The notes under the pieces are model-generated. The model did no database searches. It was not told the origin of the DNA and saw only the letters and a list, made by a program, of their open reading frames with translations. This document shows, piece by piece, positions 1-64,000 of a DNA stretch of 64,000 nucleotides. This DNA is from Afipia sp. OHSU_II-C1 (GTDB taxonomy: Bacteria; Pseudomonadota; Alphaproteobacteria; Rhizobiales; Xanthobacteraceae), in assembly GCF_000497575.1 (NCBI RefSeq), contig NZ_APJI01000006.1:332001-396000 (forward strand). Direction: 5' to 3'. Every line of letters starts with the position of its first letter. The first letter of the stretch is position 1. Made by a program: the position numbers and the translations under genes.

Positions 1-67
1 TCGGATTGGCTTAGCTCCCGCGTTTCGCGCGTTTTGCGCAGGCGAGAGGCGAAGTCTTTTGGTGCGC

Positions 68-95
68 TTGACTCGGCCATGACAGATCGTATAGA
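68..95 (+). promoter_or_regulatory. Sigma70-like promoter of the CBASS operon
   Basis: TTGACT at 68-73 and TATAGA at 90-95 are separated by 16 bp and point at the DUF2188/CBASS genes. This is a visual match to the housekeeping consensus only. Confidence 0.4.
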
Positions 96-165
96 GTTCC
101 ATGTCTAGATCGTCGACAGCCCCGCGGGGCTATTTCTTCGGCTCAGGCTATGACAGAGCGTATAG
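79..165 (+). repeat. 16-bp direct repeat, two copies
   Basis: The same 16-bp word, with a single mismatch, lies at 79-94 and 150-165, 71 bp apart, and each copy contains the candidate -10 hexamer. The second copy could be a duplicated promoter -10 region or a regulator site. It lies 50 bp before the DUF2188 start. Confidence 0.5.
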
Positions 166-214
166 CTACTTATTACGATTTGCGAATCAGGTCAAGGAAT
201 CAGGAGTTGTGAGC

Positions 215-439
215 ATGGCAGGCAAGAATCAGCATGTCGTTCCGCACGGTGACGAATGGGCCGTGCGTGGCGAAAGGAATGAGAGGGCAACCTCGATCCA
301 TCCGACCCAGGGAGATGCCGAACGGGCTGCACGGGAGATCGCGATCAACCAGCAGAGCGAAGTCGTCATTCATCGGCCGGACGGTCGGATTCGCGACAAG
401 AATTCCTACGGGCACGATCCCTATCCTCCGAAGGGCTAA
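215..439 (+). CDS. DUF2188 domain protein, first gene of the CBASS operon
   Basis: This 74-residue protein matches the small DUF2188 family: an opening KNQHVVPHGDEWAVRGE strand, a TQGDAERAAREIA helix and a closing VVIHRPDGRIRDKNSYGHDP strand. The ATG at 215 is chosen because AGGAG lies 9 bases upstream; a longer frame starts at 101 but has no such site and would run through the second promoter-like repeat. The stop is 5 bp before the patatin gene, so the two are probably co-transcribed. The family has no firm biochemical role that I know of. A link to CBASS is suggested only by position. Confidence 0.75.
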   Translation: MAGKNQHVVPHGDEWAVRGERNERATSIHPTQGDAERAAREIAINQQSEVVIHRPDGRIRDKNSYGHDPYPPKG

Positions 440-444
440 GCGAC

Positions 445-1461
445 ATGACGCAGGTTGCAGTTCCTTCAGATAAACCGCCGATTCGTCGAATTCTCTCGAT
501 TGACGGCGGCGGCATCATGGGAACGCAGCCGGCGTCCTTTCTTACGTCTCTGGAAGAGGATCTCGACCGGCCCATCGGAGAGTATTTCGATCTGATCGCA
601 GGAACGTCCACGGGCGGCATTCTGGCGATCGGATTGGCGATGGGTCTTCCCGCGCGTGATCTCCTTGACCTCTATGTCCGTCGCGGCCCACACATTTTTG
701 GACAGTCGGGCGGCGCTCTGGCGAGCTTCGCCGGCGACGCGTGGCGTCGCCTCAAGCACATCGTCACCCCGAAGCATGACGCTGATCTGCTGCGGAGCGA
801 ACTCTCTACAGTTCTCGGCAGCAGGCGCATTGGGGATGCGAGAACGCGACTGGTGATTCCCGCATGGGATGCCGACCATCGCGGTGTCTATATTTTCAAG
901 ACAGCGCATCATCCCCGCCTCAAGACCGATTACAAGCGCCTCGCCGTCGATGCCGCGATGGCGACGGCCGCCGCGCCCACCTACTACAAGCGCCACCGGA
1001 CCGCCGAGGATGTCGGTCTGCTCGACGGCGGCGTATGGGCCAACAACCCGATCGCGTTGGCGGTGGTCGAGGCCGTCACTTTGCTCGACTGGCCGGCCAG
1101 CAGTCTGCGAGTGCTGAGCCTGGGCTGCGTCAACGAGGTCTACATGATCGGCGAGGCGCCTGGTTGGGGCGGTCTCGCAAAGGATGTGACCCGCCTGTTC
1201 ATGGACGGCCAGTCGCATGGCGCGCTTGGTATGGCGAAGTTGCTTACCGGCCATCAATACGAACGTGAGGCGATTTTCCGGTGCTGCCCGGATGTGCCGA
1301 AGGATTTCTTCAATCTCGATGACACGCGCAAGATCGCGCAACTCAAAGGCATGGGCGCCTCATCAGCTCGTAAGGAGCGTCCTCGCATTGAACCCGTTTT
1401 TCTGACGGAAACTGCCGAATCGTTCAAACCTATCTACACCGTGAAAGGAATTGAGCCATGA
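445..1461 (+). CDS. capV: CBASS effector, patatin-like phospholipase (CapV-like)
   Basis: A 338-residue patatin-like phospholipase. The oxyanion motif DGGGIMG is at residues 20-26, the nucleophile elbow GTSTG has Ser55, and the catalytic Asp is in DGG at 194-196, so the Ser-Asp dyad is intact. There is no signal peptide or membrane segment, as expected for a cytosolic effector that degrades the inner membrane once activated. In CBASS, effectors of this type are switched on by the cyclic nucleotide made by the neighbouring CD-NTase. The stop overlaps the CD-NTase start by 4 bp (ATGA), implying translational coupling. The family role is established; activation by this particular CD-NTase is inferred from gene order. 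Confidence 0.9.
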   Translation: MTQVAVPSDKPPIRRILSIDGGGIMGTQPASFLTSLEEDLDRPIGEYFDLIAGTSTGGILAIGLAMGLPARDLLDLYVRRGPHIFGQSGGALASFAGDAWRRLKHIVTPKHDADLLRSELSTVLGSRRIGDARTRLVIPAWDADHRGVYIFKTAHHPRLKTDYKRLAVDAAMATAAAPTYYKRHRTAEDVGLLDGGVWANNPIALAVVEAVTLLDWPASSLRVLSLGCVNEVYMIGEAPGWGGLAKDVTRLFMDGQSHGALGMAKLLTGHQYEREAIFRCCPDVPKDFFNLDDTRKIAQLKGMGASSARKERPRIEPVFLTETAESFKPIYTVKGIEP

Positions 1462-2657
1462 ATCAGATGTTCACGGCGCCTCCCCAGACGCATCTGCTTT
1501 TGCGCAAAGCCGAGGTTTACTCGCTCCTCGATCAGATTTGCCAAGCGCTGGAGTTGACCGCTGCTCAGCTTGAGGCTGCGCGGACGAGCTACGAGGCTGT
1601 CGCGGAATGGCTCTCCGGGTCGGACAACCCTCTTCTGAAGTGGATCGATATTTATGCTCACGGCTCGACCGGCCTCGGCACGACGGTCAAACCGATCGGG
1701 CGCGAAGATTTCGACGTCGATCTCATCTGCAAGGTGCTGCGCTTTACCGCTGACCGGCCACCGGCAGAGTTGAAACGCATTGTCGGCGATCGCCTGAAGG
1801 AGAACGCGCGCTACGCTGCCATGCTCGAAGAGAAGAAGCGCTGCTGGCGCTTGAACTACGCACGCGAATATCATCTCGACATCTCGCCGACGATCAACAA
1901 TGCCAAATGCGCAAACGGCGGCGAATTGGTTCCCGACAAGAAGCTGCGGGAATTCAAACCGACGAATCCGAAAGGCTACAAGGCGCTCTTTGAACGCAGG
2001 GCAGCCCTAATCCCCACCTTGCGGATGCAAAAGGCTCTCGCTGCCGAGGACCGTGCGGCCGTCGAGCCCTTCCCTGTGCATGGCACCGCCAAAGGCATCC
2101 TGCGGCGGACGGTGCAGATCCTCAAGCGGCATCGTGATGTGCATTTCCTGGAAGTCGTCGAGGAGATCGCACCGATCTCCATCATCATCACCACGCTCGC
2201 GGCACAGTCGTATGAGTATTGCGTCAAGAGCTTTGTTTTCGATTCCGAACTTGACGTTCTGATCGCGACCATTCGGTTGATGCCACACTTCATCGATAAG
2301 CCGGTCGTCAATGGTCGGCGGATCTATGTGGTGGCCAACGAAACCACGGTCGGCGAGAACTTCGCCGAGCGCTGGAATACTGAGCCGGCTCGCGCCGCCG
2401 CCTTCTACGAGTGGCATGCGAAGGCACTGGCGGACTTCGAGGCCCTTCCGGATTTGCAGGGCATCGACGTTATCGGCAAGAGCTTGGAAGGAAGCCTCGG
2501 GAGTTCGGTCGTTCGCAAAGTTATCGATGCTCGCACCGACAGCATTTCGCAGGCACGCACGGCCAAGAAGCTCTACGTCGCGCCGACGGTCGGGCTCACG
2601 CTGTCCAGCGCGGCCAATGCGACGCCGGTTCGCTCCAACACGTTCTTCGGTGACTAG
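1458..2657 (+). CDS. CBASS CD-NTase (cGAS/DncV-like nucleotidyltransferase)
   Basis: A 399-residue cyclic-oligonucleotide synthase. The polymerase-beta-like active site is complete: GS at residues 69-70, the DxD pair Asp86/Asp88 within GREDFDVDL, and a third acidic residue Asp141 in EYHLDISPT. The middle and C-terminal helices resemble the CD-NTase/OAS fold. It would make the second messenger that activates the patatin after phage sensing. The protein ends in a flexible tail, NTFFGD. In type II systems the CD-NTase C-terminus is the residue joined to targets by the E2-like partner, so the penultimate Gly or terminal Asp is the likely conjugation point (inference). The product and clade cannot be told from sequence reading alone. 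Confidence 0.88.
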   Translation: MNQMFTAPPQTHLLLRKAEVYSLLDQICQALELTAAQLEAARTSYEAVAEWLSGSDNPLLKWIDIYAHGSTGLGTTVKPIGREDFDVDLICKVLRFTADRPPAELKRIVGDRLKENARYAAMLEEKKRCWRLNYAREYHLDISPTINNAKCANGGELVPDKKLREFKPTNPKGYKALFERRAALIPTLRMQKALAAEDRAAVEPFPVHGTAKGILRRTVQILKRHRDVHFLEVVEEIAPISIIITTLAAQSYEYCVKSFVFDSELDVLIATIRLMPHFIDKPVVNGRRIYVVANETTVGENFAERWNTEPARAAAFYEWHAKALADFEALPDLQGIDVIGKSLEGSLGSSVVRKVIDARTDSISQARTAKKLYVAPTVGLTLSSAANATPVRSNTFFGD

Positions 2658-3134
2658 GTGTTTTCGCGTGACCGCCCAGACCTGACGCCCGCGCAGCAGT
2701 TTATGTTTCTGCGCGCCAATCCCATCTGTACGGGGACAGGCCGGCTGCACGCGACTGGCTTTATTTGGGATTATCGTGACAGGCCGACGCCCCTTAGCCG
2801 TGAATACTCCATGCGCATTACATTTCAGCGGGGCGAAACACCAAGCGTCTTCGTCACGGACCCCGAGCTTTCGGCTTTGGCGGGTGAGCGGCCCCTGCCG
2901 CACGTCTATCATGATCCCCTGCGCCTGTGCCTCACGTTGCCAGGAACGCGCGAGTGGACCGGCACGATGCGGATCGATCAGACATTCGTACCCTGGGCCA
3001 CAACGTGGCTTTACTATTTCGAGGACTGGCTGATCTCCGACGACTGGAAGGGCGGCGGCAAGCACCCCGATCCGACGGATAACGAGCGTTATGGTCGACG
3101 GGTGCGTCGCGCGACGCGGCAACCGAGGATCTGA
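2658..3134 (+). CDS. Stand-alone E2-like conjugating protein of type II-short CBASS
   Basis: A 158-residue protein with the bacterial E2-like signature: PHVYHDPLRLCLTLP with the presumed catalytic Cys91, followed by WTGTMRIDQTFVPWATTWLYYFEDWL and WKGGGKHP. There is no E1 adenylation domain and no JAB peptidase gene follows, which separates this from full type II CBASS (Cap2 E1-E2 fusion plus Cap3) and fits type II-short, where a lone E2-like enzyme primes the CD-NTase. Translation begins at a GTG directly after the CD-NTase stop, so expression should be coupled. The fold is assigned from motif recognition; the conjugation activity is inferred. Confidence 0.8.
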   Translation: MFSRDRPDLTPAQQFMFLRANPICTGTGRLHATGFIWDYRDRPTPLSREYSMRITFQRGETPSVFVTDPELSALAGERPLPHVYHDPLRLCLTLPGTREWTGTMRIDQTFVPWATTWLYYFEDWLISDDWKGGGKHPDPTDNERYGRRVRRATRQPRI

Positions 3135-3137
3135 CGG

Positions 3138-3300
3138 CTATATTACAATACATGCGGCGTCCCCTTCTGCTTTGATGCTATCTACCTTAACTGACAACTT
3201 CCTCTCGCCTTCCGGCCCCTTATCCGCCGCCATGACGCACTTGAACATCGGCGGGACCAGCTTAGCCGGATCGGGAAGGCGCGGCTGCGAACGCGGTCCC
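3138..3300 (-). pseudogene. DUF2274 gene remnant, C-terminal part (copy 1)
   Basis: Read on the minus strand, 3225-3285 translates to DPAKLVPPMFKCVMAADKG, clearly related to DPTKLIAPMLARFMAADRG of the intact DUF2274 protein encoded at 36876-37127. Only the C-terminal third is recognisable; the frame then continues to a stop at 3138 with an unrelated tail. There is no start or upstream trbI. It has the same orientation as the intact gene and sits 3 bp after the CBASS operon stop. Confidence 0.65.
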
Positions 3301-3447
3301 GGCTAGAGCTTCGGAATAGGCAACGAAAACTGCGCATGGCGCGGGCCCAAACCGGCTTTACTATTCGGCCTATTGGAGAGCCGACAATGGGAACCCCGCT
3401 CTGACTCTTTCCTGAGGATGCTCTCCGAGGGCTACCCTTCGGCTCGC

Positions 3448-3560
3448 TTAGCGAAATGACGCACTCGGCGAGCCTTCAAAAAAGCTTCTGTCCGTCGCCA
3501 TGAACCGCGCCAACATAGGCGCAATGAGTTTGGTCGAAGCCAAGCATATCGCTCGGTATC
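3448..3560 (-). pseudogene. DUF2274 gene remnant, C-terminal part (copy 2)
   Basis: On the minus strand this translates to STKLIAPMLARFMATDRSFF, nearly identical to the C-terminal motif of the intact DUF2274 protein. A 17-bp stretch at 3496-3512 is identical in DNA to 36939-36955 inside the intact gene. The upstream part of the gene is missing and the frame ends at 3448. This second remnant lies 200 bp from copy 1 and about 30 bp from the end of the dioxygenase operon, so it marks the edge of the catabolic island. Confidence 0.7.
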
Positions 3561-3592
3561 TCGGTTCTCATGATGAACACGTAATAGGAGCG

Positions 3593-4774
3593 CTATCTGG
3601 CGGCTCTATTGAGCAGTTTCTCTGGAATGATTCCGTCATGAAGCAAGGCACGCTTTAGCATCGAAATATCACGGCCGTTGTTCACCGCGATTGCGCCGGC
3701 AATTTTATCGTGACTATCGAGGAAGATTGCCGTCCAATTGTTCGTTTCAGGATCGTCCAGCACGACACTGCGGTCAGCATTTTGCAGCACTCCTAACGAC
3801 TGAATGTTGTGTCCAAACTGGTCCGACCATAGCCACGGCGGCTCCGCATAATGCGAGTCAATCCCTGCCATGGATTTCGCCGCGACCAGCGATTGGCCCG
3901 AGGCCACCTTCCAGGACTCAAGTCGCTGACGAAACGCGCCGCCTAAGACGGGGTGTGACGTCACCTCTCCCGCAGCGAAGATCGCCGGATCAGATGTCTG
4001 GCAGCGATCATCCACGACAATACCATCATCGACGTCCAGCCCCGCGTCCGATGCAAGTTGGGTGTTGGGTTGAACCCCGATCCCGACAACGACTGCGTCG
4101 ACATCTGCGAATGCATTCCAGCGCAATCGCAACGAACCATCATCCTGATGATGAATTGAATCGATCTTTGAGCCAAATTCGAACTGGACTCCGTTCAGGC
4201 GATGCAATTTCTCAGCCCAACGGCTCAGGATAGCAGGCATGCCGCGAGATAGTATCCGATCCGTCATCTCAAACAGAAAAACCTCGCAGGCCATCGCTCG
4301 AGCGGCGGCAGCAACCTCTAACCCAATGAACCCGCCGCCGATCACAGCAATTCGACGCGATTCCCGAAGCACGGATTTCAAGCGAACCGCGTCTTCAAGC
4401 GTTCGCAGATAGAGAATTTTCGAGCTTTGCCCGACGCTATCCGGCAATTTTCTCGCCCGCGATCCGGTCGCGAGGAGTAGCCGATCGTAAGCATAAGCAT
4501 TTCCGCAAGCGGTTAGAATTTCGGAGCGGTTTCGATCGATCTGCGTCGCGGTTTGTCCGGGATGATACGAAATACCGTTCTCATGATAGGTCTCCGCGTT
4601 TGCCAGATAGCGCGGTGCGCCCTCGCCAAGGACTTCTTTGGACAGCGGCGGGCGATCATACGGCAGGCCGAGTTCGTCTCCGAGAATATCGATCTTGGCT
4701 TGTGGCGCCAACTCGCGAAGATGCACGGCGGCTGTGTGCCCCGCGAGGCCTGCTCCGACAATCACAAAACGCAT
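3593..4774 (-). CDS. FAD-dependent ferredoxin reductase of the Rieske dioxygenase
   Basis: A pyridine-nucleotide-disulfide-type reductase of about 393 residues, the size of BphA4/ThcD-like ferredoxin reductases. The N-terminal FAD site VIVGAGLAGHTAA and a second dinucleotide motif IAVIGGGFIGLEVAAAA (NADH) are both present; there is no redox-active CxxxxC pair, which separates it from glutathione reductases. It should pass electrons from NADH to the Rieske ferredoxin at 6950. The start is at 4774 (MRFVIVGAG) with AGGGAG 8 bases upstream, rather than the longer frame to 4804. It is the last gene of a minus-strand operon, 146 bp after the beta subunit. Confidence 0.85.
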   Translation of the reverse strand: MRFVIVGAGLAGHTAAVHLRELAPQAKIDILGDELGLPYDRPPLSKEVLGEGAPRYLANAETYHENGISYHPGQTATQIDRNRSEILTACGNAYAYDRLLLATGSRARKLPDSVGQSSKILYLRTLEDAVRLKSVLRESRRIAVIGGGFIGLEVAAAARAMACEVFLFEMTDRILSRGMPAILSRWAEKLHRLNGVQFEFGSKIDSIHHQDDGSLRLRWNAFADVDAVVVGIGVQPNTQLASDAGLDVDDGIVVDDRCQTSDPAIFAAGEVTSHPVLGGAFRQRLESWKVASGQSLVAAKSMAGIDSHYAEPPWLWSDQFGHNIQSLGVLQNADRSVVLDDPETNNWTAIFLDSHDKIAGAIAVNNGRDISMLKRALLHDGIIPEKLLNRAAR

Positions 4775-4920
4775 TTTAGCGCTCCCTGTAGGGGAAGGGC
4801 ACATTCGGCGCGCCCGTCCTCCTTATCCGCCGTTGACAGGCGCCGAGCACTCTCACATTCAATACCTTCAGCCGAAGGCTAGTTGGCAGATTCTGCTGAT
4901 ATTCATCTGCGACGCACTTG

Positions 4921-5421
4921 CTAGACGCTGTAGAAATCGAGCGCAGTGGCCATTTGATCGTTCGTAAGGGAAATCTTTTTGAATCCGATCAGCCAAGCCT
5001 CTCCAAGACGGCGCAGCCGAAATTCAAGGCGTCCGAAGTTGGTATGGCTTTTACAAGCGCGCGGATCGTACGTATGAACCGTGAAGCAGGCATTTCCCTC
5101 GATCGAATCCGTCGAGGCCGCATCGACCATGATGTTCGTATAGGAATGAACCGTGCGCGGAAGCGGCATCGCCGTGATGGACTTTCGCGACTGTATCCTG
5201 TCAATTCGGTCACTCAGCCCATATGAGTTCTCATGATATATCATTGAAAGCTCGCGGTTCGGATTGGACGTCGTCTCGTACTCGTCCTTCCAGGCCGGCA
5301 CCCAGAAAATCGCATCGTCAGCGTAGAGCTTGACCCAATCGCGGAATTTCTTCTGATCCAGAAGTCTTGCCTCCGTGAAGAGAACGCGAGTAGCAATCTT
5401 CAGGTAATCATCCTCTGACAT
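4921..5421 (-). CDS. Aromatic-ring-hydroxylating dioxygenase, beta subunit
   Basis: A 166-residue member of the SnoaL-like ring-hydroxylating dioxygenase beta family, of usual length. Typical features are the opening helix with LLDQKKFRDWVKLYADDAIFWVPAW and the SRKSITAMPLPRTVHSYTNI strand region. The subunit is structural and packs with the alpha subunit. It begins 9 bp after the alpha stop, so the pair is translated together. It does not itself reveal the substrate. Confidence 0.88.
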   Translation of the reverse strand: MSEDDYLKIATRVLFTEARLLDQKKFRDWVKLYADDAIFWVPAWKDEYETTSNPNRELSMIYHENSYGLSDRIDRIQSRKSITAMPLPRTVHSYTNIMVDAASTDSIEGNACFTVHTYDPRACKSHTNFGRLEFRLRRLGEAWLIGFKKISLTNDQMATALDFYSV

Positions 5422-5430
5422 GTCGCTAAC

Positions 5431-6846
5431 CTAGCCTTCCGAGGGATCACGAGTCATAAGGCGCAGCCATTCCCGGTAACCGGAATGAAAGCATGTCTCA
5501 TCGCCGAACAGGGGCGCTCCATAGGTCCACCGATCAGGTGAAACCTGCAATTCGGAAGAGTAGTTGAGTGCCTCGCCGGACTTCGGCCTCAAGCCTCGCG
5601 CATACCCCTGCGTAGGACCAGCGAAACGAGCTCCGTAGCCGGTCTGGCAAAGCTCGTACATGACGTTGTCGTCGGACGTCGCAAGACCGCTCGGATTGAA
5701 GAAATCCTCATACAGACGGATGCGAACGCGGCGCGCCTCGTCACTTTCACCAACTGGGGCAAGACAGTGAGACGTAATCTCCGTCTTGTCCGGAGCCAAT
5801 GGCCGCCACGTCCGCAACTGCAGCGTGCCGATATCAACGATCTGCAGGTTAGGATAAATCGTGAGATTGCGCTGACGAAACATCCACTTGAGCTTGTCTT
5901 CCCGAGTCTGCCCCTGAACCGTCGACAGAAGTTTGCCATCCTGATTGAGAGGGCGGAGCTTATAAACCCTTGACGCATGAATGGACCACATCATCGCGTG
6001 CCCCCTCGCCAGGCTGAAGCTTCCTTGCGCGTCGGGGTCGGTCTCTGTCGGATTCCACGGCTTTACTTCTAGCGGTCCTCTCCGCACTTCACGCTTCTTG
6101 AGAACGTCGATATACGAACTGTGCGTTGAAGCGAAGTGGTAATAATCAAGCCCGTTCTCGAACTGAAGCTTCCAATTGGCGTCGAACGTGTAGCTTACGT
6201 TTCCGTCAACGAACTCCAGCCCTTCGATGCCCTGATCGACAACGAGATCGATAAACGCGCGCGCGTCACCAAGATGCTCCTCTAGCGTCGGCACGTCGGG
6301 CGACACGCTTGCAAACAGAAGCCCTCGATAGCTTGCAATCTTGGGAACAGGCTTGAGGCCATGATCATCCGCAAGAAAGGACGGCGGATACTGGCCATCC
6401 TTCTCATCGGTCATCGAAACATTCTTGCCGGCACTATCGTACGACCACCCATGATAGCGACAAACATGGAATTTCTGATTGCCCTTCTTAAAGGGGCAAA
6501 CGATCGCCCCGCGGTGGCGACAGGTGTTAAAGAAGCATCGAATTTCTCCAGTCCCGTCCTTTGTAATCAGGACGGGGTGGCGCCCGATGTACGTCGTCAC
6601 GAAGTCATTCGGCTTGCGTAACTGACTTTCCAGCCCGACGAAAACCCAAGTCCCCTCGAAAACGTGAGTAAGTTCGCGCTCAAAAATATCCTGGTCGGTG
6701 AACACCGTCCGATCTACCCGAAATATTCCGTCATCGGGTCGATCGTCCAGCAGCTTCGAAACCATTTCGGGTGTGATTGGCCCACCTCTGACACCACCGT
6801 CGCTCGGCCTCACAGGGCTGGGTACTTCCGACCTGAAGCTGGTCAA
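5431..6846 (-). CDS. Aromatic-ring-hydroxylating dioxygenase, alpha subunit (Rieske)
   Basis: A 471-residue oxygenase large subunit. The Rieske [2Fe-2S] ligands are Cys109-x-His111 and Cys129-x2-His132 (NTCRHRG, CRYHGW). The mononuclear iron site is seen at Asp234, His237 and His242 (ENGLDYYHFASTH), with a later Asp in TSDDNVMYE as probable third ligand. All key residues are present, so it should be active. The layout resembles benzoate/anthranilate/salicylate-type dioxygenases, but the aromatic substrate cannot be assigned. With beta, ferredoxin and reductase encoded alongside, this is a complete three-component system. Confidence 0.9.
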   Translation of the reverse strand: MTSFRSEVPSPVRPSDGGVRGGPITPEMVSKLLDDRPDDGIFRVDRTVFTDQDIFERELTHVFEGTWVFVGLESQLRKPNDFVTTYIGRHPVLITKDGTGEIRCFFNTCRHRGAIVCPFKKGNQKFHVCRYHGWSYDSAGKNVSMTDEKDGQYPPSFLADDHGLKPVPKIASYRGLLFASVSPDVPTLEEHLGDARAFIDLVVDQGIEGLEFVDGNVSYTFDANWKLQFENGLDYYHFASTHSSYIDVLKKREVRRGPLEVKPWNPTETDPDAQGSFSLARGHAMMWSIHASRVYKLRPLNQDGKLLSTVQGQTREDKLKWMFRQRNLTIYPNLQIVDIGTLQLRTWRPLAPDKTEITSHCLAPVGESDEARRVRIRLYEDFFNPSGLATSDDNVMYELCQTGYGARFAGPTQGYARGLRPKSGEALNYSSELQVSPDRWTYGAPLFGDETCFHSGYREWLRLMTRDPSEG

Positions 6847-6949
6847 TTCGACCTCCTCTATTTTTCTTGTAGCAAAGCGGAGCGGCTATTTCGGACGAGA
6901 TGGGGGCGTCACACAAAATGGCGACATCGTCGCCCCCCTTGCCGTTAAG

Positions 6950-7291
6950 TTAGGTTGACGCGTCGGGATTAGACGGTGCCGAGGTGACATCGATTTCCAC
7001 AGCATCACCGGCGACACGAACAGGATAGGTTGCCAGGGCCGTTTCTGCTGGTGAGGTCAACGCCGCGCCCGTTCGAACATCGAAGCGGGCGCCATGAAGC
7101 GGGCACTCGATCTCGTAACCATCGAGCCAACCGTCGGACAGAAGTGCATAGGCATGAGTACAAACGTCAGACGTGGCAAAATACTCTTCGCCGCAGCGGT
7201 AGAGCGCAACTTTGCATCCGTTGATATTGAGCTGCTGAATGCTGTCATCCGACACATCTTTCGTAAGAGCGGCTTTTACCCAGTTAGTCAT
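6950..7291 (-). CDS. Rieske-type ferredoxin of the dioxygenase system
   Basis: A small (113-residue) Rieske [2Fe-2S] ferredoxin. The cluster ligands are Cys44-x-His46 (VCTHAYALLSDG) and Cys63-x2-His66 (ECPLHGARFD). It would carry electrons from the FAD reductase at 3593 to the oxygenase. The start MTNWVKAAL at 7291 is preferred because the GST gene upstream stops at 7327; the longer frame to 7381 would overlap it and adds an unconserved N-terminus. No strong ribosome binding site is visible. Confidence 0.85.
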   Translation of the reverse strand: MTNWVKAALTKDVSDDSIQQLNINGCKVALYRCGEEYFATSDVCTHAYALLSDGWLDGYEIECPLHGARFDVRTGAALTSPAETALATYPVRVAGDAVEIDVTSAPSNPDAST

Positions 7292-7326
7292 TCGAGTCGA
7301 CGCTCGCTTTTGGATTGTTGCGAACT

Positions 7327-8007
7327 TCAGTTCTTTCCGAACATATTCTTCCAGGCCTCGGTGCCCGGCTTCGCTTCCCATTGTTTGCTGTCGGACAACG
7401 TATTTATGCCCGCCCTAACCCCCGGACGGTCTTTGATCGCCTGGTACCATCGATCAATGTTCGGGTACTCCGACAAGTCACGTCGATGCAGCTTTCGCGT
7501 GCGAACCCAAGGGAATGTGCTGATGTCAGCGATGGAATACTCGCCGGCGAGATATTCAAATTCGCCAAGGCGCTTCTCGAGAATGTTGTATATTCGACCA
7601 ACTTCCCGATCATAACGTTCGATCGCGTAATCGATCTTCTCAGTCGCATACACCATGAAGTGGTGCGCTTGGCCCAGCATTGGACCCATCGTCGTATTCT
7701 GAAATACAAGCCACTTTAGCGTATCGTAGCGCTTTTCAGGATCCTGAGAGAGAAATCTACCGGACTTTTCCGCGAGATAGATAAGAACGACCGCGGATTC
7801 AAAAACTGCATATGGCTTGTTGTGCGGGCCATCGTGATCCACGATGGCCGGCACTTTGTTATTTGGATTGATCTTCAGAAATTCCGGATGAAACTGCTCA
7901 CCTGCCGTTATATCAACCGGAACTACACGATACTCCAAGTCCAACTCTGCCAGCATTATGGCTGCTTTATACCCGTTCGGGGTTGGCCAGAAGTATAGAT
8001 CAATCAT
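7327..8007 (-). CDS. Glutathione S-transferase, YfcG/Ure2p-like (nu class)
   Basis: A 226-residue GST with the nu-class N-terminus LYFWPTPNGYKAAIMLAELDLEY, a PEFLKINPNNKVPAIVDHDGP loop and FESAVVLIYLAEKSG, then the helical C-terminal domain. Members of this group act on glutathione conjugates or as disulfide-bond reductases. Sitting between an oxidase and a Rieske dioxygenase, and in an island that also holds its own glutathione reductase, it probably handles a reactive intermediate or releases glutathione from a conjugate. The exact reaction is not deducible. Confidence 0.85.
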   Translation of the reverse strand: MIDLYFWPTPNGYKAAIMLAELDLEYRVVPVDITAGEQFHPEFLKINPNNKVPAIVDHDGPHNKPYAVFESAVVLIYLAEKSGRFLSQDPEKRYDTLKWLVFQNTTMGPMLGQAHHFMVYATEKIDYAIERYDREVGRIYNILEKRLGEFEYLAGEYSIADISTFPWVRTRKLHRRDLSEYPNIDRWYQAIKDRPGVRAGINTLSDSKQWEAKPGTEAWKNMFGKN

Positions 8008-8019
8008 CGCAGAGGACTC

Positions 8020-9672
8020 CTATCCGACGATCTTGAGCCCTGCTGGCTTGTCAACGATCAGCCCAGGGTTCAACATCCACTTCGGGTCCAGTTCGGTCTT
8101 GGCGGCTGCCAGCACACGGCGGAACAACGGATCGACTTCCTTGTCGTACCAAGGACGGAACGATTTTCCGACAGCATGGTGGTGCGTGATGGTTGCGCCG
8201 AGTTCGATTAGCGCGTCCGACGCAACGTCGTGGAGCATCTTATAGGCTTCAAGGCTGTTGGCGTGCGTCGAAGGAGCCATGATCGAATAGTAAGGAGCCG
8301 GGCCGTCCGGATACAGGAAGGAGAACCTGCGGCAGACGATGCCGCCGCCAAGATTTTCCTTCTGGGCCTTCCGGATGCGACGCATGATCTCGGTATCGAC
8401 TTCTTCGAACCGATCCCAAGTGTAGGCAGTTTCGAACGTGAAGCTGACGATTCCCATCGCTGCGCGCGTATGCATCAACCGGGGCAGATATCTGAACTGG
8501 TGCCGCCAGTTACCCTGCGGCCCGCTACGGCTGGTCTCCAGCGCGTTGTCCGCAGTTCCCGCCTGTTGCTTCACGACGCCACCGAAGTCCTTGCAGATTT
8601 CGAGACTACGCTCCAGCCACGCGTCCACCGGATGGTCGGCGGATTCGAAGCCCAGCAACAGGACCGAATCGGTGCCGTCTCCAGCGCCGTAGAATTTGGC
8701 GTCCTGCTCGTCCAGATAGCGACAGTTCGCCGGGAACAGTCCTGCTTGGGTGATCTGACGGACGGCCTTGGCACCCTGATAGAACGTCTTGAAGGAGATC
8801 GACGCATTCGCACGGAATTTCACACGCCCCTGTAGACGCATCCATGCATCGGTGATGATGCCCAGCGAGCCCTCAGACCCGATGAACAGCCGATCCGGAT
8901 TGGGTCCCGCACCCGAGCCTGGCAGGCGGCGGTTCTGGATCGTTCCCGCCGGGGTGACCACGCGCAGGCTTTCCACCATGTCGTCAATATGCGTGAGATG
9001 GGTCGCATAGTGACCGGACGAGCGGGTTGCGATCCAACCGCCCAGCGATGAGAATTCCCACGATTGCGGAATATGGCGCAAGGTGAGGCCATGCGGCTTC
9101 AGTTGTTCTTCCAGAGCCGGACCGAGAATGCCCGCCTGGATCCGCGCGCAGCGCGACACGGGGTCGACTTCGAGAATCTTGTTGAGGTTGCCCAAGTCGA
9201 TTACGACGACCCCGGGAAAGGCGTCGCGCTCGGGACCCCAGAAGCCGCCGGTGACGCTCGATCCGCCGCCATACGGGATGCATGCATAACTATTTTCCCC
9301 GCACCAGTCGAAGATGGCAGCGATGTCTTCTTCGTCGCGCGGATAGGCCACGACGTCCGGAGCCTTCTTGAAATCGCGCCGGTAGATAAGGGTCATGTCC
9401 TTGAAACCCTTACCGTACGTATGAACAATTCTGTCCCATTTTTCCGAGGTACAGAAATCCTCCAGCGTTCGCGGGATCTTTATGCGCGACGCATAAAGTT
9501 CAATCTCGTCCAGAGTCGGGTCTGACAGAATTTCGATGTCTTTAATTCCAAGCCGCTGCTCCACGCGGTCTCGCATGGTTCGGATTTCGTCCTTGGAATT
9601 AGCTTCACCTTCATATCCCCACGACCAGAACTTCCTTCGCTGGCCGTAGTAGCCACTCTTTTCCTTCGCCAC
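8020..9672 (-). CDS. FAD-linked oxidase, alkyldihydroxyacetonephosphate synthase-like
   Basis: A flavoprotein of about 550 residues with a PCMH-type FAD domain (CIPYGGGSSVTGG, then SLGGWIATRSSGHYATHLTHIDD) and a C-terminal FAD-oxidase domain ending in the helix WMLNPGLIVD. Its closest known architecture is alkylglycerone-phosphate synthase / D-lactate dehydrogenase-like oxidases; the ADPS-type RRFSFLYPDGPAPYYSI region is present. A GTG start at 9672 is chosen because GAAGGAG lies just upstream; the frame could extend to an ATG at 9723. It is the first gene of the dioxygenase operon, under a tandem operator at 9747-9771. It may oxidise a hydroxy acid or ether-linked substrate; the substrate is unknown. 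Confidence 0.75.
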   Translation of the reverse strand: MAKEKSGYYGQRRKFWSWGYEGEANSKDEIRTMRDRVEQRLGIKDIEILSDPTLDEIELYASRIKIPRTLEDFCTSEKWDRIVHTYGKGFKDMTLIYRRDFKKAPDVVAYPRDEEDIAAIFDWCGENSYACIPYGGGSSVTGGFWGPERDAFPGVVVIDLGNLNKILEVDPVSRCARIQAGILGPALEEQLKPHGLTLRHIPQSWEFSSLGGWIATRSSGHYATHLTHIDDMVESLRVVTPAGTIQNRRLPGSGAGPNPDRLFIGSEGSLGIITDAWMRLQGRVKFRANASISFKTFYQGAKAVRQITQAGLFPANCRYLDEQDAKFYGAGDGTDSVLLLGFESADHPVDAWLERSLEICKDFGGVVKQQAGTADNALETSRSGPQGNWRHQFRYLPRLMHTRAAMGIVSFTFETAYTWDRFEEVDTEIMRRIRKAQKENLGGGIVCRRFSFLYPDGPAPYYSIMAPSTHANSLEAYKMLHDVASDALIELGATITHHHAVGKSFRPWYDKEVDPLFRRVLAAAKTELDPKWMLNPGLIVDKPAGLKIVG

Positions 9673-9746
9673 AGCGCTTCTCCTTCGAGATTTTCGACGT
9701 AAATCAACCATCCAGGTGCGCATGCGTTTTGGTAGACATCGCGATC

Positions 9747-9771
9747 TGGTTCGACCAAATTGGCATATCCA
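9747..9771. promoter_or_regulatory. Tandem GntR-type operator, site A (dioxygenase operon side)
   Basis: TGGTTCGACCA (9747-9757), AAT, TGGCATATCCA (9761-9771): two TGGN5CCA palindromes 3 bp apart. It lies 75 bp upstream of the FAD oxidase start. The motif matches the TGGTnnnACCA-type core bound by many FadR-subfamily regulators. Confidence 0.65.
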
Positions 9772-9869
9772 ATTCGGTCGGTCAATGGTTCTCGGAGTAG
9801 ATAAGCACCCCGGAGCTACGCCACCGCGACAACATTCGCCTTGACACCGCCGCCAAGAGCACGCTTGAA

Positions 9870-9894
9870 TGGTATGACCAGATTGGATGTGCCA
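9870..9894. promoter_or_regulatory. Tandem GntR-type operator, site B (ABC operon side)
   Basis: TGGTATGACCA (9870-9880), GAT, TGGATGTGCCA (9884-9894). It has the same tandem layout as site A and lies 160 bp before the first permease gene. Confidence 0.65.
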
Positions 9895-10031
9895 GATTGC
9901 AACTGATCTGCAAATAGAGAACTCACCTCATTTTTTGATGAGCGGGCGTTCAGCGGCCTTTTTCACATAGAGAGGGACAAGAGCGTGGTGCTGTCGGACC
10001 AAGCCAATCTGCATGGTGAGCGCGCCCTCCA

Positions 10032-11000
10032 ATGGACCGCGTCATGCTGAGATATCTAATTCGTCGCCTTGTCGCCCTTGTGCCGACGTTCCTGTTAGCG
10101 AGCGTTATTGTGTTCTCGGCCATTCGCCTGATACCGGGAAACACGATCGACATGATGATGTCGCAGAACGACATCTCGGCCAGCGTCCAGACCCGCGAAG
10201 ATCTTATCAAGGCACTCGGGCTCGATCAGCCGGTCCTTGTACAATATTGGCACTGGATCAGCTCGATTGTGTTCCACGGAGATTTCGGTCGCTCGCTTTG
10301 GACGGGAGATAGCGTCACCCGCCTCGTCGCCGAGCGCATGCCGATTACTCTGTATCTAGGCGTGCTGGCCATGATATTCGCGCTCTTGATCGCGCTGCCC
10401 GTCGGGATCATCTCGGCGATCCGGCAAAACAAGCCGGTCGATTATCTCGGCCGTGTCTTTGCCATCACGGCCCTGTCCGTCCCGCCTTTTTGGCTCGGGA
10501 CATTAGTGGTGGTCGTGCCGGCGATGCTCTGGGGGATCGCTCCGACCGTGCAATATGTTCGGCTGACCGACGATCCCCTCCTTAGCCTCCGCCAGATGGT
10601 GCCGCCCGCCATCGTCCTCGGCATCGCCTTGTCGGGAGTGACGATGCGGATGACCCGCACCATGGTCCTCGAAGTCATGCGCCAGGATTATGTCCGTACA
10701 GCTTGGAGCAAGGGTCTCGACGAGCGGACGGTCGTCCTGCGCCATGTCCTCAAAAACGCGCTTCTGCCGGTCATAACCATCGTCGGGTTGCAGTTGCCCC
10801 TGCTGATCGGTGGCGCGGTCGTGATTGAGCAGATCTTCGTGATCTCCGGTATGGGCCAACTACTCCTGATGGCGGTGTCGCAGCGGGACTATCCGGTCAT
10901 TACGGGCATCTTTCTTCTCGTGGGCGTCGGCGTAATGACGATCAACCTGCTCGTCGACATCAGCTACGCCCTCCTAGATCCCAAGATTCGTCAGGGCTGA
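10032..11000 (+). CDS. ABC transporter permease, DppB/OppB type
   Basis: A 322-residue inner-membrane permease with a first transmembrane helix at LVALVPTFLLASVIVF, five further hydrophobic segments and the EAA-like loop around YVRTAWSKGLDERTVVLRHVLKNALLPVITI. It is one of two permeases of a peptide/opine/nickel-class (family 5) importer. The start could equally be Met5 at 10044 (MLRYLIRRL), which is where most relatives begin. It is the first gene of a five-gene plus-strand operon downstream of operator site B. Confidence 0.88.
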   Translation: MDRVMLRYLIRRLVALVPTFLLASVIVFSAIRLIPGNTIDMMMSQNDISASVQTREDLIKALGLDQPVLVQYWHWISSIVFHGDFGRSLWTGDSVTRLVAERMPITLYLGVLAMIFALLIALPVGIISAIRQNKPVDYLGRVFAITALSVPPFWLGTLVVVVPAMLWGIAPTVQYVRLTDDPLLSLRQMVPPAIVLGIALSGVTMRMTRTMVLEVMRQDYVRTAWSKGLDERTVVLRHVLKNALLPVITIVGLQLPLLIGGAVVIEQIFVISGMGQLLLMAVSQRDYPVITGIFLLVGVGVMTINLLVDISYALLDPKIRQG

Positions 11001-11004
11001 ACGC

Positions 11005-11907
11005 ATGACTATCGAGTCACCTCTGAAGATCGAAACAGGTCCCGGGCGAGGCGCTTGGGCAGCACCCGTCAGGACTTTCTTCAGTCGCCTTTTTAAGCAG
11101 GATATCCTCGGAACGGTTTGCGCCGGCCTTCTCGCCGCGATCGTGGTCTGCGCACTCTTGGCACCTTGGATCGCACCGTACGACTTCGACGCGATCGACC
11201 TTACATCGCTGATGCAAGGGCCGTCCTGGTCGCACCACCTCGGCACAGACGAACTCGGACGCGACATCCTCAGCCGCATCATCTATGGAGCCCGTACTTC
11301 CGTTATCGTCTGTATCACCGCCGCGCTGCTATCGCTCGCCCTATCGGTCACGCTCGGGGTTCTGTCCGGGTATTTCGGCGGACGTCTCGATGCCCTGGTT
11401 CAGCGGTTCGTCGATACCTGGCAGAGCTTTCCCGACCTAATCGTGCTGATCGCGGGCGTCGCGGTTCTCGGCCCCGGGATCGTGCAGATCATCGCCCTCC
11501 TCGGCATCCTCTACGGCGTTGCCGGTTCGCGCATCGTACGCGGCGCGGTCCTGTCGGCGCGCGAGCAACTGTACGTGCAGGCGGGCCATTCCTTCGGCGC
11601 CGGTAACTGGCACATTATTCTCCGGCACATCCTGCCGACGATCGCCGCGCCCCTCATCGTGCTTTACACCACGCGCCTCGGCGGCGTGATCCTGGCCGAA
11701 TCGAGTCTCAGCTTCCTTGGTCTTGGTGTGCCACCGCCCGCACCCGCGTGGGGCCGTATGCTGAGCGATGCCCGCCCTTACATGTTCGAGAACGTCTGGA
11801 TGGTCGCGGCCCCTGGCCTCGCGATAACTCTGATCGTTTTTTGCGTGAACATCTTCGGAGACTCTCTCCGCGATCTTCTCGATCCACGCGGAATAGTGCG
11901 CAATTGA
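11005..11907 (+). CDS. ABC transporter permease, DppC/OppC type
   Basis: A 300-residue second permease of the importer, with the N-terminal OppC-like helix (TVCAGLLAAIVVCALLAPWIAPY), the GTDELGRDILSRIIYGAR motif characteristic of DppC/OppC, and the coupling loop near EQLYVQAGHSFGAGNWHIILRHILP. It starts 4 bp after the DppB-like stop. Together the two form the membrane pore. Confidence 0.9.
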   Translation: MTIESPLKIETGPGRGAWAAPVRTFFSRLFKQDILGTVCAGLLAAIVVCALLAPWIAPYDFDAIDLTSLMQGPSWSHHLGTDELGRDILSRIIYGARTSVIVCITAALLSLALSVTLGVLSGYFGGRLDALVQRFVDTWQSFPDLIVLIAGVAVLGPGIVQIIALLGILYGVAGSRIVRGAVLSAREQLYVQAGHSFGAGNWHIILRHILPTIAAPLIVLYTTRLGGVILAESSLSFLGLGVPPPAPAWGRMLSDARPYMFENVWMVAAPGLAITLIVFCVNIFGDSLRDLLDPRGIVRN

Positions 11908-11940
11908 GCGAAAAACCATAACACTAAGGAGGAGCAAGGA

Positions 11941-13638
11941 ATGGTAGGCCGACATCTCGGAACTATGGCGGTTATCGCGCTCGGGACTGTGATTGCGACC
12001 CAAGCCGTGAGCGCCCAGGAACCCAAATACGGTGGCACGCTGACCATCGTTCCTTACTCCCCGGGGATTGCGGCGTTGTCGTGGGATCCCGCCGACTGGA
12101 ACTGGAAGGTCTCTATCGATGCTGGGCCCTACATGGAGCAGTTGATGGTGGGCGATCTAAGCAAAGGCGTACGTGGCGGCGGGAAGAACAACTTTTTCAG
12201 CGAGGCCTGGCTCAGCGACGACGTGCTGCGCGGCGAACTCGCAGAGAGCTGGGAGGTCGTCGACAAACCGCTCTCGATCGTTATCAACCTGCGCAAGAAC
12301 GTGAAATGGCAGGCCTGCAAAGGCATCATGGAAGCGCGCGACTTTACCGCCAAAGACGTCGTGTTCGCGTATAACCGTCTCGTCGCTAGTCCGAAGGCGA
12401 ACAAAGTCTATTTTTCCTTCATCGACAGGGCCGAGGAGACGGGACCGCACCAGGTGACCTTCTTCCTGAAGGAGTACAACTCGGAGTGGAAGTACCGCCT
12501 CGGCTACGGCTATTACGCCGGCATCTATCCCAAAGAGATCACGGAGGCCCCTAACGGCGGTGCTGGCAACTGGCAGAATGCCTGCGGCACGGGTCCCTTC
12601 CGGTTGACGCGGTATGAGGCCGGGGCCTTCGGGGATTATCAGGCTAACAAGGAGTACTGGGACCGCGAGACGATCGACGGCAAACCTTACAAGATCCCAT
12701 TCGTCGATAACCTTGTGATGCGGACGATCGGGGATTCACAGACACGCCTAGCCGCCTTCCGCACCGGCAAGATCGATGTCATGGCGAATATCAACTGGGA
12801 CGAACTCAAGTCACTGGCGCCGATCCAAGATAAAATCAAAGTCATCGAACACCCCGACTATGCGGGTGAGGCACTGGCAATGCGGGTCGATGCACCACCC
12901 TTCGACAACCCGAAGGTGCGTCTCGCCTTGAATCTCGCGGTCGACCGGGCCGCCATCTCGAAGCAGATCTATGGCGGCCACGCCGACTTTCCGCACCTGC
13001 CGATGGACGAAACTTGGGAAGGCTATTTCACGCCGCCCGAAAAGATGCCGAACGATGCCCGGGAGGTTCTCCAGTACGATCCGGCCAAGGCCAAGAAGCT
13101 CCTCGCCGAAGCGGGTCTTGCGAATGGTTTCGAGTTCAAGGCACAGGTTCCGAGCTTCCCTGAGCAGCTAAAGAAAGCGCAGATTGTAGCCGGATATCTG
13201 TCGGCAATCGGCGTAAAGATGACCATCGAGCCAAAGGAGTATGGAGCGTTTCTCAGTCTGATGACCACCGGCAAGCACGGCCCCGGCTATTGGCATCTCG
13301 CAGGCATGAGCAATCCGACGGCCTCAATCGAGAAACTGTACCGGTCCTCTTCCGTCTGGAATTCGGCCCGCGTCAACGACCCGAAGGTCGATGCGGCACT
13401 CGACACCATCCAGCAGGAGAGGGACCCGGACAAGGTCAAGAAGGGCGTCGCCGCGCTCACCAATGAGATGACCGCGCGAGCGCCATTCCTGTTTCTGCCC
13501 AGGCCGCGCTCGTTCACGGTATGGTGGCCGTGGGTCAAGAATTACTATGGTGAGATTTCGGTCTCCGCTCGGCGTGATGCGCCGGTCTGGGCGCGCGCTT
13601 GGATCGATCAGGATCTAAAGAAGTCGATGGGCTTCTGA
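11941..13638 (+). CDS. Periplasmic solute-binding protein, family 5 (peptide/opine class)
   Basis: A 565-residue SBP_bac_5 protein with a signal peptide (hydrophobic MAVIALGTVIATQAVSA, cleavage near AQE). The GGTLTIV opening strand, the AESWEVVDKPLSIVINLRKNVKWQ region and the AKKLLAEAGLANGFEF repeat are typical. The ribosome site AAGGAGG lies just before the ATG. Family 5 proteins bind peptides, opines, nickel or glycosides, and catabolic islands often recruit them for aromatic or amide substrates, so the annotation peptide transporter should not be taken literally. Confidence 0.88.
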   Translation: MVGRHLGTMAVIALGTVIATQAVSAQEPKYGGTLTIVPYSPGIAALSWDPADWNWKVSIDAGPYMEQLMVGDLSKGVRGGGKNNFFSEAWLSDDVLRGELAESWEVVDKPLSIVINLRKNVKWQACKGIMEARDFTAKDVVFAYNRLVASPKANKVYFSFIDRAEETGPHQVTFFLKEYNSEWKYRLGYGYYAGIYPKEITEAPNGGAGNWQNACGTGPFRLTRYEAGAFGDYQANKEYWDRETIDGKPYKIPFVDNLVMRTIGDSQTRLAAFRTGKIDVMANINWDELKSLAPIQDKIKVIEHPDYAGEALAMRVDAPPFDNPKVRLALNLAVDRAAISKQIYGGHADFPHLPMDETWEGYFTPPEKMPNDAREVLQYDPAKAKKLLAEAGLANGFEFKAQVPSFPEQLKKAQIVAGYLSAIGVKMTIEPKEYGAFLSLMTTGKHGPGYWHLAGMSNPTASIEKLYRSSSVWNSARVNDPKVDAALDTIQQERDPDKVKKGVAALTNEMTARAPFLFLPRPRSFTVWWPWVKNYYGEISVSARRDAPVWARAWIDQDLKKSMGF

Positions 13639-13641
13639 TCG

Positions 13642-14640
13642 ATGCACGGAACTTTGGAAATGTCGGGGCCCCCGATACTGGATGTACGCGGGCTCTGCGT
13701 GGGCATCTGGTCGGGCAAGACGGAGCTGAGTGCTGTCGCAGACGTTTCGTTCCGGGCCTATTCAGGCCAGGTCGTGGCGCTCGTAGGCGAAAGCGGCGCG
13801 GGCAAGAGCATCACCGCGATGTCGCTCACCCATCTACTGCCAATGCCACCGATCAAGATCACGGCCGGCGAAATACGCCTCTCCGGCCGTGATATGCAGA
13901 CGCAGTCACCAAAACAGATCAGGGACATCCGAGGCAACGAGGTCGGCATCGTTTTCCAGGAGCCGATGACAGCGCTGAACCCAAGCCTGCGCATCTGGCG
14001 CCAGATCGCCGAGCCGCTGGTGCGTCATCGCCGGATGTCCTGGAGCGCCGCCAAAGCGCAGGCGATCTACCTTCTCAAGAAGGTCCGCATCCCGGATGCA
14101 GAGACCAAAGCCGAGGCCTATCCTCACCAGCTCAGTGGGGGTATGCGCCAGCGTGTCATGGTTGCTATCGCGATCTCCTGCGAGCCAAGACTCATCATCG
14201 CGGACGAGCCGACGACAGCACTCGACGTCACCGTGCAGGCGCAGATTTTGACGCTTCTCACTGACCTTACCCGCGGATTGGGCGGGGCGCTGCTTCTCAT
14301 CACGCACGATCTCGGCGTCGTGGCGCGCTACGCCGACTGGGTCAACGTGATGTATGCCGGCCGCATCGTCGAGACAGCGGCGGCCGACGACCTCTATCGC
14401 GATGGGCGCCATCCTTATACGCACGCCCTCCTCGCCTCCGTGCCCAAGATCGTCGGTCCGATCGCTCATCGGCTCGAGTCGATCGCTGGGCAGCCACCCG
14501 CCCCCTCCGACGGAACCGGGGGCTGCGCCTTCGCACCGCGCTGCCCACGTCGGACCGAACGGTGCGACGAACGCCCTCCGCTTAGCGGCGACGAACGCAC
14601 ACGGAACGGCCATCTGTTCGCGTGCTGGAATCCGCTATGA
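13642..14640 (+). CDS. ABC transporter ATPase, DppD/OppD type
   Basis: A 332-residue ATPase with Walker A GESGAGKS, signature LSGGMRQRVMVAIA, Walker B LIIADEPTTALDV and the C-terminal oligopeptide/dipeptide domain with clustered cysteines (GGCAFAPRCPRRTERC). The start is ATG at 13642 or Met7. Its gene overlaps the next ATPase gene by 4 bp. Confidence 0.9.
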   Translation: MHGTLEMSGPPILDVRGLCVGIWSGKTELSAVADVSFRAYSGQVVALVGESGAGKSITAMSLTHLLPMPPIKITAGEIRLSGRDMQTQSPKQIRDIRGNEVGIVFQEPMTALNPSLRIWRQIAEPLVRHRRMSWSAAKAQAIYLLKKVRIPDAETKAEAYPHQLSGGMRQRVMVAIAISCEPRLIIADEPTTALDVTVQAQILTLLTDLTRGLGGALLLITHDLGVVARYADWVNVMYAGRIVETAAADDLYRDGRHPYTHALLASVPKIVGPIAHRLESIAGQPPAPSDGTGGCAFAPRCPRRTERCDERPPLSGDERTRNGHLFACWNPL

Positions 14641-15677
14641 ACGACGTAGCAACGAATATTCTCGAGGTCTCGGACCTGTGCGTCGACTATGCAAGCACAA
14701 CCTCTTTCGGCGTAACGGGCGCCCCCTCCGTTCGAGCTGTCAAGGGCATATCCCTCACACTCCAGCGCGGCGAAACTCTCTCGCTCGTCGGCGAAAGCGG
14801 TTGCGGCAAATCCACCACGGCCATGGCCATACTACAACTGACGCCGCCGAGCGGCGGCCGGGTCGTGTTCGACGGACGCGATATCACGGGCTTCAGTCAT
14901 CGCCAGATGCGACCGCTAAGGCGTGAGATGCAGATCATCTACCAGGATCCGTTCGGGTCGCTAAATCCCCGCATGACAATCGCCGACCTGATCGCCGAAC
15001 CGATGGCGATTCAGGGCGTCGGCAGATCGGGCCACGAGCGCCGCGCGAAGGCTGCCGAACTCCTAGATACGGTCGGAATGGGTACTCGCTTCCTCGACCG
15101 CTATCCGCACCAACTCAGCGGCGGCCAGCGTCAGCGGGTCGCCATCGCGCGCGCCCTGTCACTGCGTCCGAAACTGCTCATCTGTGATGAGCCGGTCTCA
15201 GCTCTCGACGTCTCAGTGCAGGCCCAGGTTCTGAACTTGTTTTCCGACCTCAAGGAGCAGTTCGGCTTGTCCTATCTGTTCATCTCGCACGACCTCGGCG
15301 TCGTCCGACACATGAGCGATCGGGTCGCAGTGATGTATCTCGGACGCATCGTCGAGATCGCGACGCGCGACGACCTCTACGGCGAACCGCTCCATCCCTA
15401 CACGCGCATTCTTCTCGATGCGGTAGCGGTGCCGGACCCGCAAATCGAGCGCGCCCGCGATCACGTGCTCCTTCAGGGCGAGGTGCCGAGCGTCGCCACC
15501 CCCCCGCCCGGCTGTCCATTTCACCCTCGCTGTCAGTCCGCCATGCCGGTCTGCAGCCGCGAAATTCCGCCGCTGCGGTTGCACGGCAATCGGCAGATCG
15601 CCTGCCATCTGTATGATGAGACAGCAGCCAATAAGGCAATCGAAGCCGCGATGGACGGAAATGGCAATCCAAACTAG
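14637..15677 (+). CDS. ABC transporter ATPase, DppF/OppF type
   Basis: A second ATPase of about 346 residues: Walker A GESGCGKS, signature LSGGQRQRVAIARAL, Walker B LLICDEPVSALDVSVQAQ, C-terminal PGCPFHPRCQSAMPVC. The ATG at 14637 overlaps the previous stop (ATGA) and is preferred to the upstream GTG at 14622. It is the last gene of the importer operon and is convergent with glcF, 27 bp away; I see no strong terminator hairpin between them. Confidence 0.9.
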   Translation: MNDVATNILEVSDLCVDYASTTSFGVTGAPSVRAVKGISLTLQRGETLSLVGESGCGKSTTAMAILQLTPPSGGRVVFDGRDITGFSHRQMRPLRREMQIIYQDPFGSLNPRMTIADLIAEPMAIQGVGRSGHERRAKAAELLDTVGMGTRFLDRYPHQLSGGQRQRVAIARALSLRPKLLICDEPVSALDVSVQAQVLNLFSDLKEQFGLSYLFISHDLGVVRHMSDRVAVMYLGRIVEIATRDDLYGEPLHPYTRILLDAVAVPDPQIERARDHVLLQGEVPSVATPPPGCPFHPRCQSAMPVCSREIPPLRLHGNRQIACHLYDETAANKAIEAAMDGNGNPN

Positions 15678-15704
15678 GACGTCAGAGCGGTCGCTTGTCC
15701 GCAC

Positions 15705-17012
15705 CTAGCCCAAGCACCCCTTTAGGACGTCAGGCAACGGGCCGCCCATCGCCCAATCGACCAACTCCACCGTGTGGACGACTGGAATGCGTGTTCCAGC
15801 ACCAATCTGCGTTATGCAGCCGAGATTTCCACTCGCAATGATTTGCGGTTTGACCTTCTCAATGTTGGTGACCTTTCGTGCGCGCAGTCGATTGGCGATC
15901 TCAGGCTGCAGTACGTTGTATGTTCCGGCGGAGCCGCAACATATGTGGCCTTCCGGTACTTCTCTCACTACAAACCCCATTCGCCTCAAAAGTGACTTCG
16001 GCTGATCTCTAACCTGCTGTCCATGCTGCATCGAGCATGCCGAATGGTAAGCCACGACCTGGCCGGTAGTCCGAACACCGTCTTGAAGCGGTAATTCATG
16101 CAAGAATTCTGTGATGTCCCGCGCTAGAGCCGAGATCCGTACGGCTTTCTGAGCGTAGGCGTTATCGTTGCGAAGTAGGAAGCCATAATCTTTAATGACC
16201 GTTCCGCAACCGGACGTCGTAACCACGATGGCGTCGAGGCCGCCGTTCTCGATTTCGCGTGTCCATACATCCACGTTGTGTCGAGCCGCATCCAGCGCCC
16301 GACTTTCGTATCCCAAGTGCTGCACGAGAGCTCCGCAGCACCCTTCGTCGATCGGTTGAACTACTTCGATACCGTGACGCGTCAACAACCGGATTGCAGC
16401 CTCGTTGATGTTCTGGCCGAGGACCTGCTGGGCACATCCGCTCAGAAGCGCAACCCGACCGCGCGGCCTATCGACGGTCGCGCCCGGTAACCTTCGGGTC
16501 GGCCTTCTTCGCTTGAATGACGACGAAAGTTCAATCATCGCGGCGAGTTGCGCGCCGCCGGGAAGATTGGCGAGCCACTTTCTGATCGGCCTGCTCACGG
16601 TAGCCACGCGTAAAGCCAACCTAAGTCGGCCCGGAAACGGCAGCACCTTCGCCAACATGCCTCGAAGCAACCGATCAGGCAGAGGACGCGTATAGGTTCG
16701 GGCGATATGGGCTCGCGCGTGATCGACCAGGTGCATGTAGTGCACGCCGGACGGACAGGTCGTCATGCAGGAAAGACACGTCAGACATCGATCGATATGC
16801 TCGACGACCTGAGGGGTCGCCGGCTTTTCCTCCTCCAACATGTCCTTGATCAGATAGATGCGCCCGCGCGGACTGTCCGCTTCGTCACCAAGAAGCAGAT
16901 ATGTCGGGCATGTCGCAGTACAAAAGCCGCAATGCACACAGGCACGGAGGATTTTTTCTGACTCGCTTACATGTGCATCGGCCAAGGCCGTCAGCGAGAA
17001 GTTTGTTTGCAT
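15705..17012 (-). CDS. glcF: Glycolate oxidase iron-sulfur subunit
   Basis: A 435-residue subunit with two [4Fe-4S] ferredoxin motifs, CVHCGFCTATCP and CLTCLSCMTTCP, followed by two CCG-type cysteine-rich domains (DEGCCGALVQHLG and HICCGSAGTYN). It passes electrons from the FAD subunits to the respiratory chain. Gene order glcD-glcE-glcF with 12-16 bp gaps is the usual one. Here it closes the minus-strand operon that begins with the acyl-CoA ligase at 23792. Confidence 0.92.
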   Translation of the reverse strand: MQTNFSLTALADAHVSESEKILRACVHCGFCTATCPTYLLLGDEADSPRGRIYLIKDMLEEEKPATPQVVEHIDRCLTCLSCMTTCPSGVHYMHLVDHARAHIARTYTRPLPDRLLRGMLAKVLPFPGRLRLALRVATVSRPIRKWLANLPGGAQLAAMIELSSSFKRRRPTRRLPGATVDRPRGRVALLSGCAQQVLGQNINEAAIRLLTRHGIEVVQPIDEGCCGALVQHLGYESRALDAARHNVDVWTREIENGGLDAIVVTTSGCGTVIKDYGFLLRNDNAYAQKAVRISALARDITEFLHELPLQDGVRTTGQVVAYHSACSMQHGQQVRDQPKSLLRRMGFVVREVPEGHICCGSAGTYNVLQPEIANRLRARKVTNIEKVKPQIIASGNLGCITQIGAGTRIPVVHTVELVDWAMGGPLPDVLKGCLG

Positions 17013-17028
17013 ACCAGTCCGCCTCGCC

Positions 17029-18222
17029 TCAGATACCGGCGTACATCCTGCCGAAATTTAGAACGCGGTCAGGATCGAAAGATTTCTTGATTTCCTGCGT
17101 CAACTTGAGCACCGCAGGAGGAAGCGGCTCGAACACATCGATCCTGCGGCGAATCTCCGATGAAGCCCGTACGAGTGTGGCGTGCCCACCGGTATTGACC
17201 ATAGCTTCCCGAACGACCGACGCTCCCGCATCGTCAGCGCCCACGACCGCGAGCCACACGAGACCACCGCCCCAGTCGTAGAAATACCGCACGCCGAGTT
17301 TTCGCCGGATGTCAGCAAGAGCACGCGGCGCTTTGGAGGGGGCCAAGGACAACCGCCAAATGGAACGATCCATTGGCTGAGCCAGCCAGTGCGCGTCGCG
17401 GATGCGCAACCAAAAGTTTGCGCTTTCATCCCCTTCGATCAGGTCGGGCAGCCCAAAGGAGCACCAGAGCCTGGCAAGTTCGCGGGATCCGTAGGCTACC
17501 GAGCCCTCGGACCCCTCTAGTCGAACGATCGTAGTCGAGTCCGACCCAATACTCGCCGGGATATGCGCCGCCGCCGAGACCGCGAAAGTCGACCCGAGCG
17601 CTGCGGTTAGCGCCGAAATCGCTGTCATGTCGTCCAAGCCGCGCAATCCCAGCGATAGGGAACGCGCCGGCTTCGGCAACACCTTGAAGATGGCTTCGCT
17701 CAAAACGCCGAGCGTGCCCCACGCACCGCAGGTCAGCTTGACCAAATCGAGCCCGGTGACATTCTTCATCACGCGCCCGCCGGATTTCACGATGTCTCCG
17801 CGGCCCGTGACCAAGCGAACGCCGATCAGGCTGTCGCGACAAGCTCCGACCGCGACACGACGCGGACCCGAAACATTCCCGGCGACAATACCTCCGATTG
17901 TCGGCTCTGCGCTCGTCCCGAACAACACACGATGATCCATCGGCTCGAACGGAAGCATCTGGTTGTGCTTGGCGAGCATCCGATCGATTTCGGAAACCGG
18001 CGTTCCAGGCAAAGCACCGATGACGAGCTCTGTCGGCTCATAAAGTGAAACTCCGCGCATGCGCTCGGTCGTTAGAGGCATAGCGTATCCACCCAGCGGT
18101 CGGCCCATCGCCGACTTGGAGCCGGCGCCGCGCACGACGAGAGGCATCTTTGCTGTAGCCGCATCCTTGATGGCAGACGACAGTCCGCACTCGTCGCGCG
18201 GCTTATAGCAATCGGTCATCAC
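17029..18222 (-). CDS. glcE: Glycolate oxidase FAD-binding subunit
   Basis: A 397-residue PCMH-type FAD protein: VVRGAGSKSAMGRPLGG, PTIGGIVAGNVSGPRRVAVGACRDSL and a C-terminal FDPDRVLNFGRMYAGI closing helix. GlcE is the shorter of the two flavin subunits of the membrane-associated glycolate oxidase. It converts glycolate to glyoxylate together with GlcD and GlcF. Confidence 0.9.
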   Translation of the reverse strand: MMTDCYKPRDECGLSSAIKDAATAKMPLVVRGAGSKSAMGRPLGGYAMPLTTERMRGVSLYEPTELVIGALPGTPVSEIDRMLAKHNQMLPFEPMDHRVLFGTSAEPTIGGIVAGNVSGPRRVAVGACRDSLIGVRLVTGRGDIVKSGGRVMKNVTGLDLVKLTCGAWGTLGVLSEAIFKVLPKPARSLSLGLRGLDDMTAISALTAALGSTFAVSAAAHIPASIGSDSTTIVRLEGSEGSVAYGSRELARLWCSFGLPDLIEGDESANFWLRIRDAHWLAQPMDRSIWRLSLAPSKAPRALADIRRKLGVRYFYDWGGGLVWLAVVGADDAGASVVREAMVNTGGHATLVRASSEIRRRIDVFEPLPPAVLKLTQEIKKSFDPDRVLNFGRMYAGI

Positions 18223-18234
18223 ACTCCCGTCACC

Positions 18235-19671
18235 CTAACCTTGACATCGAAAATCGAGGGGAAACACCTTATCCGTATTGAGCAGCCATCGCGGATCGAA
18301 CGCGGCGCGCACCCGAATCTGTTGAGCCAGATCGGCATCGTCAAACTGGCAGCGCATTAGATCACGCTTCTCGATACCGACACCGTGCTCGCCCGTCAGG
18401 CACCCACCAACTTCAACGCAGAGCCTGAGAATGTCATCTCCCGCTGCTTCCGCCTTCGACTGCTGCGACGGATCGTTCGCGTTGTAGAGGATGAGCGGAT
18501 GCATGTTGCCGTCACCGGCATGGAAAACATTCGCGACACGCAATCCGTGTCGCTGTACGATCTTGGAGATCTCCGCCAAAACGTACGACAGCTTGCCGGT
18601 CGGCACCGTGCCGTCCATGCACAAATAGTCAGCGACTCGCCCGGTCGCACCGAAAGCCGACTTCCGCCCCTTCCAGATTGCCGCCGTCTCAATTGCCGAC
18701 CTGCTCTCGCGCACTGTCGTCGCACCATTCGCACGAGCGATGGCGGTGATGTCCGCCAGCGTCGCGTCCATCTCGGCGTCGGACCCTTCGACCTCTACAA
18801 TCAGAAGGGCCTCGACATCGAGCGGATAGCCGGCCTTGGCGAAGGCCTCGCAGATCTCGATGGCGGCCTTGTCCATGTATTCGATGGCTACGGGAATGAT
18901 ACCGGCGGCAATGACGTCCGCAACCGCCTTGCCCGCTCCCTCGCAAGACGGGAAACCGAACAGAACCGGGCGCGCTCCCTCGGCCGATTTCAGAATTCGG
19001 AGGGTCGCTTCGGTCACTATCCCGAGCTGCCCCTCGGAGCCGACGACCAGGCCCAGCAGATCGAGTCCAGCGCTATCGAGATAGTCACCGCCGAGATCGA
19101 TGATCGATCCATCGATCAGTACCATCCTTACGCCGAGGAGGTTATTGGTCGTGACTCCATACTTCAGGCAATGCGCGCCTCCGGAGTTGTTGGCAATGTT
19201 GCCTCCGATCGTGCAGGCAAGTTGAGAGGAAGGGTCTGGCGCATAGAAGAAGCCGTTCTCCGCCACCACCGCCGTTACGCTCAAATTTGTGACTCCCGCT
19301 TCGACGCGGATGAAGCGGTCATCGTAGTTGACCGCGAGCACCCGATTCATCTTTGAAAGTCCGAGAACGACGGCGTCTTCACTCGGAATTGCCCCGCCGG
19401 CGAGAGACGTACCTGCGCCGCGCGGCACGACCTTGACGCCGGTGTCGTGACAGTATTTCAAAACGGCACTCACCTCTTCGGTCGTCTTCGGTAGGACGAC
19501 GGCGAGCGGCATCTTGCGATAGGCCGTCAACGCATCTGTCTCATAAGCCCGACACTCGTCCGTCGACGTTATTAGCCCAGCGGGGTCAACAAGGCGGGTT
19601 AGATCGTTTATGATTGAATCTCGGCGCGCGAGGATTTCTCGATTTGGTTCGGTGAACCTAATTTTGCTCAT
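18235..19671 (-). CDS. glcD: Glycolate oxidase, catalytic FAD subunit
   Basis: A 478-residue FAD-linked oxidase. The FAD-binding VVPRGAGTSLAGGAIP and NNSGGAHCLKYGVT regions and the C-terminal GCLTGEHGVGIEKRDLM motif with conserved acidic and His residues are all present. GAGGA lies before the ATG. A perfect 7-bp-arm hairpin sits at 19683-19702, directly before the ribosome site. With GlcE/GlcF it makes the complete enzyme, so glycolate or a 2-hydroxy acid is an expected intermediate of the pathway. Confidence 0.9.
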   Translation of the reverse strand: MSKIRFTEPNREILARRDSIINDLTRLVDPAGLITSTDECRAYETDALTAYRKMPLAVVLPKTTEEVSAVLKYCHDTGVKVVPRGAGTSLAGGAIPSEDAVVLGLSKMNRVLAVNYDDRFIRVEAGVTNLSVTAVVAENGFFYAPDPSSQLACTIGGNIANNSGGAHCLKYGVTTNNLLGVRMVLIDGSIIDLGGDYLDSAGLDLLGLVVGSEGQLGIVTEATLRILKSAEGARPVLFGFPSCEGAGKAVADVIAAGIIPVAIEYMDKAAIEICEAFAKAGYPLDVEALLIVEVEGSDAEMDATLADITAIARANGATTVRESRSAIETAAIWKGRKSAFGATGRVADYLCMDGTVPTGKLSYVLAEISKIVQRHGLRVANVFHAGDGNMHPLILYNANDPSQQSKAEAAGDDILRLCVEVGGCLTGEHGVGIEKRDLMRCQFDDADLAQQIRVRAAFDPRWLLNTDKVFPLDFRCQG

Positions 19672-19758
19672 CGTATCCTCGTCATCGGATATTTTTCCGA
19701 TGGGTCAGTCGCGGCCTGATGCAATCGACATAAGCCCGACGCATCCACCATCGAGCTT

Positions 19759-20628
19759 CTATTGCACTAACGCCACGACCCTCTCAGGGTGGCCCGACCA
19801 GCGCCAACCAAGCGTCGGCCGCGATAGCCCTAGCATCATTCCGCCAAGGGCCGGAGGATGAAGCCAGAGTTGCTCCGGATCTCGACCGCTCCGCTTCTCC
19901 TCGCGCGGATCCAGCGTGTGTCCCACGTCGTCCGCCTTCGCCGATCTTTCGATGCGACCGATCTCTCGGCTTTCGGCATACGCCATATAGAAAGACGAGC
20001 CTTGGCGGGCGTGATACCTGCCGAGCGTCTTGGTGAAGTCCGTCGGCGTGATGACTTCAAATCGGTCGAGGCGATCAGGCGCGAAGAGAGTGAGGACGCC
20101 CGTATAGCCAAAGAGCTCCGAGGTAATCGTCACGAAATTCCGTGTATCAAGACGAAAGACTTCGGCGAAGCGCGTTACCGCGGCTGCCTGGTCGGCCGCG
20201 AGCAAAGTCACCTCATAAAGGAAATCAATCCCGCCGGTCGGCTCCACCGTACGCGGGGGAGAGATTACGAAATGGACCGGCTTCCCCTCGATTTCGAACC
20301 GGAGAAAATCCTGGCCATTTTCGTGCTGATGCTCAACTCCGACCGACGTGGCATGATGCACCAGTGCACGCGGGTCGAGTGAGGTCGCGCCGGCGCCGAA
20401 TAGATGAGATCGCCCGCGTCTTGCCAGTTCGTCCGCGACAACGCCGTTGCCTTCCGGCTCCAACAACTCAATCTCGCCGGTCCCGGCACGCAATGTCACT
20501 CGTTTGGCGCCCAATCCCCGGACCCGATCCGCAGAGACTTGTTCCGCCCCCAATCGGCGACGCCACATCTCCGCGGCACTTTTGGCATCCGGCGTCGCGA
20601 TCTGAACGCGGTCGATGGTCAACAACAC
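19759..20628 (-). CDS. VOC family protein (glyoxalase/bleomycin-resistance fold)
   Basis: A 289-residue protein with two VOC-type modules: IDRVQIATPDAKSAAEMWRRRLGAEQV at the start and a second beginning IDFLYEVTLLAADQAAAVTRFAEVF. The fold includes glyoxalases, extradiol dioxygenases and fosfomycin transferases. Metal-binding residues cannot be assigned by eye and the enzyme reaction is unknown. Its place between aldehyde dehydrogenase and GlcD suggests a step on a small acyl or glyoxal-type intermediate, or a ring-cleavage role; the latter would be attractive because no other ring-cleavage enzyme is encoded here. Confidence 0.75.
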   Translation of the reverse strand: MLLTIDRVQIATPDAKSAAEMWRRRLGAEQVSADRVRGLGAKRVTLRAGTGEIELLEPEGNGVVADELARRGRSHLFGAGATSLDPRALVHHATSVGVEHQHENGQDFLRFEIEGKPVHFVISPPRTVEPTGGIDFLYEVTLLAADQAAAVTRFAEVFRLDTRNFVTITSELFGYTGVLTLFAPDRLDRFEVITPTDFTKTLGRYHARQGSSFYMAYAESREIGRIERSAKADDVGHTLDPREEKRSGRDPEQLWLHPPALGGMMLGLSRPTLGWRWSGHPERVVALVQ

Positions 20629-20755
20629 TTCGCTAACTCGCTTTAGGCGTTGGATCTTTGGGCCCTAGAGTCTGGCGCGGCGAAGGACCGTCGCGAGGTT
20701 TGACCTGCGCGACGCATGCTCCGCGACGGCGTATCAGCATTGCCGATCGCGCATG

Positions 20756-22210
20756 CTAACCGTGCATCTGGGTCAGGAACTTAGTGTTGAGATACGCGTC
20801 CATCGCTTCTGTACCACCTTCCGAACCGTATCCGGAGTCCTTGATTCCTCCGAAGGGAGTCTCCGGTAAGGCAAGGCCTTGGTGGTTGATCGACACCATT
20901 CCACTCTCCACGATCGAGCCGAGCGCGCCGATCGTCGCCGCTGACTTCGTATACGCATATGCAGCAAGGCCATAAGGGAGCCGATTCGCTTCGACCATGG
21001 CATCCTCGAATGTCGAGAACGACGCGATTGGCACAACAGGGCCGAATGGCTCCTCGTTCATAATGCGCGAGTCCAGAGGCACGTCCGTCAGAACCGTCGG
21101 TTGAAAGAAGAAGCCATCGTTGCGCAGGCGCCTTCCACCTGTCCGGATGCGCGCGCCGCGCTGAACGGCGTCCGAGACCAGCGCGTCCATCGCCTCGACT
21201 CGACGGAGATTAGCTAGTGGTCCCATTTGGGTCGCTTCGTCGAGGCCGTCCCCGACGACGAGAGCTTTGGCAGCAGCGGTGAATTGTTCAACGAAGTCGT
21301 CGTAGACCCGTTCATGGACCATGAACCGGGTCGGAGAAACACAAACCTGGCCGGCATTCCTGAACTTTGCCGCGGACAGCAATTTTGCCGCTTGTTTGAC
21401 ATCTGCGTCCTCGAAGACTAGCGCAGGCGCATGTCCACCTAGCTCCATCGTAACGCGCTTCATGTGACTTCCAGCGAGAGCCGCAAGCCGCTTCCCGACT
21501 GGCGTCGAACCCGTGAACGAAATCTTGCGAATGACAGGGTGGGCAATCAAGTATTCCGATATGTCGGACGGCACACCGAAAACGAGATTGAGGACACCGG
21601 AGGGCAAGCCGGCATCGACATAAGCATTGACCAGAGCTGCACAACTTGCCGGCGTTTCTTCGGGTCCCTTCAGAATCACGGAGCACCCGGCCGCCATCGC
21701 AGCTGATATCTTTCTGACGGCTTGGTTGATCGGAAAATTCCACGGCGTGAAGGCGGCGACAGGCCCAACTGGCTCGCGGATCACGACCTGCTGTACGGCG
21801 CCGGAACGTGACGGAATGGTCCGACCGTAGGATCGACGCGCCTCCTCCGCGAACCAGTCGATGATGTCTGCGCCGAGCAACACCTCCATCTTCGCCTCGC
21901 CCAGCGGCTTGCCTTGCTCGAGCGTCATGATACGCGCGATTGAGGCGGCTCGCTCGCGGAGCTTTTCGGCAGCCCCACGCATCAATTTGTATCGCTCGAA
22001 GGAAGACGTCCTCCGCCACAATTCGAACCCGCGCACGGCCGATTCAAGTGCGTCGTCGAGATCGGGGATAGACGCGTGCGCAACTGTTCCGATCAATTTT
22101 CCCGTCGCCGGATTCAGGATGGGCTCGACCTTTCCGCTCGTTCCATCGCGCCAGGATCCATCGATGAACAACTTTGTATCGGGGTACATCTGCTCGCGAC
22201 TTGTCACCAT
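20756..22210 (-). CDS. NAD(P)-dependent aldehyde dehydrogenase, GabD/succinate-semialdehyde type
   Basis: A 484-residue ALDH. Visible landmarks are the NAD site [12 protein letters not shown], the catalytic Glu in [18 protein letters not shown], the catalytic Cys in [14 protein letters not shown], and the terminal [23 protein letters not shown]. The subfamily resembles succinate-semialdehyde dehydrogenases, but neighbours point to an island-specific aldehyde, for example the product of the GMC alcohol oxidoreductase. Start at 22210 with GGACGGAA upstream. Confidence 0.9.
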
Positions 22211-22235
22211 TTCCGTCCGTCCGGTCTATAATTCG

Positions 22236-23792
22236 TTAAACTGAGGTAGCCGCTGACAGCGACTCCTCGGCGCGCTTTTTCAAGTCGTGCTTTCTAATCT
22301 TCCCGTTCGGGGCTACCGGAAGTTGCGGCAAGACAATGATCTGCTGCGGCTTCTTGTATGGTGCGAGCTGCCGCTCCACGAGCGCGAGCAGTTCGGCCAC
22401 TTCGATGGTGCTTCCAGGGGTCGGCTCAACGAAAGCGATGATTTCCTCGTTGCCCTCGATTGATCGCCCGACTACCGCGGAATTGAGAACCGCCGGATGA
22501 GAATTGAGGACAGCCTCGATTTCGGGCGGATAGACGTTGAAGCCGGACCTGATAATTAGCTCCTTCGACCGGCCTTGGACCACCAGTTCGCCGCCCGGCG
22601 ACCGGCTGACGATATCTCCGGTTTTCAAATATCCTTCGCGATCGATCGCCTCCGCGGTCATGTCCGGCTGACCATAATACCCCAACATCACGTTGGGCCC
22701 GCGAACGAGCAGTTCGCCCGCTTCGCCATCGGGTACTTCCCGCCCATCAGGTCCGACGATCTTGGTTTCGATTCCCGGGATTGGCGGTCCGATGTTGATT
22801 TCGTTGCTTCCCATGGCATACAGCGTCCGACTGATGGTCGGAGACGTCTCGGTCAGCCCGTAACCATTATGAAGCACCACGCCGAACACTCGCTCGACGC
22901 TCTGTCGCAGAGACAGATCGAGCGGTGCCGTTCCGGTATAGACATAACGAAGGTTATTGGGCGTGAGCTTGATATTGTTCTGATCGACGTAAGCGATGAT
23001 CCGCGACAACATCGCAGGGACGGCATTGAAGGCGGTCAACGAACCATTCACGACGGCGTCGATTGCTTGCGTGAGAGAGAACCTCGGCATGATCCGCAGG
23101 TGTGCGCCGACAAACAACATACCTTGCAGCAACGTCAACCCGTACGAATGAGAGATCGGCATAACGCAAAGCGTGACGTCCTCGGGAAAGAGCGTGTTGG
23201 TTCTTTTGCCCCGGCCCGCCACGTAAGCGAGGTTGCGATGACTGAGCATCACTCCCTTCGGGCGACCGGTAGTCCCCGTCGTGTAGATGAGAACTGCAAC
23301 CTGACGGGCGGGATCCTCATAGACCTCCTCGGGAACGGCGCTCGCCTCCAACTTACCGACCTTGATCGCTCCAATCCCCGTGAACGCTTCGGCTTCCGCG
23401 CCGCGCCGGCACGCCGCAGCATCTGCTTCCGCCGATATTCCATGCGTATAGAATACGCGTCTGGGCTTGCAATCACCCTCAATGGCGTCCAGTTCGTGCG
23501 GGCCGAGCCGTGCGCTCGTCATCACTGCCCATGCATCAAGCCGGCTCGCCGCATACATCAGGACGATGGCGCCGATTGAGTTCTCGCCCACCACCATGAC
23601 CCGATCACCGGGACGGATCCCTAGACGCGCCAAGTCACCTGCAACGGCCTCGATCGTATCGATCAGTCTCCGATAGGACCAAACGATGCCCCGCTCGTCA
23701 GTAAGAGCCGGCCGGGATGCTCCTGCTTTGGCCCCCTCATCCACAATGAGGTGGATGCGTCGCGGCAGGCTAGTCAAATAATCCACTTCCAT
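22236..23792 (-). CDS. AMP-forming acyl-CoA synthetase / ligase
   Basis: A 518-residue ANL-superfamily ligase: the P-loop-like TTGTTGRPKGVMLSH, the adenine motif NGYGLTETSPTI, the hinge YLKTGDIV and the C-terminal GRSKELIIRSGFNVYPPEIE with the catalytic lysine region PVAPNGKIRKHDL. It activates a carboxylic acid (aliphatic, aryl or aryloxy) as a CoA thioester. First gene of the ligase-ALDH-VOC-glcDEF operon, downstream of tandem operator site C. Confidence 0.9.
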   Translation of the reverse strand: MEVDYLTSLPRRIHLIVDEGAKAGASRPALTDERGIVWSYRRLIDTIEAVAGDLARLGIRPGDRVMVVGENSIGAIVLMYAASRLDAWAVMTSARLGPHELDAIEGDCKPRRVFYTHGISAEADAAACRRGAEAEAFTGIGAIKVGKLEASAVPEEVYEDPARQVAVLIYTTGTTGRPKGVMLSHRNLAYVAGRGKRTNTLFPEDVTLCVMPISHSYGLTLLQGMLFVGAHLRIMPRFSLTQAIDAVVNGSLTAFNAVPAMLSRIIAYVDQNNIKLTPNNLRYVYTGTAPLDLSLRQSVERVFGVVLHNGYGLTETSPTISRTLYAMGSNEINIGPPIPGIETKIVGPDGREVPDGEAGELLVRGPNVMLGYYGQPDMTAEAIDREGYLKTGDIVSRSPGGELVVQGRSKELIIRSGFNVYPPEIEAVLNSHPAVLNSAVVGRSIEGNEEIIAFVEPTPGSTIEVAELLALVERQLAPYKKPQQIIVLPQLPVAPNGKIRKHDLKKRAEESLSAATSV

Positions 23793-23893
23793 GGTGGGCC
23801 CAATCTTCTTCGCCAGAACTTCCGCATCCAGCTCCTCGACTACAAGCGGCTGCGGATGGCGAGGTTAGTCTGTTGCTGGATTTTCACCGATAC

Positions 23894-23918
23894 TGGTAGG
23901 ACCAGTTTGGTATGATCA
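23894..23918. promoter_or_regulatory. Tandem GntR-type operator, site C (ligase operon)
   Basis: TGGTAGGACCA (23894-23904), GTT, TGGTATGATCA (23908-23918). On the minus strand a perfect -35 TTGACA (23933-23928) precedes it, so the operator would cover the -10 region of the ligase operon promoter. The -10 itself is weak. Confidence 0.65.
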
Positions 23919-24007
23919 CAATCGTATTGTCAAGTGCGTTTTGAGCGGCGCCGCATAACGCGCGCGCCAACGGCCTGAATTTGCACAATCGATCGAAATT
24001 GAGCTTT

Positions 24008-25393
24008 CTAAGCCGCCGCGTCGCGCACGTAACGTGCAGTGCGGGTACGCATAGTCACCAGTTCCTCGGCGGAGGTCGGGTGCAGCGCCATAGTGGCGTC
24101 GAAGTCCGCCTTGGTAGCCTTCATCTTTACGGCAATGGCGATGACCTGAACCAATTCGGCCGCGTCCGATCCAACGATATGGCAACCCACGACGCGGTCG
24201 CTCCCCGCGTCAACCACCAGTTTCATCAACACCCGCGACTCGCTGCCGGACAGCGTCGCCTTCAACGGGCGGAACGCCGCCTTGTAGACATCAACGATAG
24301 CGAACTGCGCCCGCGCCTGCGCCTCGGTGAGGCCCACGGTGCCGACCTGGGGCTGCGTGAACACGGCGGTCGGAATATCGATGTGATCGACCTTGACCGC
24401 CCGCTTGCCGAAAACCGTATCGGCGAAAGCGTGGCCCTCACGGATCGCTACCGGCGTCAGATTGAAGCGATGGGTGACGTCGCCGACCGCATAGATATGT
24501 GGCACCGAGCTCTGCGAGGCTTCGTTGACGACGATGCCTCCGTTATCCGGGTTGATGGCGACGCCGGCTTTCTCCAGCCCGAGATTTGCGACGGCGGGGT
24601 GACGGCCGATGGCGAACATCACCTTGTCGGACGCGATGCTGGAGCCATTCGACAGGTGCGACGTGTACCAATCGTCGTGCTTCTCAATCCCGTCGACCGT
24701 GCAACCGGTCAGGATGGTAATGCCGTTCTTCTCCATCTCATCGCGGACATGGGCGCGGACGTCGTCGTCGAAGCCACGCAGGATGTTGTCGCCGCGATAG
24801 ACCACAGTCACGAGGGAACCCAGGCCCGAGAAGATGCACGCAAACTCCAGCGCGATATAGCCACCGCCCTGGATCAGGATACGCTTCGGCAATTCGGGTA
24901 GATGAAATGCTTCGTTCGATGAGATGACATGCTCGATGCCGGGAATGGCCTTGCCGTGGTTCGGTGCGCCGCCCGTGGCGATCAGGATATACTTCGAGCG
25001 CACCCTCCTGCCGCCGTCGAGCACCAGCGTATGCGGGTCCTCGAACACGGCGCGCGACTTGATCACCTGCACGCCAGATTTCTCCACGTTGGTGGTGTAG
25101 GCCGCTTCCAGCCGGGCGATCTCCTTGTCTTTGTTGGCGATCAGGGTGGCCCAGTCGAACGTCGCCGGCGGAACGGTCCAGCCGAAGCCCGCGGCATCCG
25201 CGATGTCGTGGCTGAAATGCGAGGCGTAGGCGAATAGCTTCTTCGGTACGCACCCGCGAATGACGCAAGTGCCGCCCATCCGATATTCCTCGGCGATCAT
25301 GACGCGGGCGCCATGGCCAGCGGCGATCCGCGCGGCGCGCACGCCGCCCGAGCCGCCACCTATGACAAACAGATCCGTCTCAAAGCTATCCAT
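24008..25393 (-). CDS. gor: Glutathione-disulfide reductase
   Basis: A 461-residue flavoprotein with FAD site GGGSGGVRAARIAAGHGARV, the redox disulfide in GGTCVIRGCVPKKL, an NADPH-binding IQGGGYIALEFACIFSGLGS and the C-terminal MALHPTSAEELVTMR with the active-site His-Glu pair. It regenerates glutathione. Carriage of a private gor inside a catabolic island that also has a GST points to a glutathione-consuming step. It starts 120 bp from operator site D and is divergent from the GntR gene. Confidence 0.93.
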   Translation of the reverse strand: MDSFETDLFVIGGGSGGVRAARIAAGHGARVMIAEEYRMGGTCVIRGCVPKKLFAYASHFSHDIADAAGFGWTVPPATFDWATLIANKDKEIARLEAAYTTNVEKSGVQVIKSRAVFEDPHTLVLDGGRRVRSKYILIATGGAPNHGKAIPGIEHVISSNEAFHLPELPKRILIQGGGYIALEFACIFSGLGSLVTVVYRGDNILRGFDDDVRAHVRDEMEKNGITILTGCTVDGIEKHDDWYTSHLSNGSSIASDKVMFAIGRHPAVANLGLEKAGVAINPDNGGIVVNEASQSSVPHIYAVGDVTHRFNLTPVAIREGHAFADTVFGKRAVKVDHIDIPTAVFTQPQVGTVGLTEAQARAQFAIVDVYKAAFRPLKATLSGSESRVLMKLVVDAGSDRVVGCHIVGSDAAELVQVIAIAVKMKATKADFDATMALHPTSAEELVTMRTRTARYVRDAAA

Positions 25394-25513
25394 GCTGGGA
25401 AATCAATTCTTTAGGTGGATTTGGCGCGTTTCAGATGCTTCAATTTCCTCAACCTGATATCTACTGAAGCAGGGCGGATTCGACCGAGATCCTCAAGGTT
25501 CCTCCAAAGTACT

Positions 25514-25536
25514 GGTCGACCAATTTGGTCGGCCAT
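25514..25536. promoter_or_regulatory. Tandem GntR-type operator, site D (gor / gntR)
   Basis: TGGTCGACCA (25514-25523), ATT, TGGTCGGCCA (25527-25536). Each half is one base shorter than at the other sites (TGGN4CCA). It lies between gor and the regulator gene, so it could mediate autoregulation. A looser TGGT...ACCA pair occurs at 25566-25580. Confidence 0.55.
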
Positions 25537-25595
25537 GATTAGCTACCGAGGAAATCGAAATCAAGTGGTCGGCAGGACCAGGCAGGATATTTTAG

Positions 25596-26324
25596 ATGAC
25601 TGAGCGAAATCGAACCGACAAGCTTGAGGCTCCTTCGAACGCCATCGGAAAGATCCTTTCCTTCATCCGTGAGCGCCGCTATCAGCCCTCCGAACGGTTG
25701 CCATCAGAACGCGACTTTGCGGAAAAGTTCGACACCAGTCGCGGCGCGGTTCGAGAGGCTCTGGCCGCACTTGAAACCATGCGAGTGATAGAACGGCGCC
25801 CAAATTCTGGAATCTATCTGCGAAAGATCGAAGAGAGCAGCATCGATGCTCTAGTGCTTTATGCTGAATCCGGAGTTCCATTCGAGGCCAAGGAAATCGC
25901 CGACGTCATGGAGGTCCGGCGCATGCTCGAAGGGCAGGCGGTCAGGTTGGCCTGCACACGCAGGACCGCGGACAACATTCGCGAGATCACCGCCATACTT
26001 GAAGAGACCAACAAGCGCCTATCCAAAAAGCAAAGCATAGAGCGCGAGGACGAGGCGTTCCATCTTGCGATTTTTGCTGCAACCAAGAACGACATTTTGC
26101 TGCGCGTGGCGAGATCGTTCTACGAACTGTCCAGGCATCGACGGAAGGTCTACTTTGCCGACCAAAATCGAGGTCGACAATCTTATGAGGACCATTGCAC
26201 CATCTTGGAAGCGATCGAAGAGCGGCGGGTAGGCCTAGCCGAACAACAGATGAACGCTCACCTCTCGCGAACAGTGGAGGCATGGCAATCGCTTCTAGGG
26301 GAAACCAAAGTCACAAAACGTTAG
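25596..26324 (+). CDS. FadR-subfamily GntR transcriptional regulator
   Basis: A 242-residue regulator: an N-terminal winged helix (ILSFIRERRYQPSERLPSERDFAEKFDTSRGAVREALAALETMRVIERRPNSGIYL) and a C-terminal FCD domain of six helices with the metal/ligand residues in DEAFHLAIFAATKN and a later DHCTILEAIEERR. FCD proteins usually repress and release DNA on binding an organic acid. It is the only regulator inside the catabolic island and an operator lies in its own upstream region, so it is the natural candidate to bind all seven tandem sites. That link is inferred. Confidence 0.9.
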   Translation: MTERNRTDKLEAPSNAIGKILSFIRERRYQPSERLPSERDFAEKFDTSRGAVREALAALETMRVIERRPNSGIYLRKIEESSIDALVLYAESGVPFEAKEIADVMEVRRMLEGQAVRLACTRRTADNIREITAILEETNKRLSKKQSIEREDEAFHLAIFAATKNDILLRVARSFYELSRHRRKVYFADQNRGRQSYEDHCTILEAIEERRVGLAEQQMNAHLSRTVEAWQSLLGETKVTKR

Positions 26325-26376
26325 TCTTGCCGGGCACCCCGTCCGCCATCTCTACGCGAAATACCCACGGTCTAGC

Positions 26377-26400
26377 GCGAAGCACGAGGACGTGCTTCGC
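26377..26400. terminator. Hairpin between convergent gntR and ABC operon
   Basis: A perfect 10-bp-arm hairpin, GCGAAGCACG - AGGA - CGTGCTTCGC, lies between the 3' ends of the GntR gene and the sugar-type ABC operon. There is no T-run on either strand, so it may be a rho-dependent or mRNA-stabilising structure rather than a classical intrinsic terminator. Confidence 0.5.
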
Positions 26401-26411
26401 TCGAACAGTGC

Positions 26412-27398
26412 CTAACCTTTGAGCGCACCCGCCGTCAGCCCTGCGACGAAATATCGATAGCAGAACATAAAGATAACGAACAACGGCAGAGCAATAAGGG
26501 TTGCGCCGGCGAGTATCTCACCCCAACGCAGATCTTGCGCGCCAAGCATTGATGCCAAGCCCACGGGCAATGTCTTGCGATCATCACTCATGATGAGGAT
26601 GAGCGCGAATACGTAGTCCGCCCAGGACAGCAAAAACGAGAAGATGCCGACCGTAATCAAGCCGGGGGCCGAAAGCGGAAGGACCACCTTGATGAAGGCG
26701 CCGAATTGGGAACAGCCGTCCACCATTGCCGCTTCCTCCAGATCGAACGGCATCGATTTGAAAAAGCCCCATAGCAGCCACACCGCCAGCGGCAGCGAAA
26801 TCGCCAGGTGAGCGATTAGCAGGCCCCACAAGCTATCGGCTAAGCCAGCTATTCGGAACAAGGCGGACATCGGAATAACCAACATCAATGGCGGAAACAT
26901 GTAGGCGAACAGCATGGACGCGACCAACGTCGTTTTGCCCCGAAACCGTAAACGCGTCGCTCCATAAGCAATGAATGATGACAGCGTCGTCGCCACGGCA
27001 ATCGTAGCCATAGCCATCATGACGCTATTAACGAAATTCGCCGGATAGTTCGTAAGCTGCAAGAGTGACTTGTAAGAGCTTAGATCGGGTGGCCAGAAAA
27101 CCAAGGATGAATCCAGAAATAGCTTTTCGGGCGACCTCAGACTGGAGAGGATCATCCAGTAGATCGGGAAGAAGGAATAGATGCAGATTAGCGCAACCGC
27201 GGCATACAAACCGACGCGGCCGGCAATCTGCTTCAGCGACTTGCCGTAATACCGCGTCGTTTTCCCGTGCGAGACTGAAGGTGTGGAGTCTGAGATTTCT
27301 CTTCCTGAGCCGCTAGAGCTATGCAACATCCGCACCGCTCGTGAACCAACGACGACAGCGGCAGCAGAGCGGGCTTGATTTTGAGTCGACATCGTCAT
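26412..27398 (-). CDS. ABC transporter permease, MalG-like (carbohydrate class 1)
   Basis: A 328-residue permease with a long polar N-terminus of about 65 residues, six hydrophobic segments (LYAAVALICIYSFFPIYWMIL first) and the EAA loop EEAAMVDGCSQFGAFIKVVLPLSAPGLITV. It pairs with the MalF-like permease whose stop it overlaps by 4 bp. CUT1-type importers take up oligosaccharides, polyols or glycerol phosphates; the ligand here is unknown. Confidence 0.88.
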   Translation of the reverse strand: MTMSTQNQARSAAAVVVGSRAVRMLHSSSGSGREISDSTPSVSHGKTTRYYGKSLKQIAGRVGLYAAVALICIYSFFPIYWMILSSLRSPEKLFLDSSLVFWPPDLSSYKSLLQLTNYPANFVNSVMMAMATIAVATTLSSFIAYGATRLRFRGKTTLVASMLFAYMFPPLMLVIPMSALFRIAGLADSLWGLLIAHLAISLPLAVWLLWGFFKSMPFDLEEAAMVDGCSQFGAFIKVVLPLSAPGLITVGIFSFLLSWADYVFALILIMSDDRKTLPVGLASMLGAQDLRWGEILAGATLIALPLFVIFMFCYRYFVAGLTAGALKG

Positions 27399-28267
27399 CG
27401 TCCCTGCTTGGCCTCGTCGATCGGAAAAACCCTGAGGTAAATCAAGATAATGCTCGCCAACATCAAGAACGAGATGGTGGCGACAGCGGCCCCCCCTCCC
27501 AAGTCGAACTCGAGAAACGCTTTTCGGTAGGCCAACGTGGGAAGCGTCTCGGTTTCGTTGAGCGGTCCGCCCTTCGTTAGAAGCCAGATCACGTCGAACT
27601 TGTTGAACATCCAGATCCCTCTCAGGAGGATGACCACGATCAACACTGACCTCAATCCTGGCAGCGTGACATGCCAGAATTGCTTCATAACCCCTGCTCC
27701 ATCGACCCGGGCCGCTTCATACAGTTGAGCCGGAATGGATTGAAGGCCGGCAAGAACACAGGTCACGACAAACGGCGTCCAGATCCAAACGCTAACAAGG
27801 ACAATAGTCGCCTTCGCGCTCGTTGAATTACCTCCCCAATCGAACATCCCATATCCGAATGACGCGAAGACACTCTTGAGAAGGCCGTAGTTGGGATCAA
27901 GAATCCACTGCGTGATGAGGCAGGCGACGACCGTCGGAAGAAAATACGGCACGATTGACAGCGCCCGCACGACAGTCTGCCCCACAAACTGCCTATTGAG
28001 GACGAGCGCAATGGTGACGCCGAGAACGACTTGCAGCACGATCGCCGAGATGGCGATCGTGACACCGTTTAACAGCGAGCCCCAGAACAGCGGCTCACTA
28101 AGAACCTTCACGTAATTGCCAAGTCCCACCCACTGCGGCGGGTCGATGAACGACGCCGCTGTGTAGAAGGAGAGCTTTATCGAATAGAGGAGAGGTCCGC
28201 CAACAATTGTACCGAGTACCAGTACACCCCCGATGAACAAACCGATGATTCGCCAGTCCTGTCGCAT
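27395..28267 (-). CDS. ABC transporter permease, MalF-like (carbohydrate class 1)
   Basis: A 290-residue permease with six predicted membrane helices and the EAA motif YEAARVDGAGVMKQFWHVTLPGLRSV. It lies between the binding protein and the MalG-like permease in a four-gene minus-strand operon. Confidence 0.88.
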   Translation of the reverse strand: MRQDWRIIGLFIGGVLVLGTIVGGPLLYSIKLSFYTAASFIDPPQWVGLGNYVKVLSEPLFWGSLLNGVTIAISAIVLQVVLGVTIALVLNRQFVGQTVVRALSIVPYFLPTVVACLITQWILDPNYGLLKSVFASFGYGMFDWGGNSTSAKATIVLVSVWIWTPFVVTCVLAGLQSIPAQLYEAARVDGAGVMKQFWHVTLPGLRSVLIVVILLRGIWMFNKFDVIWLLTKGGPLNETETLPTLAYRKAFLEFDLGGGAAVATISFLMLASIILIYLRVFPIDEAKQGR

Positions 28268-28299
28268 AGCCTCGGGCCTCTATTCACCAGTTCCGATGC

Positions 28300-29661
28300 T
28301 CAGCCAATTTTTCGGATTCGATCGGCGGCGGCTTTCACGCAGTCGCTTGACGACATGTTCTTAAGAACCCGATTTTGCAGCATCTCCGGCATAATGTTCG
28401 CATCAAAGACCTTGCACGGTCGCAGATCAAACGACGGACCCGTCATATCTATTGAGTTAAGAACCGTCTTGCTGTCTTCATCAATGAACGACTTCATCTG
28501 CTCCATCGTCGCCCAATGCTTCTGAATCATCGGATGATTTTTCCACCGTGGATCTTCGTAAATGTCCAATCGCGCCGGTTGGAAATTCATCCAGGCGGAG
28601 TGCAGCCAGCGAATATAGTGCGCGTCAATAAACCATTGTAGAAACTTAAAGGCCGCCTCAGTCTGCTTAGTCTTGTAAAGAATAAAGCCATCGAAGGCGA
28701 AGGACAGTGCGTTCTGCTTACCAGCACTGTCTGGAGAAGCGAAAATACCATACTTGTTTGCGAGGTCCGGATTGCGAGCTTCCAGCGCCTCGACTACGCG
28801 GCCCGAATAGACGGTATGCGCAACCTTTCCCGTCGCGAAAAGACTCATCAGCTCAGCATAGCTGACCGTGTTCATGCCAGCCGGCATCGTTTTATAAAGA
28901 TCGGCATATAGATCGAGAAAACGGCCGGTCGGTCCGGCATTCCCCGGCGCATCGAGAACGACGTTCCACTTGTCGTCATAAAACTTCGGCGCGTCTGCAA
29001 ACAAGTTGCCGAAGCTCGCCCAGTTGGTGGCACTGTCACTCGCGAGCGGTATGACGCACCCCCCTCGCTCTATGTTGCCATCCTTCGCGACAGTCAGCGC
29101 CCGGCAATTCTCAAGGAACTCGGCCCATGTGTTGGGAACCTTCAGGCCCTTCTCCTGATACAGATCTTTTCTGTAGAAAACCGTCACCAAATTGTAGTCA
29201 TAGGGATAGAACCAATTTTCTCCCTTATATGACCAGGTTCCCTGCTTCCCCCACGAATATTTTTTGACAAGATCCGTCAACGGCACGATGTGACCCGCCA
29301 TCGCGTATTGCAAGATGTGCGCAATGTATCCCGCCGTGGCGATATCGTAAGGAGCGCCAGCATTGATGGCCGCCATCGACTTCGCATAACCACCACTAAT
29401 CGGCGTCGAGTCGACGACGATTTTTACGCCGAACTTGCTCTCGTATTCATTGCACGCATCGCGCAAGGCCGATTGGCTCGCAGCAGTCGTTTCAGCGTTC
29501 AAAATGCGAAGCGTTACCCCGGACTGTGCGTTGACATAGGGCGCGGAAAGTGAGCCCGCGATGCCAGCCGCTGCACCAGCCGTCGTTTTGAGAAAACGCC
29601 GCCGATCGATGTCGCTCACGTTAGCCTTGGAACTCGGCGCGCCTAAGCTGAGCTTGTCCAT
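28300..29661 (-). CDS. Extracellular solute-binding protein, family 1, Tat-exported
   Basis: A binding protein of about 453 residues with a twin-arginine signal DIDRRRFLKTTAGAAAGIAGS and likely cleavage after APYVNA. The remainder shows the SBP_bac_1 pattern (FGVKIVVDSTPISGGYAKSMAAINAGAPYDIATAG). The ATG at 29661 is chosen because GGGAGAG lies 6 bases upstream; an earlier ATG exists at 29682. Either way the gene overlaps the 3' end of the ATPase gene by 41 bp or more, so the two are coupled. Confidence 0.87.
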   Translation of the reverse strand: MDKLSLGAPSSKANVSDIDRRRFLKTTAGAAAGIAGSLSAPYVNAQSGVTLRILNAETTAASQSALRDACNEYESKFGVKIVVDSTPISGGYAKSMAAINAGAPYDIATAGYIAHILQYAMAGHIVPLTDLVKKYSWGKQGTWSYKGENWFYPYDYNLVTVFYRKDLYQEKGLKVPNTWAEFLENCRALTVAKDGNIERGGCVIPLASDSATNWASFGNLFADAPKFYDDKWNVVLDAPGNAGPTGRFLDLYADLYKTMPAGMNTVSYAELMSLFATGKVAHTVYSGRVVEALEARNPDLANKYGIFASPDSAGKQNALSFAFDGFILYKTKQTEAAFKFLQWFIDAHYIRWLHSAWMNFQPARLDIYEDPRWKNHPMIQKHWATMEQMKSFIDEDSKTVLNSIDMTGPSFDLRPCKVFDANIMPEMLQNRVLKNMSSSDCVKAAADRIRKIG

Positions 29662-30781
29662 GAAGTTCTCTCCCGTTGCCATTTTCGCCTTTCGTCGAGG
29701 TCCGCCTCAGTGTCTTGCCGCTCTCGCGCGAGAACAGGTGCAACTTCTCTTGAGACAAATTCACAAAAATTCGGTCGCCCGCCCTCAGCGCATCGTCCCG
29801 AGCAAATACCGCGCGGATTTTGTTGCCATCGATCTTACCCAGCACATAGGTTTGCGCGCCGATTTGCTCGACCAAGCCGACTACCAGCTCAAAAGCCGTG
29901 GAGGTTTCCGCGCGCTCGATGTGCTCGGGCCTAATGCCAAGCGTGACATCCCTTTCCGCTTCGGAGAATGACTGGGCAGGCAAGTTGACGCTCAAACCGC
30001 CGGAGCGCATTACGAGCGCGCCCCCGTCGCGCATCAACCCGCCATCAATCAGGTTCATCTCTGGAGACCCGATGAAAGTCGCCACGAAGGCGTTCGCGGG
30101 CCGATCATAAAGGTCAAGCGGACTGCCCGCCTGTTGGATGAATCCGTCACGCATGATCACGATACGATCGCCGAGCGTCATGGCCTCGACCTGATCGTGG
30201 GTAACAAATATCATCGTCGCGCCCAATCGGGCGTGTAGCGTCGCAATCTCTTCTCGCGTCCGGACCCGCAGCTTCGCATCAAGGTTCGAGAGGGGTTCGT
30301 CGAGGAGGAATACGTCGGGATCTCTGACTAACGCGCGACCAAGCGCTACGCGCTGCATCTGACCACCCGACAATTGGCGTGGCTTGCGCTCCAGCAGGGC
30401 CTCCAATCCGAGACTTGATGCCGCGCTGCGCACCCGACGATCGATCTCCTGCTGTGGCGTCCTACGGACCCGAAGGCCGAAGGCCATGTTTTCGAAGACC
30501 GTCTTCTGTGGATAGAGAGCGTAGTTCTGAAAAACCATCGCAATGTTGCGATCTTTCGGCGGAAGCGCGGTGACGTCCCTTCCGTCGATCAGAATCTTGC
30601 CGAATGTGACGTCATCTAGACCGGCGAGCATTCGCAACGTCGTGGACTTGCCGCAGCCGGACGGGCCGACGAACACGACCAGTTCGCCATCGGCAATATC
30701 CAACGAAAAGTCCTGAACGGCCCATGGCCCTCGATCTCCTCCAAAGGATTTCGCGACATTCTGGAGAGTTACTCGCGCCAT
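29621..30781 (-). CDS. ABC transporter ATPase, UgpC/MalK-like
   Basis: A 386-residue ATPase with Walker A VGPSGCGKST, Q-loop MVFQNYALYPQKTVFENM, signature LSGGQMQRVALGRAL, Walker B VFLLDEPLSNLDAKLR and a C-terminal TOBE/MalK regulatory domain (LGIRPEHIERAE). First gene of the CUT1 importer operon. The promoter region carries tandem operator site F. Confidence 0.9.
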   Translation of the reverse strand: MARVTLQNVAKSFGGDRGPWAVQDFSLDIADGELVVFVGPSGCGKSTTLRMLAGLDDVTFGKILIDGRDVTALPPKDRNIAMVFQNYALYPQKTVFENMAFGLRVRRTPQQEIDRRVRSAASSLGLEALLERKPRQLSGGQMQRVALGRALVRDPDVFLLDEPLSNLDAKLRVRTREEIATLHARLGATMIFVTHDQVEAMTLGDRIVIMRDGFIQQAGSPLDLYDRPANAFVATFIGSPEMNLIDGGLMRDGGALVMRSGGLSVNLPAQSFSEAERDVTLGIRPEHIERAETSTAFELVVGLVEQIGAQTYVLGKIDGNKIRAVFARDDALRAGDRIFVNLSQEKLHLFSRESGKTLRRTSTKGENGNGRELHGQAQLRRAEFQG

Positions 30782-30821
30782 ACAGCCAGACCTTCACGTT
30801 CTTCCCGGTATTTTCATTAAT

Positions 30822-30846
30822 TGGTTAAACCAATTTGGCAGGACCG
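30822..30846. promoter_or_regulatory. Tandem GntR-type operator, site F (CUT1 importer)
   Basis: TGGTTAAACCA (30822-30832), ATT, TGGCAGGACCG (30836-30846). It lies 41 bp upstream of the ATPase start on the minus strand. Confidence 0.63.
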
Positions 30847-30879
30847 TATGTCGCGTGATGCGCGGTGTCAAGCAGCATT

Positions 30880-30904
30880 TGGTTTGACCAATCTGGTCGC
30901 TCCA
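30880..30904. promoter_or_regulatory. Tandem GntR-type operator, site G (CoA-transferase)
   Basis: TGGTTTGACCA (30880-30890), ATC, TGGTCGCTCCA (30894-30904). It overlaps the -35 and spacer of the plus-strand promoter at 30884-30912, so binding should repress. Confidence 0.68.
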
Positions 30905-30912
30905 CATATAGT
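30884..30912 (+). promoter_or_regulatory. Sigma70-like promoter of the CoA-transferase gene
   Basis: TTGACC (30884-30889) and TATAGT (30907-30912), 17 bp apart; the predicted transcript starts about 50 bases before the ATG at 30969. Confidence 0.5.
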
Positions 30913-30968
30913 TAGTGCGGCCTCGCACGGCGCGCGGCTATTTGACCCGCAGACTTCAAGGAAGCGTG

Positions 30969-32216
30969 ATGGCTGGACCGTTGGCAGGTTATCGAGTGCT
31001 GGATCTTTCGAGAATCCTCGCGGGGCCTTGGTTAGCGCAGTTGCTGTCTGATCTAGGAGCCGAGGTTTGGAAGATCGAACGCCCTGGCACCGGCGACGAT
31101 ACGCGGCAGTGGGGCCCGCCCTTTCTGCGGAAAGACGGTGGAATTGATACGACCGAAAGCGCGTATTTCCTGAGCGCCAATCGCGGCAAGCATTCGATAT
31201 GCGTCGATATATCGACTGACGAGGGTAGCGCCATTGTGCGCGCACTTGCCCAGCAAGCCGATCTCGTGATCGAGAACTACAAGGTCGGCGACATGGCGCG
31301 TTACGGCCTCGACTACGAGGCGCTTAAAAGGGTCAAGCCTGACATCATTTACTGTTCCATCACCGGCTATGGCCAGACCGGCCCGATGAAGGACGTCGCA
31401 GGATACGATATGGCCATTCAGGCCATCGGCGGCCTGATGAGCATTACCGGAGAGAGTGATGACAAGCCAGGCGGGGGTCCGCAGAAGGTCGGGGTTCCGA
31501 TCGTCGATATTCTCACTGGCATGTATAGCGCCGCCGGCGTCATCTCCGCATTACTGCATCGCGAACGCACCGGAGAAGGACAGCATATCGACATGGCACT
31601 GCTGGACGTCCAGGTCGCGGTTCTCGCCAACCAAAATTTGAATTTCCTCACGACCGGCACGCCGCCGAAACGGTTCGGCAACGCGCATCCAAACATCGTT
31701 CCATATCAGGTCTTCAGAACCAGCGACGGTTCCTTCGTGCTCGCCGTTGGTAATGATCAGCAATTCCGGAAGTTCTGTGCAGCTACTGGTTTAAGCGGCC
31801 TGGCAACCGATAGCCGTTTCGTCACTAACACCGACCGGCTTAAGAATCGTGATCAACTCATCCCCCTACTCGATGCGCATCTGATACAGCAGACGACCCA
31901 GCATTGGATTTCCATTCTGGAGCCCGTGGGCGTGCCTTGCGCACCGATCAACCGGCTGGATCAGGTGTTCGCTCACCCTCAGGTTATCCATCGGGAGATG
32001 CAGGTCAATCTTCCTCATTCTTCCGGAACAACAGCCCCTCTCGTCGCCAATCCGATAAAGTTTTCCGGAACGAAGATCGAATATGCCAAAGGACCGCCGC
32101 GGCGAGGCGAGGATACTGCAAACATCCTCAAGTCGATACTGAAGTACGACTCGGCGGCCATCCAAGATCTAAGTGAGCGACGGATCATCGATATCGGACG
32201 TCCCGAAGTCGGCTAG
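30969..32216 (+). CDS. Family III (CaiB/BaiF) CoA-transferase
   Basis: A 415-residue protein with the classic opening GYRVLDLSRILAGPWLAQLLSDLGAEVWKIERPGTGDDTR, the NRGKHSICVDI strand and the catalytic Asp in VPIVDILTGMYSAAGV. These enzymes move CoA between carboxylic acids (succinate, formyl, carnitine, benzylsuccinate types). It could load CoA on a pathway acid as an alternative to the ligase at 22236. The ATG at 30969 has AAGGAAG before it; an earlier in-frame start at 30915 lies at the predicted transcription start and is not needed. Confidence 0.9.
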   Translation: MAGPLAGYRVLDLSRILAGPWLAQLLSDLGAEVWKIERPGTGDDTRQWGPPFLRKDGGIDTTESAYFLSANRGKHSICVDISTDEGSAIVRALAQQADLVIENYKVGDMARYGLDYEALKRVKPDIIYCSITGYGQTGPMKDVAGYDMAIQAIGGLMSITGESDDKPGGGPQKVGVPIVDILTGMYSAAGVISALLHRERTGEGQHIDMALLDVQVAVLANQNLNFLTTGTPPKRFGNAHPNIVPYQVFRTSDGSFVLAVGNDQQFRKFCAATGLSGLATDSRFVTNTDRLKNRDQLIPLLDAHLIQQTTQHWISILEPVGVPCAPINRLDQVFAHPQVIHREMQVNLPHSSGTTAPLVANPIKFSGTKIEYAKGPPRRGEDTANILKSILKYDSAAIQDLSERRIIDIGRPEVG

Positions 32217-32353
32217 GGGCCAAGAGCCCATATCACTCGTCGAATCGTCTCTTGGTCCGGCTGGATGGCAGGTTTGGCAGGAGCGAGCAGCAAAACGGCG
32301 AGCCCTGCGCCGAGGAGCAGGAACGCGGCCACGATCCTCCGGTATTGAAACAT
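32213..32353 (-). CDS. Unannotated 46-residue membrane micro-protein
   Basis: A short reading frame opposite the GMC gene: ATG at 32353 with GGAGAG 8 bases upstream, a hydrophobic helix VAAFLLLGAGLAVLLLAP (residues 8-25), then a polar tail KPAIQPDQETIRRVIWALGP and TAG, whose bases overlap the stop codon of the CoA-transferase gene. A -10-like TATAAT on the minus strand (32427-32422) could drive it. The layout is that of a single-pass or secreted small protein. I know no matching family. It could be a chance frame, but ribosome site, hydrophobic core and promoter argue for a gene. Confidence 0.45.
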   Translation of the reverse strand: MFQYRRIVAAFLLLGAGLAVLLLAPAKPAIQPDQETIRRVIWALGP

Positions 32354-32368
32354 GAGACGAGCTCTCCG

Positions 32369-32396
32369 TTGACTACCAGGCCTTCGTCGCTATAAT
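32369..32396 (+). promoter_or_regulatory. Strong sigma70-like promoter of the GMC oxidoreductase gene
   Basis: TTGACT (32369-32374) and a perfect TATAAT (32391-32396), 16 bp apart. The start site would fall near 32403, inside tandem operator site H. Confidence 0.6.
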
Positions 32397-32428
32397 TGGA
32401 TCGACCTGATTGGTAGGACCAATTATAG
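32390..32428. promoter_or_regulatory. Operator site H within a perfect 10-bp inverted repeat over divergent -10 boxes
   Basis: TGGATCGACCT (32397-32407), GAT, TGGTAGGACCA (32411-32421) is the seventh tandem site. It sits inside a longer perfect inverted repeat, CTATAATTGG (32390-32399) and CCAATTATAG (32419-32428), whose arms each contain TATAAT, one per strand. A regulator bound here would block both the GMC promoter and the leftward promoter of the micro-protein. Confidence 0.65.
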
Positions 32429-32524
32429 TTTGGCGATGGCTTTTGCAAGTCGGGAAGGCCTGACCTTGGCGAAACTGGTCGCAAAAACGAACCGATCGTC
32501 GGCTTTTGAAATAGGGGACGGAGG

Positions 32525-34117
32525 ATGAAGCTCTCGAAATACGATTATATCGTTGTCGGCGCAGGATCGGCAGGATGCGTGCTCGCCGCTCGATTGAGCG
32601 AAGATCCCAACGTCAAGGTGTTGCTGCTCGAGGCCGGACGTCCCTCTTCTTCAATCTTCGTTCACATGCCGGCGGGCATTCGCGTGCTCTACACGAGTCC
32701 GAAGCATAACTGGCAATTTTGGACCGAACCGCAGACCGAACTCAACAATCGCAAGATCTATATTCCCCGTGGCAAGGTGGTGGGAGGGTCGTCCGCCATC
32801 AACTCCATGATTGCGATCCGGGGAAATCCTCAGGATTACGACTCATGGGAAGCGCAAGGCTGTCGTGGGTGGGGGTACGAAAACCTCCGCCCCTACCTTA
32901 GAAAAATCGAGGACGCCGCCCAGGTAACGTCCCAGCCCGATCAGGACCGAGGTTATTCGGGTCCGATCCGACTTTCTTATGGCGTGTTGCAGCATCCAAT
33001 CTCGAAGGCATTTATTGAGAGCGCCAAGTCGGCAGGCCTCCCCGAGAACAACGGCTTCAATGGTCCGTCTCAGATGGGCGCAGGCTTCTACGAACTTACG
33101 ATTTCAGACGGCAAGCGTTCAGGTGCTTTCAAGTTTCTCGACCAGGGGAAAGGACGAAGCAATCTGACCATCATGGCCAACACTCAGGTTCGGCGCCTCG
33201 CGGTCGAAGGCACGCGCGTTCGGGGTGTTGTCATTGACCACAACGGGCGTGAGGTCACCGTTTCGGCCGAACGAGAAGTCTTGCTGACTTCCGGGGCCAT
33301 TGGTTCGCCGCAATTACTGATGCTGTCAGGAATTGGACCGGCCGATCACCTCCGTTCACTCGGCATCAAGCCGGTGCTCGATTCCGCCGGCGTTGGAAGC
33401 AATCTGCAAGATCATTTGGATTGCGCAATTCGATTGGAGGCGTCGCAGCCGATCACACTGACGCCGTACATCGGATTGTTCAGAGGTGCCTTGGCCGGCG
33501 CACAATATATGCTCCGAGGCACGGGGCCCGGCACCTCACAGGGGGTCGAAGCCGGAGCCTTCTGGGGGCCCGATAAAACCTCATCGTGGCCTGAGTGGCA
33601 GGCTCATCTCATCGTCGCGCTGCGAAACCCGCCGCAGGGCGAGCGCGTCCCGCACGGCTTTGCCATTCGCGTATGCCAGCTTCGTCCGAAGAGTCGTGGA
33701 ACGCTGCGCCTGCGGTCGGCCGATCCCTTCGTCGCGCCGGCGATCGACCCCCGCTTTCTATCCGATGAAAGTGATTTCGTCAGCATGCAAGAAGGCGTTC
33801 GGCAGATGTGCGAGATCATCGATCAGCCGGCGCTCCGAAAACACATTAAGCGCAAACTCGATATCGATCCGTTTACCAGCACGGAATCCCGCAAAAAGTG
33901 GATACGAGCCCGCGCAGAAACGATCTACCACCCGGTCGGAACATGTCGCATGGGTGAGGATCGCGACGCCGTGGTCGATAGCAAGCTTCGGGTTCGGGGC
34001 ATCGACAATCTACGCGTTATCGACGGTTCACTTATGCCGACCGTGATCAGCGGAAACACCAATCTGCCGATCATGGCTATGGCGGAGAAAGCTGCAGAGT
34101 TGATTGCCGGGAAGTGA
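32525..34117 (+). CDS. GMC-family FAD-dependent alcohol oxidoreductase
   Basis: A 530-residue choline-dehydrogenase-like protein: N-terminal FAD site YDYIVVGAGSAGCVLAARLSEDP, GMC signature 1 (GKVVGGSSAINSMIAIRGNPQDYDSW), signature 2 (LTSGAIGSPQLLMLSGIG) and the catalytic His in IYHPVGTCRMGED. It oxidises a primary alcohol to the aldehyde, which the ALDH at 20756 could take further. Some relatives act on polyethylene glycol and aryl alcohols. It lies alone downstream of a strong promoter with operator site H. Confidence 0.9.
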   Translation: MKLSKYDYIVVGAGSAGCVLAARLSEDPNVKVLLLEAGRPSSSIFVHMPAGIRVLYTSPKHNWQFWTEPQTELNNRKIYIPRGKVVGGSSAINSMIAIRGNPQDYDSWEAQGCRGWGYENLRPYLRKIEDAAQVTSQPDQDRGYSGPIRLSYGVLQHPISKAFIESAKSAGLPENNGFNGPSQMGAGFYELTISDGKRSGAFKFLDQGKGRSNLTIMANTQVRRLAVEGTRVRGVVIDHNGREVTVSAEREVLLTSGAIGSPQLLMLSGIGPADHLRSLGIKPVLDSAGVGSNLQDHLDCAIRLEASQPITLTPYIGLFRGALAGAQYMLRGTGPGTSQGVEAGAFWGPDKTSSWPEWQAHLIVALRNPPQGERVPHGFAIRVCQLRPKSRGTLRLRSADPFVAPAIDPRFLSDESDFVSMQEGVRQMCEIIDQPALRKHIKRKLDIDPFTSTESRKKWIRARAETIYHPVGTCRMGEDRDAVVDSKLRVRGIDNLRVIDGSLMPTVISGNTNLPIMAMAEKAAELIAGK

Positions 34118-34218
34118 CCCAATGTTCTCTCCCTCAATGGCAGGAACAATCTGAAACCCTGCCTTTCATCGCACAGGCCATCGCTTGATTTCCCGTGGTC
34201 CCGCTCGTTGTCGGCGGT

Positions 34219-34236
34219 CTGACGCGAAGGTGTCAG
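34219..34236. promoter_or_regulatory. lux-box-like 18-bp palindrome
   Basis: CTGAC at 34219-34223 and GTCAG at 34232-34236 form perfect outer arms, with one further matching pair inside; 18 bp is the usual length of a LuxR-family operator. It lies 212 bp upstream of the LuxR-type gene and before the terminator at 34276. Confidence 0.4.
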
Positions 34237-34275
34237 TAAATGGCAGCAAGCGCCTGAGGGCGTCCTCCCTAGACT

Positions 34276-34310
34276 GCCCGGGGTCCGATGACGGGTCCCG
34301 GGCTTCTTTT
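34276..34310 (+). terminator. Intrinsic terminator downstream of the GMC gene
   Basis: A GC-rich hairpin with arms GCCCGGG (34276-34282) and CCCGGGC (34297-34303), extended inward by two G-T wobbles and two C-G pairs to an 11-bp stem with a 6-base loop, followed by TTCTTTT. It separates catabolic island and quorum-sensing genes, but its distance from the GMC stop (160 bp) also allows it to be an attenuator of a lux-box-driven leader. Confidence 0.7.
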
Positions 34311-34447
34311 ATGGATTTGAGTACCCTTTTGGACATCACCCGCAATCGTCAACGATGTCCGTGCTGCTCTGACCGTTCGATAAGGAAGGTTTAACCGGGA
34401 CAGCCGTGCCGGAGATCAAGTACCGACGCCACCTAACCTAGCTCGAC

Positions 34448-35176
34448 ATGCATCGCATATTTCAAGACTTCATTGATCATCTTTCGAGCGCTGAAGATCA
34501 AGCAGAGCTTTCGGGAGCCATGGCCGTCACAGCCGCGGCTCTCGACCTGTCTTGCTTTGCGTACCTCGCGCTACCGCAAAAGCTCGATGGGACACCCCGT
34601 CTTATGTCGACATACCCAAAGGAGTGGACTTCACACTACCTAAGGAGCCACTACGAACGGATCGATCCGGTTATCATGCAGGCGCTACGGGACACCGAGC
34701 CGTTTCGCTGGGGAATCGGATCGACCGAACGATATCTTTCGCCGGCACAGAAGCGGTTGCTGGACGAAGCCTCCCAATATGGCATTCGGCTAGGATTCAC
34801 CGTTCCTATCCATGACGGACACGGCCCCGTTGCCGCCGTCACCTTTGCCGGCAACCAACGGGAAGCTCAATTCGAACGCTTCGTCACGTCGAACCCTCGA
34901 ATGCTTCAGTTGATGGCGATGTTCTTCCACTCACACGTTCGCCGCAAACTCGCGAGCGATCTTCGTGTTGATGGAGCAGCTTTGTCCGCCCGCGAGTTCG
35001 AATGTCTGGAGTGGGCCGCCCGCGGCAAGAGCGCTTGGGACATCGGACGCATTCTGGGAATATCGCATCACACTGCTATCTCTTACCTGAACAACGCGAA
35101 AGCAAAATTGGGAGTGCGAACCGTTGTTCAAGCGGCACTACGCGTGGCCGCTGCCAAACGAGAACAGCAAAACTAA
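34448..35176 (+). CDS. traR: LuxR/TraR-family quorum-sensing regulator
   Basis: A 242-residue protein with an N-terminal autoinducer-binding domain (conserved W/Y/D positions in YPKEWTSHYLRSHYERIDPVI and FRWG) and a C-terminal LuxR helix-turn-helix (LSAREFECLEWAARGKSAWDIGRILGISHHTAISYLNNAKAKLGV). With the LuxI gene directly behind it and the trb operon next door, it probably controls transfer of the element, as TraR does on Ti plasmids and symbiosis ICEs. The name traR is given by analogy. Confidence 0.88.
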   Translation: MHRIFQDFIDHLSSAEDQAELSGAMAVTAAALDLSCFAYLALPQKLDGTPRLMSTYPKEWTSHYLRSHYERIDPVIMQALRDTEPFRWGIGSTERYLSPAQKRLLDEASQYGIRLGFTVPIHDGHGPVAAVTFAGNQREAQFERFVTSNPRMLQLMAMFFHSHVRRKLASDLRVDGAALSAREFECLEWAARGKSAWDIGRILGISHHTAISYLNNAKAKLGVRTVVQAALRVAAAKREQQN

Positions 35177-35257
35177 GGCGAACTCCTCCCACAACTAGGG
35201 GTGATGCTTCTTAGCGTAACTTCGCCTCAAAGAATCATGGCAACCTTGGAGGATGTC

Positions 35258-35887
35258 ATGATTCAGCTCATCACGGAGCCTTGGTACGGCGAATTCTCCC
35301 ATACGCTCTTTGCAATACACCAACTACGACATCGCGTCTTCAAGGTCCGGATGGACTGGGACGTTCAAATTAGCGGCGACATGGAAGTTGACAAGTTCGA
35401 CTCGTTGCATCCGGCATACCTCGCCCAACTCTCGGACGACGGCCGGGTACAAGGCTGCGTCCGCCTGCTTCCAACCAAGGGACCGACGATGCTCCGCGAC
35501 ACATTTCCCGCGCTTCTGAATGGTCAGCCGATGCCCATGAGTCCGCAGATATGGGAAAGCAGCCGCTTTGCGATCGACGCTAGACTCGACACACCAAAAG
35601 GAGAACACGGAATAGCTTGTGCCACCTACGAGTTGTTTGCTGGCATGGTGGAATTTGGGCTTTCGCGGCATCTGAGCGATATTGTTACCGTTACCGACGC
35701 CCGAATGGAAAGGATCCTGCGGCGCGCTGGGTGGCCGCTACGTCGAATCGGCGCTCCCTCTAAGATTGGGAACACTCTCGCCGTCGCTGGATATCTGGAT
35801 ATCTCCAGTGCGGCGCTCGCGAAACTCCGTGGGGCAGGCGGACTTTCCGGGCCAGTGCTCTGGGCGCCTGTATTGCGCGTCGCCTAG
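35258..35887 (+). CDS. traI: LuxI/TraI-family acyl-homoserine-lactone synthase
   Basis: A synthase of 209 residues from the ATG at 35258, with GGAGG before it. With this start the LuxI invariant residues fall on the canonical numbers: Arg24, Phe28, Trp34, Asp45, Asp48 and Arg69, followed by WESSRFAID, supporting both start and activity. A longer frame from 35201 is less likely. The acyl chain of the product cannot be predicted. It shares a transcription unit with the LuxR gene 81 bp upstream. Confidence 0.9.
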   Translation: MIQLITEPWYGEFSHTLFAIHQLRHRVFKVRMDWDVQISGDMEVDKFDSLHPAYLAQLSDDGRVQGCVRLLPTKGPTMLRDTFPALLNGQPMPMSPQIWESSRFAIDARLDTPKGEHGIACATYELFAGMVEFGLSRHLSDIVTVTDARMERILRRAGWPLRRIGAPSKIGNTLAVAGYLDISSAALAKLRGAGGLSGPVLWAPVLRVA

Positions 35888-35943
35888 AACGGTCGCACAG
35901 CGGACCCCTGGGACGCAGTTTCGCCTACTGACGGGCTACAGGC

Positions 35944-36903
35944 ATGATGGAAATCAACAACATTGACAACCAGCAGCGCACGACCGGAATGCCCGTCATC
36001 GGCCTGCGCCTGCTTCGGTTTGCAGTCGTTGCCAACGACTGTGGAAGTCTTCGGCAAGCCGCTGAATTACTTTCCATTCCACATTCTGTCGTGAGCCGCT
36101 CCATTGGCCAACTCGAGCGCCTAGTCGGGACCAGCTTGTTTGAGCGGTCGACCGCGGGAGTCCAGCCAACACTTGCTGGTAAAGTAGTCGTGCGGATCGC
36201 AAGAATGGTGCTGGAGCAGGTTGATACACTCGTTGCAACCGGCAGATCAATTGGTCGTGGCGAAACTGGCCACCTTTCGGTCGGCTTCTGCACGTCGATT
36301 TCAGCAGGCAATCTGCGGACTACCCTCCTCGACTTTAGAACGAGATTTCCTCGGATCGAACTCGCTATAGCCGAACGGCCGCGCACTTTGCTTATGAACG
36401 CGCTCCGGAGCGGAACACTCGACGTTCTCATCGTTACGAGCGACACGCCATCATCGGACAACAAGACGCTCAGGGTCTGGAGCGAACGCGTCCTCGTTGC
36501 ATTGCCTGAGGATCACCCTTTGGCGGCGCGCGACGCGGTTTATTGGACCGATCTTCGCGACGAAACCGTACTACTAAGCCATCACGATTCCAGCCGCGAG
36601 TTTGAAGATCTCATCATATCGAAATTTGTATCTACGGACGATCGGCCCAAGATCGACCGACACGACGTCAGCCGAAGCATGATCAAGGGTCTCGTCAGTA
36701 TGAAACTAGGCATTAGCCTCGTCATGGAGTCCGATATGGGCGCGAGTTTCGCCGGACTGAAATATCGCGAACTACGGGACGGGACAGGATCAAGCCATAT
36801 CGGCTTTTCTGCACACTGGTGCGCTGACAACGAGAATCCAGCCCTCAACCGCTTTCTCGAAATGCTGGCGGAGCGCTATTCCTCCCCATCTCTCGGCGAT
36901 TGA
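35944..36903 (+). CDS. LysR-family transcriptional regulator
   Basis: A 319-residue LysR protein: winged helix-turn-helix near the N-terminus (LLRFAVVANDCGSLRQAAELLSIPHSVVSRSIGQLERLVGTSLFER), then a periplasmic-binding-protein-like effector domain (GHLSVGFCTSISAGNL...). Its 3' end overlaps the convergent DUF2274 gene by 28 bp. A LysR gene beside trbI/DUF2274 is a recurrent arrangement in ICEs, and it may control transfer or the adjacent quorum-sensing genes. Its ligand is unknown. Confidence 0.88.
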   Translation: MMEINNIDNQQRTTGMPVIGLRLLRFAVVANDCGSLRQAAELLSIPHSVVSRSIGQLERLVGTSLFERSTAGVQPTLAGKVVVRIARMVLEQVDTLVATGRSIGRGETGHLSVGFCTSISAGNLRTTLLDFRTRFPRIELAIAERPRTLLMNALRSGTLDVLIVTSDTPSSDNKTLRVWSERVLVALPEDHPLAARDAVYWTDLRDETVLLSHHDSSREFEDLIISKFVSTDDRPKIDRHDVSRSMIKGLVSMKLGISLVMESDMGASFAGLKYRELRDGTGSSHIGFSAHWCADNENPALNRFLEMLAERYSSPSLGD

Positions 36904-37127
36904 CACGCGCGTCGTAGACGGGCGAATCCTCGGTCAGCCGCCATGAACCGCGCCAGCATCGGCGCGATCAATTTTGTTGGATCGGCGCGCTGACCCGTTT
37001 CACGCGCGATTGCCTCCGCGTACGCAGCAAGGTCCCGGTGGACGGATGCAGGCAACTCCGCGGTCACCTTCACCGGCTTGTCGTCTGGGACGGCGGCGAT
37101 CTTCAGCTTCGTCATTGAGGTTGTCAT
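36876..37127 (-). CDS. DUF2274 protein, last gene of the trb operon
   Basis: An 83-residue protein with the DUF2274 pattern: KIAAVPDDKPVKVTAELPASVHRDLAAYAEAIARETGQ then DPTKLIAPMLARFMAADRGF. The start ATG at 37127 overlaps the trbI stop (ATGA); Met5 is an alternative. The fold suggests a ribbon-helix-helix-like DNA-binding protein, but the role is unknown. Two decayed copies of its 3' half occur at 3138-3560. Confidence 0.85.
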   Translation of the reverse strand: MTTSMTKLKIAAVPDDKPVKVTAELPASVHRDLAAYAEAIARETGQRADPTKLIAPMLARFMAADRGFARLRRACQSPRDGEE

Positions 37128-38335
37128 CCTGTGTAAGGCTCGAGGCGGAGATCCCGGTTGACGATGACACGAACCGGAAAACCCGGGCGGATCGTCAGGG
37201 TCGGCTGGATGTTGAGACTGCGCCGAACCACCTGTTGTCCGGTTTGATTCAGTGAGTCCGAGGCGCCGTGTCGCAAGGCCTGGATAATTGCGCTGTCGTT
37301 GCTGTTGGTGTCCGAGCCGGCACCCAGTTCGGTCCCGACCGCCAGAAACGTCGATAGGGCCGCAGCCTTGAACAGCTCACCCCAGTGATTGTCGACCTGG
37401 TCTTCGAGGCCTGCATACCCGGCAGCGTCAACGCCAGGCTGCCGCTCGAGAACGATAGAACGTCCGTTCGGCATGATCAGCCGGGTCCAGACGAGCAGGA
37501 CGCGGGACTGGCCGAAAGTGACCTGGCTATCGTAGATGCCGATCAGACGCGCTCCCTGAGGCACAAGCAGAAAGCGGCCGGTCGGGGTATCAAAAACATT
37601 TTCGGTTACCTGCGCTGTAACCTGGCCCGGAAGGTCTGATCGGATCCCGGTGATCAGGGCACCCGGAATGACCGTCCCAGCCTGCACGACATACGGTGAG
37701 GCCGGCCTGGTGATGCGGTCAGGGCTTACCGTGCGACGGTCCACAGAGGCGTTGACGAAGGCAAGCTTCCGGTCCTGACCGTTTTGCACAGATCCATCGT
37801 CGCCGGTGCTCGTTGCGTTCGGTGGCACGACCCGCTCGCTTCCAACAGCCGCAGTCGCGGACGGACGCACTTCTCGTCCATTGGTCGAAGCGAACAGATG
37901 ACTGATGCGGGCTGCTTCGGTCTCCTGATCCCGGCGCTGCTGGTCCGGATCAGCGCCGCTCGTCGGCGACTGGCCTTGAGCGGCAAGGATCGGTCGACCG
38001 AGGTCACCGGGGAGCGGCGGACCAAGCTGCGGGATTGGCTGGCGCGGAACGCCAGCATAGTCCTTCGGCAGGGTCGTAATGCCGTCGGCAACATTGTGAT
38101 GGTCGGTGCTGTAAAGCTCATCGGCCGCCTGATTTCGAGCACGATTGCTCTGAAGTGACCACAACACTGCTCCGCCGATAACAAGCAGGGCAACCGCGCT
38201 CCCGCCAGCCAAGACCTTCCGCGACAACCGCGTCACGCGCGGATGCTCCGCTCTCAAGCGGAAACTTTCGGACTGCTCCGCTTGTGTCTCCGGCGGAACT
38301 GCTTGCTCGTGATCGTTTTCATTCCGGGTGTTCAT
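37124..38335 (-). CDS. trbI: Conjugal transfer protein TrbI (VirB10-like)
   Basis: A 403-residue T4SS channel protein with a cytoplasmic N-terminus, one membrane helix (VLAGGSAVALLVIGGAVLWSLQ), a proline-rich linker and a C-terminal VirB10 domain (SPYVVQAGTVIPGALITGIRSDLPG ... GRFLLVPQGARLIGIYDS). It bridges inner and outer membrane in the mating pore. Start overlaps the trbG stop by 4 bp. Confidence 0.95.
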   Translation of the reverse strand: MNTRNENDHEQAVPPETQAEQSESFRLRAEHPRVTRLSRKVLAGGSAVALLVIGGAVLWSLQSNRARNQAADELYSTDHHNVADGITTLPKDYAGVPRQPIPQLGPPLPGDLGRPILAAQGQSPTSGADPDQQRRDQETEAARISHLFASTNGREVRPSATAAVGSERVVPPNATSTGDDGSVQNGQDRKLAFVNASVDRRTVSPDRITRPASPYVVQAGTVIPGALITGIRSDLPGQVTAQVTENVFDTPTGRFLLVPQGARLIGIYDSQVTFGQSRVLLVWTRLIMPNGRSIVLERQPGVDAAGYAGLEDQVDNHWGELFKAAALSTFLAVGTELGAGSDTNSNDSAIIQALRHGASDSLNQTGQQVVRRSLNIQPTLTIRPGFPVRVIVNRDLRLEPYTG

Positions 38336-39366
38336 GACGACGGTCTCCCGTCGGTCCTGACAATCCTGACCTTCTGCTGGTGCTCACCGCCGAGCCGGAG
38401 TTCGGCGGCCGCAAACAGCCGATCGACGATCAACACATTGCCGTAGGCGCGATAGTTGACGAGTTCTGTCTTGCCGTCTGGGCCGATGACAAAGAGCGGA
38501 GGCATTTCGCCCTGCACGATGCCGAGCGGGAATTCGACGTAGACCTTGCGGCCATCGTCATATGCGGCTAGCGGCCGCCAGGGAGGACTGTCGCCTTCGA
38601 TGGAATAGCGGGAGATACGCTGCGCTGGGTCCGGAAGAACGGGCTTCAGAGCAGCTGAACGCGACCGTTCGCGTACCGTCTCAGGATAGTACCAAGCAAC
38701 GGATGGCATGTACGGCCGCTCGCGAGAGCGGAGCTCAATCAGGTAGGTGCGCCGGTCAGTATTGACCACCAGGTTGGTCTCGATCGAGGCTCGGGTCGGC
38801 TTGACCAGGATATGGACGCGCCGTGTGTCGCCGCTCCCGCTCTCGGTATCGCCCACGACCCAGCGTACGGTATCTCCGGCCGCGATCGGCCCTGATCCCG
38901 TCAAAAGTTCTCCTTCCTCGAGCGCGATATCCGTGATCTGCCCCGGCGCGGCGTAAATCTGATAGAGCGCCCCAGGACTGTAGGCGTAGATTTGCGCTGC
39001 GTTGAAATACCCTCGCTTGCGCGGTTCGACCCGGGCCGCGCTATTTGCTGTCTCAACCCGGCTCACAGGTTCAGCGTCTTCCTTCCCTCCCGACTTGCCG
39101 CCGAGAGCCGGCTTCCAGAGGGGTGGAATGTGAAGCGGTCGCGATCTGTCGTCGAGAGCCACCGGCGTAGCCGGTAACGGAGGCACTTCGGCGTCATAGC
39201 TGATCTCCGGAGGAATGTAGGTCGCGCACCCACCGAGCGCCGAGGAACCAAGCAGGAGAGCAAACAAAACTGCTCGCTTCGCGGTCAAGAACGCGGGCCA
39301 AGTGGGACCGATCCCGCAGTCCGGGGCGGGGCGCTTCGAATAAACGTCAAACGGCGTCTTGGTCAC
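38332..39366 (-). CDS. trbG: Conjugal transfer protein TrbG (VirB9-like)
   Basis: A 344-residue VirB9-type protein with a lipoprotein signal (FALLLGSSALGGC, lipobox Cys), a long linker and the conserved VirB9 core (ALYQIYAAPGQITDIALEEGELL ... VWYYPE-like SVAWYYPETV ... VYVEFPLGI). It forms the outer-membrane ring with TrbI. Confidence 0.95.
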   Translation of the reverse strand: MTKTPFDVYSKRPAPDCGIGPTWPAFLTAKRAVLFALLLGSSALGGCATYIPPEISYDAEVPPLPATPVALDDRSRPLHIPPLWKPALGGKSGGKEDAEPVSRVETANSAARVEPRKRGYFNAAQIYAYSPGALYQIYAAPGQITDIALEEGELLTGSGPIAAGDTVRWVVGDTESGSGDTRRVHILVKPTRASIETNLVVNTDRRTYLIELRSRERPYMPSVAWYYPETVRERSRSAALKPVLPDPAQRISRYSIEGDSPPWRPLAAYDDGRKVYVEFPLGIVQGEMPPLFVIGPDGKTELVNYRAYGNVLIVDRLFAAAELRLGGEHQQKVRIVRTDGRPSS

Positions 39367-40046
39367 TGACTCAACTCCTTTGACCAGTTGATGGCGCGGA
39401 CGTAAACGCCAAGGGGATTCTTGCGCAGGCGTTCGGCATCGCGGGGCATCTCGATCACGATGGTGAGAATTGCGGTCCAGCGTTCGGTCGAGCTCAGCGA
39501 ACCGTTGTCATAGGTGCGCTGGGTCCATGCGACCCGAAAGCTTTCCGACGACGCGCGAATGACGCTCGAGACGTCGACGGAGATTTGCGCCTTACCGAGC
39601 TTGGCAAAGGGGTCATTGTTCCGCGCGTAGTCGTTGAGCGCAGCGGCGCCGCGATCGGTCGTAAAATCATAGGCCCGGAGCCAGTTTTGGCGTAGAACGA
39701 TGCCGTCGGCCGGCAGACCTCTGACATCCTCGATAAAGCGCGCCAGATGGTAGGCGATCTGCGCATCAGTCGGTTGATAGTCGAAGTTGGCCGGCGCAAC
39801 CCTCTGGGCTTGGCCAAGATGGTCGACTTCGACCACCCAGGGCGTGATCGACCCATGGCTTGATTGCCAGACCAACCCACCAGCGAGACCGGCTGACAGT
39901 ATGAGACAACCGAACGCCATCAGCCGCCAGTTTTTGGCTTGCACGCGGGCGGATCCAATGCGTTCGTCCCAAACTTGGGCTGCTTTTTGATAAGGCGTGA
40001 TCGGTTCGGGCATGCGCCCGTAGTGAACTAATGGTCGTTTGATCAT
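39363..40046 (-). CDS. trbF: Conjugal transfer protein TrbF (VirB8-like)
   Basis: A 227-residue VirB8-type protein: ITPYQKAAQVWDERIGSARVQAKNWR before the membrane helix MAFGCLILSAGLAGGLVWQ, then a periplasmic NTF2-like domain. It overlaps trbG by 4 bp. A gap of 100 bp separates it from trbL. Confidence 0.95.
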   Translation of the reverse strand: MIKRPLVHYGRMPEPITPYQKAAQVWDERIGSARVQAKNWRLMAFGCLILSAGLAGGLVWQSSHGSITPWVVEVDHLGQAQRVAPANFDYQPTDAQIAYHLARFIEDVRGLPADGIVLRQNWLRAYDFTTDRGAAALNDYARNNDPFAKLGKAQISVDVSSVIRASSESFRVAWTQRTYDNGSLSSTERWTAILTIVIEMPRDAERLRKNPLGVYVRAINWSKELSQ

Positions 40047-40146
40047 TGATGATTGCCCCTGAGATCAAGTGATCGGCTTTGAGCCGTGTAGTGTCTGGGT
40101 TTGAGGCGCTGCCGCGTGGCGGGTGGCGAAAGTGCGGTGATGCGTC

Positions 40147-41370
40147 TCAGCGCTCTCCTTCGGACAAATCGACGGAGGAGCCGCTGCCACCATGATCGCC
40201 CGAGCGGACGTGACCAGCAGCCGAGGCACCATGCCGAATAGTCTCGGCGCGCTTCATGCGGCGCGCCCAATCGGGCAGCCCTTCGGCCGAAGCGCTTGCG
40301 GCCTGCTCGCCAGCTTGCTCGCCCCCGAAGGCAGCCGCTGCACGACGCAATGGACTCATGGCAGCCGAGCTGCCCGCCTCAGCGACGCCAGCAAGGCCGC
40401 CGCTTCGATAGGCGGCTGACGCTCCCCTTATGACAGCGCCACCACCGCGCGCGGCGCCCGCAATCGCGCCGCCAGCGAGACCAACACCGCCGGCGGCAAG
40501 ACCCGCGCCCGCCGCAACAATGCCACCGGCAGCAAGGCCTGTTCCAACCGCGGCACCGGCACCGAGCTGAGGCCCACCCGACACCAGGCCGTTGGCGATT
40601 CCAGGACCGAAGATGCCCAGGCCAAGCAAGGAGAGCGCCGCAAGGACCAGGGTCATCGCGTCTTCTATGGTCGGCTGATTGCCACCAAAGCCAGCGGTGA
40701 ACTGCGAGAACAAAGTCGAGCCGATGCCGACGATGGCGGCCAGGACCAAGACCTTGATCCCTGAAGAGATGACGTTGCCCAAGACCCGCTCTGCCGCGAA
40801 GGCTGTCTTGCCAAACAACCCAAAGGGAATGAGCACGAAGCCGGCCAGCGTCGTGAGTTTGAACTCGATCAGGGTGACGAAGAGTTGGATCGCCAGAATG
40901 AAGAAGGCGAGCAGCACCACGATCCAGGCAAACAGGAGAACGACGATCTGGACGAAATTCTCGAAGAAACTGATGTAGCCCATCAGATTGGAGATCGAAT
41001 CGAGCAGCGGTCGGCCAGCGTCAAGTCCGACTTGAGCGATCTTTCCCGGCCGAAGGAAGTCCGACGCGGAGAGACTTGCGCCTGATGCTTTTAGCCCAAG
41101 GCCGGCAAAGCTCTCGAAAACGATGCGTGCCAGACTGTTCCAATTACCGATTAGATAGGCAAAGACGCCTACAAAGAGCGTCTTCTTGACGAGGCGCGCG
41201 ACGATGTCTTCGTCCGGCCCCCAACTCCAGAACAACGCAGCAAGCGTGATGTCGATCGCGGCAAGGGTCGTTGCGAGATAGCCGACGTCGCTACCGAGCA
41301 GGCCGAAGCCGTTGTCGATATATCGCGTGAACGTTTCCAGGAATTGGTCGATAATCCCCGTACCCGTCAT
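40147..41370 (-). CDS. trbL: Conjugal transfer protein TrbL (VirB6-like)
   Basis: A 407-residue polytopic protein with hydrophobic segments between residues 25 and 260, a Gly/Ala-rich stretch (GAAVGTGLAAGGIVAAGAG...) and a polar C-terminal tail. It is the VirB6-type inner-membrane channel component. The start overlaps the trbK-like stop by 4 bp. Confidence 0.92.
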   Translation of the reverse strand: MTGTGIIDQFLETFTRYIDNGFGLLGSDVGYLATTLAAIDITLAALFWSWGPDEDIVARLVKKTLFVGVFAYLIGNWNSLARIVFESFAGLGLKASGASLSASDFLRPGKIAQVGLDAGRPLLDSISNLMGYISFFENFVQIVVLLFAWIVVLLAFFILAIQLFVTLIEFKLTTLAGFVLIPFGLFGKTAFAAERVLGNVISSGIKVLVLAAIVGIGSTLFSQFTAGFGGNQPTIEDAMTLVLAALSLLGLGIFGPGIANGLVSGGPQLGAGAAVGTGLAAGGIVAAGAGLAAGGVGLAGGAIAGAARGGGAVIRGASAAYRSGGLAGVAEAGSSAAMSPLRRAAAAFGGEQAGEQAASASAEGLPDWARRMKRAETIRHGASAAGHVRSGDHGGSGSSVDLSEGER

Positions 41371-41738
41371 GGCTTGCTCGCCTCAGGTGTCGCCGGTAGC
41401 AGATATCCCTGCGGGATCCGGCTCTGATCCTTTGGGGCCGGCGCCAACGCAGCGGCGGGTTCTTCTTGGCCACGAACCGCGGCACCAGATTTCTTGGCCA
41501 AGAAGCGTCGCCGGTTTTCGGCCCAGACCTGCCTGCAATGCTGATAACCTGCCGTTTCCTCCGCAGTGACGCTGCGGCAGCGTGCGAGGTCAGAGCTGGT
41601 TGCATCTGTCGTCTGCGCGGCCTTCGGCAGCGCGGGCTGCTCGTCACCACCGCGAAGCTGAATCGTGCAGGCAGTGACGACCAACACGCCGATTGTCGTA
41701 AGCAGCGACAACGCCTTGAATGCCCTTATGTCCGTCAT
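41367..41738 (-). CDS. TrbK-like putative entry-exclusion lipoprotein
   Basis: A 123-residue protein with a signal helix ALSLLTTIGVLVVTAC whose terminal Cys suggests a lipobox, a central DLARCRSVTAEETAGYQHCRQVWAENRRRFL with two cysteines, and a proline/alanine-rich tail. Proteins of this pattern lie between trbJ and trbL and are annotated as alternative TrbK, expected to stop transfer into cells that already hold the element. Confidence 0.82.
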   Translation of the reverse strand: MTDIRAFKALSLLTTIGVLVVTACTIQLRGGDEQPALPKAAQTTDATSSDLARCRSVTAEETAGYQHCRQVWAENRRRFLAKKSGAAVRGQEEPAAALAPAPKDQSRIPQGYLLPATPEASKP

Positions 41739-42466
41739 CAGTGGAACATCTGTACGTTGGATGACTGATAGCCCTGTCCCGGAGTCAGGAACCGACGAAG
41801 CTGTTCTCGTCCCTGATCCTGGGCCGAGGCGCGCTGAGCCGCTTCAAGGCTCTGCGCCCGACCTTGCGCCGTCACGACGGCGGTGAGGTCGGCGAGCTGC
41901 TGCGCGTTCAGCGCGAGAATCTGATTGCCAGCCTGCGTTGCCTGCAGCGCGCCGCTGGCACCCTGGCTTGACGTTACGAGCGCGGATGTCTGGATGCGAT
42001 TGGTGTCGAGGTTGCCAACAATGCCCGCCTGGACGCGAAGCGCGTCTTGCGTTGCGGCATAGGAATTCTGCCAACGTGACTGAGCGTTGGAGATCAGCAA
42101 CTGGTTCGATTGGCTGCTGGTCGCTGGCGCGTAACTTGTCGAGAAGGCATGATCAATCTGCTGAACGTCGTAGGCGATCCGCTGGGCCTGGGCCAGCAAT
42201 TGCTGGGTCCGCTGGATCGATGATTGCAGTTGCTGCAGCGATGAATACGGCAGGCTTGCCAAATTCCTTGCCTGATTGATCAGCATCTGTGCCTCGTTCT
42301 GCAACGAGGTGATCTGATTATTAACCTGCTGGAGCTCCCGCGCGGCCGTCAGGACATTCTGGACGTAGTTGGTGGGGTCAAAGACGATCAGCGCCCGTGC
42401 AGGCACCGTGACGCCAAGCAGCAGCGCGAAGGCGGCCGTGGTCGCCAATAGGCCAAGAGGTCTCAT
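41738..42466 (-). CDS. trbJ: Conjugal transfer protein TrbJ (VirB5-like)
   Basis: A 242-residue secreted protein: signal peptide ending near VPARALIVFDPTNY, then long Gln-rich helices (ARELQQVNNQITSLQNEAQMLINQARNLASLPYSSLQQLQSS) that form a coiled coil, as in pilus-tip VirB5/TrbJ proteins. Overlaps trbE by 4 bp. Confidence 0.93.
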   Translation of the reverse strand: MRPLGLLATTAAFALLLGVTVPARALIVFDPTNYVQNVLTAARELQQVNNQITSLQNEAQMLINQARNLASLPYSSLQQLQSSIQRTQQLLAQAQRIAYDVQQIDHAFSTSYAPATSSQSNQLLISNAQSRWQNSYAATQDALRVQAGIVGNLDTNRIQTSALVTSSQGASGALQATQAGNQILALNAQQLADLTAVVTAQGRAQSLEAAQRASAQDQGREQLRRFLTPGQGYQSSNVQMFH

Positions 42467-44904
42467 TGCGATTTCTCCAGATTGACGAGGTTGGGGATCA
42501 GGTCGAGGGCCCAGGCGACGCCGCGGTGCTGGAGCCAGGCGGGCACGAAGCCGTCAGGTCCATGTTCGGCAAGGAGCTGCGCGATGGCTGCCTGGTCTGT
42601 CTTGGAAGAGGCTGCGGTGAAGGCGAGCGCAACCTCACCAAGGCCAAGTTCGAACATCCGGTTGCCGCGACGAGACTGGCAATAGTAGTCGCGCTTTGGC
42701 GTTGCCCGGCTCAGAAGTTCGATCTGGCGATCGTTGAGTCCGAAGCGGCGGTAGATGGCGGTGATCTGCGGTTCGATCGCCCGTTCGTTCGGCAGCAACA
42801 GGCGCGTCGGGCAGCTTTCGATGATCGCCGGTGCTATCGCGGAGCCATCAATGTCAGAAAGCGACTGTGTGGCGAAGATGACGGACGCGTTCTTCTTCCG
42901 AAGCGTCTTCAGCCATTCCCGGAGTTGCCCCGCAAAATCCTCGTCATCGAGGGCAAGCCAACCTTCATCGACAATAAGGAGTGTAGGCCGGCCGTCGAGA
43001 CGGCCCCCGATGCGATGGAAGAGGTACGACAGCACGGCCGGCGCAGCACCCGTTCCAATCAAACCTTCGGTCTCAAACGCCTGGACCGAGGCTTCGCCAA
43101 GGCGCTCGAATTCGGCGTCGAGCAAGCGCCCGGAAGGTCCGCCGAGGCAATAAGGTTGCAAGGCGCGTTTCAGAGAGTTCGATTGGAGCAGGACTGACAA
43201 GCCCGTCAGGGTCCGCTCCTCCCTCGGCGCCGAAGCGAGAGATGTCAGTGCCGACCACAGATGATCCTTGACCTCCGGGGTGATCTCGACCTTTTCCCGT
43301 GCCAGGATCGCGCCGATCCATTCCGTCGCCCATCCGCGCTCGGAAGGATCCTCAATCCAGGCCAGCGGCTGCAGGGCGACGGGGTTTTCGTCCCCGTCTG
43401 ACAATGCACCGCCGAGATCATGCCAGTCGCCACCCATGGCGAGCGCAGCCGCCCGAATTGAACCGCCGAAGTCGAACGCAAAGACCTGAGAGTTCGGATA
43501 ACGGCGGAATTGCAACGCCATCAGAGCCAGCAAAACGGATTTTCCGGCGCCGGTCGGGCCCACCACGAGGGTGTGGCCGACGTCGCCGACGTGGAGAGAG
43601 AATCGGAAGGGCGTCGATCCCTCAGTCTTGCCAAACAGGAGTGCCGGCGCCTTGAAGTGCAGATCCCTCGCCTCACCGGCCCACACGGCTGACATCGGAA
43701 TCATATGGGCGAGGTTGAGCGTCGAGACCGGTGGCTGCCGCACATTCGCATAGACATGTCCCGGCAGGCTACCGAGCCAGGCTTCGACAGCGTTCACCGT
43801 CTCGATCATGCAGGTGAAATCGCGGCCCTGAATGACCTTCTCGACCAGCCTCAGCTTTTCATCGGCAGCGTTGGGATCTCGGTCCCACACAGTGAGGGTG
43901 GCCGTAACAAAGGCTTGTCCGATCTGATCCGACCCCAGTTCCTGCAACGCCGCGTCGGCGTCGATCGCCTTGTTGTGGGCGTCGGTATCGAGCAGCGTCG
44001 ACGCCTCGTTGGTCATGACCTCCTTGAGAATGGCGCCAATGGATTTTCGCTTGGCGAACCACTGCCGCCGAATCTTGGTCAGCAGCTTGGTGGCATCGGT
44101 CTTGTCGAGCATGATTGCGCGCGTCGACCAACGATACGAGAATGCCAGGCGATTCAGGTCGTCCAGGACCCCCGGGGTCGTCGCGCCCGGAAAGCCGACA
44201 ATCGTCAAGACCCGCACGTTCGCTGAACCCAGCATCGGCTCAAGCCCGCCGGTCAGTGGCTGGTCGGCCAAAAGCGCATCGATGTACATGGGAATTTCGG
44301 GCACGCGAACGCGGTGACGCTTAGTCGAGATCGTCGAGTGCAGATAGGTCAGCGTGGCCTGATCATCGAGCCAGGCGCAATCCGGCATGAACCCTTCGAC
44401 GAGTTGCAGCACGCGGTTGGTTTGATCGATAAAGCCGCGCAACACCTCCCGGGCATCTGCTCCAACGGTGCGGTCGCGACCTTCATAGAGCAATCGCTCC
44501 GCCTTAGCCGCTCCCTCCTCCGGCGGCAGATAGAGGAAGGTCAGGAAATAACTGGACTCGTAGTGGGCACCTGCCTCCTCGAATTGCGCTCTGCGTTCGG
44601 CATCGACCAGCGCAGACGCGACATCCGGAAAGGTGTTTGGAGGATAAGCGCCCGCAGAATGACGCTGCGCCTCAACGAACACGGCCCAGCCGGATCCGAG
44701 GCGGCGCAAGGCGTTGTTCAGACGACCGGCGACGGCAACGAGTTCGGCCGGCACCGCGCTGTCGAGGTCAGGTCCCCGGAACTTTGCTGTCCGTTGGAAA
44801 GAACCATCCTTGTTCAGGATGATTCCCTCGTCGACGAGAGCTGCCCAGGGCAGGAAGTCGGCGAGACGCGCGTTGGAATGACGATATTCGGCAAGGTTCA
44901 TCAT
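42463..44904 (-). CDS. trbE: Conjugal transfer ATPase TrbE (VirB4-like)
   Basis: A VirB4-type ATPase of about 813 residues: opening MNLAEYRHSNARLADFLPWAALVDEGIILNKDGSFQRT, Walker A VVGPTGAGKSVLLALMALQF and Walker B LLIVDEGWLALDDEDF. The reading frame extends to 45072, but that part is antisense to trbD and unconserved; the start at 44904 (or 44901) is preferred. It energises pilus assembly and substrate transfer. Confidence 0.94.
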   Translation of the reverse strand: MMNLAEYRHSNARLADFLPWAALVDEGIILNKDGSFQRTAKFRGPDLDSAVPAELVAVAGRLNNALRRLGSGWAVFVEAQRHSAGAYPPNTFPDVASALVDAERRAQFEEAGAHYESSYFLTFLYLPPEEGAAKAERLLYEGRDRTVGADAREVLRGFIDQTNRVLQLVEGFMPDCAWLDDQATLTYLHSTISTKRHRVRVPEIPMYIDALLADQPLTGGLEPMLGSANVRVLTIVGFPGATTPGVLDDLNRLAFSYRWSTRAIMLDKTDATKLLTKIRRQWFAKRKSIGAILKEVMTNEASTLLDTDAHNKAIDADAALQELGSDQIGQAFVTATLTVWDRDPNAADEKLRLVEKVIQGRDFTCMIETVNAVEAWLGSLPGHVYANVRQPPVSTLNLAHMIPMSAVWAGEARDLHFKAPALLFGKTEGSTPFRFSLHVGDVGHTLVVGPTGAGKSVLLALMALQFRRYPNSQVFAFDFGGSIRAAALAMGGDWHDLGGALSDGDENPVALQPLAWIEDPSERGWATEWIGAILAREKVEITPEVKDHLWSALTSLASAPREERTLTGLSVLLQSNSLKRALQPYCLGGPSGRLLDAEFERLGEASVQAFETEGLIGTGAAPAVLSYLFHRIGGRLDGRPTLLIVDEGWLALDDEDFAGQLREWLKTLRKKNASVIFATQSLSDIDGSAIAPAIIESCPTRLLLPNERAIEPQITAIYRRFGLNDRQIELLSRATPKRDYYCQSRRGNRMFELGLGEVALAFTAASSKTDQAAIAQLLAEHGPDGFVPAWLQHRGVAWALDLIPNLVNLEKSQ

Positions 44905-44914
44905 GGCGGAGCGC

Positions 44915-45178
44915 TCAGGTGTTGAGGTGGCTGGGAATGCGCAGATGTCGGCGCACGACATCGACAAATGCGGGATCGCGCTTGGCGGCCCAGACGGCGG
45001 CCATGTGGCCGATGAACCAGAGGATGAGACCCGCGATCCAGAGCCGCAATCCAAGTCCAAGGGCCGCAGCAAGCGTGCCGTTCACGATCGCGACGGACCG
45101 CGGCGCGCCGCCCATCAGAATCGGCTCAGTGAGTGCGCGGTGAACGGGCACGACAAAACCTGTGACCGGTTCATCCAT
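44915..45178 (-). CDS. trbD: Conjugal transfer protein TrbD (VirB3-like)
   Basis: An 87-residue protein with the VirB3 pattern: VPVHRALTEPILMGGAPRSVAIVNGTLAAALGLG, two membrane segments and a polar C-terminus. The ATG at 45178 shares a base with the trbC stop (TGATG). Confidence 0.93.
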   Translation of the reverse strand: MDEPVTGFVVPVHRALTEPILMGGAPRSVAIVNGTLAAALGLGLRLWIAGLILWFIGHMAAVWAAKRDPAFVDVVRRHLRIPSHLNT

Positions 45179-45501
45179 CAAACCACCACGCCGCCGCCGA
45201 AGGAGAAGAACGATAGGAAGAAGCTCGAGGCGGCAAATGCGATCGACAGGCCGAACACGATCTGGATCAGCCGGCGGAAACCACCCGACGAATCCCCGAA
45301 CGCGAGCGTGAGCCCGGTCACGACGATGATGATGACCGCGATGATCTTGGCAACCGGACCTTCAACCGATTGCAGGATCTGATTGAGCGGCTGCTCCCAT
45401 GGCATATTCGAACCAGCGGCCCATGCCGGCGCCGCCGCCAAAAGCACCGTGCCGAAGGCGGCCACCGATGCACCTCGAAGAAAACGAATTTGCTGACGCA
45501 T
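45178..45501 (-). CDS. trbC: Conjugal transfer prepilin TrbC (VirB2-like)
   Basis: A pilin of about 107 residues: signal peptide GASVAAFGTVLLAAAPAWA, then MPWEQPLNQILQSVEGPVAKIIAVIIIVVTGLTLAFGDSSGGFRR and a second helix. The start at 45501, one base after the trbB stop, has GGAG upstream; the longer frame to 45591 lies within trbB and is rejected. Confidence 0.93.
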   Translation of the reverse strand: MRQQIRFLRGASVAAFGTVLLAAAPAWAAGSNMPWEQPLNQILQSVEGPVAKIIAVIIIVVTGLTLAFGDSSGGFRRLIQIVFGLSIAFAASSFFLSFFSFGGGVVV

Positions 45502-45502
45502 G

Positions 45503-46477
45503 TCAGTCTCCTGCTGTTGAAAGGCTGTAGTCGCCGGCAGCTCCAAGCCCCCGGACGAGCGCGAGCTCAACGAGGCGACGATCAGCGCCACGCCCCGCCA
45601 GCACGGCGATAACGTTGATGGTCTCGGCGATCAGGGCACGCGGAACCGTGATGACGGCTTCCTGAATGAGTTGCTCAAGCCGCCGCAGGGCACCGAGCGC
45701 GGTACCAGCATGAATGGTCCCGATGCCACCGGGATGCCCGGTACCCCAGGCCTTGAGCAGATCGAGGGCTTCGGCACCGCGGACCTCGCCGACCGGAATA
45801 CGGTCAGGACGCAGTCGCAGCGAGGAGCGAACGAGGTCCGATAGCGTCGCCACGCCATCGTTGGTACGCAAAGCGACAAGGTTGGGCGCTGTGCACTGCA
45901 GTTCGCGCGTATCTTCGATCAGCACGACCCGATCGGCAGTCTTTGCCACTTCGGCCAGGAGCGCATTTGTCAGAGTCGTCTTGCCGGTCGACGTTCCCCC
46001 GGCGACGAGGATGTTCTTCCGTGCGGCGACCGCGCTCTTCAGGATCTCGGCCTGCTCCGAGGTCATGATTTCCTTGGCGACGTAATCGTCGAGGGTAAAC
46101 ACCGCGACCGCTGGCTTGCGGATAGCAAAGGCCGGGGCGGCAACGACCGGAGGCAAAAGGCCTTCGAAGCGCTCACCAGTTCCAGGCAGTTCTGCCGAAA
46201 CCCGTGGCGCCCCGGCATGCACCTCCGCACCTACGTGGTGCGCTACCAGGCGAACAATGCGCTCGCCATCCGCTGCGGAGAGAGTTTTGCCTGTGTCGAT
46301 CAAGCCACTCGACAGCCTGTCGATCCACAACCGCCCATCCGGATTGAGCATCACCTCGATGATCGCTTCATCTTCGAGGTAGCCGGCAATCGCTGTGCCA
46401 AGCGCACTACGAAGCATGCGCGCGCCGCGCGAATTCGCTTCCGATTGAATGGAATGGCTTGGCACCGTCGTCCCCAC
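45503..46477 (-). CDS. trbB: Conjugal transfer ATPase TrbB (VirB11-like)
   Basis: A 324-residue secretion ATPase: N-terminal [22 protein letters not shown], Walker [19 protein letters not shown], Asp box [11 protein letters not shown] and His box [24 protein letters not shown]. First gene of the trb block. In this element it is split from the upstream ribbon-helix-helix gene by a passenger MFS gene. Confidence 0.95.
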
Positions 46478-46562
46478 CCAGTGAGAGCGTCCGCAAAGGG
46501 CCCTCAGATGGGATGATTAGAAAAAGCACCTATGGAGTTGGCGCAACAAGCGCTTTCGGTGA

Positions 46563-46588
46563 TCGTAGACTGGCGTAGAAAAAGGAAG
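46563..46588 (-). repeat. Direct repeat on the trbB side of the MFS gene
   Basis: This 26-bp segment matches 48051-48076 at 21 positions, in the same orientation; both contain the core TGGCGTAGAA. The pair brackets the MFS transporter gene. Confidence 0.5.
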
Positions 46589-46645
46589 ACTGAGAACTGA
46601 TATTGGACTCCTGCTCAATCGTACCAGTCCGCTAAGAGCTATCGC

Positions 46646-47974
46646 TCACCACTCCGCGCCGTCGTCCGCGGGTATCAGGATGGGCGAATTCTCGTACAAG
46701 CCGACCGACTTGACACCATTGGAAACAGAGGCTGGCGTGGAGCGGGAAGTTAAACTCATCCATGAAGCGCAGACTCTACGCCAAGGCAGCGCGAACCAGA
46801 CCAAGGCTGCGATCTGCAGCGCTACGTTGAGGCCGAACGCGACCTGATAGGCCTGGACGGACCTATGGCCATCGATCGTGTGCCATTGCTCCAGGATCAG
46901 GCCTGTCGCGTATTGTGCCAGAAATGCCCAACCAAAGTGCAGGACGTTCAAGACGCCGTTGGCACGACCAGCAAGCTCCGGCGGAAAGTAATCCGCTATT
47001 ACCGCGAAGCTGACCACGGTTGCCGTTCCGGCAATTGCGACAACCGACCAGGGCAGGATGGACGGCAGGGGCGCTCGCAAGATCAAGGCTGAATCGGCTG
47101 CGATGAACAGCACTGCAACCACCACTAATATAGCCTCCGCTCCGATTCCTTTGCGTTTGATGTAATGGACGGCCATACCGAACAACCAGGCACCGCCGCT
47201 TAGTACGACGGACATTGTAAACAGCTGTCTGACGAGACTTGTGCGATCAAGCCTCTCCACGTCGATCAGCCACGGTGATGCCCACAGCCCCTGCAGAGAC
47301 CAGGCTGATCCGACGCAAGTCGCCGACAACGGGGCCATTCGCCAGAAGCGCCGATCGCTGAAAACGGAGCTAAGAGTGGCGCAGGCTGCTGATGGGACAA
47401 TGCCCCGCTCGGGAACCACGACATAGATGAAAATGGCCGTCGCGCCGGTCGCCGCCGCTAGGATCTCAAAGAGCTGCCGCCAGCTCATCCAAGCGAGTAG
47501 GTATTCTACGGGAACCGTAGCGGTCACCGCTCCTAGCGATCCCAGCATGATCATGTAGCCGTTAAGCAAGGCAACTCGTTCTCTGGGGAACCAAAGGACG
47601 ATCGACTTCAGTCCTGCGGTCAACGCCGCCGCCACGCCAAGCCCGATCATTGCACGCGCGATCAAAAGCGACAGGAAACCGGTCGATATCGCGAAGAGTC
47701 CGGCGCCCGCTGCGGCTAGCAAGAGCAGAACACTCTGGACGCGACGCGGACCAAAGCGATCCAACAATATACCGACAGGGATCTGAGCCGCCGCGAATAT
47801 CAGGAAATAGACTGACGTAAGCAACCCGAGGTCGGCAGTCCCGAGCGCGGTATCCGAGCTGAGATGACTGGCGATCAAAGCGTTGATCGTTCGATACAGA
47901 TACGAAAGATAGTATCCAGCAGCAAACGGGAGAAAAACGCGCGAGATGAGACGCCATGTCCCGGAAATTTGCAT
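46646..47974 (-). CDS. Major facilitator superfamily transporter (passenger gene)
   Basis: A 442-residue MFS protein with about 12 hydrophobic segments, the loop 2-3 motif GILLDRFGPRRVQ and the cytoplasmic loop between helices 6 and 7. Some acidic-residue-poor helices resemble transporters of carboxylates or drugs; the substrate is unknown. It interrupts the usual traG - CopG gene - trbB order and is flanked by imperfect direct repeats, so it looks like a later acquisition. Its orientation matches the transfer operon, so it could be read by it. Confidence 0.88.
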   Translation of the reverse strand: MQISGTWRLISRVFLPFAAGYYLSYLYRTINALIASHLSSDTALGTADLGLLTSVYFLIFAAAQIPVGILLDRFGPRRVQSVLLLLAAAGAGLFAISTGFLSLLIARAMIGLGVAAALTAGLKSIVLWFPRERVALLNGYMIMLGSLGAVTATVPVEYLLAWMSWRQLFEILAAATGATAIFIYVVVPERGIVPSAACATLSSVFSDRRFWRMAPLSATCVGSAWSLQGLWASPWLIDVERLDRTSLVRQLFTMSVVLSGGAWLFGMAVHYIKRKGIGAEAILVVVAVLFIAADSALILRAPLPSILPWSVVAIAGTATVVSFAVIADYFPPELAGRANGVLNVLHFGWAFLAQYATGLILEQWHTIDGHRSVQAYQVAFGLNVALQIAALVWFALPWRRVCASWMSLTSRSTPASVSNGVKSVGLYENSPILIPADDGAEW

Positions 47975-48050
47975 GCTGGCCCTCTTGCTGTCAGCTCGTG
48001 CGAGCCGATAGCGCGACCAGCTTTTCGTCAGTTCGGGTAAATCCCTGCGG

Positions 48051-48076
48051 TCGTAGGGTGGCGTAGAATAAGAAGG
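48051..48076 (-). repeat. Direct repeat on the traG side of the MFS gene
   Basis: Partner of 46563-46588, 21 of 26 positions identical, core TGGCGTAGAA. It lies 30 bp beyond the stop of the ribbon-helix-helix gene. Confidence 0.5.
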
Positions 48077-48107
48077 ATCCGCGAAATGGTCTGTCTACGT
48101 GGCTCTC

Positions 48108-48533
48108 TCAAGTTTCTTCGGCCGGTTCCTGACGACCGATGTCTTCTGGAATCTCCCGGAGAAAGCTTTGCCCCTTTTGCAAACGGCGCCCGAGTGCTTC
48201 GACAAATCCTTCAAAACGATCCCTGCCCTTTGCCTGCGCGGCAGCCTGTGCGTCGTTGGGTAGCGGCGGCGTGATCGTCAGCCAAAAGCGGATGAAGAGC
48301 GCCAAGCTTTCGGCCGTCAAGCCCACGTCGCGTTCCAGCCGCTGCATCTGGCGCGACAGCCGATCGAGGCGCCGGGTAAACGCCGCTTCTCGCCTGTCCG
48401 CTCCATCCGGGGACAGAAACGAAACAACTGCCGCTTCCACGATCGCCGACCGAGAAAGTCTTTTGCGATCGGCGAGCTCTGAGATCTGTTTCAGCAGTTC
48501 TGGCGGGAAGTAGACGTTCATCCGGTCGCGCAT
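48108..48533 (-). CDS. Ribbon-helix-helix (CopG-like) protein of the transfer operon
   Basis: A 141-residue protein with an N-terminal ribbon-helix-helix (MNVYFPPELLKQISELADRKRLSRSAIVEAAVVSFL) and a C-terminal helical part (FTRRLDRLSRQMQRLERDVGLTAESLALFIRFWLT). Genes of this type sit between traG and trbB in related ICEs and may act as relaxosome accessory or as regulator of the trb genes. It begins 7 bp after the traG stop. Confidence 0.85.
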   Translation of the reverse strand: MRDRMNVYFPPELLKQISELADRKRLSRSAIVEAAVVSFLSPDGADRREAAFTRRLDRLSRQMQRLERDVGLTAESLALFIRFWLTITPPLPNDAQAAAQAKGRDRFEGFVEALGRRLQKGQSFLREIPEDIGRQEPAEET

Positions 48534-48539
48534 AATGCC

Positions 48540-50528
48540 TCAGAGCTCCATACCGTCATTCGGGTCCATGGCGACCTGACGCGCAACGCCGCGCATCTGC
48601 TGGCGTATGAGCCGGGACTGGCGGACCCCATCCTCGTCATCGTCAAGAACGGCGGCAAATTCTTCTGCCGGCGTCGGTTCGGTCGTCTCCTTGGCGATCG
48701 CGACGTGATCGGGGAGTTCGGGCTCGCGACGGAGTCCGCTGTTCGCCGTGTCTTCCTCGACCTCCGCGGCTTTGTCAGTTGGACCCGCCGTCGGCTTCAA
48801 TGGTCCTAGCGCTGACCAACCGTCCGTTCTCGATGATCGGCCGGCGCTCGCCGGATTTGGCGGCGGCAGAACCCGCTCGGTGAACCGCCTATCCTCGTAG
48901 TAGCGAACTTTCTTCGCCCGGATCGGCGGCGTACCCGCCACCATGACGATCTCGTCCATCGGTGGAAGCTGCATGACCTCGCCCGGGGTCAAGAGAGGTC
49001 TGGCCGTCTCCTGCCGCGAGACCATCAAGTGCCCCAACCACGGGTTCAATCTATGGCCGGCATAGTTTTTCATGGCCCGCATCTCGGTCGCGGTCCCGAG
49101 CGCGTCCGATACCCGCTTGGCGGTCCGCTCGTCGTTGGTCGCGAAGCTGACGCGGACGTGACAGTTGTCGAGGATGGCGTTGTTAGGCCCGTAGGCCTTC
49201 TCGATCTGGTTGAGCGACTGCGCGATCAAGAAGCTCTTGATGCCGTACCCCGCCATGAAGGCGAGCGCAGACTCGAAGAAATCCAGCCGCCCCAGCGCCG
49301 GGAACTCGTCGAGCATCATTAGCACTCGATGCCGACGGTCGCGGGCGTGTAGATCCTCGGTCAGGCGCCGGCCGATCTGGTTCAGCACCAGACGGATCAG
49401 CGGCTTGGTCCGAGAAATATCCGACGGCGGCACCACGAGGTAAAGCGTCGTCGGGCGACCATCTGCGATCAGATCGGCAATCCGCCAGTCGCAGCGACAG
49501 GTCACCTGGGCCACGACGGGATCGCGGTAGAGCCCGAGGAACGACATCGCGGTGGATAGGACGCCGGAGCGTTCGTTTTCGGATTTGTTGAGGAGTTCGC
49601 GCGCGGTCGAGGCGACGACGGGATGGGCGCCCTGCTCGCCAAGGTGCGGTGTAGTCATCATCGCCCTCAGCGTGGTCTCGATCGGCTGCTTCGGATCGGA
49701 CAGGAAGGCGGCGACGCCGGCCAAGGTCTTGTCCGCCTCGGCATAGAGAACGTGGAGTATGGCGCCGACCAGGAGCGAATGACTGGTCTTCTCCCAGTGG
49801 TTCCGCTTGTCGAGGGAGCCTTCGGGGTCGACCAGGACGTCGGCCACGTTCTGGACGTCGCGAACCTCCCATTCCCCGCGCCGGACCTCGAGCAGCGGAT
49901 TGTAGGCTGAGGACTTTGGGTTGGTGGGATCGAACAACAGGACGCGGCCGTGTCGCGAGCGGAAGCCCGCGGTCAGTTGCCAATTCTCGCCCTTGATGTC
50001 GTGAACGATGGCCGAGCCGGGCCAAGCCAGGAGCGAGGGGACGACAAGACCGACACCCTTGCCGGATCGGGTGGGTGCAAAACACAACACGTGCTCCGGC
50101 CCGTCGTGGCGAAGGTAGTCGCGGTCGAGCTTGCCGAGCACCACACCATCCGGACCGAGAAGTCCCGCCGCTCGAACCTCGTCCGCACCAGCCCAGCGCG
50201 CCGACCCATAGGTCGCGACATTCTTGGCTTCGCGCGCCCGCCAAACCGACATGCCGATCGCCACCGCGATCGAAACGAAGGTCCCCGACGCCGCAATGAA
50301 GGCTCCTTCGACAAAGACCCGTGGCGCATAGGCGTCGTAGACGAACCACCACCAGAAGAAGACGGGCGGGTAATAGACCTTGAAGCCCAACAGTTCGAAC
50401 CAGGGCCGCCCAAGCTCCGGTTGCCAGGCGAGCCGCCAGGCCGTCCACTCGGTTGCTCCCCAGATGGCCAGCAAAACGATCAGGCCGACCACGATCACCT
50501 GCCCCCAAAGGATTTTGGTTCCGGACAT
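48540..50528 (-). CDS. traG: Type IV coupling protein TraG (VirD4-like)
   Basis: A 662-residue coupling ATPase: two or three N-terminal membrane helices (VIVVGLIVLLAIWGAT; VFVEGAFIAASGTFVSIAVAIGMSVW), Walker A FAPTRSGKGVGLVVPSLLAWPGS, Walker B VLMMLDEFPALGRLDFFESAL. It brings the relaxase-DNA complex to the mating pore. It starts 36 bp after the relaxase stop. Confidence 0.94.
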   Translation of the reverse strand: MSGTKILWGQVIVVGLIVLLAIWGATEWTAWRLAWQPELGRPWFELLGFKVYYPPVFFWWWFVYDAYAPRVFVEGAFIAASGTFVSIAVAIGMSVWRAREAKNVATYGSARWAGADEVRAAGLLGPDGVVLGKLDRDYLRHDGPEHVLCFAPTRSGKGVGLVVPSLLAWPGSAIVHDIKGENWQLTAGFRSRHGRVLLFDPTNPKSSAYNPLLEVRRGEWEVRDVQNVADVLVDPEGSLDKRNHWEKTSHSLLVGAILHVLYAEADKTLAGVAAFLSDPKQPIETTLRAMMTTPHLGEQGAHPVVASTARELLNKSENERSGVLSTAMSFLGLYRDPVVAQVTCRCDWRIADLIADGRPTTLYLVVPPSDISRTKPLIRLVLNQIGRRLTEDLHARDRRHRVLMMLDEFPALGRLDFFESALAFMAGYGIKSFLIAQSLNQIEKAYGPNNAILDNCHVRVSFATNDERTAKRVSDALGTATEMRAMKNYAGHRLNPWLGHLMVSRQETARPLLTPGEVMQLPPMDEIVMVAGTPPIRAKKVRYYEDRRFTERVLPPPNPASAGRSSRTDGWSALGPLKPTAGPTDKAAEVEEDTANSGLRREPELPDHVAIAKETTEPTPAEEFAAVLDDDEDGVRQSRLIRQQMRGVARQVAMDPNDGMEL

Positions 50529-50564
50529 CCCGAACGCCCTTCCGCAGCTGGATTGGTGCGATTG

Positions 50565-52328
50565 TTAGAGACCGAGGTCGCGCTTGCGACCAAAGCCCCA
50601 TTCGATTCCACCGCCGTCCTTCACGACGCCGGTGACGTGTTGGCCGAGCCTCCTTTCGAGTTCGCGCGACCAGGGCACGAGTTGGAAGCCGAGCCCATTG
50701 TCGATCATGGCGAAGCGTCCCGAGGCGAGCGTCAGACGCTGGCGATATGTCCCCGCCACATGCTCCCCGGATTCGGACTTCACGTAAGGGAGGCTGGTGT
50801 CGGCCGAGACTTTTGCGGCCACCTGGTCCAGTTCAAGCTGGCGCAACGTGTTCAGGAGGTTGCGCTGCAAGATGATGCGTTGGCCCTGCCGCCGCGCTAG
50901 GCCCTCCCGGATCAGATGCTCGGTACGGGCTTCCATGGCTTGGCGCGTCTCTCGGCCGAATCCGCCCATGGCAAGCGGCATGGAGTCGCGTTCGACCAGC
51001 CTGTGGTCAAGCCAGGTCGCGCCTTTTGCGGTGACCTGCTCGGCAAGATCGAGATCGGAGCGGATGGCGAGCACCACGGTCGGCCGTGGATCGCCGGCTT
51101 GACCGAAGCGTCGGACTTCGACGATTCCCCCAACGGGCGGAGCATGTTCGAAGGCCTCGATACCTCGAAAGCGCACGTGGTGCGCGCGTCCGTCGGTCCC
51201 GTCGATCAGGGCGTAGGCCTCGCCAGTCAGTTCGTCATGCAATCCACGCTCGACCAGTCGTCCCATAAGCTGAGACGTCGGCTGTCCACCCTCGATGACG
51301 AAGTCGGCGACGCCGCGCGCTTCCCCGCGCTCGGTAAAGGCGCGGTGCATGGTCTTGATGATGTCGCCGCGCATGCCGAGGTCGCGCAAGCTGCGCTCGG
51401 CCTCGAGTCCGACCATCCACTCCCCTGGTGCGGCGGATGCGGCAAGGCCCATCTTCTCGAGGTGCTGAAGACGGCCAACCATCAGGCGGCGGATCTCAGG
51501 ATCCGCGCTGCCGGGATTCTTGGGTCGAAGATCGATATACCCGGTCTCTTCCGCCGCCAGTCGGACCTCCCGGTCGAGCCGCGTCCATCGTTCCGCCGAG
51601 ACTTCCCTCTCCAGCGAATTGCGGATCTCGTGCTCCGGTTTTGGACCCAGTTCGATCGCGACCAATTCCTCGGCGCGTGAACGCAGGCCCCGGCTGATGT
51701 AGTCGCGGGAGATCACGAGATCAGCGCCCTCTTCGTCGACCCCCCGAACGAGAAGATGGACGTGAGGATTGTCGGTATTCCAATGATCGACAGCCACCCA
51801 ATCCAGTCGCGTGCCAAAGTCGGCTTCCATCTGCTTGGCGAGGTCGCGGGTGAAGGCCTTCAGGTCGGTCATATCGCCGGCGTCCTCCGGCGAGACAATG
51901 AACCTGAAATGGTGACGGTCGTCCTTGCAGCGTTCGGCAAACGCCGCGCTATCGGCGCCGTCGCCGCGGGCATCAAACATCTCGGCCCGCTCACCACTCC
52001 GGGTCACGCCATCGCGCTTCAGATACGAGAGATGGGCCGTCAGCGGCGCTGAGCGGAAGGCTCGTCCTTTGTGGCGAACCACGCGCGCCTTCACCACAAC
52101 GCGCCGCGTCGGGCTGAACAATCTCGCCCGGCTAAAGGCGAGGCGCCCGCGGCCAAACGTCGAACGCCCATGGGCCGCGGAACGCCTGCCGGCCGGGGTC
52201 TGACCCGAGGTGTGTCCGGTTTTCTTCGCCGCGCGTAGCACCTGATTGATGAAGCTTTTCGGCTTCGGCGCGCGGGTACTGCGGATGCGCCCGGGCCGGA
52301 TACGCAGATCGCTGTCGCCCGTGGTCAT
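50565..52328 (-). CDS. Relaxase / mobilisation nuclease, VirD2-like with DUF3363
   Basis: A 587-residue relaxase. The candidate nicking Tyr is in LTAHLSYLKRDGVTR; the histidine motif VAVDHWNTDNPHVHLLVRG supplies the metal site, after the conserved DRHHFRFIVSPEDAGDM segment. The C-terminal half (residues from about 330) is the DUF3363 region. It would cut at oriT, likely the gap just upstream (52329-52713), and pilot the strand to the recipient. Confidence 0.9.
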   Translation of the reverse strand: MTTGDSDLRIRPGRIRSTRAPKPKSFINQVLRAAKKTGHTSGQTPAGRRSAAHGRSTFGRGRLAFSRARLFSPTRRVVVKARVVRHKGRAFRSAPLTAHLSYLKRDGVTRSGERAEMFDARGDGADSAAFAERCKDDRHHFRFIVSPEDAGDMTDLKAFTRDLAKQMEADFGTRLDWVAVDHWNTDNPHVHLLVRGVDEEGADLVISRDYISRGLRSRAEELVAIELGPKPEHEIRNSLEREVSAERWTRLDREVRLAAEETGYIDLRPKNPGSADPEIRRLMVGRLQHLEKMGLAASAAPGEWMVGLEAERSLRDLGMRGDIIKTMHRAFTERGEARGVADFVIEGGQPTSQLMGRLVERGLHDELTGEAYALIDGTDGRAHHVRFRGIEAFEHAPPVGGIVEVRRFGQAGDPRPTVVLAIRSDLDLAEQVTAKGATWLDHRLVERDSMPLAMGGFGRETRQAMEARTEHLIREGLARRQGQRIILQRNLLNTLRQLELDQVAAKVSADTSLPYVKSESGEHVAGTYRQRLTLASGRFAMIDNGLGFQLVPWSRELERRLGQHVTGVVKDGGGIEWGFGRKRDLGL

Positions 52329-52713
52329 GACTGCGCCTCGAAGGACGCCAAAACGCGTAGAGTGCCGAAAATGTAGTTGATCTCATTCTTAAAAATCCAA
52401 GGCGCGGCACGCGCCCCGACCGACCGGCACGCCGGAACCCAAGCCATGTCAATGGCTTGCGGTTCGAGCGGCGAGCCCCTTTTATCTCGCCGTCCTGCCG
52501 TCGTGGTCTCCGGGTCGCCGGTTCCCGAAAGAGCCACCGCGACCTGGCCGCCAACTCGCGAAGCCCCCACTGCTTCCGAGCGCTTGCGATAGCGATCGTT
52601 ACCCGAAGGGCCGAGACACCCGAAGGGTGGCTCGGTGAGGAGCGAAGCGACGAGTAGAGCGCGGGCCGAAGGCATCGCCCATACACCATCAGCTTGCGAA
52701 CCCGCACACCTGG
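52329..52713. other. oriT: Candidate origin of transfer (oriT)
   Basis: A 385-bp gene-free region directly upstream of the relaxase gene. It has three inverted repeats: CAAGCCAT/ATGGCTTG around 52440-52459, GGCGAG (52470-52475)/CTCGCC (52486-52491), and CCGAG-CACCC/GGGTG-CTCGG at 52611-52635. Seven bases after the second repeat the sequence reads CGTCCTGCCG, close to the RP4-type nic core TATCCTGCC. Inverted repeat followed by nic is the arrangement of IncP-like origins. The region also must hold the promoters of the flanking operons. Confidence 0.5.
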
Positions 52714-53565
52714 TCATCGCGATACTCCCGAATCCGATCGAGGGACGAACATGCCAATTGGCCGGGGGACCATGGGCGAAACATCGGGCGCCGAGAACGC
52801 GGTCGTGACACCGCTAGACGGCATGAGCGCCAACAACCGATCACGCGTCTTCATGAGATCGGATCGCGTGACGAATAGCGTCGCAGCTGCTGATGACTGT
52901 CCGCCGGACGTCCACCTCGGCGGCAGTTCGACGGCAAGCAGATTTGCAAGCTTTGCGACGTATGCTCGCGTCTCGTCTGGCAGAGAGCCGCCCGCAAGAT
53001 GCTCTTCATAGCGAGATGGTCCCGCATTGTACGCCGCAAACACGCCAGGCGAGCCATACCGATCGAGCAGTTCGCGCAAGTACGCCGTACCGGCCAGAAT
53101 GTTGTCGTGCGGGTCGTAGGGGTCGTTCCCGAGATTGTAGCGCACACGAAGTTCCGCCCAAGTCGCTGGCATGATTTGCATCAGGCCCATTGCGCCTTTT
53201 GGCGATCTGGCGTGCACGTCACCAGCACTCTCGATGCGTTGGACTGATCGGATCCAGTTCGGCGCAATCGCAAAGCGTTGTGCGGCTTCATTGATGAAGC
53301 CGGCAAATGAGTGAGCGGTCTGACTGATCGCCGGCTGGGCGGTTGATCCGCTCTGGGCCAAAGCAGCACCGTCGAACGCGGTCAGAAGAAGCATCACGGG
53401 CACGACTGCACAAACGCGCGTGCCCAACCGACCCAAGCACGCGGTCGGGCTCGCGCCAGCCTTGCAGACATCGATCGAGACGGAGGAATGATCCCGCAAT
53501 CGATCGAACAAGGGCATGGCGAGGAGAACACGTCGAATACGCACGATCACCCCTCCCACGTCCAC
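52714..53565 (-). CDS. Lytic transglycosylase (VirB1-like)
   Basis: A 283-residue SLT-type muramidase: signal segment LGTRVCAVVPVMLLLTAFDGAALA, then the transglycosylase core IRSVQRIESAGDVHARSPKGAMGLMQIMPATWAELRVRYNLGNDPYDPHDNILAGTAYLRELLDRYG with the catalytic Glu in RIESAG. It opens peptidoglycan for pore assembly. The start is uncertain: the frame runs 19 bp into traF and a GTG at 53550 fits equally well. Confidence 0.88.
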   Translation of the reverse strand: MDVGGVIVRIRRVLLAMPLFDRLRDHSSVSIDVCKAGASPTACLGRLGTRVCAVVPVMLLLTAFDGAALAQSGSTAQPAISQTAHSFAGFINEAAQRFAIAPNWIRSVQRIESAGDVHARSPKGAMGLMQIMPATWAELRVRYNLGNDPYDPHDNILAGTAYLRELLDRYGSPGVFAAYNAGPSRYEEHLAGGSLPDETRAYVAKLANLLAVELPPRWTSGGQSSAAATLFVTRSDLMKTRDRLLALMPSSGVTTAFSAPDVSPMVPRPIGMFVPRSDSGVSR

Positions 53566-54059
53566 ACCGGCATCGCACGGCCGATCACGCTGGATGCCGG
53601 AAGAAATCCAAAATACCGGCCATCAAGAGAGTCGTCCGACTGCCAGTTCATCAGAAACAGATCGCCGTCGCCGACGACGCGGCAGCCCTGCCATTTCGGC
53701 AGCGGCCGGCCGCGTCCGTCGCGGTCCTTCGCCTCGCCCACCGCGACCTCGTCGACCGAAATCGTGAGGCCGGTTCTGCAAACACTCTGCCCCGGAAGGG
53801 CGAGCACGCGCTTCAGCATGGGCACGCCAATGGGCAAATAGCCGTTCAAATCGAGGAAGGTCGCGAGCGGCTCCGGCGGCTGCACGGCGACCAATTCAGT
53901 AACTTGGAATTGGTCCGCCGGTCGGAGGCGGTAGAGACCGATCGGCACGCTCGCGGATGCGTTCCAGATGTATAGCGGAATCGGCTCCAGGACGATCGTC
54001 GCGATGAGCGCAGCAGCGACCCCAATCGTCACGGCCAGCATCGGTAGGCGGCCCGTCAT
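53547..54059 (-). CDS. traF: TraF-like S26 signal peptidase
   Basis: A 170-residue S26 peptidase: a membrane helix (AVTIGVAAALIATIVL), catalytic Ser in NASASVPIGLYRL, catalytic Lys in LKRVLALPGQSVC and the closing SDDSLDGRYFGFLPASSVIGRAMPVW. In P-type systems TraF cyclises or matures the TrbC pilin. Start overlaps the DUF2840 stop by 4 bp. Confidence 0.9.
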   Translation of the reverse strand: MTGRLPMLAVTIGVAAALIATIVLEPIPLYIWNASASVPIGLYRLRPADQFQVTELVAVQPPEPLATFLDLNGYLPIGVPMLKRVLALPGQSVCRTGLTISVDEVAVGEAKDRDGRGRPLPKWQGCRVVGDGDLFLMNWQSDDSLDGRYFGFLPASSVIGRAMPVWTWEG

Positions 54060-54520
54060 CGCATCACCCTTTGGCGATGGAGCCAGGCCTGATGGCGCGC
54101 TTTCGTATACGGGCGCGGGTTTTCATTAACGGACAGACGGTTGTGAACGTGATGCCAATGGTCGGGAGCGACATCAGCCGGATCGACGCCGAGCGCCTCA
54201 ACGGCATCGATCATCTGCAGCACGCGCTCGACCTTCGGCCAGCCGGACAGGCGCAGCAGAATCTCACCGCCGGGCGTCACATAAGGAACGGTCGAGCAGC
54301 GCTGTCCCAGTGCGACCGCGCGCAAGATGTCGATGCGCGAAATGATCGTGCCAAAGTCGTTGGAGGTCCACCGGACGAAGGCAAAGATGCTGCCTGGCGC
54401 GAATGACAGGACACGCCGATGGCGATCAAGCTTCCGTTCCCCGACAATGCGACCGAACCGAATGCGGTTTTCGATGCGCTTCTCGAGCCACAACACTTCC
54501 ACTTCCGTGAGATCGCTCAT
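54056..54520 (-). CDS. DUF2840 protein
   Basis: A 154-residue protein of the DUF2840 family (WLEKRIENRIRFGRIVGERKLDRHRRVLSFAPGSIFAFVRWTSNDFGT). ATG at 54520 (MSDLTEVEVLW) has GGGAG 8 bases upstream; the longer frame to 54592 covers the region where a parA gene would be expected and is not conserved. The family is ICE-linked and its function is unknown. Confidence 0.85.
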   Translation of the reverse strand: MSDLTEVEVLWLEKRIENRIRFGRIVGERKLDRHRRVLSFAPGSIFAFVRWTSNDFGTIISRIDILRAVALGQRCSTVPYVTPGGEILLRLSGWPKVERVLQMIDAVEALGVDPADVAPDHWHHVHNRLSVNENPRPYTKARHQAWLHRQRVMR

Positions 54521-54662
54521 GCGGCGGCTCCCGGACGCTGGGGCTGGCAGCCGTGAGCTTGGGGCTCGGTCGAGAGTGTGTATCGCCTGCAAAGGCAGGC
54601 TGGCCTGTCGGACTGCCGTTGCCGAGCGCCATCGACGCCGCTTTCGGCCTGCTCCGTTAGAA

Positions 54663-54679
54663 GAAATCCGAAGGATTTC
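54663..54679. repeat. Short inverted repeat near the iterons
   Basis: GAAATCC - GAA - GGATTTC, a perfect 7-bp-arm hairpin 62 bp from the first iteron-like repeat. It could be part of a replication or partition site. Confidence 0.35.
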
Positions 54680-54740
54680 CGGTTAGTAAAGTTAGAGCGG
54701 CTGGAAAGCGCGGAGAAACAAGCTCTTAAGCTCGATTCCG

Positions 54741-54804
54741 GTCCCCGATAGCACGAGGATCGGGTCCCCGATAGCACGAGGGTTGCGGTCCCCGATAGCA
54801 CGAG
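54741..54804. repeat. Three iteron-like 17-bp direct repeats after repA
   Basis: GTCCCCGATAGCACGAG occurs identically at 54741-54757, 54764-54780 and 54788-54804, with periods of 23 and 24 bp, about two helical turns. The array ends 6 bp from the repA stop codon. Iterons at this spacing typically bind a RepA-type initiator; the cognate initiator is encoded next to them. The replication role is inferred. Confidence 0.75.
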
Positions 54805-54809
54805 CTGAT

Positions 54810-55691
54810 TCACAGGTTGTCCTCCGAATTTGGAATGAGACCGCGCCGGCGCAAGCGGGCCGTTAAGGGATCAACAGGCGTGGGTGCAAAGTTCAGTCGC
54901 TCGGTGCCATCAGGGTCGCGCGTGAGCACGAGCTGATAACCGGGCAATGTCTGGCGCTGGACGATCTGGCGCACGTCGTAAGCAAAGTGCTTGAGGGGCG
55001 AGAGGATGCCGGACTTGGCATGGAGGTGCACCAGATCAAAACTCCAGCCGCCGTCCTGGCGTCCGCCGTGCTTGCGCACAAGACGATAAAGCCACCTCTC
55101 AAGTCCGCCCGTCAGCTCGAAATAGGCGCGATCAATCGTCAGCACGAGCGCGTCATCGATGACGCCAGCGTAGAACCAATCCGGCAGGATCAGCTCGATC
55201 CCAAATGGGCGGCCATTTGCATCGGCCGTCTCTTTCCACTCGTTGATCCAGGAGAAGCGATGCCGTCGCCGCTCTGCCGGCTGACGGATCGACGTCAGCA
55301 CGGTCGTTGACTGAAGTCTGTCGAGACCCGCCTTCAGCCGATCATAGTCGCGTGCGCCGGTGCCGCGGCCGACGAACGTCAGAATTTCATACGGCGTTGC
55401 AGCCATCAGGCGCGACGTCTTCAGGCCGGCATCACGGGCTTCGACAATCTGGGACGCGGCCCAGATCAGAACGTCTGCATCCCAGATCGTCGCCATGCCG
55501 TGTTCCGGCACGGCTTCGACACGAATTGCGATCGCACCGGCACGGAAGTCGATCGGCACGATCCGCTTAGTCTTTGCGAGGGAGAAGAACGGATACGCCA
55601 TCAGATCCTGCGCGTCGCGCGGCGCAAGATCGCCGGGCAACGCCCGAAAGAGCTCAAGCTGGTCGCGCTCCGAATGGTGTTTGCGCCGCAT
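54810..55691 (-). CDS. repA: Replication initiator protein A (RepA)
   Basis: A RepA-type initiator of about 293 residues from ATG 55691: RDQLELFRALPGDLAPRDAQDLMAYPFFSLAKTKR, then two winged-helix-like halves (TPYEILTFVGRGTGARDYDRLKAGLDRLQSTTVLT; SGILSPLKHFAYDVRQIVQRQTLPGYQL). The frame could extend to 55736 but would overlap the AlpA-like gene. It presumably permits rolling-circle or theta replication of the excised circle using the adjacent iterons. Confidence 0.88.
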   Translation of the reverse strand: MRRKHHSERDQLELFRALPGDLAPRDAQDLMAYPFFSLAKTKRIVPIDFRAGAIAIRVEAVPEHGMATIWDADVLIWAASQIVEARDAGLKTSRLMAATPYEILTFVGRGTGARDYDRLKAGLDRLQSTTVLTSIRQPAERRRHRFSWINEWKETADANGRPFGIELILPDWFYAGVIDDALVLTIDRAYFELTGGLERWLYRLVRKHGGRQDGGWSFDLVHLHAKSGILSPLKHFAYDVRQIVQRQTLPGYQLVLTRDPDGTERLNFAPTPVDPLTARLRRRGLIPNSEDNL

Positions 55692-55713
55692 GGTCACTAC
55701 TCTCACGCGGCAA

Positions 55714-55995
55714 TCAGCGACGTTCCTGGCCCGCATACGGGCGCAGCGCGGGCTGCTTCTTGGCCGGCAGTACCGTCCCCTTCCCGGGATCGGACGTCGA
55801 CGTCTTGGCGCCGCGGTCAGCCCACGCTTTCAGGTCATCGACGGCGTAGACAACACGTCCGCCGATCTTCCGATACGTCGGTCCAGTACCGTACGTGCGG
55901 TGCTTCTCGAGCGTGCGACCGGACAGGCCAAGATAGCGCGCGGCCTCAGGTGTACGCAGGAATCGCGGTGGTAGACCGGCCATCGGATCGGGCAT
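55714..55995 (-). CDS. AlpA-like helix-turn-helix (excisionase-type) protein
   Basis: A small protein of about 93 residues with the MerR/AlpA fold: PRFLRTPEAARYLGLSGRTLEKHRTYGTGPTYRKIGGRVVYAVDDLKAWADRG. Start at 55995 with GGAGT 8 bases upstream. Such proteins act as recombination directionality factors or regulators of excision and repA; the exact role is inferred. Confidence 0.85.
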   Translation of the reverse strand: MPDPMAGLPPRFLRTPEAARYLGLSGRTLEKHRTYGTGPTYRKIGGRVVYAVDDLKAWADRGAKTSTSDPGKGTVLPAKKQPALRPYAGQERR

Positions 55996-56129
55996 TTGAG
56001 GACTCCAGGAGGACATCGCACTACGCCTGGCTAGGCCGGCGTGTGTGCGGTCATCATGGAGAAGCAAGATCTCGGAGGGGGATGCCGAATATGGAGGGGG
56101 CCGCTTTCGATACCCCCCAACCGGAAGGG

Positions 56130-56901
56130 CTATTCGTCCCTGCGCCCGGACCGCAGAAGTTTGCGGTAACCACCGCGCATCAACGCAAGGCCGCCTTGCA
56201 CCAAGCGGATTGTTCGATTGCGCAGATCATGGGTCTTCCAGGCACGGTCGGGGATTCGCTTTTTGCCGAAGAGCGCTTCGGCGATAACGCGATAGCTTCC
56301 GCCGGCGCTGCGAGCATCAAGCGCACGGATCGCGGCGCTCAAGCGTTCGCGCCGCTGTTTAGATAGTTGGTGAAAGGCAGGACCTGGTGCGCGTCCATTC
56401 ATCGCGCGCCACAGCCGGCGGGCTGCATACGCACGCGCGCCGAAATCGCCGTCAAATGGCAGTTCGGCTGCATATGACGCGCCAAGCACCGGTGGATCCT
56501 TGGACCAGACACGGTGATCCACTGCACCGATGCGCAGCACGGCGTGCCAGCCGTCGGCGGCGCGGCGCATCTGGCCTGCTGCAAGGTCAAGCAGCGGTTG
56601 AGGCGCTGAACTGCGATCGGCGGCCGAGGCAACCTTGACCGGAACGACCGCCGCTAGAACCTCAGGCGCCCAAAAGATCGTCTGCTCATCGAACGACCGC
56701 CGCGGGTCATGGGCGAAAGCAGAGGCCCCACCTCCTCCTGAATTCGTCAGTCACTTCGCCGTTCGGGCTGTTGGCAATCATCACCTCGTACTCACGCCGG
56801 TAACCGGCGTTGCGGCGGAGACATTCCCAGGCGATGTCGGTGATTTCGGCGTCTTGTAGGCTCTTGTAGGATTCCGGCGACCGCCAGTCGAATTCAGGCA
56901 T
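56130..56901 (-). pseudogene. DUF6499-DUF2285 regulator gene split by a one-base frameshift
   Basis: The N-terminal part (56901-56707) encodes MPEFDWRSPESYKSLQDAEITDIAWECLRRN...DEFRRRWGLCF, the DUF6499 domain, then runs Arg-Pro-stop. If one base is dropped near 56720 the frame continues directly as AHDPRRSFDEQTIFWAPEVLAAVVPVKVAS and into the DUF2285 domain (LLDLAAGQMRRAADGWHAVLRIGAVDHRVW ... GGYRKLL), ending at 56130. Both halves are well conserved and lie end to end, so this is one gene with a single-base insertion. It could be recent inactivation, programmed frameshifting or a sequencing error. An ATG within the second half (56570) might still give a DUF2285-only protein. Confidence 0.8.
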
Positions 56902-56984
56902 TGCTTCCGCCCCATTGCACGCTGCTAACAACGATTGCGCCGCAATAGGTATGAACGAGGCGGTTGTAGGAAGCCCCTAGTTTG

Positions 56985-56998
56985 GCACCACGTGGTGC
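56985..56998. promoter_or_regulatory. 14-bp perfect palindrome upstream of the DUF6499-DUF2285 gene
   Basis: GCACCACGTGGTGC lies about 85 bp before the start at 56901, a plausible operator position for the element's own regulators. Confidence 0.4.
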
Positions 56999-57066
56999 AC
57001 CGGAATGACCACCGATCAGCAAAAGAAAATAGTTCTGCCTGCAAGTCGCCGGCCGGCGGTTTTCTT

Positions 57067-57339
57067 CTATTTTGAGCCGGTGCCGCGCAAGAGGCGTCCC
57101 TGCTCGGTCACCCATTTGGCGCGCGCGAGATGACTCTGATATGCGCTTCGCGCACGGTCCGGCTCCCGCACCGGATCGATATGCAGCACCACTCGAGCGA
57201 CTTCCATCCAGTCAGCCCCTTGGCTTTCGGCCTGCAGAAGGCGCATGTAGGTCACGACATGCTGCTCATCGTAGGCAGTGAGAATTTGATCTGCAGGCGC
57301 AGCGTCGGCGACGCCTGGGTCGAGCGGCGGCTTCCTCAT
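57067..57339 (-). CDS. DUF2285-family small protein
   Basis: A 90-residue protein with the ICE-typical sequence DQILTAYDEQHVVTYMRLLQAESQGADWMEVARVVLHIDPVREPDRARSAYQSHLARAKWVTEQGRLLL-like. Function unknown; probably a DNA-binding partner. It is divergent from the XRE gene at 57486, and the 146-bp gap carries both promoters. Confidence 0.8.
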   Translation of the reverse strand: MRKPPLDPGVADAAPADQILTAYDEQHVVTYMRLLQAESQGADWMEVARVVLHIDPVREPDRARSAYQSHLARAKWVTEQGRLLRGTGSK

Positions 57340-57478
57340 AAGACTCCACGCCTTAGTTTAGACAATTTCTAACACGCGGGCAGGAAGGAGCAGAAGCGCC
57401 AAAATTGTCGCGGAAGCCGTCCGGATCGCGTTTTGTCGAAAATACTCCGTGGTGAAATACTCTTCAAGGACATGCCCT

Positions 57479-57500
57479 CTCGCGTATGGATATACGCGAG
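57479..57500. promoter_or_regulatory. Palindrome covering the XRE regulator start codon
   Basis: CTCGCGTAT - GGAT - ATACGCGAG, perfect 9-bp arms, contains the ATG at 57486. It could be an autoregulatory operator or an mRNA hairpin hiding the start. Confidence 0.5.
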
Positions 57501-57734
57501 ATACTTGCAATCAATTTGCGGAAGCTCCGGCAGGCCCGTGGTTTGTCACAGGAGGAATTGGCTCATCGTGCTGAAATTGACCGCACTTATATCAGCGCAC
57601 TCGAGCGAAGCGTTTATGCGGCGGGTATCGACGTTGTCGATCGGCTCGCTCGCAGCCTGGGTGTCGAGGCCGCCGACCTGCTCACTCGCCCGCCCACAAG
57701 CACCAAGAAAAGGACTCGGGGGCAGGCCGAGTGA
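57486..57734 (+). CDS. XRE/Cro-type helix-turn-helix regulator
   Basis: An 82-residue repressor-like protein: LRKLRQARGLSQEELAHRAEIDRTYISALERSVYAAGIDVVDRLARSLGVEAADLL. It is transcribed opposite to the accessory operon and resembles the small XRE regulators that hold ICE genes silent. No Shine-Dalgarno is placed well for the ATG, and a palindrome spans the start codon. Confidence 0.87.
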   Translation: MDIREILAINLRKLRQARGLSQEELAHRAEIDRTYISALERSVYAAGIDVVDRLARSLGVEAADLLTRPPTSTKKRTRGQAE

Positions 57735-57835
57735 TTGAGCCGACCCGCTCGATCCGGCGGCCGGTTCGCGCTCACTGACGCCTGGAAGGATGGGAAGCCC
57801 CGCCCGGCAGACCGGACGGGGCTTGATGAAGTGGC

Positions 57836-58156
57836 CTACTCGCCGGTCTTGCGCGGCCGCGACCAGAGCAGGGTGTAGCCTTCACCGCCTTCGTCGTCGA
57901 ACAGGTTCGCGTAGATCGGCGCGTTGAAGGAAGGATCGTCGAGCTTGAGCGAGAGGTAGTCGCGGCCTTCCTCGGAACGCTTCGACCAGGCTGCGCCGAT
58001 CTCCGCCCGGCCCACATAGATGCGGTGGCTGGGGGCGTTGTCATTGGAGCGGTTGGTCTCGGCGACGATGCGGACGCCCTTGGCCTTCAGGCTCAGGGTG
58101 ACGATCTCGCCCTGGAATTCGTTACCGACCTTCTTGAAAGAACCGATGTTAGCCAT
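57836..58156 (-). CDS. DUF736 protein
   Basis: A 106-residue protein: MANIGSFKKVGNEFQGEIVTLSLKAKGVRIVAETNRSNDNAPSHRIYVGRAEIGAAWSKRSEEGRDYLSLKLDDPSFNAPIYANLF, a textbook DUF736. Start at 58156 with GGAGAAGTGAC before it. The family is a constant of alphaproteobacterial mobile elements and its function is unknown. Its 5' leader resembles that of the DUF2493 gene. Confidence 0.92.
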   Translation of the reverse strand: MANIGSFKKVGNEFQGEIVTLSLKAKGVRIVAETNRSNDNAPSHRIYVGRAEIGAAWSKRSEEGRDYLSLKLDDPSFNAPIYANLFDDEGGEGYTLLWSRPRKTGE

Positions 58157-58180
58157 GTCACTTCTCCTGTTGTGTTTCGA

Positions 58181-58211
58181 GCCCGCGACCACCGCGGCCT
58201 CGATGGCGATC
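58181..58211 (-). repeat. Leader block shared with the DUF2493 gene, copy 1
   Basis: 26 of 31 positions match 60270-60300. It contains a GC-rich hairpin and lies 25 bases before the DUF736 start codon on the minus strand. Confidence 0.55.
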
Positions 58212-58275
58212 TAGGGCCGAGGACGATCGGCGACGCACCCGCTCGGGCCGGAGCGCAGCGGAGGACGTCGTTGTG

Positions 58276-58327
58276 GCGACTTTCTTGCCTCGCGAGGAAT
58301 GGGCGAAGCCCAGGGGAAGAAAGTCGC
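58276..58327. repeat. 11-bp inverted repeat in the DUF736 leader
   Basis: GCGACTTTCTT (58276-58286) and AAGAAAGTCGC (58317-58327), perfect arms 30 bp apart. A comparable structure with other bases occurs before the DUF2493 gene. Confidence 0.5.
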
Positions 58328-58733
58328 ATCAACGGCGTTGCGGCTCAGACGATCGAGGCGAAGCCGGTCTTCGGCCAGATCAAGCCATCAACGAGGCCAC
58401 GTGCGTCCGCGTGCTGAACCACGATATCTGGAGAAGCGTGGCTATCTCGGTTTTGATGAACAAGAGGCGTGAACGATTCAGCGGGGAAAGAGAAACAATC
58501 TCCTGCAAAAGGCGGTATCGTCTCCCAAGAACGGATCGAGATAAGATCGTTCTGCCGCGGCTGCGTGGGCCAGACCGAATGTCGGCAGCTTGATCGATGA
58601 ATTCCGAGCAGGACGAGATCTCCGCGCTCAAGTTCGATCATCCCGTTCACCGCGCCGATCTACGCGAAACGAAGCTATTCGACATGGCAGCGGTAAGCGA
58701 TCGCCCCTGGGGCCATGCGGCCGTAAGAATTGG

Positions 58734-59183
58734 CTAGGACGGTTTCTCCACCACCACATCGGGCTCGAACGGGCGGGTCTTCGCCAAAACCACCAAGCGC
58801 GTCATCGCCGTGCCGCCAACGCAAACCGCGCCCAAGGAAGCGAAGACTTCACGCCAAGCCAGCGAGGGCACCCCGATATTGGACACGGCGAACACCACAT
58901 GATAGCCGGCGACGGCGGCGGGAACAGCGAATGCTGTTGCGATCGCGATGCGCAAGGCCGAGGACCGAGTAACAGCAAAGGCGACCTGGCCGAGGACCAG
59001 CGTCAGCGCACCGCCGGCCGTCGCGATAAGCATGGCGCCAATGAGGCCGGCGTCGCTGTGAAACGTCATCATCCCGATAATGAGTGCGACAAAAAACGGC
59101 AGGGCATACACGGCAAGCGCAATGATCGCCCAGCAGAACAGACCGATGCCGAGTGTGTTGAGAACAAGCCCAATAGCGAGCAT
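58734..59183 (-). CDS. Four-helix membrane protein of unknown function
   Basis: A 149-residue hydrophobic protein with about four membrane helices (LAIGLVLNTLGIGLFCWAIIALAVYALPFFVALIIGMM; AGLIGAMLIATAGGALTLVLGQVAFAV; IAIATAFAVPAAVAGYHVVFAV; ASLGAVCVGGTAMTRLVVL) and a short polar tail. I recognise it as a recurrent neighbour of DUF736/DUF2493 genes in such elements but know no function. Confidence 0.75.
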   Translation of the reverse strand: MLAIGLVLNTLGIGLFCWAIIALAVYALPFFVALIIGMMTFHSDAGLIGAMLIATAGGALTLVLGQVAFAVTRSSALRIAIATAFAVPAAVAGYHVVFAVSNIGVPSLAWREVFASLGAVCVGGTAMTRLVVLAKTRPFEPDVVVEKPS

Positions 59184-59323
59184 GGTGGTGGCTCCATGTG
59201 CATAGATCTACCAGTCGCGCCTTCCACCACCACCACGGCGCAACTCTGGATATGAGACTGAAACGAGGCGGAGTTGCGGCGGGAGCAATTTCGCCTCAAA
59301 GACTTCAGTTGAGCAGACGGCGC

Positions 59324-60247
59324 TCATGCGCCGCCGAACATCCAGACCGGGATGCCGAGCCGTTTCGCCTTGTCGGCGAGGTTGTCCTGGATGCCCGTGC
59401 CCGGGAAGTGCATGACGCCGATCGGCAGGAGTTCGAGCATGGCATCGTTGCGCTTGAACGGTGCTGCCTTGGCGTGCCTCGTCCAGTCGGGCTTGAAGGC
59501 GATCTGGGCCACTTTGCGGTTGCTCGCCCATTTCGAGGCGATCAGTTCGGCCCCCCTCGGGGAGCCGCCATGCAGCAGGACCATGTCGGGATGCTTGGCA
59601 TGAACCTTGTCGAGACGATCCCAGATGAGGTGGTGGTCGTTGAAGTCGAGCCCTCCGGTGAGCGCGATCTTTGGCCCTGAGGGCAGCAGGATCTCGGTCT
59701 CGGCGCGGCGCTTGGCTGCGATGAAGTCGCGGGAGTCGATCATCGCCGCGGTCAGGGTGCGGTGGTTCACCAGCGATCCCGATCGGGGGCGCCATAATGT
59801 GCCGGTGTGAGTCTCGAAGCGTTCGATGGCTTGGTCACGGAAGAGCTCCAGGCAGTTGCGTCGCTCGATCAACGTGGTGCCTTCCGCCGTGATGCGTTCG
59901 AGTTCGACGGATCGAACTTCGGAACCGTCCTGCTCGCGCTGACTCTTCCGTTGCGCCTGTTCGTTGTCGTCGAGTTGGCGACCGATGCGGTCGACGGCTC
60001 GGTGGAACAGGTTGACGGTCGACCAGAGCAGATCGTCGAGGTCCGGCTCGAGCCGCGTGTCGCTCAACGTCGCGACCAGGGCATCGAAGATATCGACGAC
60101 GGCACCGGTAATGATCCTGCCGTCGGGAAGCGGCCGTGGATCGGGCTGGTCGTCGAAGGGGCGGTAACCGAAGAGCTGCAATTCGGCAAGAACGTGTTCG
60201 GTCGGAGATGCGTCGTGCGGTGGTTCGATGTCATCGTGGTCGGTCAT
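59324..60247 (-). CDS. DUF2493 protein (YspA/cpYpsA-related SLOG fold)
   Basis: A 307-residue protein. The C-terminal part is the SLOG-like Rossmann domain: KIALTGGLDFNDHHLIWDRLDKVHAKHPDMVLLHGGSPRGAELIASKWASNRKVAQIAFKPDW ... MHFPGTGIQDNLADKAKRLGIPVW, with nucleotide-binding GG/S-R-G motifs. The N-terminal 170 residues are helical. SLOG proteins bind or hydrolyse nucleotide-derived ligands, and some sense signals in defence; the role in ICEs is unproven. Confidence 0.85.
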   Translation of the reverse strand: MTDHDDIEPPHDASPTEHVLAELQLFGYRPFDDQPDPRPLPDGRIITGAVVDIFDALVATLSDTRLEPDLDDLLWSTVNLFHRAVDRIGRQLDDNEQAQRKSQREQDGSEVRSVELERITAEGTTLIERRNCLELFRDQAIERFETHTGTLWRPRSGSLVNHRTLTAAMIDSRDFIAAKRRAETEILLPSGPKIALTGGLDFNDHHLIWDRLDKVHAKHPDMVLLHGGSPRGAELIASKWASNRKVAQIAFKPDWTRHAKAAPFKRNDAMLELLPIGVMHFPGTGIQDNLADKAKRLGIPVWMFGGA

Positions 60248-60586
60248 GGAGGCGATCCTTTGCCGGATCGGCCGCGACCATCGCGGCCTTCGTGGCGATC
60301 ACTCAGACGGCAGGCGGAACGGGCCAGAACCCGGAGCAGAGCGGAGGGCCGAAGCGCAGCGGAGGATGGCGGAGGCCGGGCTATTTTGCTTCGCGATGCA
60401 AAGCGCGCTCGCCAGATGGCTAATGTGTCTTCTCGTCGCCGGCGCGCGGCGGAAAATAGCCGGACGCAGCCATTGCCGGTCCGAGCCGCTTGCCGTCCGA
60501 TCGCCCTCTAGAAGGCCGTGGTCGCGTGCTCTCCCGGCAGTGGCCGCACCGCGACCGACCTGTCGATGCCCATCGAATTGCCGGGG
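60248..60586. other. Leader region of the DUF2493 gene
   Basis: A 339-bp gap carrying a 31-bp block (60270-60300) and an 18-bp block (60349-60366) also found before DUF736, then an inverted repeat GGCTATTTT (60379-60387)/AAAATAGCC (60453-60461). No gene is supported here. Confidence 0.5.
60270..60300 (-). repeat. Leader block shared with the DUF736 gene, copy 2
   Basis: Matches 58181-58211 at 26 of 31 positions and lies 23 bases before the DUF2493 start. It contains GGCCGCGA-CCA-TCGCGGCC-type symmetry able to form a stable hairpin. Confidence 0.55.
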
Positions 60587-61648
60587 CTATTCCGCGGTTG
60601 CCAACGACGAATGCAGCAAACGGACGACGTCCTCTGGTACGAGCTGAAGCCGCAACGATGCGCGGAGGGCTTCGAGGCCAAAGATGTGCAGATCTTCGTT
60701 GAAATCGCCCACCCGAGGCGACAGCGGAATCGCTTCAACGCCGGCCTCTACCGCGCGCTGCGTGAGAATCGCCTGTACGGTATCTCCGGCAGCATCGTCA
60801 TCGCGGGCGATATAGAGCCGACGCAGGCCAGATGGCAGCATCATCGCTGCGAGATGATTAGCCGAAAGCGCGGCCGCCATGGGCAGGGCCGGCAGTGCGT
60901 AACGCAGTGACAGCATGGTCTCGATTCCCTCGCCGGCAGCGAGCACATCATCGACCACGCCGAAGCGAACGGCGTTGCCGAGCAGGTCACCCATGGCGCG
61001 TCGTGGTGTGTCGATCGGAGCCTTGCCGAGCCGCACGCGATCAAAACCGTGTGGATCTAGCCAGGTGCGGTGCACGCCGGTGATCCGTCCATCGAGGTCG
61101 GTGACACAGGCTATCATCGCCGGCCAGGTTTCGGTCGACGAATGCTCATCCGGTCGATAGTAGCAACGAGGATGGAAGCGCAAGCTGCCACCATGGTTGA
61201 TGCAACTAATTCCGCGACGCTGCAAGTACGCCTCGGCTAATGTCCCTTCAATCGGGTTGGATATCGCAAAGAGCCGACGAGCGGCTTCCTGCGATCCGGC
61301 CGGCGCGACTGGACGAACGGGCCTCGGGAGTGATTGCTCCTCGGAACGAGGCAGCTTCAGAAAGCGCCTCGCCTCCTCGGCGACCTCGCGAAAGTCTCGC
61401 AAGGCCAGACTTTCGCGGATGATGTCGAGGAGATCACCATGTTCTCCGGTCGCGGCGTCGGTCCATTTCCCAGCGGGTCCCTTCGGTGATTCGTGCAGCC
61501 GCACGAACAACGAGCGGCCCGGCGTATTGTAGACGTCGCCGACCAGCCAGTACCGCCCCGCCCGCCTGCCATTAGAGAGATAGTGTCGGCACACCGCCTC
61601 AGCCTCGCACGAGAGGCGGCGTGCCAGTTCGGAAGCATCGCCGGCCAT
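60587..61648 (-). CDS. Toprim-domain primase-like protein (DUF7146 type)
   Basis: A 353-residue protein with an N-terminal zinc-finger-less primase-like region (GRYWLVGDVYNTPGRSLFVRLHESPKGPAGKWTDAATGEHGDLLDII) and a C-terminal Toprim domain with the acidic residues in VLAAGEGIETMLSL and LYIARDDDAAGDTVQAIL. It may prime the transferred strand. The ATG at 61648 shares a base with the stop of the helicase gene. Confidence 0.87.
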   Translation of the reverse strand: MAGDASELARRLSCEAEAVCRHYLSNGRRAGRYWLVGDVYNTPGRSLFVRLHESPKGPAGKWTDAATGEHGDLLDIIRESLALRDFREVAEEARRFLKLPRSEEQSLPRPVRPVAPAGSQEAARRLFAISNPIEGTLAEAYLQRRGISCINHGGSLRFHPRCYYRPDEHSSTETWPAMIACVTDLDGRITGVHRTWLDPHGFDRVRLGKAPIDTPRRAMGDLLGNAVRFGVVDDVLAAGEGIETMLSLRYALPALPMAAALSANHLAAMMLPSGLRRLYIARDDDAAGDTVQAILTQRAVEAGVEAIPLSPRVGDFNEDLHIFGLEALRASLRLQLVPEDVVRLLHSSLATAE

Positions 61649-64000
61649 CACGCGGCCTCCCGCTCACTGACGCCCGTAACCGGATAGGTGTCGAGCACCC
61701 TGGACAGGACCTCGATGCCGCTCGCGTCCGTGGGTACGAACATGCGCAGCTTCCAGGAGATGATCTCCCCAAAGAGGCCGTAAGCACGGAGGCGATCGCG
61801 TATCGTGTCGTTGAATCCGGACAGCTCGATGCGATAGGCGCCCATCACCCGGACGCGGCGAAGTTGGAGTTCCTCCGCGAGGTCGAGGACGGTGCGTCCC
61901 TCCATCAGCGCGGCAAAGGCAGCGTCCGGCGTCAGCGCGGGCGCGTCCCTCGAAAGGACGTTTGCGACCCATGTGGCCGAAAACTTGCGTCCGATGATGC
62001 GTTCGCCCGCATCGGTCTGGAGCCGATAGACGCGGGTTGATTCGTTCGGCAGCCGCTTCCAGATAGGGAGCAGCAAGCCCGCCACAACGTGGATCGTGCT
62101 TTCCGTGAACTGGGGCACCTCGGCAAGCTCCGCCACCCAGGCCGCAGCGAAGCGCCCACGGTCCGCTTCGATCCAGTGGCTCTCCGCCATCATGCTCAAG
62201 GGGACCGTGTGCTGATCCATCGGCCGGATCAGACGGACGCGCCGCTCGATCTCGCCGTCATCGAGCATGACGCTCGCCGCGGGGACCTGCACGGCGGCTC
62301 GTCCCGAGCGCTCATTGACCAGCAGGACGGCCTGACGATCGGAAAGACGAGCAAGAGCGTCATCCAGACTCACCGGATGATTGCGCTGGCGCTGTGTGAC
62401 AGTGAGCAGCCGGGTCTCGGCGCCGGTCCCCCGCTGGTCATAGATCGTCCGCCGGTCGGTGACGACAAGGCTCTCGGCACGGAGTGTTTCCAACCCGACG
62501 TCGTAGGTGCCGGATGCAACCGCGCCTTCGATCCGAGCGGTCAAGAGCTGCTCGAAGGCGGTGAACAGCACATTCTGGAGGTCGATGGTGAGCGCCAATA
62601 ACCTGTTCAGAAAGGTCGTGATCGGCGGCAGGTCATTCCTGAGCCCATTGGCATCCATGAGCTTCAGACCGGTTGCATCCTCGAACCTCCCAAGCGAGCA
62701 ACCGTCGACCTTGCCTCGCGCGAGCAGCGTGTAGAGCTGACGCAACGCATCACGTCCATACTGGCTTTCGAGATTGTCCTCGGGCCGGAACAGGCCCTGT
62801 CCTCCGGTCTGACGTTGGCCGCGCGTAATGGCTCCCAACGTATCGAGCCGGCGGGCAATGGTGCTGAGAAAGCGCTTCTCGGCCTTCACGTCTGTCGCAA
62901 TCGGACGAAACAGCGGCGGCTGCGCCTGGTTGGTCCGGTTGGTGCGGCCAAGGCCTTGGATCGCGGCGTCGGCCTTCCAGCCGGGCTCGAGCAGGTAATG
63001 GACGCGCAACCGGCGATTCCGCGCCGACAGTTCGGCATGGTAACTCCGCCCCGTGCCGCCGGCGTCGGAGAACACGAGGATGCGCTTGACGTCATCCATG
63101 AAGGCCGAGGTCTCGGCGAGATTGGCCGAGCCTGCGCGGTTTTCGACCACCAGCCGGTCGCCCTTGCGGATGACGCGGCGCGAGCGGCCCGTCACCTCGG
63201 CGACCAGTTCGGTGCCGAAGCGCTGGATGACCTGATCCAGTGCCCCAGGTACCGGCGGCAGCGAGGCAAGCTTCTCGATGAGGCGGTCACGGCGTGCGAC
63301 GGCTTCCCGGCTCTCGACCGGCTGGCCGTCGCGATAGACAGGCCGGGAGCAGAGGTTACCTTCCGAGTCGGTGAAGGGTTCGTAGAGCTGGACCGGGAAG
63401 GAGTGGGCGAGGTAGTCGAGGACATACTCGCGCGGGGTGATGTCGACCTGGACGTCGCCCCATTCTTCAGTTGGAATCTCCGCGAGCCGGCGCTCCATCA
63501 GCGCTTCGCCCGTCGACACGATCTGGATGACCGCGGCGTGCCCAGCCTCAAGATCGTTCTCGATCGCACGGATCAGTGACGGGGTCTTCATCGAGGTCAG
63601 GAGGTGACCGAAGAAGCGCTGCTTCGCGCTTTCGAAGGCGGAGCGTGCCGCAGATTTGGCCTGCCCGTTCAGCGTTCCCGTTGCGCCGGTGATGTTGGCG
63701 GCCCGCATCGCCGCGTCCAGGTTATTATGGATGACGCTGAACGCACCGGCATAGGCGTCGTAAATGCGGACCTGCTCCGGCGTCAGTTGGTGCTCAACAA
63801 GCTCGTACTCGACGCCCTCGTAAGAGAGCGAGCGGGCTGCGTAGAGGCCGAGCGCCTTGAGGTCGCGCGCCAGCACCTCCATGGCCGCGACCCCACCCTC
63901 CTCGATCGCTTCGACGAACTCGGCACGGGTGGCGAACGGAAAGTCGGCGCCGCCCCAAAGGCCGAGGCGTTGGGCATAAGCGAGATTGTGGACCGTGGTT
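61648..64000 (-). CDS. Strawberry-notch family helicase-like protein, C-terminal part (runs off window)
   Basis: At least 783 residues of a large protein; the frame stays open to the window edge (TTVHNLAYAQRLGLWGGADFPFATRAEFVEAIEEGG precedes the internal Met at 63882), so the start is outside. The SNO-type C-terminal helicase domain is recognisable: RKGDRLVVENRAGSANLAETSAFMDDVKRILVFSDAGGTGRSYHA, then IQGLGRTNRTNQAQPPLFRPIATDVKAEKRFLSTIARRLDTLGAITRGQRQTGG. The ATP-binding half (Walker A) is not in the window. These large helicase-methylase-like proteins are common ICE cargo of uncertain role. Confidence 0.88.
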   Translation of the reverse strand, partial: TTVHNLAYAQRLGLWGGADFPFATRAEFVEAIEEGGVAAMEVLARDLKALGLYAARSLSYEGVEYELVEHQLTPEQVRIYDAYAGAFSVIHNNLDAAMRAANITGATGTLNGQAKSAARSAFESAKQRFFGHLLTSMKTPSLIRAIENDLEAGHAAVIQIVSTGEALMERRLAEIPTEEWGDVQVDITPREYVLDYLAHSFPVQLYEPFTDSEGNLCSRPVYRDGQPVESREAVARRDRLIEKLASLPPVPGALDQVIQRFGTELVAEVTGRSRRVIRKGDRLVVENRAGSANLAETSAFMDDVKRILVFSDAGGTGRSYHAELSARNRRLRVHYLLEPGWKADAAIQGLGRTNRTNQAQPPLFRPIATDVKAEKRFLSTIARRLDTLGAITRGQRQTGGQGLFRPEDNLESQYGRDALRQLYTLLARGKVDGCSLGRFEDATGLKLMDANGLRNDLPPITTFLNRLLALTIDLQNVLFTAFEQLLTARIEGAVASGTYDVGLETLRAESLVVTDRRTIYDQRGTGAETRLLTVTQRQRNHPVSLDDALARLSDRQAVLLVNERSGRAAVQVPAASVMLDDGEIERRVRLIRPMDQHTVPLSMMAESHWIEADRGRFAAAWVAELAEVPQFTESTIHVVAGLLLPIWKRLPNESTRVYRLQTDAGERIIGRKFSATWVANVLSRDAPALTPDAAFAALMEGRTVLDLAEELQLRRVRVMGAYRIELSGFNDTIRDRLRAYGLFGEIISWKLRMFVPTDASGIEVLSRVLDTYPVTGVSEREAA

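Follow-up and report, generated by a model that had tools for sequence, protein, structure and literature searches.

The catabolic island described here raises two questions: whether the paired palindromes preceding its transcription units tie it into one regulon, and whether each pair seats one or two dimers of a GntR-type protein, FadR-type regulators being usually pictured as one dimer per palindrome. A pattern scan of the window (64,000 nucleotides of Afipia sp. OHSU_II-C1, contig NZ_APJI01000006.1) recovered all seven tandem elements claimed in a first-pass annotation of this DNA (Table 1). The six elements of 25 bp follow the pattern TGGN5CCA-N3-TGGN5CCA exactly or with one mismatch, and in each of them (6/6) one palindrome is a perfect TGGTN3ACCA, as had been claimed for the usual case. 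The seventh, described earlier as a 23-bp version beginning at 25514, does have shortened halves (10 bp each) and a 3-bp junction, but it starts at 25513. It is a candidate site for autoregulation of gntR, and in most diverged relatives, compared by eye, it appears as an 11+10 bp version. The tandem geometry had been regarded as fixed in both its measures. The 3-bp spacer stood, whereas the 14-bp centre-to-centre distance did not: because half length varies between 10 and 11 bp while the junction stays at 3 bp, the constant is the CCA-N3-TGG junction, and the 14-bp period was rejected in this role.

All six 25-bp elements are intergenic, non-coding DNA making up 6.1% of the interval 3593–34117 when the listed ORFs are taken as genes. 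Signs of longer arrays were sought at −14 and +28, where mean scores stayed near background; a third unit nevertheless occurs in locus L071 and, in weak form, at 9747 and at 23894. A degenerate third half-palindrome (9775–9785) follows the first element, and a run of four units precedes the FAD oxidase gene in locus L117.

Table 1. Predicted operators and genes of the island (positions in the window).
Feature	Position	Strand	Basis	Context or remark
Alkyl-DHAP-synthase-like FAD oxidase, GST, small ORF, Rieske dioxygenase alpha, presumed beta, reductase	3593..9723	-		
Tandem operator (predicted)	9747..9771	.	exact match	upstream of minus-strand FAD oxidase-GST-Rieske dioxygenase-reductase unit
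Tandem operator (predicted)	9870..9894	.	exact match	upstream of plus-strand Dpp-type ABC transporter
Dpp-type ABC transporter unit	10032..15677	+	binding protein by profile scan, others by eye	
CoA ligase, ALDH, glyoxalase-like protein, GlcD, GlcE, GlcF unit	15705..23792	-		
Tandem operator (predicted)	23894..23918	.	one mismatch	upstream of minus-strand CoA ligase-ALDH-glyoxalase-like-GlcDEF unit
Glutathione reductase-like gene (gor)	24008..25393	-	annotated gor in a relative	
Short tandem operator (predicted)	25513..25535	.		between gor and gntR
FCD-type (FadR subfamily) GntR, proposed operator binder	25596..26324	+	Pfam domains and synteny with operators	
CUT1 ABC transporter unit	26412..30781	-	annotated relatives	
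Tandem operator (predicted)	30822..30846	.	one mismatch	upstream of minus-strand CUT1 (UgpC-type) ABC transporter
Tandem operator (predicted)	30880..30904	.	exact match	upstream of CoA-transferase
CaiB/BaiF-type CoA-transferase	30915..32216	+		start probably the ATG at 30969
Tandem operator (predicted)	32397..32421	.	one mismatch	upstream of GMC oxidoreductase
GMC (choline dehydrogenase-like) oxidoreductase	32525..34117	+		

The orthologous island in the dioxane degrader Xanthobacter dioxanivorans YN2 matches, by gene order, genes reported as dioxane-upregulated, which suggests that the island breaks down ethers; the YN2 genes GE05986–GE05995 were assigned to the plasmid locus by gene order only. 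The gene island is mobile.

Comparison with related loci bore out the claimed conservation of the 3-bp spacer in orthologous islands. In the diverged Afipia islands (L029–L035), 17 exact pairs have a 3-bp junction and none has any other junction of 0–20 bp. The corresponding counts were 6 against 1 in seven distant-clade loci (four of which, L069, L070, L074 and L075, had been found via the period-14 pattern itself), 6 against 2 in seven plasmid loci picked by protein (examined among the 20 matches listed of 137 records with a GntR relative) and 2 against 0 in L117; L110, an additional DNA match with no gntR in its stretch, was excluded from the plasmid loci. At the CoA-transferase operator, 19–22 of the 25 bases are kept in seven loci (L026, L028, L030–L034), compared with 11–20 bases of the left and 11–32 of the right 50-bp flank. 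The elements had been placed before each of the named transcription units, and in diverged islands they lie upstream of the same units. Paired operators likewise occupy the divergent ABC/CoA-transferase gap in L109, L111 and L112.

The protein encoded at 25596 consists of a GntR N-terminal winged helix-turn-helix domain (51.5 bits), starting at residue 19, and a C-terminal FCD domain (91.4 bits), both above the Pfam cut-offs. In an alignment, one Asp and three His columns look conserved by eye, and these may correspond to the acidic and His residues of the FCD ligand/metal pocket. The best NCBIfam match of the protein, NanR (NF003011), reached 115 bits, below its cut-off of 260, and the scores for GlcC (67/301), PdhR (67/330) and LldR (93/311) were also below the respective cut-offs. 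The elements fit the palindrome form TKGT...ACMA described for FCD/FadR proteins, typically with 3 nt from GT to AC (Suvorova et al. 2015, PMC4494728), and the proposed FadR-type assignment is thus in keeping with both the Pfam domains and the published consensus, as given in the available part of that source. Judging by synteny, the palindromic sites would belong to this protein.

As far as the accessible text of Suvorova et al. 2015 goes, the paired element is a sharper, clade-linked variant of the adjacent half-site reported there, which is the closest published description. In that case a weaker box lies 7–12 nt from the centre, and the second palindrome of the present elements has its inner half at offsets 9–12; unlike the half-site, the second palindrome is often complete and stands at one 3-bp junction clade-wide. 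The same text (PMC4494728) gives the function of extra half-sites near FadR-subfamily operators as unknown, and its description of the sites includes no fixed full tandem palindrome. According to the portions at hand of the paper on E. coli NanR (PMC8012715), FCD/GntR dimers likewise assemble next to one another on repeats that lie close together, (GGTATA)3, cooperatively and with a need for at least two repeats at a defined spacing. However, these are direct GGTATA repeats taking one dimer each, whereas the units of the present elements are palindromes, and NanR cooperativity needs a 32-residue N-terminal extension, while the 25596 protein has no extension that long. The tetrameric VanR-type FCD protein Atu1419 resembles the present case in its catabolic region, its palindromic sites and its more than one palindrome per promoter region, but those palindromes, as described in the available part of PMC7797058, are 190 bp apart and loopable by the tetramer, compared with 3 bp here. 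GT-N3-AC palindromes are shared with PdhR, LldR, GlcC and DgoR-type FCD regulators (PMC4494728), and DgoR is reported to bind two inverted repeats (PMC7674646); the accessible descriptions of these regulators include no fixed 3-bp tandem. MpaR (PMC10790758) was rejected as a parallel, being described as a MocR-type protein.

In the reading that we favour, the seven elements would be operators of the GntR protein, each joining a near-consensus TGGTN3ACCA to a weaker palindrome across the 3-bp CCA-N3-TGG junction. The strong palindrome would be taken by a first dimer, whose DNA-binding domain, by touching its neighbour's, would help a second dimer to settle on the weak palindrome; such a dimer-dimer contact fits a near-invariant junction with halves free at 10 or 11 bp. 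Bound GntR would hinder RNA polymerase and so repress the island and its own gene, and release would follow when the FCD domain takes up a small carboxylate made from an ether substrate (glycolate, glyoxylate or an alkoxyacetate, for example). Binding, two cooperating dimers, repression and the effector are what we infer from sequence, and we lean, with some reserve, towards the statement as a whole; our confidence in it was lowered because the chosen elements alone could not prove a full second palindrome. If it is true, the transferable island carries its own complete switch, and the regulator, its operators and possibly a biosensor would be at hand for islands that seemingly degrade ethers such as dioxane, a presumed role.

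The number of dimers depends on whether the second palindrome is complete. A single GntR dimer might occupy the strong palindrome, the neighbour being the known FadR-subfamily extra half-site used for a loose contact or one extra subunit. Weaker boxes 7–12 nt from the centre occur in 13 FadR-subfamily groups, according to the available part of PMC4494728. Moreover, in a set of 26 elements chosen by hand from the window, Afipia and clade loci, some of these found via the pattern, the weak palindrome is better kept in its inner half than in its outer (91/104 against 76/104 letters) and is perfect in none. Because only elements with CCA in the weak half had been admitted, their near-constant outer letters do not count as evidence, and the question was rerun on 98 unselected sides of perfect TGGTN3ACCA palindromes (window, Afipia, L101–L108 and plasmid loci). 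TGG was found at junction 3 on 36 of the 98 sides, compared with 0–6 at each of 12 other junctions. On these 36 sides an outer CCA is present at the palindrome spacing (N4 or N5) in 16 cases and at all other spacings of N0–N12 in one, which argues against a mere half-site, as do pairs with both palindromes perfect in L113 and L117. The outer CCA is, however, absent from 20 of the 36 sides. Of the 9 such sides in L101–L108, it is missing from 8 and stands at N4 or N5 on 1, so that a half-site may be all there is in distant members. A single dimer is, in our view, an unlikely reading, if a serious one. The reading with two dimers may extend to a distinct FCD clade of Alpha- and Betaproteobacteria, often encoded beside ether- or glycolate-linked catabolic genes, in which the 3-bp junction of a two-palindrome operator would set a cooperative contact of two dimers and the quality of the weak partner would tune the sensitivity of each promoter; this generalization is offered tentatively, at slightly less than even chances. 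What distinguishes the clade is a second site that keeps one spacing, is often complete and is found on named plasmids.

Promoter positions bear on the mode of control. The element at 30880 contains a −35 box (TTGACC), the −10 box (TATAGT) beginning 2 bp beyond it, and the element at 32397 lies immediately 3′ of a −35/−10 promoter (TTGACT-N16-TATAAT). Promoter scores were clearly above shuffles at these two of the six window elements tested, marginal at 9870 and no better than shuffles at 9747, 23894 and 30822. The CoA-transferase and GMC genes of Afipia are also preceded by elements that either fall between −35 and −10 boxes or directly adjoin them. Because the elements hold this position where promoters are recognisable, bound GntR would hinder RNA polymerase, and it is probably a repressor where promoters are clear. 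The same placement speaks against an activator or dual regulator, a reading that we consider improbable, although it draws on the three window elements lacking significant promoter overlap, on GlcC of the same subfamily, which is named as an activator in the part of PMC11323563 available, and on island-matching YN2 genes that are not silent on citrate. Indeed, the YN2 aldehyde dehydrogenases matching the island are described in the accessible text of PMC8508750 as constitutive, very high on citrate and about 3–4-fold up on dioxane, which points away from tight repression.

The GntR protein at 25596 is very probably the regulator of the elements, since relatives fetched via its sequence alone often bear the pair, also in Betaproteobacteria; the pair is not clear in L103, L104, L105 and L115. 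Conversely, in nine same-order genomes found by DNA pattern alone, a GntR homologue lies within 1.5 kb at 5 of the 9 loci and within wider stretches at 7. A period-15 control matched 9 of 397 genomes and had such a homologue within 1.5 kb at 0 of 9 loci; wider stretches cover the period-14 loci only, so that 5/9 against 0/9 is the fair comparison, the control having used a broader query panel and one of its loci (L081) being only 1,819 bases long. The raw pattern itself is not enriched across genomes (period 15, 9/397; period 14, 9 excluding the window's own), and the two periods are separated only by the link to FCD genes. A stricter pattern, with both palindromes perfect and a variable gap, was present in one genome (at period 15) out of 296 from the family, and its reversed control in about two dozen, which makes it unfit as a census tool. 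In a tree of the regulators (SH-aLRT support only, short search, long-branch warning), 20 rows carry the label tandem (within 4 kb with one mismatch), and 17 of these fall in a clade of 25 rows with support 98; L030, L033, L034 and L101 are labelled none although their elements lie farther away or are weaker. Elements, junction, conservation and the tie to the GntR clade can all be read directly in the DNA, and the recurrence of the paired design beside related regulators looks like a protein-family switch, not coincidence. With elements kept upstream of the same units and often borne by GntR-fetched relatives, the one-regulon reading proposed at first pass is well supported, and the assignment of the seven elements to the 25596 protein, taken by itself, is one in which we place high confidence.

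That this protein is the only regulator, as also claimed, holds in part: synteny favours it, but LuxR, LuxI-like and LysR genes lie about 0.3–1.8 kb past the last island gene. The closeness of the LysR and LuxR genes and the presence of 10 FCD matches in the genome might suggest that a nearby LysR or another FCD protein binds the elements. This very improbable alternative was rejected, as the tandems track GntR and accompany the relatives fetched by its sequence, and L021, L022 and L030–L034 retain elements with no lysR match (in stretches ending about 10 kb from gntR).

A matrix and genome scan had been named as a check, and it revealed elements that are rare and concentrated in the window, not randomly placed. 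In a leave-one-out matrix scan, five of six left-out elements ranked above every other non-training position, the sixth (9870) being outranked by one. Periods of 9–40 were scanned in the window: period 14 gave 3 exact and 7 one-mismatch pairs, and every other period gave no exact and at most one one-mismatch pair. The window was simulated 1,000 times with a first-order Markov model, giving means of 0.002 exact and 0.105 one-mismatch elements (observed, 3 and 7). An origin by chance or from base composition, to which the weak excess at up to three mismatches might point (38 observed against 25.6, with 1/100 shuffles and 12/1,000 simulations as high), is virtually discounted, since 0/1,000 simulations equalled the exact or one-mismatch counts and the elements are conserved across diverged loci. 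The genome (5.08 Mb) has three exact copies, every one of them inside the window, and a tolerance of one mismatch gave nine places, seven in the window and two elsewhere. A further one-mismatch element, absent from the seven first listed, is located at 3805–3829, inside the reductase gene.

Analysis of the window confirmed the seven tandem elements (each two TGGN5CCA palindromes) read by eye in the first-pass annotation, with one correction: the 23-bp element begins at position 25513, one base to the left of the start then given (25514). Compared with TGGN5CCA-N3-TGGN5CCA, the 25-bp elements comprise 3 exact copies and 3 with one mismatch. The elements precede units encoding (i) FAD oxidase-GST-Rieske dioxygenase-reductase, (ii) a Dpp-type transporter, (iii) CoA ligase-ALDH-GlcDEF, (iv) gor and gntR, (v) a CUT1 transporter, (vi) a CaiB/BaiF CoA-transferase and (vii) a GMC oxidoreductase; for nine island ORFs, chiefly components of the transporters, the names come from reading by eye or from annotated relatives.

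Proposed tandem operator elements of the catabolic island (window positions)
Start	Element	Class or location
9747	25-bp tandem element	exact or one-mismatch set of six
9870	25-bp tandem element	exact or one-mismatch set of six
23894	25-bp tandem element	exact or one-mismatch set of six
25513	23-bp tandem element	between gor and gntR
30822	25-bp tandem element	exact or one-mismatch set of six
30880	25-bp tandem element	exact or one-mismatch set of six
32397	25-bp tandem element	exact or one-mismatch set of six

The window holds 3 matches at the exact level and 7 at the one-mismatch level (Markov means 0.002 and 0.105, respectively), and none of 1,000 Markov simulations attained either number. 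The 5.08 Mb genome contains nine places with at most one mismatch, seven of them in the window, including all three exact copies. Among periods of 9–40, only 14 stands out in the window, and a matrix built from five elements ranked the left-out sixth above all other non-training positions in 5 of 6 cases. The seventh window place with at most one mismatch (3805–3829), an eighth tandem element overall and itself of the one-mismatch kind, lies inside the reductase coding sequence and contains one perfect palindrome; it may represent chance or an internal site.

The regulator encoded at 25596 contains GntR and FCD domains, both over the Pfam cut-offs; its closest NCBIfam model is NanR, with a score far under the NanR cut-off. 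A scan with this protein yielded 19 loci. Bradyrhizobium, Reyranella, Afipia and other records contain near-identical islands, a distribution indicative of recent transfer. One of these (L024, 10820–11464) lacks most of the CUT1 transporter and retains the neighbouring operators.

In the diverged Afipia loci L029–L035 (GntR 76–82% identical), the 3-bp spacer proved to be conserved: when halves of either 10 or 11 bp are counted, this junction accounts for 17 exact pairs and the 20 other junctions tested for none, although the pairs are partly orthologous and represent fewer than 17 independent events. Nine pairs are 11+11 and eight 11+10, and by eye the gor-gntR element is 11+10 in most diverged loci. 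Since half lengths vary while the junction stays, the constant feature is CCA-N3-TGG, and a constant 14-bp period was ruled out. The CoA-transferase operator keeps 19–22 of 25 bases in the seven loci compared (left 50-bp flank, 11–20; right, 11–32).

Both sides of every perfect TGGTN3ACCA in the window, Afipia, the protein-found relatives L101–L108 and the plasmid loci (98 sides) were then inspected without choosing elements. Junction 3 has TGG in 36 sides, each of the other junctions (0 to 12) in 0–6. In 16 of these 36 sides a CCA after N4 or N5 makes up a second palindrome; in one side it comes after some other spacing (N0 to N12). Completion was seen in 3/6 cases in the window, 9/17 in Afipia, 3/4 on plasmids and only 1/9 in L101–L108. 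These group counts indicate that the junction is general among the loci compared, and that completion of the second palindrome is well represented in the island and its close relatives; in distant members there may be no more than a half-site.

Searching 397 genomes with GntR (E ≤ 1e-35; at most seven candidates scored per genome) revealed at least 18 relatives besides itself, in 16 other genomes. The half-site matrix of the window was run on thirteen loci missed by the pattern: period 14 gave the best pair in seven (L101, L102, L107, L030, L031, L033, L035), ranked within the best four in L034, L104, L106 and L108, and fell outside them in L103 and L105. In 25 more distant FCD relatives (L043–L067, stretches of about 3.5 kb), a period-14 pair occurs once (L058), alongside three at other periods. 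Seven plasmid loci, picked among 20 matches listed of 137 matching records, contain six exact pairs at junction 3 and two at all other junctions. The plasmid loci picked extend the tandem pairs to Betaproteobacteria: Diaphorobacter has two perfect palindromes immediately upstream of gntR, and B. plantarii and C. metallidurans one exact 11+10 pair each; the Rhizobium etli plasmid locus has no exact pair. In plasmid loci L109, L111 and L112 (GntR 59–60% identical), an exact tandem and one or more with a single mismatch occupy the ugpC/CoA-transferase gap, the same divergent gap as elements 30822 and 30880.

A degenerate period-14 DNA pattern, run over 397 genomes of the order, matched 10, the window's own included. 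A GntR homologue lies within 1.5 kb in 5 of the 9 other loci (7/9 in wider stretches); about 0.2 loci with an FCD homologue at this distance are expected by chance (arithmetic from 17–85 FCD proteins per genome, nine genomes). A period-15 control matched 9/397 genomes, with no FCD homologue at any of the nine loci, which were searched with a broader query panel.

Of 26 hand-chosen elements, 22 contain a perfect TGGTN3ACCA as one palindrome, and none has a perfect weaker palindrome; pairs with both perfect exist outside this set. The sequence suggests that GntR is a repressor, of which one dimer would bind the strong palindrome and, over the fixed junction, help a second dimer onto the weak palindrome. 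This would resemble NanR, for which FCD dimers side by side are already described (PMC8012715). The -35 of the CoA-transferase promoter lies within the first palindrome and the -10 two bases past the element; the GMC element adjoins the -10. Promoter overlap clearly exceeds that in shuffles at 30880 and 32397, does so marginally at 9870, and does not at the other three 25-bp elements. The GTG given as the CoA-transferase start (30915) is just a few bases beyond the predicted -10, and the ATG at 30969 is likelier. FadR-subfamily palindromes with weaker adjacent half-sites are already published (PMC4494728); no FCD regulator with a fixed full tandem was found described in the open-licence papers searched. 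Upstream of the FAD oxidase on the Xanthobacter dioxanivorans YN2 plasmid (L117, 12477–12527) is a run of four units, each a half-palindrome, with 3-bp junctions throughout.

Downstream of the island (34448–38335, the stretch over which ORFs were scanned), LuxR, LysR and TrbI genes were identified, and a LuxI-like gene by eye. Together with the presence of near-identical islands in several families, these genes make it probable that a conjugative element carries the island.

Breaking down ethers in the direction of glycolate and glyoxylate would be the likeliest role of the island. At the DNA level its ligase gene shares 92% identity with one carried by a plasmid of Sphingopyxis macrogoltabida EY-1, near GMC, ALDH, GST and FAD oxidase genes. 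The closest plasmid GntR relatives among the matches listed (60% identical) are those of YN2 and Ancylobacter polymorphus. The YN2 plasmid carries glcF, glcE, glcD (glcE and glcD identified by position and annotation), GST, FAD oxidase, ALDH, ligase, gor, ALDH and GMC in this order, with tandems upstream of the FAD oxidase and of the ligase as well as within the ABC/CoA-transferase gap. In the published YN2 transcriptome, GE05986–GE05988 (glcF, glcE, glcD) and the aldehyde dehydrogenases GE05991 and GE05994 are upregulated about 1.3–4.3 fold on dioxane, the dehydrogenases being termed constitutive and already high on citrate (PMC8508750). These five numbers agree with the plasmid order, a correspondence by gene order and not by direct mapping of naming schemes. 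Among solved structures, the FAD oxidase (8020–9723) is nearest to alkyldihydroxyacetonephosphate synthase. The latter is an enzyme of ether-lipid synthesis. The FAD oxidase travels with GST, and ether cleavage is a candidate role.
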